Below are positions 1 through 28,013 of a stretch of 28,013 bases of DNA, one piece after another. The notes under the pieces are model-generated. The model made no database searches. It was given only the letters and a program-made list of their open reading frames with translations, and was not told the DNA's origin. The DNA comes from a virus. A program made the translations under genes and the position numbers. How positions within the stretch are numbered: the stretch's first letter is position 1; each line of letters opens with the position of its first letter. Location: positions 1 to 28,013 of IMG/VR virus record IMGVR_UViG_3300035698_010841; one strand, given 5' to 3'.

Positions 1-4
1 ATGC

Positions 5-10
5 TATAAT
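5..10 (+). promoter_or_regulatory. Possible -10 box ahead of the first zinc-ribbon gene
   Basis: A perfect TATAAT hexamer lies 25 bases before the start codon at 35. Any -35 box would fall before the window, so the promoter cannot be confirmed. It is noted because two other zinc-ribbon genes here (11202 and 24999) have their own promoters. Confidence 0.3.
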
Positions 11-34
11 ATAAGAAAAGCATGGAGGCGTAAA

Positions 35-247
35 ATGCCAGTTTTAGTCAAATGCCAATGGTGTGGCAAAGAAATCCTTAGTGCTATCCGTAAGGGCAAA
101 ACTCAGAAGTATTGCAAACACTGCGGGCGATTGAATTCACCAGATACCCTACGCTGTATTAGCTGTCAATGCTCTGAATTTGAGACAGTGGAGCTTGTTC
201 CTAAGTGGCTAAAGGAATTTGAGAGAGACTTCAAAAAACATAAATAG
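35..247 (+). CDS. Small zinc-ribbon protein of unknown function
   Basis: A 70-residue protein with three Cys pairs: CQWC at residues 7-10, CKHC at about 27-30 and CISC at about 41-44. This is the layout of a small zinc ribbon or double zinc knuckle. Such proteins bind a structural zinc and often contact DNA, RNA or protein, but the role of this one is unknown. The start is supported by GGAG a few bases upstream. It ends 10 bases before the protease gene and probably lies between the portal gene (outside the window) and the protease. The reading is secure as coding sequence; the function is not assigned. Confidence 0.7.
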   Translation: MPVLVKCQWCGKEILSAIRKGKTQKYCKHCGRLNSPDTLRCISCQCSEFETVELVPKWLKEFERDFKKHK

Positions 248-257
248 GGGTTAATAA

Positions 258-1490
258 ATGAAATTCAAACCATCACCAATGAAATTAGTTCGCTTTGTTA
301 ATAGTGAGGGCTTGGTAGTCCGAGAAGCACGCCTTAACAGGAAACAGAGAAGACAGTTAGGTATTAGAAATAATCCAAAATCAAAGGGAGGTAATCAAAT
401 GGACAGAGAACAAAAGAGTTTTAATTTTGAGGTCAAGGAGATAGACGAGGAGACGGGTATATTTGAGGGTTATGCAGCTACCTTTTCGGATAAGCCCGAT
501 TCCTACGGGGACATCATTGACCCCGGCGCCTTCAAGAGAACCCTTAAAGAAGGAGGCAAACGAATTAAAGTCCTCTGGCAACATGATGTTATGGAGCCGA
601 TAGGCAAGCCGTCAGAAATGGCGGAAGACGACAAGGGATTGCACATTAAAGCCAAATTGAGCTTAGGCGTGCAGAGGGCAAGGGAAGTCTTGAGCCTTAT
701 GAAAGATGGCGTGATCACCGAAATGTCAATTGGATATGACGCTGTAAAGGCACCACTTGTTGATGGTATTAGGCATTTGAAAGAAATCAAGCTCTATGAT
801 GTTTCGCCGGTAGTCTTTGCTGCCAATCCCGAGGCGGTCATTATAGGGGTTAAGCAGGCGGAACTTAAACCTTATCCTAACGAACACGCTTGCCGATTGC
901 GCGACCCTGACGACTTTCAGGAGGGTAGTTTCAAGCGCACTACCAGAGTTTCAGACGGTAAGAAATACTCAGTCATCATGGGTAGGCTTGAGGGGGAGAC
1001 TACCATGACCGAGCAAGCCTATAGATATGATAAGGAAGTCTGGACCGAGGGTGAAGCAGATTCTCATTGTAAAGATCATGACGGAAAGTTTGAGCCTGCC
1101 GAGAAGCAGGATAAATATAATTGCGAATGTATTGAGTGCGGGTACGAAGTAGAATCTGAGAAGCATTGCTCTGATATTAAATGCCCGGAATGTGGTGGTG
1201 AGATGAGAAGGGCCGAACGTCCTGGCCCAGGGAAAGAAAAATCAGGTCGGGTTTTAAGTGCCACTAACACGGATAAAGTTAGGGCCGCCTTGAATGCACT
1301 TCAAGCACTCCTTGAAGCCGCAGAACGAGAGATTGATACGGAGAAATCCAATCAGCTCTCATCCAAGGTATCCCTAGAAGCCACAGAGCTTGAGTCCGTA
1401 GTTAATTCACTCAAATCCGAGAATGAGGGCTTTGATACAAAACAGGCGGAAGCCAGTATCGAGGCTATACTTGAGCAAATAAGGAAATAA
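258..1490 (+). CDS. HK97-type prohead protease with fused C-terminal zinc ribbon and coiled coil
   Basis: Head maturation protease (peptidase family S78/U35) that cleaves capsid protein N-termini during assembly. The protease domain runs from about residue 53 to 200: the opening FEVKEIDEETGIFEGYAA, the WQHD motif with the likely catalytic His109, and TEMSIGYD with the likely nucleophile Ser157. Residues 208-285 carry a second module (HACRLRDPDDF, then RY-K-VWT-EA-HC), which I recall as common in phage head proteins. Residues 289-312 form a CxxC/CxxC zinc ribbon, and 335-410 are a helical coiled coil that could act as a scaffold. The start is uncertain: ATG 258 has AGGGG upstream and encodes a basic 47-residue leader (NRKQRRQL), while ATG 399 has a much stronger GGGAGGT site and sits exactly at the protease domain. 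Both may be used. Confidence 0.92.
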   Translation: MKFKPSPMKLVRFVNSEGLVVREARLNRKQRRQLGIRNNPKSKGGNQMDREQKSFNFEVKEIDEETGIFEGYAATFSDKPDSYGDIIDPGAFKRTLKEGGKRIKVLWQHDVMEPIGKPSEMAEDDKGLHIKAKLSLGVQRAREVLSLMKDGVITEMSIGYDAVKAPLVDGIRHLKEIKLYDVSPVVFAANPEAVIIGVKQAELKPYPNEHACRLRDPDDFQEGSFKRTTRVSDGKKYSVIMGRLEGETTMTEQAYRYDKEVWTEGEADSHCKDHDGKFEPAEKQDKYNCECIECGYEVESEKHCSDIKCPECGGEMRRAERPGPGKEKSGRVLSATNTDKVRAALNALQALLEAAEREIDTEKSNQLSSKVSLEATELESVVNSLKSENEGFDTKQAEASIEAILEQIRK

Positions 1491-1509
1491 ACACGGAGGT
1501 AAACTAACC

Positions 1510-2736
1510 ATGGAAGAAAAGGATATTAAGAAACTAACTGACATGATTCAAGGTGCAGTCGAGGAATTGCACAAAGCCGGGGAGAGGCAGGATGAAGAAA
1601 TCAAGAAATTCGGCGAACCTCTAGCTGAGACTAAAGCCATGGTCGAAAAGATCAATACCCGGATAGACGAGCTAGAGACCAAACTTCAGCGACAGGCTTT
1701 ACCCGGTGCCGGCGATGGCGAAAAGGGCGCAAAGTCCGAGGAAGAGAAAGCCCGTCATAACGCCTTCTACAAATGGGTGAGGTATGGCAAGGCAGCGATG
1801 GAGCCACAGGAACGCAAGTCTCTCGTTGAGGATGCCACCGGGTTGATCTTGGTGCCAGAGGACTTAGATGCCGAGATCACGCGGGCGCTTCCAGCCCTGA
1901 CCCCGATGAGGGGTATTTGTAAGCAGCGATCTACTACAAGAGATAAAATCCGCCGCCGCTCTCTAACGGAAGTTGCTGTTGGATGGGGCAAGCTGGAGAC
2001 TGGGGGTGATATTACTGAAACTACCTTAGTCCCGGCTGACGAGAATCTCTATGTCGAAGACCTCTATGGTCTAGCCAAGATTGGTGAGGATGAGCTGATG
2101 GATACCGACTATAATCTTCAGGCTCACATTGCCAGTTCCTTCGCCGTTGCTATAGCTACAGCAGAGAATACCGCTTTTGTTATTGGTAGCGGACATGGCT
2201 CTAAGGAACCCGAAGGACTCGCAGTTGACGCAGCTCTTCAGGCTGGCGGATTAATCGGTGGGGCAGCGGGAGCTGAGGGAACCTTTGGATTCAACCTTGC
2301 CACCGCTGATACCATTATTCCTGACGATCTCTTGACGATCGAATACAAACTTCCATCTCAATACCTTGCCGGGTCATCGTGGCTATTGCATCGGAAGAGC
2401 GAGTTGGCCGTAAGACTGGTTAAGGCAGCTGCAACCGGGAATTATCTGTGGCAGCCTTCCCTTATGGTTGGACAACCCAACCAGTTTGACGGATACCCGA
2501 TTGTCAACAGCGCTGACATGAACTACCCTGCCGATACCCTGGATCAGAAGATTGCAGCGATATTCGGCAACTTCAAACTCGGCTACCTGATTATAGACCG
2601 GGCTGGCATTACCCTTCAGAGACTTGACGAACTCTATGCCGAGGCTGGTCTAATCGGTTTCAAGGTTCATTTCAGGGTTGGTGGTGGCCCGATTCGTTAC
2701 GATACCTTTACCGTACTAAGTAACGAGAGCAGCTAA
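1510..2736 (+). CDS. HK97-fold major capsid protein
   Basis: Forms the icosahedral head shell. The 408 residues match the family length. Residues 1-65 are a charged coiled coil, the delta domain that scaffolds assembly and is normally removed by the protease encoded just upstream. The mature part begins near residue 100 (DATGLILVPEDL, then ALTPMRGIC). Later signatures include AENTAFVIGSG, SSWLLHRKSE, the DGYPIVNSADM segment and the C-terminal FGNFKLGYLIIDRAG. The order protease then capsid is canonical for HK97-like phages. The start has GGAGG ten bases upstream. The cleavage site cannot be fixed from sequence alone. Confidence 0.95.
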   Translation: MEEKDIKKLTDMIQGAVEELHKAGERQDEEIKKFGEPLAETKAMVEKINTRIDELETKLQRQALPGAGDGEKGAKSEEEKARHNAFYKWVRYGKAAMEPQERKSLVEDATGLILVPEDLDAEITRALPALTPMRGICKQRSTTRDKIRRRSLTEVAVGWGKLETGGDITETTLVPADENLYVEDLYGLAKIGEDELMDTDYNLQAHIASSFAVAIATAENTAFVIGSGHGSKEPEGLAVDAALQAGGLIGGAAGAEGTFGFNLATADTIIPDDLLTIEYKLPSQYLAGSSWLLHRKSELAVRLVKAAATGNYLWQPSLMVGQPNQFDGYPIVNSADMNYPADTLDQKIAAIFGNFKLGYLIIDRAGITLQRLDELYAEAGLIGFKVHFRVGGGPIRYDTFTVLSNESS

Positions 2737-2779
2737 AGCACACCTAGCAATAGGTGAAGCGAATATAGCAAAGTAAAAT

Positions 2780-2804
2780 GGGCGGGTGAAAATGAATCCC
2801 GCCC
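2780..2804 (+). other. GC-rich hairpin between capsid gene and next gene
   Basis: GGGCGGG (2780-2786) pairs perfectly with CCCGCCC (2798-2804) around an 11-base loop. No T-run follows, so it is not a classical terminator. It sits just ahead of the ribosome site (AAGGAAAGGTG) of the gene at 2821 and could protect or process the capsid mRNA. Confidence 0.5.
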
Positions 2805-2820
2805 AAAGGAAAGGTGAAAC

Positions 2821-3591
2821 ATGGTAGCAAAAATGCACAGGATGCACTTACCCGGGGTTGGAGAAGGAGTTCTCCATGTTGGCTCAGGCTCTCCTTATGT
2901 GGTTGACGATGACCCACAATATGGTGTTGGCGACTATGTGAGATTCGGACGAAAGGCCTTTGTCTACGCTAAGGTGGGTACCAAAGGCGTAGTTCCTGAT
3001 ATGGGAGCAAAGACCAGTTACCTACAGAAGATCGGTAATGTGGCCGTTCAGGCCATAGCCCTCATCAACGCAACGGAGATAGCGATTACCAGCAATGTTG
3101 ATTGCACGGAGGATGAGCTGGTAGGCGGTGAGGTGGTAGTCTTCACGGGCGGTGAAGAAAAAGCCTTCACCAGGACCATTATCGGTAACGATGCTGTAGT
3201 GTCTCAGCCTAAGACATTAACCCTTCAGCTCGATTCTCCCATTCCGGTAGCACTCGATACTGGTGACACAGCTGAGGTCATCCGCAATCCTTACGCGAGC
3301 GTCGAGAATACGGCCCAAGAGTGGGGTATGGTCATGGGCATGCCAGTAATGGTAGCTGCTTCGGGCAAGTACGTATTCCTTCAGGTCGAAGGAGTATCAT
3401 GGTGTGCACCAGCTGGTAGTGTTGGCGACGGTATCAACGAGCAGATGGTAGTATTTGCGGGAGACGGCTCACTCAGAGTACCGGCTACCGGCGGATGGGA
3501 GTCCGCACAACTTGCCGGCGTTGTTATCTGCGGTAATGTCGCAGGTAACGGCCAGGGTGCTCCGTTCATTATGCTCCAGATAGCTCACTAG
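2821..3591 (+). CDS. Putative small virion protein downstream of capsid (decoration-like, unassigned)
   Basis: A 256-residue soluble protein, mostly beta by residue pattern, rich in Gly and Val, without signal peptide or membrane segment. Its place directly after the major capsid gene, inside the head module, suggests a capsid-associated structural or decoration protein. The N-terminus has GVGEGVLHVGSGSPY and a central section with many short strands (TEIAITSNVDCTEDELVGG). The C-terminal half has SGKYVFLQVEGVSWC, reminiscent of phage capsid-stabilising beta-proteins, but I cannot name a family. It has a good ribosome site (AAAGGAAAGG) and is bracketed by two hairpins (2780 and 3611), so it may be expressed as a discrete mRNA segment. 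Confidence 0.75.
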   Translation: MVAKMHRMHLPGVGEGVLHVGSGSPYVVDDDPQYGVGDYVRFGRKAFVYAKVGTKGVVPDMGAKTSYLQKIGNVAVQAIALINATEIAITSNVDCTEDELVGGEVVVFTGGEEKAFTRTIIGNDAVVSQPKTLTLQLDSPIPVALDTGDTAEVIRNPYASVENTAQEWGMVMGMPVMVAASGKYVFLQVEGVSWCAPAGSVGDGINEQMVVFAGDGSLRVPATGGWESAQLAGVVICGNVAGNGQGAPFIMLQIAH

Positions 3592-3610
3592 ACAAACCAA
3601 AAATAGGATT

Positions 3611-3638
3611 AAGAGGGAGTAGGCAACTGCTCCCTCTT
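3611..3638 (+). terminator. Hairpin, possible weak terminator or mRNA end
   Basis: AAGAGGGAG (3611-3619) pairs perfectly with CTCCCTCTT (3630-3638) around a 10-base loop. Only a short pyrimidine stretch follows (CCTGTT), so termination would be partial at best. It lies just after the gene ending at 3591. Confidence 0.5.
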
Positions 3639-3654
3639 CCTGTTAGGGGGCTTC

Positions 3655-3831
3655 ATGCGAGTCAGAATAATCAAATCATTCTATTACTTGACAAGGAATA
3701 CCCGATACAAGCTGGGCGATGTCGTAGACGTTAGAAAGGATGACGCTATACTATGGCTTCATAACGGTATCGCTATGATAGACAAGAGTCTCGATGGAGC
3801 CAAGGAAACAAAAAGGAAAATCAGGAGGTAA
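3655..3831 (+). CDS. Small hypothetical phage protein, 58 residues
   Basis: ATG at 3655 follows TTAGGGGG, a good ribosome site. The product starts MRVRIIKSFYYLTRNTRYKL, then GDVVDVRKDDAILWLHNGIA and a basic tail. Short proteins of this design (a KSF-Y start, a GDVVDV turn, then a helix ending in NGIA) are, as I recall, frequent near head-tail genes of siphophages; function unknown. Its stop overlaps the strong GGAGGT that serves the next reading frame. The similarity to known small phage proteins makes this a likely real gene despite its size. Confidence 0.65.
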   Translation: MRVRIIKSFYYLTRNTRYKLGDVVDVRKDDAILWLHNGIAMIDKSLDGAKETKRKIRR

Positions 3832-3837
3832 CTCACG

Positions 3838-3948
3838 ATTTTTAAGAGATTTTTCAGAAGGTTATTCAAGCCAAAGGAAAAACTAAGGGTCGCTGAGAAA
3901 TGCGAGGTAATACTAATCAAGAGAGGTAAAAAATGCAGAATACACTAA
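3838..3948 (+). CDS. Candidate 36-residue basic peptide with ATT start
   Basis: An open frame begins with ATT at 3838, eight bases after the strong AGGAGGT at 3822-3828, and no ATG, GTG or TTG fits that ribosome site. It would encode a basic peptide beginning FKRFFRRLFKPKEKL after the initiator. It stops at 3948, overlapping the start of the gene at 3933. ATT is a rare but real bacterial start codon (infC is the classic case). The alternative is that AGGAGGT is only the coincidental C-terminal coding of the preceding gene (its last residues are IRR). Confidence 0.35.
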   Translation: MFKRFFRRLFKPKEKLRVAEKCEVILIKRGKKCRIH

Positions 3949-4484
3949 AACAACTATTTGAGCATATGGGAATAGGGAGAGAACATCAGCACGATGCCCT
4001 GTTAGTCCTGGAGAATCACAGAACCGGTGAGACAAAGCATATCTGGGGCAAGAACCTGGTAACCGATGCTGGCGATGTATGGTATGCGGAAAGCGCCTGC
4101 GGGGAATCACCAACCAATACCTTTGCCAACCTTTACTTAGCTACGGCTTGCGCGGAAGGTGGCGGCGATCCACTGAAAGACAGCAATTATGGCGATTTCA
4201 CCGTGCATGATCCCAGTGGAGAGAAGGCAAAGACAGCCACTTATCCCAAGAGTAATGACCAGGACGGGGACAACACCGGGGCAGGTACGGACATTGTGAC
4301 CTGGCTGTTTGAGTACACTACTGGAGATGGCCCGTTTGTTGCGGTCACTCATTCATTCATAGCGAAAGCAAGTGCCACTGGTACCGACCCTATTCTGAAC
4401 GGCTATAAGTGGGCAGCTGCCTGGGCTAAGGATGACGCGACTTCAGCCAAGATATTCGCTAATCATGAGATGTTGGGCGCATAG
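3933..4484 (+). CDS. Putative virion structural protein, unassigned
   Basis: A 183-residue protein preceded by AGAGAGG. It contains a short N-terminal helix (NTLKQLFEHMG), a segment NHRTGETKHIWGKNLVTDAG, then a Gly/Asp-rich beta region. The 'KNLVTDAG' pattern resembles openings of several phage tail and appendage proteins in which a similar 'KNLVT-G' motif follows a strand, so a virion appendage role is likely. It begins the accessory block (3933-8290) that separates capsid genes from the head-tail connector. No catalytic motif is visible. Family not recognised. Confidence 0.7.
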   Translation: MQNTLKQLFEHMGIGREHQHDALLVLENHRTGETKHIWGKNLVTDAGDVWYAESACGESPTNTFANLYLATACAEGGGDPLKDSNYGDFTVHDPSGEKAKTATYPKSNDQDGDNTGAGTDIVTWLFEYTTGDGPFVAVTHSFIAKASATGTDPILNGYKWAAAWAKDDATSAKIFANHEMLGA

Positions 4485-4556
4485 GAGGGCTAGATGCCCA
4501 TAGAGCTTATTGAGAAGCGCACTAGAAACAGCAAGATGAATTTTTGGGCGCATAGG
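4473..4556 (+). repeat. 13-bp direct repeat before two adjacent start codons
   Basis: TTGGGCGCATAGG occurs at 4473-4485 and again at 4544-4556, 71 bases apart. Both copies are followed within about 8-9 bases by an ATG (4494 and 4564) and supply part of the ribosome-binding sequence. The pattern suggests a short tandem duplication of a gene start or the scar of an insertion or deletion. Confidence 0.7.
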
Positions 4557-4580
4557 GGTAGAGATGGCGATAAGGCATAA
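4494..4580 (+). CDS. Candidate 28-residue peptide
   Basis: ATG at 4494 has an excellent AGGAGGG eight bases upstream. The frame runs 28 codons (MPIELIEKRTRNSKMNFWAH and on) and stops at 4580, overlapping the start of the gene at 4564. It lies exactly between the two copies of the 13-bp repeat, so it could be a remnant of a larger gene removed by recombination, or a short leader that couples translation of the next gene. Confidence 0.4.
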   Translation: MPIELIEKRTRNSKMNFWAHRGRDGDKA

Positions 4581-5109
4581 ATTTGTTTCTGAAAAAGAAG
4601 ATGGGGGGGATGAAACTCTAGTTTTGCCCTCTAATTGGAATGATGACCATGAGTGTACACTTGTACAGATACACCTAACTAAAAGTTCCCAAACGGAGAA
4701 TATAGGTGGCTCTAACGGCACAAAGCAACAGATTGGTTGGGATAACGAGCTAAGGAAGGATACTGGGTTTACTCATGATAATGTGACCAATAATACCCGT
4801 ATTCAGGTTGACGCTGATGGCAGGTATAGGGTAAGAGCCACTGTATCAGCACAGCAGACAAGCTCGTCAAGGGCAACCATTATGCTATATATTAGGGTTA
4901 ATGGTTCGATTGAGGTCAAGCGTTGTGTAGCTCGTAATTACTCTAGGGGATCTGGTTATGGCGATGTGTCCGTGAACATCAACACGGATGTTGACTTAGA
5001 TGATGGCGATTATATAGAACTTCAGACCCAAGTAGATGATGCTACTAAGACTGATGCTGTTAATACCTATACCGACCAATGTGAGTGTATCGTGGAAAGG
5101 GCTGAATAG
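4564..5109 (+). CDS. Putative virion appendage protein with C1q/TNF-like beta-jellyroll
   Basis: A 181-residue protein. The first 30 residues (MAIRHKFVSEKEDGGDETLV, then PSNWNDDHE) match the short linker that opens many phage fibre proteins. Residues 60-180 look like a C1q/TNF-type jellyroll: IQVDADGRYRVRATVSA, then IMLYIRVNGSIEVKRC, then DVDLDDGDYIELQTQVDD. Such trimeric knobs bind host surfaces. The gene sits between the capsid block and the long repeat protein, so a head-associated fibre or decoration role is possible. The fold call is by pattern only. Confidence 0.65.
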   Translation: MAIRHKFVSEKEDGGDETLVLPSNWNDDHECTLVQIHLTKSSQTENIGGSNGTKQQIGWDNELRKDTGFTHDNVTNNTRIQVDADGRYRVRATVSAQQTSSSRATIMLYIRVNGSIEVKRCVARNYSRGSGYGDVSVNINTDVDLDDGDYIELQTQVDDATKTDAVNTYTDQCECIVERAE

Positions 5110-5119
5110 GAGCATTTAA

Positions 5120-8100
5120 ATGAGTTTTCAGCTAGGTGCCTTTGGTGGTGGATTTGAATTATTGGGAGGTGGGCTTCCAGTTGAACTGAATTTACAGGTC
5201 GATGCCAGCGCAGACGATGGATATGAGTATTTTGCCGATGACTCTGTTGATAATAACAAGGATTTTGTCAGGACAAGGTCTAATTCATCATTAGACTACC
5301 GTTATATGGGAGCTATGCGTTGGGATGGCCTTAATATTCCGAAGGGAGCTACTATCTCAGCGGCTTATGTTGAGGTGCTTACTTATGATACCACCTATGA
5401 TGATGCCAACTTCCAGATACATTGTGAGGATGGTGCTGCTCCATTAGCCATAGCAGAGGAAGCAAATAACATTACTAACAGATCCTTAACCACAGCCTAT
5501 ACAGAATGGATTGAGGACAGCGTAGCCGCAGGAGGCCACGCTTGGTTTGGTTCTGATAAGAGCCTAGTGTCTGTTATACAGGAACTTGTTGACTCCTATA
5601 CCGTAACGGCCATAGTCGTTATCTTTTCCCCGAAAGCTGATGCGGGTAAATACTTCTACTTTCGTTCTCAAGACCTAGCAGGTAATGTATCAGGTGCCAA
5701 GCTCCACATTGAATATACCGAGGCAGGGCCAGAAGCCATTGTCAAAGTAGCTGATGAGGCTATAGGACTATCGGAGGCTGCAATCGGTAGACGCAGTTCA
5801 TTCAGATTTATTCCTGATACTTTGGGGGTAGTTGGAGCCACCTTAAAACGCAAGTGGTCTATAAGGCATATTACTGAATTGCTTGGTTTGTCCGATGTTT
5901 TAATAAGGCGTGGAGTAAGAACCCCATTACTAACAACAGAATCATTAAGTATCTCAGATAGTGCGGTTAAAAAGTTCGGGTTTACCAAGATATTTGATGA
6001 GACAATAGGCCTGGCTGAAACACTTGTAAGACGCATGAGGTCTAATCGGCTAACTACCGAAACGATTGGTCTAACTGAAACCCTGATAAGACGATTAACC
6101 TCCATAAGATTGATAGATGAAACCGTTGGCTTAGTTGAAAGTGCAGTAAGGCGGGCAATCTCCATAAGGTTAATAGCTGAAACTCTAGGTATTACTGACA
6201 GCTTAGTTCGGAGAGCATTTTCTAATAGATTTATCACTGAGACTCTGGGATTAATAGACTCTAATATAAGACGGTTGCGGTCAATAAGGCTCAAGGCAGA
6301 GATGGTAACCATCACTGAGGTATCCCTTTTGAGACAAAGGGCGATAAGAATACTATCAGAGACTATAGGGGTAGTCGAGACCTTTGTTAAATCCATCTCT
6401 ATAGCAGAACTTATCAAGATAATGTCCGAGACATTGGGGATAGCCGAGAGTGCTATCAGAAGGGCATGGTCCAGTAGGCTTATTTCAGAGACGATTGGTT
6501 TAATTGAATCTCCAATAAGGCGAGCCTATTCCAGCAGGTTGATATCTGAGGTTCTGAATATAGGGGAAGCCAGATTATACGAATACTATCAAAAGACTGC
6601 CTATGGTTCTGGGTGGGGCATTTATAACAATCGCTGGAGAGGACAAACAATTACACCACCCTTAACCCATCTAATAACCAGAGTTAGTCTGAACATTTAT
6701 AGAAGCGGCTTTCCTGGCATGATCTCGGTAGGTATCCGAACTGTTGACGTGAATGGTCATCCAGTGGGATCAGATTTAGGTAATACGGGTACTACCAATG
6801 GTGATACACTACCTACTATTTGGCCCTGGGAAGGTCCGTGGAGAAAGGTTGCTTTAGGCAATGTTATCTTGGAAGCTGATACCCAATACGCAATAGTTGT
6901 TAGGGCACTATTCGCCGATGGGGTTACAGCAATAGCAGGCTGGAAGGGGGATAAGCTCACACCAACATATCCCGGCGGTTGTGCTGAATTTAGTGATGAC
7001 GCTGGTGAAAGTTGGGAATCACAAACCGACAGAGACTATGCGTTTGAGGTATGGGGTGGAGGAACTAATATAAGAAGGGCTTTCTCGGTTAGATCGTTGG
7101 ATGAGGCCATTGGTTTAATAGATACACTCATTCGGAAAGCCAGCTTTGCCAAAATCCTCTCGGAGGTAGTCGGTATCACGGAAAGTCTAATCAGGAGTTC
7201 GGGCTTTGTTAAAATCTTATCGGAGACAGTCGGTATTGTTGAGAGCTCAATTAGAAGTTCGGGATTCGTTAGAATTATTACCGAGACTATCGGTTTAATA
7301 GATACATTTATTCGGCAGGCAGGGTTTGTCAGAATCACAGAAGAGGTTATCGGCATATCGGAAAGCCTGGTTAGAAGATTAAGGTCTGTCAGGGTAATTT
7401 CGGAGTCAATAACCTTAATAGATTCCACGTTGAGACGGCTCCGCTCCATTAGGTCATTATCGGAAGCCATCGCTATTACTGAGGGCTTAATCAGAAGATC
7501 TCGCTTTGTCAGGATTATTACCGAGGTTATCGGAATAGCGGAAACTCTTATTAGGAGCAGTGGTTTTGTCAGGATATTTGCTGAAACCATTACTCTGGCT
7601 GAGACTTCTGTCAGGAGATTGAGGTCTATACGGATAAGTGTCGAGGACTTGTCCATAGCCGATAGTTTAATCCGAAGATTGCGGTCAACCAGATTGATAA
7701 CTGAGGCCATAGGAATAATGGACAGCACAATAAAGCGGTTTTTCTCGGTCAGGTTATTATCTGAGACAGTCGGTATTGTTGAGAGCTCAATTAGAAGTTC
7801 GGGATTCGTTAGAATTATTACTGAGGTTATCGGTATATCGGAAGGACTTGTTAGAAGATTTAGGTCTATATGGATAACCAGCGAAACAATCTCAATAGTT
7901 GAAACGGCAATCAGGCGATCTTGGGCTATCAGATTGATAACAGAGTCCATAGGAATAGCCGATGACCTGATAAGACGGCTCCGCTCCATTAGAATCATAG
8001 ATGAGATTGTTGGAATCACTGATAGCGGAGTTCAATCCTTCAGAGAGCTTCTTATCAAGATAATGACTGAGGCAATCAGTCTCGCAGACACGGTTATCCG

Positions 8101-8290
8101 CAGGGCAGCGACAGTCAAGATTATATCTGAAACTGTAGGGATAACCGAAAGCCTTATTCAAAGATTTATTCGGATAATCCTCGGCATAAAAAGGGTATCA
8201 CTTATTCACGACCTGGGCAGGATGAAGTCTGCTTCATATAGTCTGGGACGAAGCATGGTTGATTATACTCTAGGAAAGAAGAGGAGATAA
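5120..8290 (+). CDS. Giant 20-residue-repeat virion protein, 1056 residues
   Basis: Residues 1-200 look like a DNRLRE-type or carbohydrate-binding beta-sandwich (RWDGLNIPKGATISAAYVEV). Residues 207-487 and 650-1017 are about 14 and 18 copies of a 20-residue unit with consensus like IRLISETIGIIESLIRRLRS, alternating hydrophobic residues with segregated acidic and basic ones. Between the blocks, residues 488-649 form a separate beta-sandwich (SLNIYRSGFPGMISVGIR, then DTQYAIVVRALFADG) typical of exported or surface lectin-like domains. The last 35 residues are basic. It lies between capsid and connector genes, so it may be a head fibre or giant decoration protein rather than a tail fibre. The start has AGGAG upstream. 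No enzyme motif is visible. Confidence 0.85.
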   Translation: MSFQLGAFGGGFELLGGGLPVELNLQVDASADDGYEYFADDSVDNNKDFVRTRSNSSLDYRYMGAMRWDGLNIPKGATISAAYVEVLTYDTTYDDANFQIHCEDGAAPLAIAEEANNITNRSLTTAYTEWIEDSVAAGGHAWFGSDKSLVSVIQELVDSYTVTAIVVIFSPKADAGKYFYFRSQDLAGNVSGAKLHIEYTEAGPEAIVKVADEAIGLSEAAIGRRSSFRFIPDTLGVVGATLKRKWSIRHITELLGLSDVLIRRGVRTPLLTTESLSISDSAVKKFGFTKIFDETIGLAETLVRRMRSNRLTTETIGLTETLIRRLTSIRLIDETVGLVESAVRRAISIRLIAETLGITDSLVRRAFSNRFITETLGLIDSNIRRLRSIRLKAEMVTITEVSLLRQRAIRILSETIGVVETFVKSISIAELIKIMSETLGIAESAIRRAWSSRLISETIGLIESPIRRAYSSRLISEVLNIGEARLYEYYQKTAYGSGWGIYNNRWRGQTITPPLTHLITRVSLNIYRSGFPGMISVGIRTVDVNGHPVGSDLGNTGTTNGDTLPTIWPWEGPWRKVALGNVILEADTQYAIVVRALFADGVTAIAGWKGDKLTPTYPGGCAEFSDDAGESWESQTDRDYAFEVWGGGTNIRRAFSVRSLDEAIGLIDTLIRKASFAKILSEVVGITESLIRSSGFVKILSETVGIVESSIRSSGFVRIITETIGLIDTFIRQAGFVRITEEVIGISESLVRRLRSVRVISESITLIDSTLRRLRSIRSLSEAIAITEGLIRRSRFVRIITEVIGIAETLIRSSGFVRIFAETITLAETSVRRLRSIRISVEDLSIADSLIRRLRSTRLITEAIGIMDSTIKRFFSVRLLSETVGIVESSIRSSGFVRIITEVIGISEGLVRRFRSIWITSETISIVETAIRRSWAIRLITESIGIADDLIRRLRSIRIIDEIVGITDSGVQSFRELLIKIMTEAISLADTVIRRAATVKIISETVGITESLIQRFIRIILGIKRVSLIHDLGRMKSASYSLGRSMVDYTLGKKRR
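5738..6580 (+). repeat. First block of 60-bp coding repeats (about 14 units)
   Basis: The DNA encodes about 14 tandem units of 20 residues with the pattern R-[LI]-I-x-E-T-[IVL]-G-[IL]-x-[ED]-[ST]-x-[IV]-R-R. Units differ at the nucleotide level, so the array is old or under selection to diversify, with protein pattern retained. One unit (ending near IAEL) is three residues longer. Confidence 0.85.
7069..8172 (+). repeat. Second block of 60-bp coding repeats (about 18 units)
   Basis: About 18 further units of the same 20-residue repeat. Positions 7223-7281 and 7763-7821 are identical over 59 bases, exactly 540 bases (nine units) apart. A 20-base match at 7433-7452 and 7973-7992 has the same 540-base offset. 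This indicates recent copying or gene conversion within the array. Confidence 0.88.
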
Positions 8291-8291
8291 G

Positions 8292-9101
8292 ATGGCATTA
8301 TCAGCAACAGCTTTAATAGATTTAACTCAGGCGAAAAACTACTTGAGGGTTGATACTGCTTCAAGTCTACACGTGGATGCCGAGTATGTCGGTGTAGGGA
8401 CTGAGGGTGGTGAAGATGAGTTTCCCCTTATTGGTAATAAGGTACCTATATCGGGTAGCCTGAAGCTATATGTTGAAAATGTCCTACAGGATGAGGACAC
8501 TAATTTCAGTATTGCTAGTTATACCATTACCTTTAAGGCAGGCTCTGTACCTGGTGATGGTGACATTATCACTGCCTCTTATGATTATACGGCTACAGTG
8601 GATACCTTCGAGAGTTATGACGACCTGCTGATTGAGGATTTGATTGAAGCAGCAACGAAGAAAGCGGAAGATTATGTTGGAAGAGCGTTTGTTCAGCGCG
8701 AGATAACCGAGACACATATCGGAGACAACAAGCAAGTCCTGAGACTCTATAAGCGGCCGGTGGTTGATGTGGATACTATTACCATCGGTGGCGAATCGCT
8801 TACCAGTTGGAGTGAGCGGCTTTCAATAGGGCGGGTATATCATCTTGTTGTCTGGCCGGAGGACTACGAAATAGTCGTGGTCTACACGGCTGGATATGGA
8901 GCAGATAGGGCAGCCACGCAAGCACTGGTTCCCGATGCGGTAACTGCGGTCTTAATCGCTGTAGCCACTTGGTACGAAAATAGATTGGGAGTGAAATCCC
9001 AGAATATAAGCGGGGTAGGATCGATAGATTACGGAGATCCAGACGATTTACCGGAAGCATCTAAAAAGAAAATAGGATCCTTGAGGGTGAATGTATGCTA
9101 A
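8292..9101 (+). CDS. Head-tail connector protein (HK97 gp6-like) with inserted beta-domain
   Basis: Adaptor that binds the portal ring and starts the neck. Residues 10-20 (LTQAKNYLRVD) and 115-130 (LIEDLIEAATKKAEDYVGRA) are the two helices that open the gp6 family. They are normally close together. Here they are separated by about 80 residues of a beta-domain (residues 28-108) with PGDGDIITASYDYT. The rest (LYKRPVVDVDTITI, YTAGYG, PDAVTAVLIAVATWYENR) is typical of the family. The start has GAGGAGATAAG upstream, and the end overlaps the next start by 7 bases. The inserted domain resembles the one in the second tail tube protein (11896-12696). Confidence 0.85.
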   Translation: MALSATALIDLTQAKNYLRVDTASSLHVDAEYVGVGTEGGEDEFPLIGNKVPISGSLKLYVENVLQDEDTNFSIASYTITFKAGSVPGDGDIITASYDYTATVDTFESYDDLLIEDLIEAATKKAEDYVGRAFVQREITETHIGDNKQVLRLYKRPVVDVDTITIGGESLTSWSERLSIGRVYHLVVWPEDYEIVVVYTAGYGADRAATQALVPDAVTAVLIAVATWYENRLGVKSQNISGVGSIDYGDPDDLPEASKKKIGSLRVNVC

Positions 9102-9403
9102 GTAACATATTGAAATCTAAAATTCACTTACAGGAGAAAACTACCACATCGGGACCACTCGGTTCTACCATTACGTGGAAACCCGTACAGACTATTTATG
9201 GGCGCAAGATTCCACTTGATGTCAAAACCATAGCTCAATATCAGCAGTTGAATACAGTGGTGACGGACAAATTCATTTTCAGGGGTACTGTTACTATTAA
9301 TCTTGGCAATCATCGTATTGTACATGGTTCAAAAACTTATGAACCGGCATCCTCAGCCAAACATTTTGATGGAATCACGGAAGTCGTGGTGAAGGAAGTA
9401 TGA
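9095..9403 (+). CDS. Head closure / head-tail joining protein
   Basis: A 102-residue protein of the expected size and position for the head closure (head-tail joining) family, directly after the connector and before the gp10-like protein. The chain is mostly beta: it opens with MLSNILKSKIHLQEKTTTSG, has KPVQTIYGRKIPLDVKTIAQ in the middle and ends with a strand EVVVKEV. The pattern 'TIYGRKIPLD...' followed by an IFRGTVTIN strand matches joining proteins. It caps the portal after DNA packaging. Overlaps by 7 bases upstream and 4 bases (ATGA) downstream, so translation is coupled. Confidence 0.75.
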   Translation: MLSNILKSKIHLQEKTTTSGPLGSTITWKPVQTIYGRKIPLDVKTIAQYQQLNTVVTDKFIFRGTVTINLGNHRIVHGSKTYEPASSAKHFDGITEVVVKEV

Positions 9404-9618
9404 TAACTTCGTATCTTAGAGGCCATTTAATTGAATACGATGATAATGGCTGGAATTACGCTGATAATAAACAGCCTATTGATATGGAGAATCGGGCTTG
9501 CATAAGGTGCGGAATGATGCCAACTCCTGAAGGTTATGACGCCTGTTTAGGATATATCCCAGGAGTGAGTTCAGCCTGTTGTGGGCATGGAGTAATGGAA
9601 TTATGGGTGTTGAAGTAG
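9400..9618 (+). CDS. Small conserved Cys-rich phage protein
   Basis: A 72-residue protein with CIRCGMMPTPEGYDACLGYI and then SACCGHGV. This spacing of Cys and the 'PTPEG-DACLGYIPGV-SACCGHG' design is one I recognise as widespread in unrelated phages, always small, of unknown function; a zinc or metal site is likely. The gene overlaps the previous one by 4 bases (ATGA) and the next by 16, in the head-tail joining operon. Confidence 0.75.
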   Translation: MITSYLRGHLIEYDDNGWNYADNKQPIDMENRACIRCGMMPTPEGYDACLGYIPGVSSACCGHGVMELWVLK

Positions 9619-10016
9619 TTTTTGTTTCTAATCTCAAAGAAGTCATGCAGAAGATTGATGAGACGGCCAAAGACAGAATGCTTGAGGCTGTCAATGAAGT
9701 CCGCAATAAAACGCTTGAAACCCTAAGTGGCCCACGTCATGGCAGGGTTTATAAGGTGCCAGATACTAATCGGATTTATACTGCTTCCGCTCCAGGCGAA
9801 CCTCCCGCACAAGCTACCGCGACATTAAGGGGGTCAATCAAAGGCGGAGTTGAAAGCGAAGGCAGTAAAATCGTGGGGTTTGTGGGCACTGACCAGAAAT
9901 ATGGCCCGATGCTGGAGTTTGGGACTATTCACATCAAGCCCAGACCCTGGCTGAGAAAGAGCTTTGAGCTTTGTGAAGCGAAAGTAAAAGAAATATTTAC
10001 AAGGATTTGGTTTTAA
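9603..10016 (+). CDS. HK97 gp10-like minor tail / neck protein
   Basis: Belongs by pattern to the HK97 gp10 family, a component of the head-tail joint or tail completion. Visible signs: an N-terminal helix EVMQKIDETAKDRMLEAVNE, the loop TASAPGEPPAQATATLRGSI (typical 'S-PG-PP-Y-TG-L' region of the family), VGTDQKYGPMLEFGT and PRPWLRKSFE. ATG 9603 has GGAG ten bases upstream and is preferred; a TTG at 9579 would add eight residues. The gene overlaps the stop of the previous one by 16 bases. Confidence 0.85.
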   Translation: MGVEVVFVSNLKEVMQKIDETAKDRMLEAVNEVRNKTLETLSGPRHGRVYKVPDTNRIYTASAPGEPPAQATATLRGSIKGGVESEGSKIVGFVGTDQKYGPMLEFGTIHIKPRPWLRKSFELCEAKVKEIFTRIWF

Positions 10017-10474
10017 TGGATACGATAAAATCATTACTAACGGACTTATGGGGAAGATTGACAGATGCCGATGGCGATTTATTTAGTTACACTGGCACGA
10101 GGGTCTACAATACCTGGGCACCGCCTGACAGTGAGTTCCCGTACCTTGTCCACAAAATAGAGTTGCGATCCCTCCCCGGGTATGTATTCCCCATGAGGCA
10201 AGGTTCATACACTATTGACATCTGGGATGACTCACCCGATGTTGACCGCCTTTTATCTATTCGTGAAAAGATAATTGCCTTACTGGACGAGCTTATATTT
10301 GACACTACAGAAACCATCGGAGACGTAACCACAACAATAGTATCCAGTTGCAGACTGTGGCTACAAACAGATGGCCAGATACCGGAAAGCGAATTTGAGA
10401 TACAGCACTATTCTTTGTTGTTTAATATCCGTCTATATCGAGTAAGTGAAAGTGCGAGCATTATTGGGAGGTAG
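10016..10474 (+). CDS. Tail terminator / tail completion protein (DUF3168-like)
   Basis: A 152-residue protein in the position of the tail terminator that stops tube polymerisation. Features: N-terminal helix DTIKSLLTDLWGRL, TRVYNTWAPPDSEFPYLVHK, then IDIWDDSPDVDRLLSIREKI, and a C-terminal strand HYSLLFNIRLYR. This order (strand, 'FPYLV', strand plus helix of 'IDIW', final amphipathic strand) is that of the DUF3168/tail completion family. ATG at 10016 shares its A with the TAA of the previous gene and follows AAGGA. It is the last gene before the terminator at 10544. Confidence 0.8.
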   Translation: MDTIKSLLTDLWGRLTDADGDLFSYTGTRVYNTWAPPDSEFPYLVHKIELRSLPGYVFPMRQGSYTIDIWDDSPDVDRLLSIREKIIALLDELIFDTTETIGDVTTTIVSSCRLWLQTDGQIPESEFEIQHYSLLFNIRLYRVSESASIIGR

Positions 10475-10543
10475 GTTTGGTATGAAAAGGAAATAAAAAC
10501 GCCACCTTGTTTATCTTGGTGCGTGTCATAGTATCCCCAACCT

Positions 10544-10575
10544 AAAGAGCGATAAAAAAATCGCTCTTTTTTATT
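10544..10575 (+). terminator. Strong intrinsic terminator after the head-tail joining operon
   Basis: AAAGAGCGAT (10544-10553) pairs perfectly with ATCGCTCTTT (10560-10569) around an A6 loop, followed by more T. It ends the operon that stops at 10474. It also lies just ahead of the first tail tube gene, so that gene must use read-through or an unseen promoter, or the hairpin marks a processed 5' end. Confidence 0.85.
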
Positions 10576-10591
10576 TAGGAGGTAACTAAAA

Positions 10592-11149
10592 ATGACAGTT
10601 CAGAAACATGGAGTAAGTGCAAACACCCCTGACCGTATCCTGATAGATTCCGGGGCGGTCTATTGGAAAGCTACCGATGACTGGTCAGTAGCTTCTTCGG
10701 GTACTCTCTTAGGGGCAACTAAAGGGGGTAATGCCTTTGAACTTAACCGAACTATAAGACGCATGGATCCCGATGGTTCAAAGGGGCCAGTCAAGGGCTT
10801 CCGCAGAATAGAAGAGGTCGTAGCCACTCTCACCGTCAACCTGATTGAGATTACAGAGGCTAATTTACTTATGGCATTACCAGGCTCAAGTGCCACCAGT
10901 CATGTCATAACTGGTGCTGAGATTGACGATAGTGACTATATCGCAAATGTGGTTATTGTCGGGACAATTACAGGCTTTGATGGCACGTCCGCGCCTATCA
11001 TCTGCAAGCTCAAGAATTGCCTGGTTGATGGGCCTTTCACGCTTAACCTGAATCCAAAAGATGAGGCTGTTCTTCAAATGAGGTTCACGGCCCATTACCT
11101 GGATTCAGACCTCGATACCGAACCCTTTGAAATAACTTACCCCTCATAA
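10592..11149 (+). CDS. Major tail tube protein, copy 1
   Basis: A 185-residue protein that by position and composition forms the tail tube. It opens MTVQKHGVSANTPDRILIDS, continues with TLLGATKGGNAFELNRTIRR and RIEEVVATLTVNLIEI, and ends in the strand-rich segment KDEAVLQMRFTAHYLDSDLD. It is clearly paralogous to the product of 11896-12696 over its entire length, but lacks the 80-residue insertion. Ribosome site AGGAGGT is excellent. A terminator lies directly upstream and a nuclease cassette directly downstream. Confidence 0.82.
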   Translation: MTVQKHGVSANTPDRILIDSGAVYWKATDDWSVASSGTLLGATKGGNAFELNRTIRRMDPDGSKGPVKGFRRIEEVVATLTVNLIEITEANLLMALPGSSATSHVITGAEIDDSDYIANVVIVGTITGFDGTSAPIICKLKNCLVDGPFTLNLNPKDEAVLQMRFTAHYLDSDLDTEPFEITYPS

Positions 11150-11154
11150 TATGT

Positions 11155-11183
11155 TTGACAAGTATTACCTGCTATGATAAGAT
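11155..11183 (+). promoter_or_regulatory. Sigma-70 promoter of the first zinc-ribbon/HNH cassette
   Basis: TTGACA (11155-11160), a 17-base spacer and TAAGAT (11178-11183). It begins 6 bases after the tail tube stop codon and drives the genes at 11202 and 11318. The -35 box is perfect; the -10 box matches 4 of 6. An inverted repeat flanks the -10 box (see the separate entry). Confidence 0.75.
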
Positions 11184-11202
11184 ATATACATGGAGGGTAA
11201 TA
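11163..11202 (+). promoter_or_regulatory. Inverted repeat at the cassette 1 promoter, possible operator
   Basis: TATTACC (11163-11169) and GGTAATA (11196-11202) are perfect 7-base arms that straddle the -10 box. The left arm lies upstream of the expected transcript start, so this is a DNA-level site rather than an RNA hairpin. The sister cassette has CTTACC/GGTAAG at the equivalent place. Confidence 0.4.
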
Positions 11203-11318
11203 TGCTAAAGATATTCAGGTGTAAGCGGTGTGGCCATGAATGGCCGAGTAAGCAAGAGCATCCCACTATTTGCCCTAAATGTAAAAGCCCATATTGGGAT
11301 AAGGAGAGGCGGAAATAA
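11202..11318 (+). CDS. Mini zinc-ribbon protein of HNH cassette 1 (38 residues)
   Basis: Start ATG 11202 follows GGAGGG. The product has CKRCGHEWPS, then ICPKCKSPYWDKERRK: two CxxC knuckles 14 residues apart with the 'CGH-W' and 'CPKCKSPYWD' signatures of a widespread mini zinc ribbon. Its stop overlaps the nuclease start by one base (TAATG), so the two are translationally coupled. A near twin exists at 24999-25121 (same two knuckles, also coupled to an HNH gene). Likely a nucleic-acid- or protein-binding partner or regulator of the nuclease. Confidence 0.8.
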   Translation: MLKIFRCKRCGHEWPSKQEHPTICPKCKSPYWDKERRK

Positions 11319-11815
11319 TGCCAGAAGTGGGAGAAATTAAACGAAAGCGAGATGTAGGTTTTGTAGGCAACAATAAATTAATTTGGCATGCTTGTATAGA
11401 TTGTGGGAAAGAGCGATGGGTAGAATTAGAACATGGGGAGCCATCTCATTTAAGATGTCGAAGCTGTGGAGAAAAAGCAAATGGCCAAAATCATTACCGA
11501 TGGAATGGCGGAAGATTTATCCATATAGAAGGTTATGTTCTCATTAAACTTCAACCGGATTCTCCCTTCTATCAAATGACCAATTCAAGGGGATATGTTC
11601 TTGAGCATAGATTAATAATGGCAAAGCATTTGAAGCGTTGTCTTCAACCTATAGAAAAGATTCATCATAGGGGAATTACACATCCCCAAGATAGTAAGGA
11701 AAATAAACAGGATAACCGATTGGAGAATTTGGGACTTTTTGCAAATCCGAATGACCATACAACTAATCATTGGCATAATGGTAAATCACACCGAAGGAGA
11801 CACAGCTATAAATAA
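11318..11815 (+). CDS. HNH endonuclease of cassette 1 with N-terminal zinc ribbon
   Basis: A 165-residue nuclease of homing type. Residues 26-50 form a zinc ribbon (CIDCGKERW, then CRSCG). The HNH region follows: YVLEHRLIMAKHLKR, KIHHRGITH (likely catalytic His pair), and the 'N' part DNRLENLGLFANPNDHTTNH. This arrangement cleaves DNA and spreads the intron-less cassette by homing. It lies between two paralogous tail tube genes, with its own promoter and terminator, so it is an insertion into the tail operon. It is related to the protein at 25121-25567. Confidence 0.88.
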   Translation: MPEVGEIKRKRDVGFVGNNKLIWHACIDCGKERWVELEHGEPSHLRCRSCGEKANGQNHYRWNGGRFIHIEGYVLIKLQPDSPFYQMTNSRGYVLEHRLIMAKHLKRCLQPIEKIHHRGITHPQDSKENKQDNRLENLGLFANPNDHTTNHWHNGKSHRRRHSYK

Positions 11816-11838
11816 CTGAAGTATAAAAAACCTATTTT

Positions 11839-11865
11839 AAGCCACTCAAAACGAGTGGCTTTTTT
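11839..11865 (+). terminator. Intrinsic terminator closing HNH cassette 1
   Basis: AAGCCACTC (11839-11847) and GAGTGGCTT (11853-11861) form a perfect 9-bp stem with loop AAAAC, followed by a run of T to 11865. With the promoter at 11155 it makes the cassette a complete transcription unit. It also lies just ahead of the second tail tube gene. Confidence 0.88.
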
Positions 11866-11895
11866 AATGAGCATAATTATAGGAGGTAAAAAGAA

Positions 11896-12696
11896 ATGAC
11901 CGTAAGCAAACATGGAGTATCAACCGATAGCCCTGACAGAATCTTGATTGATAGCGGTGCCCTCTACTTCGACTTTATTGATGCTGATAGTCCGGGCACC
12001 TTATTGGGTGCTACCCGTGGGGGGAACTCCTTTGAGTTAGCCAGGACGATCAGGCGCATGGAAGCTGATGGTGCCAGAGGACCGGTCAAGGGTCTCAGGC
12101 GTATAGAAGAAGTGGTCGCCACTATCAAGGCCAATATGCTGGAATTGACCGCAGAAAACTTGAGAAGGGCGATAGCCGGATCTATTTATAGTTCAGGCAC
12201 TTCCTTGATAGAGGACGAAGCGGTTGGAAATGGCGATGCAGAAGCCGTAGAGTTTGCCCTTGATCATGGTGCAATAGAACAAAATAGCGTGTCCGTTGCA
12301 GTGGCAGATAGGGAGGCTCAGGTTCTTCTTACCGATTTCACGATAGACTACGATACCGGTACGATTTACTTTGTGGTCGCCCCGGGGGATGGTAAGGCAA
12401 TCACCGCGACTTATTACTATGCCTCCACTGACGCAGTTATAGGTGGGGAATCAACCGAATTAGACAAATACAATATCAAGGATGCTGCCTATATCGGTAA
12501 TGTAGTGATTGTGGGCACTCTCACGGGTAAAACAAATCCGGTAATTGTCAAGATTACCAATGCTTTATGTGATGGGGCATTAAGCCTTAGCATGGCTCCA
12601 AAGGATGAGGCAGTACCCGCCCTGACCTTTACCGGGCATTATTCCAATGCCGACCTTGATACTGAGCCCTGGGAAATTATCTTTCCGGCATCATAA
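11896..12696 (+). CDS. Major tail tube protein, copy 2, with inserted beta-domain
   Basis: Paralog of the protein at 10592: shared start (MTVSKHGVSTDSPDRILIDS), TLLGATRGGNSFELARTIRR, RIEEVVATI, and end (KDEAVPALTFTGHYSNADLD). Residues 101-180 are an extra domain absent from copy 1, with SVSVAVADREAQVLLTDFTI and PGDGKAITATYYYAS. It resembles the insertion in the connector (8292). Extra domains on tube subunits usually project from the tail surface. Two tube proteins may be mixed in a fixed or variable ratio, as in phages with a minor decorated tube subunit. Start has AGGAGGT. Confidence 0.82.
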   Translation: MTVSKHGVSTDSPDRILIDSGALYFDFIDADSPGTLLGATRGGNSFELARTIRRMEADGARGPVKGLRRIEEVVATIKANMLELTAENLRRAIAGSIYSSGTSLIEDEAVGNGDAEAVEFALDHGAIEQNSVSVAVADREAQVLLTDFTIDYDTGTIYFVVAPGDGKAITATYYYASTDAVIGGESTELDKYNIKDAAYIGNVVIVGTLTGKTNPVIVKITNALCDGALSLSMAPKDEAVPALTFTGHYSNADLDTEPWEIIFPAS

Positions 12697-12705
12697 AGGA
12701 GAATT

Positions 12706-13074
12706 ATGGAAATTAGAGAATTACGAGCCAAAGATGTGAAAACCCTAGCCAAGATGCTCGGCAAGCTCAAATCTAGTAGCACAGGTGATTTATTCACGGT
12801 GCTAGATAAGGCAGCTAAAAAGAAGGGCGATAGTAACCCTATGGAAGTAGGCTTGTCTCTTTTTAGGATTGCGGCTGCCGACCTGACTGACGACATTTAT
12901 TCCTGGCTGGCTGATTTGATCGGCAAAACAGTAGAGGAGCTTGATGAGATGTCGGTCAATGCTCCCGCCGATATTATTAAAGAATTGGTAACGCGGGGTG
13001 AATTCAAGTCTTTTTTCGGCTCAGTTTTACAGCAAGCCGGGATACAGAAGGAATCGCTAGGCTCTACGACCTGA
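12706..13074 (+). CDS. Tail assembly chaperone G
   Basis: A 122-residue, helical, acidic/basic protein in the classic slot between tail tube and tape measure. It coats the tape measure protein during tail assembly and is not part of the virion. Helices are visible in ELRAKDVKTLAKMLGKL and DEMSVNAPADIIKELVTRG. A TTTTTTC heptamer at 13011-13017 in register lets some ribosomes shift to -1 to produce the longer G-T protein; without the shift translation stops at 13074. Start follows AGGAG. Confidence 0.85.
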   Translation: MEIRELRAKDVKTLAKMLGKLKSSSTGDLFTVLDKAAKKKGDSNPMEVGLSLFRIAAADLTDDIYSWLADLIGKTVEELDEMSVNAPADIIKELVTRGEFKSFFGSVLQQAGIQKESLGSTT

Positions 13075-13367
13075 TTCAATCCCGCTATAGCTGGGCTGAT
13101 AATACTGTTAATAATCTTTCCTTTGACCGCTTCCAGCAAATAGTAGAGTTACTTTCTAAGGTGAAACATGAAGAAGCCAGGGAACGATTGACAGACTCGG
13201 CTTTTATTGCACATCAGTTAGGTAGTGGCGGAGATAAGAACTTTGGTGATTACCTCCAGAGTTTGGGTTTATTGGAAGGACAAGCGGTAACCGAAGATAA
13301 GGTAACGGCTAAAGAGGCAATCGCTAAGGCTGAAGAAATCCTGAAAATGGCAGGGAAGAAAACTTAA
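12706..13367 (+). CDS. Tail assembly chaperone G-T fusion made by -1 frameshift
   Basis: After the TTTTTTC site (13011-13017) the -1 frame stays open to 13367 and has a coding signature: RLYDLIQSRYSWADNT, SFDRFQQIVELLSKVKHEEA. The fusion would be about 220 residues. The T part binds the tape measure and the tube. The GTG at 13161 that could begin an independent protein has no ribosome site, and the coherent coding sequence extends at least 100 bases before it, so it is part of T rather than a separate gene. Confidence 0.8.
13011..13017 (+). other. -1 ribosomal frameshift slippery heptamer TTTTTTC
   Basis: The G reading frame runs TCT TTT TTC, so T TTT TTC fits the X XXY YYZ rule. A -1 slip leads into the T frame open until 13367. 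Conserved in position across siphophage G/G-T pairs, although the exact heptamer varies. Confidence 0.75.
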
Positions 13368-13603
13368 TTATCTTGTATCTCTTTTAATGCCTGTAATTTC
13401 TTCCAGAGTTCGCCACACTCTAAGTCATCCCTTGCTTCTCTGGAAAGTGTATCGCAAATTCTATTAAATTCCTTCAAATTATCTATCCGTCCTAATTTTA
13501 GAATATGCTTGGCTTTTTTCTTATTCGAAGGTACAACGTAAATATAATAAAACACCATTATTGCAATAACTGCAAGCACTATAATTACAACCCATGTCCA
13601 CAT
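13364..13603 (-). CDS. Reverse-strand small membrane protein (moron), 79 residues
   Basis: The only reverse-strand gene inside the structural module. ATG at 13603 has GGAGGTG seven bases upstream and is preferred to a longer frame from 13651. It begins MWTWVVIIVLAVIAIMVFYY, one strong membrane helix at residues 3-25, followed by a basic, helical cytoplasmic or periplasmic tail (KKKAKHILKLGRIDNLKEFN). Its stop overlaps the stop of the G-T frame tail to tail by four bases. It has its own promoter (13624-13651), so it is expressed independently, probably during lysogeny. Possible roles: superinfection exclusion or host-surface change. No family recognised. Confidence 0.8.
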   Translation of the reverse strand: MWTWVVIIVLAVIAIMVFYYIYVVPSNKKKAKHILKLGRIDNLKEFNRICDTLSREARDDLECGELWKKLQALKEIQDN

Positions 13604-13623
13604 GATACACCTCCTTAATTCCC

Positions 13624-13651
13624 ATTTTAATATCCCGCCAAGATTTGTCAA
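13624..13651 (-). promoter_or_regulatory. Promoter of the reverse-strand membrane gene
   Basis: On the reverse strand TTGACA (13651 down to 13646), a 16-base spacer and TAAAAT (13629 down to 13624). The start codon at 13603 follows about 20 bases later with an intervening GGAGGTG. The box pair lies between the T and tape measure genes. Confidence 0.7.
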
Positions 13652-13670
13652 GTTCTATAAGGAGTAAATA

Positions 13671-15425
13671 ATGGATATTTTCAGTCTAGTAGGCAAGCTT
13701 GCACTCGAAAATGCAGACAAGGTCAAGAGCGAGCTTCAAGGTATTGAAGGCTTTGTTGAGAAAAACAAGGTAGCTTTTCGTGCAATGGGAGTCGCTATGA
13801 CCGCTGTGGGTGCTGCCGGATTAAAGTTTGTATCTGATGCACGCAAAGTCAATGCCCAATTAGGCTCTACAGCTATTACCCTGGGCACTACAACCGATGA
13901 AATGCGTAAGATGGTGCTAGAAACCACCAATGTTACCTTTGGTATTGATTCAGTGGTCAAGACATTCGATCTGCTTGTCCGTGCCGGAGTGCGGAACAAA
14001 ACAGAATTAAAAGCCTCCGCTGAGGCCTTTGATGCCCTGGCTGATGCTACCGGATCAAGTGCTGAAGTTGTAGCTGACATTCTTATTCCTGCTTTGAAAT
14101 CTTTAGGGGAGCGTACTCCTCAAACAACCGAAGAAATGGATAAATTTACATGGCTAGTTAAAAATACAACCATTGATTTATCTGAATTTGGTAGTGTGAT
14201 GGGTTATGTTGCCATGTATGGCCGTGATTTGAATGTCAGCATTGATGACATGGTGGGGATAATGGCAGCTTTAGAAGCGAGGGGTCTTGGCGGTGCCGAA
14301 GCAACAAGATTGTTTAGGACTGCCGTCAGTCGGGCTAAAGATGGAGCTATAACTCTTAATGAGGCATTAGATTTGACTCAGGATGAAATAGACACTTATA
14401 AGGACAAAATTGAAGATGCTACCGGCCTGACTCAAAAACATGCCGATGCAATGAATAAGCAATTGGGCATCATGGACAAAGTTGCGCAGAAATGGAAGGA
14501 ATTGACCCTTGTTACTGGCTCATTCTTGACACCCCTTGAGCCTATTTTAGCCCTTATGACCGCTCTCGGTCCGATAATGATAGCTCTTTCTTTGGGTATA
14601 CTTCCCCAAATTTTGGGATGGATTGTGAAAATTGGGGGTGCTTTAGTCTCTTTCCTCCTGAACCCAATAACGATGTTATTGGTAGGCTTGGGACTGATGG
14701 GCTTTGGCATATACAAGTTGATTAAACATCATACCGACTGGAATAAAATCGTTGAAGCCTCAAGCAGAGTTCAGGAAGAGCTGGCAAAATCTGAGGGTAA
14801 ATTAACCGATGAGGTAATAAAAGCTCAAAAGGCTTATAACGAACTGAGGGAAGCCTACGGGCAATTATCCCCCGAAGAAGAAGAACATCTTGCCCGCAGT
14901 AATGAACTGATAGCAGCCTATGAAGACGGCACTTATAAACTTAATGAACAAACCGGTGCCTTGGAATCAACTACAAAGGCCAGAAAGAAATCAACTGAGC
15001 AACTAATGGCTGAGGCCGATGAACTGCATAGAGTTAATACGGCATTACAAAAAGAACTGGATTTGCGAAATGAACTCATGTCTGTCCTGGGCCAGATGTA
15101 TCCAGGAGGTATCCCCGAAGAAGAATTTGGTAAATTGATAACAGCCGGAATCTTTGACACCTTGTCGGGTGCGCGTTCTCCAGCGATGGGCTATTCCGGT
15201 CTAGGAGGTTATGCAGGCGGGGGATTAATTACCGAACCCACCTGGCTGACCAGAGTAGGTCAGTCCAGACCCTATGGGATGATGGCTGAGAGAAGGCCAG
15301 AATATATCACCCCGGGATTACCCGAAATCACACTTGTCAGCAATACCTACCTGGATGGGGATTTAATCAGCACTAAAGTAGAAAGAAACCTCGCTAATAA
15401 AGTCAGATTGCAAGGGGGGTTTTAA
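13671..15425 (+). CDS. Tape measure protein (TP901 type)
   Basis: Sets tail length and helps DNA entry. Residues 1-60 are an N-terminal helical segment (ENADKVKSELQGIEGFVEKN). Residues 60-230 match the TP901-type core: DARKVNAQLGSTAITLGTTT, VKTFDLLVRAGVRNKTELKA, then GYVAMYGRDLNVSIDDMVGI. Residues 285-350 hold a hydrophobic stretch with several membrane-length helices (PILALMTALGPIMIALSLGI). Residues 365-500 are coiled coil. At 584 residues it is short for the class, so the tail is probably modest in length (about 85-90 nm by the usual 0.15 nm per residue rule). Start has AAGGAG, and the stop overlaps the next gene by one base (TAATG). Confidence 0.9.
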   Translation: MDIFSLVGKLALENADKVKSELQGIEGFVEKNKVAFRAMGVAMTAVGAAGLKFVSDARKVNAQLGSTAITLGTTTDEMRKMVLETTNVTFGIDSVVKTFDLLVRAGVRNKTELKASAEAFDALADATGSSAEVVADILIPALKSLGERTPQTTEEMDKFTWLVKNTTIDLSEFGSVMGYVAMYGRDLNVSIDDMVGIMAALEARGLGGAEATRLFRTAVSRAKDGAITLNEALDLTQDEIDTYKDKIEDATGLTQKHADAMNKQLGIMDKVAQKWKELTLVTGSFLTPLEPILALMTALGPIMIALSLGILPQILGWIVKIGGALVSFLLNPITMLLVGLGLMGFGIYKLIKHHTDWNKIVEASSRVQEELAKSEGKLTDEVIKAQKAYNELREAYGQLSPEEEEHLARSNELIAAYEDGTYKLNEQTGALESTTKARKKSTEQLMAEADELHRVNTALQKELDLRNELMSVLGQMYPGGIPEEEFGKLITAGIFDTLSGARSPAMGYSGLGGYAGGGLITEPTWLTRVGQSRPYGMMAERRPEYITPGLPEITLVSNTYLDGDLISTKVERNLANKVRLQGGF

Positions 15426-15820
15426 TGAGTGAAATAGCTGGGACATTTATATTTAACGGAAAGCCAATGAACGGTGCGACTGCGAAATTATGGAGTGCAG
15501 CTGGTTTTGTGAGCCCCCCAGAACAGGACGATGACGAACCCGATGGCGAATACCAGCTGGGTGATGACATAACGACTGGGATCCAATATGGCGGAGACGG
15601 AGCTTTCAGGTTTAGTGATATTTCCCCAGGTGAGTTTTATATCTCTGTGGAATATGACAATCACCGGGCATGGTTTTTCTATGACCACATAAATTTGAGT
15701 GATTTATTGACTACCGAAGGGGATATGGTGATAAGAGGGGAATCGTCATTAGAAGTAGTTTCCGCAGGGACCGAGGCACAGAAATTAAAAACAGTTGGAG
15801 GTGTTCCGGAATGGGCATAG
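15425..15820 (+). CDS. Tail appendage protein, paralog A
   Basis: A 131-residue protein with a carboxypeptidase-regulatory-like or Ig-type beta-sandwich: GTFIFNGKPMNGATAKLWSA, GDGAFRFSDISPGEFYISVE, then YDNHRAWFFYDHINLSDLLT. The end (TTEGDMVIRGESSLEVVSAG, then GGVPEWA) is the linker often used at the tip of phage fibres and baseplate proteins. It is paralogous to residues 1-133 of the next protein. Its role is probably virion attachment or a tail tip decoration. The stop codon overlaps the next gene by 10 bases. Confidence 0.72.
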   Translation: MSEIAGTFIFNGKPMNGATAKLWSAAGFVSPPEQDDDEPDGEYQLGDDITTGIQYGGDGAFRFSDISPGEFYISVEYDNHRAWFFYDHINLSDLLTTEGDMVIRGESSLEVVSAGTEAQKLKTVGGVPEWA

Positions 15821-16590
15821 TACAAGGTACGTTTATATATAAGGGTTCACCGACAAATGCGGCAACCGCTAAACTCTGGGGGGCGAGTGTTTTCGATCCT
15901 CCTCCTGAATATGACGATGATGAGCCGGGTAGTGGGCAAGTAGGCGAGGCAGTCACCACTGGGGTTGATTATGGTGGAGACGGTGCTTATCGATGGGTTG
16001 ATGTTGATGATGGTGCTTATTATGTCTCCATAGAATATGACAATCACAGAGTGTTTCAATATCACCATGTCGAGGATATAGCCTCTATTCTAACAACTGA
16101 AGGCGATATACTTGTCATGGGGGGGGAGGAACTTGAGAGACTACCCATAGATGATGAAGGCAAAATATTAGCTATATATGACGGGGTGCCAGCATGGAGA
16201 CCGTTGCCCTGGGTTTTCTCTACTACTCTCTTGCGTCATTCCGATGATGCAGTAAAAAGTACATCTTCGACTACCTATGTCAAAATCAAGGAGTTTAAAT
16301 TAAACGAGGGCTTTTGGGGAACAATTAGAACAAAATTTGATTTACGAAGTACAGGCGGTGAATATCGGGCTTGGGGGAAAATCTATAGAAACGGAGTCGC
16401 TCTTGGCGTGGAAAAAGAATCTTCTAGCGATAGTTTTGTAACTTGGACCGAGGATCTTAATGCGGAGTGGGTAGCAAATGATTTGATTCAAATTTATGCT
16501 AAACGAGAAGTCAGTGGCACTGCTGAGGTACAAAATTTCAGATTGTATTTTGAGGTTACTTATACTGCCCCGACCAACCAGGATCCATAA
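15811..16590 (+). CDS. Tail appendage protein, paralog B with extra C-terminal beta-domain
   Basis: 259 residues. Residues 1-133 repeat the whole of the preceding protein (GTFIYKGSPTNAATAKLWGA, GDGAYRWVDVDDGAYYVSIE, EYDNHRVFQYHHVEDI, TTEGDILVMGGEELERL). Residues 134-255 add a second beta-domain (YVKIKEFKLNEGFWGTIR, YRAWGKIYRNGVALGVEKES, then NFRLYFEVTYTAP). The tandem pair arose by duplication; the added domain may carry binding specificity. It precedes the hub-like gene, consistent with a tail tip location. Function inferred from context only. Confidence 0.72.
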   Translation: MGIVQGTFIYKGSPTNAATAKLWGASVFDPPPEYDDDEPGSGQVGEAVTTGVDYGGDGAYRWVDVDDGAYYVSIEYDNHRVFQYHHVEDIASILTTEGDILVMGGEELERLPIDDEGKILAIYDGVPAWRPLPWVFSTTLLRHSDDAVKSTSSTTYVKIKEFKLNEGFWGTIRTKFDLRSTGGEYRAWGKIYRNGVALGVEKESSSDSFVTWTEDLNAEWVANDLIQIYAKREVSGTAEVQNFRLYFEVTYTAPTNQDP

Positions 16591-16628
16591 GGAGTTTTGT
16601 AATACTGAAATTGAGGCACTAAAGAAAG

Positions 16629-17690
16629 ATGAGAGTATCAGTTAAGATTAATGGAGCCGATGTTAAAGTTCTGAAGCCGAGCCTTAAGCTGGATTCCAGA
16701 TTGGGCAATAGAATATCTACGGCTAGTTTTGATTTTCTGGGTGAGGAGAAATGGGCTACACCTTCCTGCGCGATTGCCCTCATTCCAGCTATGGGGGGAT
16801 ATACTCACCCCATGGGTAAAGGCGAAGTCAAAATAGACCGAGCCCCCACGCCGATGCAGAATTGCGCTATCAGCTTGACTCCATCAATAGGCGGTCGTAG
16901 TACCTATCTTGATCATTTCTTTGGAGGTTATATTGCCACTAAGGAAATCAGGTTGATTGGCAGAAGACGATTCTACCGGTGTTCAACTCAGGACTATAAC
17001 ATTCTGACTACTCAAAAATTAGTGACTGAATCCTATGAGGAAAAGACCGAGCAGGAAATAATAGACGATTTGTTTTCTACCTACTTACCAGAGATTGATA
17101 CTTCAACTTACGTGGAATCATCCGGAACAAAAATAACCATAGACTGGACGCGGGTATATCTGAACGAGGTCATGGAGGAACTGGCGGGCATATTTAGTAA
17201 GGAATGGCTTATCGACTACGAAAAGAAACTCCATTATTTTACGCCTTCAACCGATGAAGCTCCATTTGAATTGTCTGATAGTCCTTCTCTCACCACCAAG
17301 AAAATGTATAACAACTTTGAGCACATAGAGGATGACTCAAAGATAATCAATAAAGTAACCGTTGTCGGTGATCCCGATGTTCCGGTAGTAGTAACCAGGC
17401 AGAGTGATGAGAGTTACGCAAAATACGGAGAGTGGTATGAAGGAAAGATAGTTGATAGAAATATTGACACCGAAGCGTGGGCAATCCTACGCGGTGATGC
17501 TGAATTAGCAGAAGCGGCTTTCGGTAAGGTAGATGGGAGCTTGACCTGCTATCAAGAAGGATTGGTCATCGGGCAGAAGGTGAGCATCTATAACGGTCTG
17601 AGAAACATTGATGACGATTTCCTGGTCAAATCTGTCAGGCTGAGTATGTTGAGTAACTTCCTTGAGAAGGTGGATATCGAGTATGAGTGA
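16629..17690 (+). CDS. Baseplate hub / distal tail-like protein
   Basis: A 353-residue protein of the tail-tip hub type (gp27/gpD-like fold). Signs: the opening MRVSVKINGADVKVLKPSLK, then RISTASFDFLG; a central HFFGGYIATKEIRLIGRRRF with STQDYNILTTQKLV; and a C-terminal helical-beta part (EQEIIDDLFSTYLPEIDTST, YLNEVMEELAGIFSKEWLID, YEKKLHYFTPS). Residues 44-98 look like an insertion with two related segments, CAIALIPAMGG and CAISLTPSIGG, not usual for the fold. Start has a poor ribosome site; the gene overlaps the next by 8 bases. Confidence 0.75.
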   Translation: MRVSVKINGADVKVLKPSLKLDSRLGNRISTASFDFLGEEKWATPSCAIALIPAMGGYTHPMGKGEVKIDRAPTPMQNCAISLTPSIGGRSTYLDHFFGGYIATKEIRLIGRRRFYRCSTQDYNILTTQKLVTESYEEKTEQEIIDDLFSTYLPEIDTSTYVESSGTKITIDWTRVYLNEVMEELAGIFSKEWLIDYEKKLHYFTPSTDEAPFELSDSPSLTTKKMYNNFEHIEDDSKIINKVTVVGDPDVPVVVTRQSDESYAKYGEWYEGKIVDRNIDTEAWAILRGDAELAEAAFGKVDGSLTCYQEGLVIGQKVSIYNGLRNIDDDFLVKSVRLSMLSNFLEKVDIEYE

Positions 17691-19803
17691 ATATGACTTA
17701 ATAGAACTATTAAAGAGAATCAAAAAACTCGAGGAACGAGAGCCTTCGGTCAGTGGTGGTGGCAATGGTGAAGGGGATATGCTCAAGTCCACCTATGACA
17801 TCGATATCGATGGTGTAGTGGACAATTCTGAAAAGTTAGAAGGCAGCACTAAGGCGCAGGTTCAAGATCATACCCCGAAAGCCCACACCCTAGCTTCCCA
17901 TTCTACCAAAGCCCATAGTGAATTGACTGATGTTACAACGGGTCAGCATCATACTAAGTACACTGATGGAGAAGCTAAGATTCAGGCAGAAGGGGCTAAG
18001 TTAGATGACCATGCTGCCGCAGAAGATAACACTGACCACGATGCTACCGATGAACTGCATGGGCTTATGTCTAAAGTAGATAAGGGTAAACTGGATACTG
18101 TAGCAGAAAATGCCGATGTTACTGCTGATAATGCACCCAAAGCACACAAAGCCAGTCATGCGGTTAGTGGTACTGATACCATATTCCCTGCTGACCCAGG
18201 CGAAGATAAATTTCTGATGTGGGATGACAGTCTAGGCAAATTTGTTTTTTCAAGTCCCATTGGTGGTGGTGATGTCTCAGTAAGTGGTACCCCAACTGCT
18301 GGACAAGTAGGAATATGGACTGATCCAACTACCATAAAAGGGTCTGCTGTAGCTTTTGGGGGAGCGGTTAAGATTGCCTCCAGTACCTCTACTGATGCCG
18401 AGAAAGCCGCTGCACTAGCTTCTGGTGGTACGGTCTGTGATTTAACCGATGATGCTAACGATATTCACCTAGCTATTGCGAAGGCTAATCATGGCATTGT
18501 CGAATTAGGAACAGGAATACTTGAATTTGATGCTGGTGCGATAGAAGAATTTAGCGACTGTGTAATTAAAGGTCAGGGTTGCTGGTTCCCATATGAAACT
18601 ACAAAAGGTACTCTCATTAAACTTAAAACTGATGCAGATGGTATTAGGACACTTAGGCATGCTAAGTTTGAAAACCTTACAATTTTAGCTGACGATGATG
18701 ACAGGGTAGGTACGGCGGTAACTTGGTACATAGAAGACACTGAGTCCGACCGAAATATGATCCCTTTCAGGAATGTTATGATTACTGGTGGGGATGGTGA
18801 TGGGTTTGATACTACTGGAACTGGACTAAAGATCCATGTTAAAGGTAATTTAGACAAGGGTTATATCGAACTACTTGACTTAAACCGTGTTTATATTCAT
18901 GGGTTTAATACTGGGCTACACGTCCTAGCAGATGCCGCAGCGGGAAAAAGTGTATATATAAATGGAATAACTTTTACATCATTTAATATTACTGCCTGTG
19001 TGTATCTCATAGTTCTGGAGACCACAGGGGATGGAAGTGCCCATATTGACGGCGGTCAATTTGTTGGATTGATGATTAACACTATCAATGTTGATGAACC
19101 AGATTATTTAACTGATGATATTATCACTCTAAAACACGGAGCTGCTAGCGGCGGAATTTCAAACAATATCTTTGCTCCTGCTTACTTATGGGATGAAGAC
19201 GAGATTACTGGCGACTCATTAGTTGCGGGTACTGGCTGTACTCACAACCACTTTTACGGCTTTACTAAGTTTGGATGGATAGGTGCAGGACTGCATAATA
19301 CTTGTCATAGAACAGGAGATACTACTTTTGATCTAGTTTATCAGCCTGCTAAGGTTTGGGAAGGGGCGTTAGGGGAATCTGGCATTAGAATGAGATACCT
19401 TGCAGGAGAGGCGGTTGATGCTGGCGATTTATGTTACATGAAGAGCGATGACAAGATGTGGCTAGCTGATGCTGATTACGACTCTGAGGACATACCTAAA
19501 TCTAGTGGCTTATTAGGCATAGCTATTCAAGATGGTGTAGCAGATGATTATATGTATTTTCATATGTACGGGGTTTTAAGAGTAACTAAATATGCTTGGG
19601 GAAGCCGAGGACAAAAAATCTTTATGGATACCACACCCGGGGCTATGACACAGACAGCACCGAGTAATGCCGGCGATATAGTAAGAGTGGTTGGTCATAG
19701 TATTAACAACGAGGATGGTCTGTTCTTCAACCCCTCAGTTGATTGTGGGGAGCATGATGGGACGGGTATTTACAAATGGAACGGAGTAGCAATTCATATA
19801 TAG
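17683..19803 (+). CDS. Tail fibre or tail spike protein with beta-helix-like core
   Basis: 706 residues from ATG 17683 (a TTG at 17662 would add seven, but ATG has a better ribosome site). N-terminal coiled coil (DLIELLKRIKKLEERE) and repeated Asp/His-rich collagen-like linkers (VQDHTPKAHTLASHSTKAHS, then DHAAAEDNTDHDATDELHGL) give way to a pectate-lyase-type beta-helix segment: GGTVCDLTDDANDIHLAIAK, HGIVELGTGILEFDAGAI, RTLRHAKFENLTILADDDD, MITGGDGDGFDTTGTGLKIH. The C-terminus (YLAGEAVDAGDLCYMKSDDK, AIQDGVADDYMYFHMYGVLR) is a receptor-binding or trimerisation knob. It probably recognises the host surface, perhaps a polysaccharide. Catalytic residues are not obvious. Confidence 0.85.
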   Translation: MSEYDLIELLKRIKKLEEREPSVSGGGNGEGDMLKSTYDIDIDGVVDNSEKLEGSTKAQVQDHTPKAHTLASHSTKAHSELTDVTTGQHHTKYTDGEAKIQAEGAKLDDHAAAEDNTDHDATDELHGLMSKVDKGKLDTVAENADVTADNAPKAHKASHAVSGTDTIFPADPGEDKFLMWDDSLGKFVFSSPIGGGDVSVSGTPTAGQVGIWTDPTTIKGSAVAFGGAVKIASSTSTDAEKAAALASGGTVCDLTDDANDIHLAIAKANHGIVELGTGILEFDAGAIEEFSDCVIKGQGCWFPYETTKGTLIKLKTDADGIRTLRHAKFENLTILADDDDRVGTAVTWYIEDTESDRNMIPFRNVMITGGDGDGFDTTGTGLKIHVKGNLDKGYIELLDLNRVYIHGFNTGLHVLADAAAGKSVYINGITFTSFNITACVYLIVLETTGDGSAHIDGGQFVGLMINTINVDEPDYLTDDIITLKHGAASGGISNNIFAPAYLWDEDEITGDSLVAGTGCTHNHFYGFTKFGWIGAGLHNTCHRTGDTTFDLVYQPAKVWEGALGESGIRMRYLAGEAVDAGDLCYMKSDDKMWLADADYDSEDIPKSSGLLGIAIQDGVADDYMYFHMYGVLRVTKYAWGSRGQKIFMDTTPGAMTQTAPSNAGDIVRVVGHSINNEDGLFFNPSVDCGEHDGTGIYKWNGVAIHI

Positions 19804-19812
19804 GGGTATAAA

Positions 19813-20061
19813 GTGAGCATTTATAAGTGGATCTGGACAAGAATAGGCGGCAGGCCATGGACTTATATTTCTAGGGATATTTACCATAAACTTGAGTATT
19901 TGGTTTTGGTGGGCCTGTTTATCGGTGGCTTTGTGTTGGGAAGAGTAGGTCTAATTAGCTGGAAGTGGTTTTTAGTAATTATGGCCGCTTATACAGTCGG
20001 TTATATTCACGGCCACTTCTTCTGGGGGACTGAATATATACCCGGACAGAAAGGGGATTAG
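19813..20061 (+). CDS. Small membrane protein (possible holin or lysis-associated)
   Basis: 82 residues from a GTG start preceded by AGGGG. Two membrane helices: YLVLVGLFIGGFVLGRVGLI and KWFLVIMAAYTVGYIHGHFF. The N-terminal part is amphipathic (RPWTYISRDIYHKLEY). Its position after the fibre gene and before the terminator is typical for holins or lysis regulators. No endolysin is seen beside it. Alternative: an accessory membrane protein. Confidence 0.65.
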   Translation: MSIYKWIWTRIGGRPWTYISRDIYHKLEYLVLVGLFIGGFVLGRVGLISWKWFLVIMAAYTVGYIHGHFFWGTEYIPGQKGD

Positions 20062-20063
20062 AT

Positions 20064-20294
20064 ATGATAGACTTTTTACAATGGATTGGAGCTGTAGGTG
20101 GAGTAGGTGCTGTCTTTGCGGTCATAATGTTTTTTGTTTATCGGCAGACCATTAAACAAATGCGGGAAGATCGCAAGTTCATAGAAAATCGGATGGCAAC
20201 TCTCGCTGGTGATTATAATAGGACAACTTCTGATAATACTAAGGTTCTGTGGGAATTGATAACCTGGCTTAAGGCAAAGAATGGCAGCAAGTGA
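20064..20294 (+). CDS. Single-helix holin-like (BhlA/XhlA-like) protein
   Basis: 76 residues: one N-terminal membrane helix (VGGVGAVFAVIMFFVYRQTI), then a charged helix (KQMREDRKFIENRMATLA) and coil. This one-helix-plus-basic-coil layout is that of BhlA-type holin-like proteins, though spanin or other small lysis roles remain possible. It starts 3 bases after the preceding stop and ends before the terminator at 20370. Confidence 0.6.
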   Translation: MIDFLQWIGAVGGVGAVFAVIMFFVYRQTIKQMREDRKFIENRMATLAGDYNRTTSDNTKVLWELITWLKAKNGSK

Positions 20295-20369
20295 TAACGC
20301 CATCCTATTAAGAAGCCACAGAATCAGAATCTAAGCCCCTAAAATAACTTTTGAGTAGTAGTAGTAGTT

Positions 20370-20407
20370 CCCCCCTTCATTTACGGATGAAAGGGGGATG
20401 TTTTTTT
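20370..20407 (+). terminator. Intrinsic terminator after the late operon
   Basis: Six C then TTCAT (20370-20380) pairs with ATGAAAGGGGG (20387-20397) with one mismatch and a 6-base loop, followed by ATG and seven T. It separates the late genes from the immunity region. Confidence 0.85.
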
Positions 20408-20430
20408 ATTCCCAAACATTAGGGTAATCA

Positions 20431-20730
20431 TCATCTCTCCTCAGTAAATATCGGAATAGTGTCAGGGAAAGTAACCAAGGCCCGGTGCATTAGTTCCAGT
20501 GGTGTTTCTTCAGGAATAGCGGAAACTGACTGCAAAAATATTTCGGGTTCCACCATTAGAGCTTCAGCTAATTGTCTGAGAATCCGTATGGTTATACTGC
20601 CAGCTCTTCCCTTAATTAAGGAATTGATATATCCCCTGTCTACGCCAGAGAGTTTAGCTAACTTTCTTTGACTCAGGCCCTTTTCGGCTAACAGTCGTTT
20701 TAATAACTTACCTACATTTTCTTCAGTCAT
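20431..20730 (-). CDS. XRE-family phage repressor (CI-like)
   Basis: Reverse-strand transcriptional repressor, 99 residues from ATG 20730 (alternatively 109 from ATG 20760, which lacks a ribosome site). The helix-turn-helix is clear: LLKRLLAEKGLSQRKLAKLS followed by GVDRGYINSLIKGRAGSITI, then RILRQLAEALMVEP. The short C-terminal part has no LexA-type peptidase, so induction would not follow RecA self-cleavage; it may need an antirepressor or be a short repressor. Divergent to the Cro-like gene at 20933, with operators between. Confidence 0.88.
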   Translation of the reverse strand: MTEENVGKLLKRLLAEKGLSQRKLAKLSGVDRGYINSLIKGRAGSITIRILRQLAEALMVEPEIFLQSVSAIPEETPLELMHRALVTFPDTIPIFTEER

Positions 20731-20788
20731 ATCTCCTACCTGTAGATTATTGTCGCACATCTGTATATATTTTCAAGTCTGTGGTTAT

Positions 20789-20816
20789 ATTCTACATCTT
20801 AAATAGTCATAGTCAA
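20789..20816 (-). promoter_or_regulatory. Leftward promoter of the repressor
   Basis: On the reverse strand TTGACT (20816 down to 20811), a 16-base spacer and TAGAAT (20794 down to 20789), each 5 of 6 matches. It would start transcription about 50 bases before ATG 20730. The ACATCTT/AAGATGT inverted repeat covers the same stretch. Confidence 0.6.
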
Positions 20817-20821
20817 GATGT
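20794..20821. promoter_or_regulatory. Inverted repeat, candidate operator over the leftward promoter
   Basis: ACATCTT (20794-20800) and AAGATGT (20815-20821) are perfect 7-base arms with a 14-base centre. They lie over the leftward promoter boxes, so a bound dimer would control the repressor gene. Confidence 0.5.
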
Positions 20822-20839
20822 CTTATCTTATCTTTAATA

Positions 20840-20859
20840 TACTATTTTGAAAAATAGTA
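20840..20859. promoter_or_regulatory. 20-bp palindrome, candidate operator
   Basis: TACTATTTT (20840-20848), GA, then AAAATAGTA (20851-20859): nine perfectly paired bases per arm. It sits between the divergent promoters, 21 bases before the rightward -35 box, as expected for a repressor or Cro site. Confidence 0.65.
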
Positions 20860-20879
20860 GAAAAAAAACTACAAAGGTA

Positions 20880-20908
20880 TTGACAAATGCCACATAGTTG
20901 TTTATAAT
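20880..20908 (+). promoter_or_regulatory. Rightward early promoter, perfect consensus
   Basis: TTGACA (20880-20885), 17 bases, TATAAT (20903-20908): full consensus on both boxes with ideal spacing. It drives the Cro-like gene at 20933 and the early operon. The leader is only about 15-20 bases long and the start codon is GTG. Two copies of CACAGTGA (20912-20919 and 20929-20936) flank the leader. Confidence 0.9.
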
Positions 20909-20932
20909 ATCCACAGTGAGGTTAAAATCACA

Positions 20933-21259
20933 GTGAATAATCTAATAGAAGCGGTAAAGAAATACCAGCAAGACGAAAAGCTTAGTGACAATCAATTAAC
21001 TAAACTCTTGAGGATTGACCGTTCAACCTGGTCTTATATCAAGAGTGGCAAGAGAAACCCTGGCATCAAATTTCTAAGGGCCATAGCTCGTGAAATTCCC
21101 AAACTAAACTCATTGGTCTATGTGGAAATATCCGACAATACCAAACACAGCGCCACTGAGAAGCCACAGAATAAACGAGGCGGTGTCTTTAGGGATTGGG
21201 TCATAGGTTTCCCCCACTGGTTCCGAAAAAAGCTATCAGGGATGTTTAGGGACAATTAG
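20933..21259 (+). CDS. Cro-like XRE-family regulator
   Basis: 108 residues from GTG 20933, with GAGG eleven bases upstream. N-terminal helix-turn-helix: YQQDEKLSDNQLTKLLRIDR followed by STWSYIKSGKRNPGIKFLRA. The C-terminal half is basic and ends with an aromatic, amphipathic segment (RDWVIGFPHWFRKKLSGMFR). First gene of the early operon, divergent to the repressor; likely represses the leftward promoter. The next gene begins directly after its stop. Confidence 0.8.
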   Translation: MNNLIEAVKKYQQDEKLSDNQLTKLLRIDRSTWSYIKSGKRNPGIKFLRAIAREIPKLNSLVYVEISDNTKHSATEKPQNKRGGVFRDWVIGFPHWFRKKLSGMFRDN

Positions 21260-21745
21260 ATGAAAGCTGTTGAATTAGAATTGCTAATGGGGGAACGAAA
21301 GATTTGCCCCTTCTGCGGTTGGGCTTTCAAGCCACTATATCCCGACCAAATTTATTGCACGGCTAGATGTGCCACGCTTGTTGAAAGTGGATTTGAATCG
21401 ACTGTCCGAAAATGTCCGGTTTGTAATAATCCTTTGCCTGTCAATGCCCATAAAGGGCGCACGTTCTGTTCGAAGGAATGCCAACTCGAAGCTCGCAATA
21501 GAACAAAAGGCTGGAATCAAACTAAGCGTCATTGGGAAAATCTGCGTGAATTTGTCCTAGAGCGCGATGACTTTACTTGCCAAGATTGCGGTAAATTCCT
21601 GATGAACGTAGGGCTGGAAGCACACCATATTAAACCACTGTTCCAGGGTGGCTCCAATGATGAGAAAAACCTAATAACACTTTGTCATAAGTGCCATAAA
21701 AAGAGACACATGAATTCGATGAAGAATCAAAATCTGAGAGGGTGA
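21260..21745 (+). CDS. HNH endonuclease with two N-terminal zinc fingers
   Basis: 161 residues. Two treble-clef-like Cys pairs: CPFCGWAFKPLYPDQIYC with a second CTARC-type turn, then CPVCNNPLPVN and FCSKEC. The HNH nuclease core is CQDCGKFL, then LEAHHIKPLFQGGSNDEKNL with the second half ITLCHKCHKKRH. Likely catalytic His in AHHI, and a structural zinc by the CxxC/CxxC pair. It starts one base after the Cro-like stop and has GGGA as a ribosome site, so it is co-transcribed early. It is not closely similar to the two cassette nucleases. Confidence 0.87.
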   Translation: MKAVELELLMGERKICPFCGWAFKPLYPDQIYCTARCATLVESGFESTVRKCPVCNNPLPVNAHKGRTFCSKECQLEARNRTKGWNQTKRHWENLREFVLERDDFTCQDCGKFLMNVGLEAHHIKPLFQGGSNDEKNLITLCHKCHKKRHMNSMKNQNLRG

Positions 21746-21746
21746 A

Positions 21747-21947
21747 ATGAAACAGTGGATAACAAACTTTATAGTAATAGGCTTGGCTCTAGCCTTTTTA
21801 GTTCACTTCACCATGATAGCCATGTGGGGGCAGGTATTAATACAGGAACCAAACACAATAATTCTGGTGCTAGAAATCGTGGGGTTAATAGTCATTATGG
21901 GATTCGCTATTAGCAACCTTGTACATATTGCCAGGAGGGGGAATTAA
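21747..21947 (+). CDS. Small two-helix membrane protein, unknown
   Basis: 66 residues with two membrane spans: ITNFIVIGLALAFLVHFTMI and TIILVLEIVGLIVIMGFAIS. Basic C-terminus (HIARRGN). It starts next to the HNH stop (TGA then ATG after one base) with GAGGG as ribosome site. Role unknown; early membrane proteins in temperate phages often affect superinfection, but nothing here proves it. Confidence 0.65.
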   Translation: MKQWITNFIVIGLALAFLVHFTMIAMWGQVLIQEPNTIILVLEIVGLIVIMGFAISNLVHIARRGN

Positions 21948-21950
21948 TAG

Positions 21951-22097
21951 ATGCACATATTAGCTATATCTCTCCTTGGTTTACTGGGCTTCTTCTTCCT
22001 TCTGTGTCTATGGGCTTTCATTGAACGATGGTGGCATGACAAGAAGGAATTGGAAAGGTGGAAAGCCTGGAATAAAAACAGAAGGAGCAAGAAATGA
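21951..22097 (+). CDS. Small membrane-anchored protein, 48 residues
   Basis: ATG 21951 with AGGAGGGGG upstream. An N-terminal membrane anchor (LLGLLGFFFLLCLWAFI) is followed by a highly charged helix (ERWWHDKKELERWKAWNKNR). Its stop overlaps the next start by 4 bases (ATGA), so it is coupled in the early operon. No family recognised. Confidence 0.7.
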   Translation: MHILAISLLGLLGFFFLLCLWAFIERWWHDKKELERWKAWNKNRRSKK

Positions 22098-22327
22098 CAG
22101 CTAAGCTCAAGAATAAGGTAAACAAAAAGACTGGCAATTTTATCTGTAATAGGTGTGGCCTTGATGTTGGGTTGTGTGTGTTGTTTCAACGGCGAGTTTA
22201 CTGCCTTAAATGTTTTGAAATCATAAAAGGGATAAGAGACGAAAACGGAACTATCAAGGACCAAAGAACAATTATACAGATTGATGATCTAAAGGCTATG
22301 AGGGATGCCAGCAGGATAAGGATATAG
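22094..22327 (+). CDS. Small zinc-finger protein
   Basis: 77 residues with the pairs ICNRCGLDVG and YCLKCFEIIKGI, a simple zinc ribbon. The rest is charged (KDQRTIIQIDDLKAMRDASR). Part of the early cluster of zinc-binding small proteins. Function unknown. Confidence 0.7.
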   Translation: MTAKLKNKVNKKTGNFICNRCGLDVGLCVLFQRRVYCLKCFEIIKGIRDENGTIKDQRTIIQIDDLKAMRDASRIRI

Positions 22328-22330
22328 AAA

Positions 22331-22663
22331 ATGAGCACCAACGGCGAGCTAAAGCAAGAAGTCAGGTATCTACTCAGGACAGGCAAGGAGAAAGCCCGGA
22401 CTGGGAAAGACTTGGCTACAGTTTTGGGGTTCAACAATGATCGGTTGGTGCGCCAGGTAATTAGAGAACTAATAGCCGATGGGTTGCCAGTAATATCTTC
22501 AGTTCAACAACCCTACGGTTATTACATTGCCGATAGTGCCGATGATATTACAGAACACCTGGGTGAGTTAAGGCACCGTGCCCTTGAGGTTTTGGGCCGA
22601 TATAGAGACCTCAAGATAGCTTCCCGAGAGATATTACAGCCACACCAGATAGCACTTATTTAA
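22331..22663 (+). CDS. Winged-helix DNA-binding protein
   Basis: 110 residues. N-terminal winged helix: ELKQEVRYLLRTG, then GKDLATVLGFNNDRLVRQVI, then the wing VISSVQQPYGYYIADSADDI. Such phage proteins usually regulate early genes or load replication factors. It lies 3 bases after the preceding gene in the early operon. C-terminal helices may dimerise (HRALEVLGRYRDLKIASREI). Confidence 0.72.
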   Translation: MSTNGELKQEVRYLLRTGKEKARTGKDLATVLGFNNDRLVRQVIRELIADGLPVISSVQQPYGYYIADSADDITEHLGELRHRALEVLGRYRDLKIASREILQPHQIALI

Positions 22664-22675
22664 GGAGGAGAAAAG

Positions 22676-22867
22676 ATGGTGACTGAAAACAAACTACCAA
22701 TGCCAGTAATTTGTGAATGTGGCTTCTCAACAATGGATGCTAAAGAGGCAGTACGGCACATCAAGGAGAAACACCCTGAAATATGGGCGGAAGCTAATGA
22801 GGATCGTGAGATAGCAGACAACATGAGGGATTACTGGAAGCATTTAAGTTGCGGAGCAGATAGGTAA
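22676..22867 (+). CDS. C2H2-type mini zinc-finger protein
   Basis: 63 residues with CECGFSTMDAKEAVRHIKEK and then HPE: two Cys, and two His 5-6 residues apart, as in a C2H2 finger. Excellent GGAGGAG site. Its stop overlaps the next start by one base (TAATG). Function unknown. Confidence 0.7.
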   Translation: MVTENKLPMPVICECGFSTMDAKEAVRHIKEKHPEIWAEANEDREIADNMRDYWKHLSCGADR

Positions 22868-23193
22868 TGACTATAGCAACTAGGAAAGTCTGTAAGAATT
22901 GTGGCGGTACTCTCTTCGTTCGGGATGAGAACGATGGGGATTACTGTCTTCTATGTTGTCACCCGTATATCAGCTACCGGGATTACGGCAGAATAGGTGG
23001 GCTTCAAACCTTAATGAGGTATGGGAAAGCCCATTACAGTGAAATTGGCAAGTTAGGCGGAAGGTCAAGATTACGGCGACTACCAGCTCCCGAGGCCGAA
23101 TCTAATCGAAATGGAGGGAAACGGTCGCTCAACCGGTTAGGCGAACTAAGGGGGCTGTGTAAGACGAAATATAACCGGGGGGAGCAGTCATAG
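22867..23193 (+). CDS. Zinc-ribbon protein with GG-repeat region
   Basis: 108 residues. An N-terminal zinc ribbon (CKNCGG, then YCLLCCH) is followed by two short repeats YGRIGGLQTLMRYG and IGKLGGR, of the KGG type seen in general stress proteins, and a basic tail (RNGGKRSLNRLGELRG). Likely a nucleic-acid-binding accessory. Its last codons contribute to a hairpin at 23177-23214. Confidence 0.68.
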   Translation: MTIATRKVCKNCGGTLFVRDENDGDYCLLCCHPYISYRDYGRIGGLQTLMRYGKAHYSEIGKLGGRSRLRRLPAPEAESNRNGGKRSLNRLGELRGLCKTKYNRGEQS

Positions 23194-23214
23194 CCAGCAA
23201 CTCTTGCTTCCCCC
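23177..23214 (+). other. Hairpin near the ribosome site of the next gene
   Basis: GGGGGGAGCA (23177-23186) pairs with TGCTTCCCCC (23205-23214) with one bulged T. The CCCCC run can alternatively pair partly with the GGGGGAGG ribosome site (23216-23223) of the gene at 23233. Translation of that gene might therefore depend on ribosomes finishing the upstream one. This is a weak prediction. Confidence 0.4.
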
Positions 23215-23232
23215 AGGGGGAGGTAGTCAGAA

Positions 23233-23430
23233 ATGTTAAGGAAGCTAACCAGGAGAATAATCAGAGACGAACTTAAGAAAACCTATAATGCTGGCTATGA
23301 TGCCGGACTAGCTAAGGGATATGAACTTGGTTACAGGATGAGCAAAACTGAAAGAACTAATCGTGGCTTCATCATCGGCTCAAAGGTAGACCAGCAGTTA
23401 GAGGAGATTCTGAGAGAGAAGAATGGGTGA
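23233..23430 (+). CDS. Hypothetical small basic helical protein
   Basis: 65 residues, ATG after GGGGGAGG. Predicted mostly helical and rich in Lys/Arg (RKLTRRIIRDELKKTYNAGY, then AGLAKGYELGYRMSK). It may bind nucleic acid or a partner. No family recognised. Confidence 0.6.
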   Translation: MLRKLTRRIIRDELKKTYNAGYDAGLAKGYELGYRMSKTERTNRGFIIGSKVDQQLEEILREKNG

Positions 23431-23458
23431 ACTATAAGGCTAATTAAAGGAGGTAATC

Positions 23459-23734
23459 ATGGAGAAGACCAAGAAACAAGTTATATCCGGTTATCATCGG
23501 CCAGTCTGTAGTAAATGTAATCGTGAGTTACACCCTGAGACTAATGGAGTCGGAGTTCTCGATATGGCAAATGGCCGACCCTATGAGATATTTGACGCTG
23601 ACCTATGGAAATGCCCGGGGTGTGGCATCGAAGTAGTAGGGGGTTTTGGTCAAGGTCCTATCTCTGCTCACTATAAGGATAACTTTCAGCAGGTGATAGA
23701 TGGCTATGAAGTAATAATCAAAAATACAGGATAA
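23459..23734 (+). CDS. Conserved phage zinc-ribbon protein
   Basis: 91 residues, AGGAGGTAATC start. CSKCNRELHPETNGVGVLDM and DADLWKCPGCGIEVVGGFG make one zinc ribbon with an insert, a design I recall from early phage operons. C-terminal segment ISAHYKDNFQQVIDGYE is helical. Function unknown. Confidence 0.75.
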   Translation: MEKTKKQVISGYHRPVCSKCNRELHPETNGVGVLDMANGRPYEIFDADLWKCPGCGIEVVGGFGQGPISAHYKDNFQQVIDGYEVIIKNTG

Positions 23735-23746
23735 GAGGAGGTAATC

Positions 23747-24943
23747 ATGCAAGAGACTAAAGGACATTGTAAACACGGGGAATTTGACTTGAAGACTGGG
23801 TGCGCTCAGTGTATCGCCGAGAAGAGGGCGGAAGCGGAGGTAAATTCACCGGCTAACATAGCCAAGAGGGTAGCGGAAGCTCAGGCAACCAAAAAGCCAT
23901 TCATTGAGCAAGAAATCCCTACTGAATACAATCTACCTATCGTCAAGGTTCAATACTACTCAGAAACCTCAGGGGAATTAAGCTCGCGTCAATATACCTA
24001 TTATTCCGCGGACCAGCTGGTTGTGGGCGACATTGTGACCGTCCCAGTTCGGGACACCACTGGCAAGGCCAGAGTCAGTGCGGTTGGAGTGTCTGAATCG
24101 GAAATAGCCAGCTTCAGGGATAAAGTCAAGACAATACCATCTGGCTCGATAGTCCCTGTGGTAAAGCCAGAGAACGAGGAAATGGAAGAGGGGCTAAATG
24201 CCGAAGGTCTGACGCTGAGGAATGTTGGAGAGCCGGTTGAAATAACGGAATCATTATTAGAGGAATCGGCAGCTGAGCCAAAACCTGAGGTAGTAGTTTC
24301 TAAAGGAACGGCCATCGTGAAAGTCGACCCCGGCGCCGCGCCTTCATTTGCCAGGCATCTTGAATCAGCGAAGCGCATGGTCGAGATAGCGGCGGCTCGG
24401 GAAATCGTGACAGAGGTCGATGCTAAGGCAGCTAACGACGACCTGACCGTTATGGGCGAACTCAGGAAAGCGGTCGACGCCGAACGCAAGACATTCACAG
24501 TCCCATTGAATGAGTATCTAGGCGCCATCAATGGAGCATACAAATTGATAACCGCGCCTCTTCTCGAGGCTGAACAGATAACCAGGAAAGCACTGACAGC
24601 CTATAAAGTTGAGCAGAAACGAAAGGCAGATGAAACGGCAAAGCTGAATCAGGATGCCATTGACCTTGCCCGGCGACAGGCCGAGGCTAACAATGGAGAA
24701 TTTACAGTAGAAATCAAGCCTATCCCAGTGCTATTCGCGCCGAAGCTCACACGCACTGACCAGGGAACGTCTGGGCTAGTTGACAACTGGAAATACCGCA
24801 TCGTCGACCTTGAGAAGCTACCAAGGGAATACATGATACCAGACGATGCTATGCTCAAGTCCATAGCCAAGAGTAGCCACGATAAGAAGCAGGTAGCCGG
24901 CGTTGAGTTTTATAATCTGCCTACTCTTAGGGTTTCGAGGTAA
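23747..24943 (+). CDS. Phage coiled-coil protein of the recombination/replication module
   Basis: 398 residues. An N-terminal Cys/His cluster (CKHGEFDLKTGCAQC) may bind zinc. Residues 65-125 look like a small OB-type domain (VKVQYYSETSGELSS, QLVVGDIVTVPVRDT). Residues 195-320 are a long helical coiled-coil part (ESAKRMVEIAAAREIVTEVD, then AYKVEQKRKADETAKLNQDA). The end, WKYRIVDLEKLPREYMIPDD and GVEFYNLPTLRV, matches proteins found next to phage recombinases. A replication or recombination accessory role is inferred from this and from its place before the recombination gene at 25598. An HNH cassette separates the two. Confidence 0.72.
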   Translation: MQETKGHCKHGEFDLKTGCAQCIAEKRAEAEVNSPANIAKRVAEAQATKKPFIEQEIPTEYNLPIVKVQYYSETSGELSSRQYTYYSADQLVVGDIVTVPVRDTTGKARVSAVGVSESEIASFRDKVKTIPSGSIVPVVKPENEEMEEGLNAEGLTLRNVGEPVEITESLLEESAAEPKPEVVVSKGTAIVKVDPGAAPSFARHLESAKRMVEIAAAREIVTEVDAKAANDDLTVMGELRKAVDAERKTFTVPLNEYLGAINGAYKLITAPLLEAEQITRKALTAYKVEQKRKADETAKLNQDAIDLARRQAEANNGEFTVEIKPIPVLFAPKLTRTDQGTSGLVDNWKYRIVDLEKLPREYMIPDDAMLKSIAKSSHDKKQVAGVEFYNLPTLRVSR

Positions 24944-24950
24944 AATAGAC

Positions 24951-24979
24951 TTGACAAATACTTACCGATAAGTTATACT
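24951..24979 (+). promoter_or_regulatory. Sigma-70 promoter of the second zinc-ribbon/HNH cassette
   Basis: TTGACA (24951-24956), 17 bases, TATACT (24974-24979), nearly perfect. It lies eight bases after the preceding stop codon and drives the genes at 24999 and 25121. CTTACC/GGTAAG arms flank the -10 box, as at the first cassette. Confidence 0.8.
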
Positions 24980-24989
24980 TCTAGGTAAG
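24961..24989 (+). promoter_or_regulatory. Inverted repeat at the cassette 2 promoter, possible operator
   Basis: CTTACC (24961-24966) and GGTAAG (24984-24989), perfect 6-base arms with a 17-base centre holding the -10 box. Cassette 1 has TATTACC/GGTAATA with a 26-base centre. The shared TTACC/GGTAA halves suggest a common binding protein. Confidence 0.4.
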
Positions 24990-24998
24990 AGGTGAGAT

Positions 24999-25121
24999 AT
25001 GAAAACAGAAGTTACAAGCCTGCAATGTAAGCGGTGTGGTCATTCTTGGTATCCCCGCCAACCCGAAGTGCGTATCTGCCCGAAATGTAAAAGCCCCTAC
25101 TGGGACAAGGAGCGGAAATAA
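24999..25121 (+). CDS. Mini zinc-ribbon protein of HNH cassette 2 (40 residues)
   Basis: Twin of the protein at 11202-11318: CKRCGHSWYPR, then ICPKCKSPYWDKERK. Both CxxC knuckles and the flanking residues are kept. Nucleotide similarity is also high around the knuckles (TGTAAGCGGTGTGG is shared). The stop overlaps the nuclease start by one base (TAATG). As in cassette 1, expression is independent and coupled to the HNH gene, so it may be a required partner or regulator. Confidence 0.82.
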   Translation: MKTEVTSLQCKRCGHSWYPRQPEVRICPKCKSPYWDKERK

Positions 25122-25567
25122 TGCCGAGTTGGAAATACTGTGCTTGCGTGGATTGCGGCAAAGTCCGATTAGTCCAAACACACTATGGTAAACCTAGAAG
25201 CCTGAGATGTAAATCCTGTTCTAAGATTGGTGCTAATCATCCCCAATATGGGAAGTTTGGAGAAGGGGCTGCTCATTGGAAAGGTGGTCAATATACAGAT
25301 GTTAGAGGTTATGTATTTGTTCATAATCTTGAGCATCATCGGACTCATAATGGGCATGTTAAAAGAGCAGTATTAGTTCTTGAGTCCAAACTAAATAGAC
25401 TGCTCCGAGATGGCTATGACGCCCACCACAAAAATGAAATCAAAGATGATGACAACCCTAAAAACTTAGAGGAAAAACCGCATGGTGAACATGCAGCCCT
25501 TCATTTGCTGAAAAGGCGTTTTAATCACAATGAGCCATCGCTGAGGCACAAGAGGGTGACTAGGTGA
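25121..25567 (+). CDS. HNH endonuclease of cassette 2
   Basis: 148 residues with an N-terminal zinc ribbon (CVDCGKVRLV, then CKSCSKIGANH) and an HNH core: LVLESKLNRLLRDGYDAHHK (likely catalytic His pair), then NEIKDDDNPKNLEEKPHGEH. It resembles the cassette 1 nuclease (both have C-DCGK, RC-SC and Y-DVRGYVF/IEGYVLI). It sits between the coiled-coil protein and the recombination protein in the early operon. It has its own promoter but no terminator, so it may also add transcription to the downstream genes. Confidence 0.87.
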   Translation: MPSWKYCACVDCGKVRLVQTHYGKPRSLRCKSCSKIGANHPQYGKFGEGAAHWKGGQYTDVRGYVFVHNLEHHRTHNGHVKRAVLVLESKLNRLLRDGYDAHHKNEIKDDDNPKNLEEKPHGEHAALHLLKRRFNHNEPSLRHKRVTR

Positions 25568-25597
25568 GCGACTAACTAAAAAAGGAGGAATAAGTAA

Positions 25598-26548
25598 ATG
25601 GAACAAAGAACAGCATTAGGACTACCCGGGGGACAATCAATAGCACTATCTCCGCAAGATGTAGTAGATAACGCCACAATTCAATGCAAACTTCTGATGG
25701 ATATAGTAGAAAAGACAAAATGTTTTCAGGTGATTAGTGGCAAGAAGTATCTACAGGTGGAGGCATGGGAAACTATCGGAGCCTTCAACTCAGTTCACGC
25801 AGTAACCGAAACTATAACGCCTATCACTAAAGACGGAAATACAGTCGGCTATGATGCCAAAGTCAATCTAGTGAATAGTAATGGTATTGTCGTGGGAAGT
25901 GCCATAATGCCCTGCTACTTCACAGAGAACGCCTGCAAAGGCAAAGAGGGAGATGCTAAGGATAAAGCAAGTAAAAGTGCTGCTCAAACCTTTGCTACAA
26001 GTAAGGCATACAGGATGAACTACAGCTACGTGGCTATCTTGGCAGGGTTCCAGCCGCTACCAGCAGAGGAAGTCACAGACGATATGAAGGAACCTGTGGA
26101 TAAGAGCCAGCACTGGTGCAAACTCCACGATACAGCCTTCTTCAAGAAGGGCAAGATGACGAGTTATGCTCATCCCATAGAGGGAACCGAGCCAACAGAG
26201 TGGTGTTATGAACCTTCCAAAAAGAAGAAGAAGCAAGCCGAACAGGATGCTGAAGAGTTATTCCCCGAGGACCCACCAAATGCCAAGGCAGCTTCCGCAG
26301 CAGTAGCCAAGCCAATACCAGGCCAGACAGAGCCGGAGAGTGTGATAGACCTTGACTGGTTACAGGAATCACTTAAGGCAATCCGGGCCAAGAAGCTGGA
26401 GGCGTGGACTGAAGCCAATTTACTCTCTTATATCAAGGCCACCTACAAGGTGGAAGCCGGGACCGTCCTTGAGGCAGTGGTGAAGATGGACAAAGGGGCA
26501 GCGACCCATTTCGTGAAGAGGGTCCATGGAACTTTACAGATGTTATAG
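25598..26548 (+). CDS. Putative phage recombination / single-strand annealing protein
   Basis: 316 residues, AGGAGGAATAAG start. The first 160 residues hold the motif region KKYLQVEAWETIGAFNSVHA, VGYDAKVNLVNSNGIVVGSA, and AAQTFATSKAYRMNYSYVAI, which resembles the helical 'Q-A-S-KA-R' part of Rad52-like or Erf-like annealing proteins, though I cannot assign the exact family. Residues 170-200 carry a WC-LH-FFKKGKM-HP-WC zinc-like motif common in the tails of such proteins. A Lys/Glu/Ala-rich linker follows. The C-terminal region is helical (SLKAIRAKKLEAWTEANLLS). The neighbours (coiled-coil partner upstream, replication initiator downstream) fit a DNA metabolism module. Confidence 0.55.
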   Translation: MEQRTALGLPGGQSIALSPQDVVDNATIQCKLLMDIVEKTKCFQVISGKKYLQVEAWETIGAFNSVHAVTETITPITKDGNTVGYDAKVNLVNSNGIVVGSAIMPCYFTENACKGKEGDAKDKASKSAAQTFATSKAYRMNYSYVAILAGFQPLPAEEVTDDMKEPVDKSQHWCKLHDTAFFKKGKMTSYAHPIEGTEPTEWCYEPSKKKKKQAEQDAEELFPEDPPNAKAASAAVAKPIPGQTEPESVIDLDWLQESLKAIRAKKLEAWTEANLLSYIKATYKVEAGTVLEAVVKMDKGAATHFVKRVHGTLQML

Positions 26549-26581
26549 CCCTAACTAAGAGATAAAAGGAAGGAGTTAAAT

Positions 26582-26863
26582 ATGGTAACTAAAGTCAAAG
26601 AACAGATACACATGGAGGAACACTTCGTAGGGAATCCGGAACTGGAGCAACTATTAGAGGAACGCGAGGACTTGAAAGCATCCGTATCTGAGTACCGGAA
26701 AACTGATAAAGAGGTCAAGGAAAAAATAGCCTCTACAAGTGAGGTTACTCCGTACCGGATAGGTCGATTCGTTATCGACAAAAAACCGATAGCTGCTAAG
26801 TCCGTTTCTTTTGAAACTGCTCCAAGCGAACGATACTCTATCAAGATTGCCGGGGAGGATTAA
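26582..26863 (+). CDS. Small conserved protein of the recombination module
   Basis: 93 residues. Start preceded by AAGGAAGGAG. An N-terminal coiled coil (EHFVGNPELEQLLEEREDLK, then ASVSEYRKTDKEVKEK) is followed by a beta part (PYRIGRFVIDKKPIAAKSVS). It follows the putative annealing protein and is likely co-expressed with it. Function unknown. Confidence 0.65.
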   Translation: MVTKVKEQIHMEEHFVGNPELEQLLEEREDLKASVSEYRKTDKEVKEKIASTSEVTPYRIGRFVIDKKPIAAKSVSFETAPSERYSIKIAGED

Positions 26864-26870
26864 CAATATA

Positions 26871-27154
26871 GCTTGCTGGTGTCCTGCAATAACTTCGCTA
26901 GGATCAATCGGTACTGCGTGATAACCGAGCCAGCAAGTGTGCCAGCTACCCGTAAAGGGACAGAGCGTTACACCTGTGTAGTCAGCCTAACAAGGTGGAT
27001 CTGAGAGCTAACCACTACGGGAATGCGTAACTTGAAGTAGGAAAGACTCTACTACTAGCTGGCATAGCTCTATAGTGGGGTGAAGGCTGAAGTTTAGTAA
27101 GCCAAATGAGTATGGCTGGTATAACCAGTAATAAACACTCTAGCCCCACTAGAG
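26871..27154 (+). ncRNA. Candidate structured RNA (or structured origin element), three abutting domains
   Basis: A stretch without open reading frames between 26863 and 27170. Domain I: 26872-26879 pairs with 26930-26937 (8 bp), closing hairpins 26881-26885/26900-26904 and 26908-26912/26924-26928 as a tight three-way junction. Domain II: 26938-26948 pairs with 27056-27066 (11 bp including one G-T), stacked on 26949-26954/27016-27021, with hairpin 27036-27040/27049-27053. Domain III: 27068-27072/27150-27154 and 27075-27080/27144-27149, with hairpin 27116-27120/27124-27128. Domains abut with 0-1 base between them. Near 3' end, ACTCTAG (27137) can instead pair with CTAGAGT (27149-27155), leaving loop CCCCA complementary to TGGGG (27076-27080): a switch or pseudoknot. 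Class not recognised; no promoter or terminator seen. Confidence 0.55.
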
Positions 27155-27169
27155 TATAGGAGAGTTAAG

Positions 27170-27469
27170 ATGGATATGTTACTAACTGATGAGGAAAGAT
27201 CACAGGTTTATGAACAGTGGAAACAAATTGAAATAGACGCAGGAAGAGGTCAGCGTCTTTGGTGGAAAACTTACGATGATTTAATAACTAAAAAACAAAG
27301 CACGAAAACCCTAGCCAAGATAAGGGAAGCGGTAGAGGGGATAATAAATCCCTATAGCGACTCAACAGATACCACTCCAATTAATGGATTTAAGAAAGAG
27401 TTTGAAATCTTTGAATCAGCCCACCAAGCTATTCTAAAGGCTATTGAGACCCATAATGGAGGTAAATGA
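27170..27469 (+). CDS. Hypothetical protein between structured element and replication gene
   Basis: 99 residues, ATG 27170 after AGGAG. Mostly helical: DEERSQVYEQWKQIEIDAGR, KTYDDLITKKQSTKTLAKIR, then KKEFEIFESAHQAILKAIET. No recognised family. The 3' hairpin of the structured element ends 3 bases before its ribosome site, so its translation may be controlled by that element. Confidence 0.65.
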   Translation: MDMLLTDEERSQVYEQWKQIEIDAGRGQRLWWKTYDDLITKKQSTKTLAKIREAVEGIINPYSDSTDTTPINGFKKEFEIFESAHQAILKAIETHNGGK

Positions 27470-27496
27470 ACATTACATTAAGGCAGGAGATGCCAA

Positions 27497-28013
27497 GTGG
27501 CTAGACCTAAAAAACAAACAGTAGACTACTTCCCTCATTTTGTGAGTGAAGGCAAAACCAAGTTGATACTACAAAATGAGTACGGGAATGATGGCTATGC
27601 CTTCTGGTATAAGATAATAGAACTATTATGTGAGTCTGAGAACCAAGTTTATGATTACAATAACCCCGCTAGTTGGCGGTTATTGTTAGCAAAAACCCAT
27701 GTAACAGAAGATATTGCTGTAAAAATCCTACAATTACTAGCAGACTTGGGAACTATCGATCCAGAGCTACATAAAAGCAAAGTTATCTGGTGCCAAAATT
27801 TAATAGAAAATCTAGAGTTAGTTTACCGGCGCCGCGCTACTGGCACGCCTGAGAAACCAGTTATTGTCAACAAAAACCCCGTTAATGTCAGCAAAAAACC
27901 ACAAACTAAACTAAACAATACTAAACAATACAATACTAAACAATCTATATCACAAAAGTTTGAAACTTTCTGGAGGGCATACCCCAAGCGGAAATCTAAG
28001 GGGCAGGCGGAGA
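27497..28013 (+). CDS. Replication initiator / DnaD-like protein (partial, runs off the window)
   Basis: GTG 27497 has AGGAG seven bases upstream. The first 120 residues are the DUF4373 (Lin1244/Lin1753) N-terminal domain of phage replisome organisers: DYFPHFVSEGKTKLILQNEY, GNDGYAFWYKIIELLCESEN, then WCQNLIENLELVYRRR. An Asn/Lys/Thr/Gln-rich linker follows, containing three DNA iterons. The frame continues with FETFWRAYPKRKSKGQAE, the usual start of the C-terminal domain. It loads the replicative helicase at the phage origin. The end lies beyond the window. Confidence 0.85.
   Translation, partial: MARPKKQTVDYFPHFVSEGKTKLILQNEYGNDGYAFWYKIIELLCESENQVYDYNNPASWRLLLAKTHVTEDIAVKILQLLADLGTIDPELHKSKVIWCQNLIENLELVYRRRATGTPEKPVIVNKNPVNVSKKPQTKLNNTKQYNTKQSISQKFETFWRAYPKRKSKGQAE
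27910..27944 (+). repeat. Three iterons of ACTAAACAAT inside the replication gene
   Basis: ACTAAACAAT occurs at 27910-27919, 27920-27929 and 27935-27944, in an A+T-rich stretch coding the linker of the replication protein. This matches the lambda-O-like arrangement in which the origin lies within the initiator gene. Confidence 0.7.

Follow-up and report, generated by a model that had tools for sequence, protein, structure and literature searches.

Two HNH endonuclease genes in one viral genome are each preceded by a promoter of their own and by a tiny gene for a zinc-ribbon protein, and the locus thus raises the question of what this mini-protein does for the nuclease that follows it. The window, by which we mean the whole stretch of 28,013 nucleotides analyzed here (positions 1 to 28,013 of IMG/VR record IMGVR_UViG_3300035698_010841), had been read in an earlier note as carrying two self-contained units, in which the mini zinc ribbon (hereinafter ZR) is a required partner or regulator of the nuclease rather than an ordinary neighbor. 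Both cassettes, with the order promoter, ZR and HNH and with TAATG coupling, are present as described there:

10592-11149, plus strand: TTP1, the tail tube gene to the left of insertion 1 (phrog_885, E = 5e-43; empty sites in relatives)
11155-11861, plus strand: cassette 1, running from the promoter at 11155 through zinc ribbon and HNH to a terminator
11155-11183, plus strand: cassette 1 promoter, TTGACA-17-TAAGAT with an extended -10 TG (10/12 consensus positions)
11164-11169, plus strand: half-site ATTACC in the promoter spacer, read from the sequence
11196-11201, plus strand: half-site GGTAAT overlapping the ZR1 ribosome site, read from the sequence
11202-11318, plus strand: ZR1 mini zinc-ribbon gene, 38 residues from the ATG at 11202 (ZR HMM, 62 bits)
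11318-11815, plus strand: HNH nuclease 1 (phrog_20891, E = 5e-15)
11839-11861, plus strand: terminator-like stem-loop of the intrinsic type, end of cassette 1
11896-12696, plus strand: TTP2, the tail tube gene to the right of insertion 1 (phrog_885, E = 3e-49; empty sites in relatives)
23747-24943, plus strand: exonuclease-like gene bordering cassette 2 on the left (phrog_10477, E = 9e-9; cassette-free in relatives)
24951-25567, plus strand: cassette 2, identical to cassette 1 in gene order
24951-24979, plus strand: cassette 2 promoter, TTGACA-17-TATACT (11/12 consensus positions)
24962-24988, plus strand: operator-like region TTACC...TACTTCTAGGTA(A) over the -10, of the dyad class enriched at ZR genes
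24999-25121, plus strand: ZR2 mini zinc-ribbon gene, 40 residues (AF2 pLDDT 81)
25121-25567, plus strand: HNH nuclease 2 (phrog_20891, E = 1e-14; HNH_3, 5e-4)

The ZR1 reading frame opens at 11190 (11190-11318), and the ATG at 11202, which is preceded by GGAGGGTAAT, is its likely start. TAATG forms both ZR/HNH junctions, with a one-base overlap in cassette 1. No notable RNA structure marks the ZR2-HNH2 junction (z = -0.12), and an Rfam search of the whole window gave zero matches, which together argue against a riboswitch-like leader. Over aligned bases, the DNA of the ZR genes is better conserved between the cassettes than that of the nucleases (82% vs 67% identity), as the earlier note had it. 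A DNA search of the phage collection returned no relative of the window gene at 257-1490.

Both nucleases are identified by PHROGs as "HNH endonuclease", with a weak Pfam match for cassette 2 only, and the HH..DN..NL..H residues conserved in the family alignment are kept in HNH1 (AF2 pLDDT 90), the N-terminus of which additionally bears zinc-knuckle-like cysteines. Foldseek searches with the ZR and HNH models yielded no significant match, so that the assignment as HNH draws on profiles and motif; homing activity of these proteins is presumed.

The ZR proteins belong to a widespread and apparently unstudied family of 36-50 residues that occurs in phages, bacteria and archaea, and of which we found no description in the literature searched. 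AF2 models it as a four-Cys zinc ribbon devoid of helices. Comparisons with Pfam, PHROGs and PDB sequences recovered generic zinc ribbons only, and the best Pfam models (HypA, Zn_ribbon_TFIIS and Zn_ribbon_4) all remained below the curated cutoff. Among annotated phages and plasmids, relatives were limited to two weak phage matches (one virus in two records), with none in plasmids; the sole mini-ZR of the annotated phage collection, in vir335, lacks a gene annotation there, illustrating how easily such genes are overlooked. The median pairwise dN/dS of the ZR core is 0.12, indicating that the protein itself is under purifying selection.

Are the cassettes mobile, and did ZR arrive with the nuclease? 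The tail-tube site lacks cassette 1 in eight related-phage contigs, some of them near-duplicates, which retain a gap of about 22-70 bp; hence, cassette 1 is an insertion between paralogous tail tube genes, as had been suspected. The site beside the exonuclease-like gene is likewise cassette-free in two relatives (L379 and L381). Since ZR and HNH are both missing from the empty sites, they either arrived jointly or ZR came first. This bears on the simplest account, namely that HNH homing genes of the usual free-standing kind landed behind a small zinc-ribbon gene that is itself common, with the pairing reflecting chance and a good promoter nearby. Intergenic insertion is indeed usual for homing genes (PMC2988022), and HNH genes without ZR often carry a promoter too (11/57). 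However, beyond the empty sites that lack both genes, the exact TAATG overlap recurs across many unrelated phages (L009, L024/L127, L027, L037, L044, L075/L183 and L185), and the archaeal methyltransferase and restriction partners described below are not homing genes, making this account highly improbable. The earlier proposal is borne out in that both cassettes are self-contained insertions led by promoters of their own, that the arrangement recurs in unrelated phages (e.g., L009, L027 and L185) and that ZR is no ordinary neighbor.

If the pairing is not fortuitous, is ZR dedicated to this nuclease? Nearly all homologous phage HNH genes lack ZR. Conversely, of the other viral ZR genes, only about 13 in 125 are followed by this HNH family, and of the 111 in cellular genomes none is. 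Thus, the mini-protein occurs mostly without such a neighbor, the outcome that the earlier note had named as refuting its reading, here in the narrow sense of this HNH family, and ZR as a required HNH partner is not supported; a dedicated HNH subunit was likewise set back by module swapping and the many ZR-less HNH genes. Directly behind ZR, often overlapping it, we instead found HNH, NUMOD3, EndoVII, GIY-YIG, TnpB, integrase, DNA methyltransferase and HsdR/HsdM genes. By hand tally, at least 27 of 60 immediate downstream genes of viral ZRs encode nucleases, integrases, TnpB or methyltransferases, vs about four or fewer in 60 genes drawn at random from these loci. In cellular genomes, 15 of 52 partners match N6_N4_Mtase, and others are D12, C5 and EcoRI-type methyltransferases, HSDR_N, NgoPII, resolvases and TnpB; methyltransferases are absent from the control families listed in this comparison. 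The phage users are homing-type nucleases, TnpB and integrases, and the archaeal and bacterial ones mostly DNA methyltransferases and restriction genes. ERF, Bro-N and many genes of unknown function are also among the partners, and for about a quarter to a third of the ZR genes no partner lies close behind, implying that the family is not restricted to nucleases and methyltransferases.

The pairs are nonetheless tightly coupled, with stop/start overlaps (-1, -4, -8) in dozens of them, and ZR is fused in one reading frame with HNH (L056, 7773-8240) and with a D12 methyltransferase (L335; PF02086, E = 2e-36). These features, along with the largely DNA-acting partners, are what one would expect were ZR a physical accessory subunit that supplies the downstream enzyme with a detachable domain for DNA binding or targeting, instead of regulating transcription. 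Yet 55 ZR pairs with at least 75% amino acid identity lead non-homologous partners (counts that are not phylogenetically independent), some with upstream DNA that is 95-98% identical (L244, L259, L306, L326 and L334), and the ZR of L027 is 90% identical to ZR2 while its HNH is only 31% identical to that of cassette 2. Given this swapping, the ZR-less majority of the HNH family, the cysteine ribbon that HNH1 itself possesses and a promoter dyad that a subunit role does not predict (see below), we regard the subunit role as unlikely. Rather than being dedicated to this HNH, ZR is a 5′ module that can be swapped between enzymes.

The module also takes in the ZR promoter region. Of 106 viral ZR genes, 34 have an upstream promoter that matches at least 10/12 consensus positions, vs 1.8% of shuffled upstreams, and a dyad, TACY-N3-6-RGTA, is enriched in the ZR promoter regions of phages, bacteria and archaea. 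As comparison with control genes is confounded by AT content, half-sites were assessed against dinucleotide shuffles with clustered upstreams; an unbiased comparison of 256 half-sites placed TACT..AGTA first (p = 5e-9 in cells, 2e-3 in viruses) and TACC..GGTA second (3e-7 and 2e-2). The pooled motif occurs in 29 of 68 cellular upstreams (4.3 expected) and, with moderate enrichment, in 12 of 83 independent viral ones (3.1 expected), the exact dyad being absent from the other 71. In a fresh set of genomes added once the motif was fixed, it was recovered in 6 of 13 (1.6 expected, p = 0.003); a first, smaller hold-out had given only p = 0.04 for an earlier form. Just 1 of 57 HNH-only genes has the dyad. 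In the phage consensus, TTGACA-N4-CTTACC-N-ATAGGT-TATACT-TATAGGTAAG, the half-sites fall on the -10. Cassette 1 lacks the compact dyad and displays the half-sites only as a separated pair, in which ATTACC occupies the same position as in other viral ZR promoters and GGTAAT would be its partner.

The reader of this dyad need not be ZR: dyad promoters also precede non-ZR genes in a few ZR phages (L026, L069, L078, L080 and L112), so that the binder could be another phage or host regulator, with ZR being a small early gene, under selection but with a different function, that leads an insertion-prone slot by chance. The partnerless ZR genes would fit this. On the other hand, the same dyad is a mark of ZR genes across phages, bacteria and archaea, leaving ZR as the shared factor, and the partners are strongly biased to DNA enzymes; accordingly, we deem a different repressor quite improbable.

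We instead posit, with about an even chance of being right, that ZR is an autoregulatory, putatively DNA-binding controller that acts in the manner of R-M C proteins or of I-TevI autorepression and travels with selfish DNA enzymes. Of "partner or regulator", it is the regulator that survives, in the broader form of a promoter-plus-ZR module with a promoter dyad that serves many DNA enzymes. Each cassette would be a mobile HNH gene led by a swappable controller, comprising a zinc ribbon of 36-50 residues and, before it, a short promoter whose operator-like element is palindromic. ZR, probably as a dimer or multimer, would bind TAC(C/T)...(A/G)GTA half-sites in its own promoter and repress or time transcription, and the enzyme gene behind it would be translated by overlapping or very near re-initiation, resulting in a controlled dose. 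Both ZR as the binder and the sign of regulation are predictions. More tentatively, the 40-residue ZR may be among the smallest autoregulatory transcription factors, and the promoter-operator-ZR module a device common to bacteria, archaea and the viruses of both, acquired by mobile DNA enzymes (homing nucleases, TnpB, recombinases and R-M genes) as a ready-made governor of expression.

Genes for enzymes that cut or modify DNA must spare a new host or the replicating phage. For most homing nucleases of the free-standing type, most TnpB elements and most archaeal R-M systems, there is to our knowledge largely no described means of limiting their own dose. If our proposal holds, a controller of 40 residues that can be transferred between genes and has a simple operator would provide one solution shared across domains, as well as a minimal genetic switch, and ZR would predict new nucleases and methyltransferases right behind its gene.

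Among known systems, the C proteins of R-M systems are encoded by a small gene before the R-M genes, co-transcribed or coupled with them, have an operator in their own promoter and dose a dangerous DNA enzyme (PMC3874152). ZR shares the small, leading, coupled gene, with cellular partners that are often overlapping methyltransferase or restriction genes, and a putative palindromic operator in the form of the enriched dyad. However, C proteins bind DNA via a helix-turn-helix (PMC3874152), a fold absent from the AF2 model of ZR, which is a zinc ribbon of 36-50 residues found in archaea and phages and used also by homing nucleases, TnpB and recombinases. In phage T4, the homing nuclease gene of I-TevI is under an operator overlapping its own promoter, with involvement of a zinc finger (PMC2988022); there the nuclease itself represses, whereas in the ZR cassettes the operator-like promoter belongs to a distinct mini-protein gene that is itself transferable. 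Among the small CPxCG zinc-finger proteins of haloarchaea, Brz is encoded directly upstream of the neighbor that it regulates (PMC2253796); it serves bacteriorhodopsin genes and is likened to the CPKCKSPYW family by description rather than by sequence. Finally, free-standing phage HNH homing endonucleases (phrog_20891, phrog_10730) resemble both cassettes in the HNH motif, intergenic insertion and presence or absence among relatives, but mostly stand without ZR, whereas the cassette nucleases are led by the ZR module.

The two cassettes of the 28,013-base window (an IMG/VR virus record) display the order that the earlier note had read from the sequence, namely a promoter, a mini zinc-ribbon (ZR) gene and an HNH nuclease gene joined to it by TAATG:

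11155-11183, promoter of cassette 1, TTGACA-17-TAAGAT
11190, opening of the ZR1 reading frame; the better start is the ATG at 11202, preceded by GGAGGGTAAT
ZR1/HNH1 junction of cassette 1, one-base overlap, TAATG
11318-11815, HNH1 gene of cassette 1 (phrog_20891, E 5e-15)
11839-11861, terminator-like stem of cassette 1
24951-24979, promoter of cassette 2, TTGACA-17-TATACT
24976-24987, palindromic dyad of cassette 2, covering the -10 and the leader
24999-25121, ZR2 gene of cassette 2, joined to HNH2 by TAATG
25121-25567, HNH2 gene of cassette 2 (phrog_20891, E 1e-14)

ZR1 and ZR2 share CKRCGH-x-W and ICPKCKSPYWDKER, and alignment of the HNH family shows that both nucleases retain the HH, DN, NL and H residues. 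Between the cassettes, the ZR DNA is better conserved than the nuclease DNA (82% vs 67% identity over aligned bases), again as first read. Separately, a perfect consensus sigma-70 promoter without the dyad (20880-20908, TTGACA-17-TATAAT) heads the early genes.

Cassette 1 is an insertion between paralogous tail-tube genes, as had been proposed: relatives of the first of these (10592-11149) are found on eight viral contigs (65-77% identical; including the near-duplicates L186/L187 and L189/L190), all eight of which lack the cassette and have the paralogs ~22-70 bp apart, against a cassette-bearing gap of 746 bp in the window. Likewise, relatives of the exonuclease-like gene upstream of cassette 2 (in contigs L379, 73% identical, and L381) directly adjoin the next gene. 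Since the relatives' sites are cassette-free, both cassettes behave as units of gain and loss. Homing by the HNH nucleases is inferred. Homologs of the second tail-tube gene (11896-12696) in three contigs (L188, L191, L193) carry ~450 extra bases after residue 122, possibly an inserted domain. Other viral contigs (L134, L131, L148) bear a dense homing-gene load of two to three HNH genes of this family with no ZR.

The view of ZR as a dedicated partner of this HNH did not survive: among the matches listed, a family HNH lies within 250 bases downstream of 15 of the 127 ZR genes from viruses (the window's own counted among them in two copies) and of none of 111 cellular ones, and nearly all independently found homologous HNH loci have no ZR in front. 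The mini protein thus occurs mostly without such a neighbor, the outcome that the earlier note had named as refuting its reading, if taken narrowly; the coupled form is still recurrent, with the exact TAATG overlap also seen in L009, L024/L127, L027, L037, L044, L075/L183 and L185. The L027 ZR is the nearest relative of ZR2 (90% identical), and the HNH behind it shares just 31% identity with HNH2.

ZR instead forms a large family. The pattern CPKCK(S/T)PYW, searched as DNA in viral and cellular genomes, matches at least 118 viral stretches and at least 115 stretches of cellular genomes. Profile searches of whole genomes recovered ZRs, mostly one per genome, in 45/237 genomes of a Pacearchaeota-containing archaeal phylum, 16/194 of the phylum with a Thermoplasmatales archaeon, 10/198 of the Nitrospirae phylum, 10/294 of the Methanolobus phylum, 10/301 of a Chloroflexi phylum and 6/199 of an Acidobacteriales phylum. 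Strong purifying selection acts on the core (median pairwise dN/dS 0.12); therefore, ZR acts as a protein and not as a leader alone. This tiny protein has a fold of the nucleic-acid-binding type, and the AF2 model of ZR2 is a small ribbon with no helix-turn-helix (pLDDT 81). A mini-ZR of a Methanomassiliicoccales virus (L407; BK063680.1, vir335; 1501-1602) carries no gene annotation. Related architectures include a protein that joins a ZR-family ribbon to a STAS-like DUF4325 domain (L359, 1240-1617, minus strand), with a similar C-terminal sequence in L117; a family of 150-180 aa ORFs in Nitrospirae-phylum genomes (L370-L378; at most two per genome) that combine a CxRC...CPGCKSPYW ribbon with ~85 conserved residues at the C-terminus; and ~440 aa proteins with several tandem zinc ribbons of the same general type, encoded at two places in one genome from the Thermoplasmata-side search (L400, L401).

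ZR precedes DNA-acting enzymes in general. Taking as partner a gene whose start lies no more than 60 bases from the ZR stop, a hand tally gave at least 27/60 nucleases (several HNH families, NUMOD3, endonuclease VII, GIY-YIG and PD-(D/E)XK), TnpB, integrases or methyltransferases (MTases) in viruses, against ~4/60 or fewer among random genes of the same loci. Of 52 cellular partners, 15 match N6_N4_Mtase, and others match D12, C5 and EcoRI-type MTases, HSDR_N, NgoPII, resolvases and TnpB; the 25 families listed for cellular control genes contain no MTase family, although a type I specificity subunit and a restriction enzyme each occur there once. ZR and partner commonly overlap by 1, 4 or 8 bases. 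The two may also be fused in a single protein, as HNH+ZR (L056, 7773-8240) or ZR+D12 adenine MTase (L335, PF02086 E 2e-36), and such fusions favor the main rival reading, in which ZR is a physical subunit of the enzyme behind it. That role is hard to reconcile with the exchange of unrelated enzymes behind closely similar ZRs: where two ZRs have 75% or more amino acid identity, the partners are non-homologous in 55 pairs and homologous in 29, pairs that are not independent. One archaeal group (L244, L259, L306) has promoter regions 95-98% identical followed by different enzymes (DUF4011, HsdM-like or HsdR-like proteins), and phage L054 has two ZRs, 89% identical, before non-homologous genes, one a NUMOD3-type nuclease. 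Promoter and ZR are swapped as a unit.

The promoter dyad is likewise awkward for a subunit role. The promoter consensus of the phages nearest the window is TTGACA-N4-CTTACC-N-ATAGGT-TATACT-TATAGGTAAG. A first comparison of [TA]ACC..GGT[TA] with control genes (p 5e-8 in cells, 2e-4 in viruses) was confounded by AT content; therefore, upstreams were clustered below 55% identity and all 256 four-base half-sites tested against dinucleotide shuffles. TACT..AGTA ranked first (p 5e-9 in cells, 2e-3 in viruses) and TACC..GGTA second (3e-7 and 2e-2). The pooled TACY-N3-6-RGTA occurs in 29/68 cellular (4.3 expected) and 12/83 viral upstreams (3.1 expected), and in 6/13 independent upstreams of hold-out genomes fetched once the motif was fixed (1.6 expected, p 0.003), where it recurs two or three times in some (L385, L387). 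The narrower motif had given p 0.04 in an earlier hold-out of smaller size. Upstream of HNH genes without ZR, it is found in 1/57. Cassette 1 has separated half-sites only (ATTACC and GGTAAT). In ZR-bearing phages, TTACC...GGTA spacer promoters also precede other genes, possibly a small ZR regulon:

L026, 4809, plus strand
L069, 838, plus strand
L078, 6559, plus strand
L080, 4906, minus strand
L112, 2750, minus strand

From layout and dyad together, we posit that ZR is most likely a controller that binds the dyad in its own promoter and represses or times the operon, with overlap-coupled translation tying the enzyme dose to that of ZR. We call it a proposed zinc-ribbon controller of mobile DNA enzymes because it lacks the C-protein fold, reaches no curated cutoff among Pfam's zinc-ribbon families and is matched by no description of such a controller in the largely open-access literature searched; the string CPKCKSPYW is absent from the 5.39 million papers of that literature. 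The gene layout is like that of restriction-modification controller (C) proteins, where a small gene stands between a dyad-bearing promoter and the gene of a dangerous DNA enzyme (PMC3874152). C proteins, however, have a helix-turn-helix fold, so that ZR, without one, is no C protein by fold. The likeness of the layout to the autorepression of I-TevI is one of function (PMC2988022).
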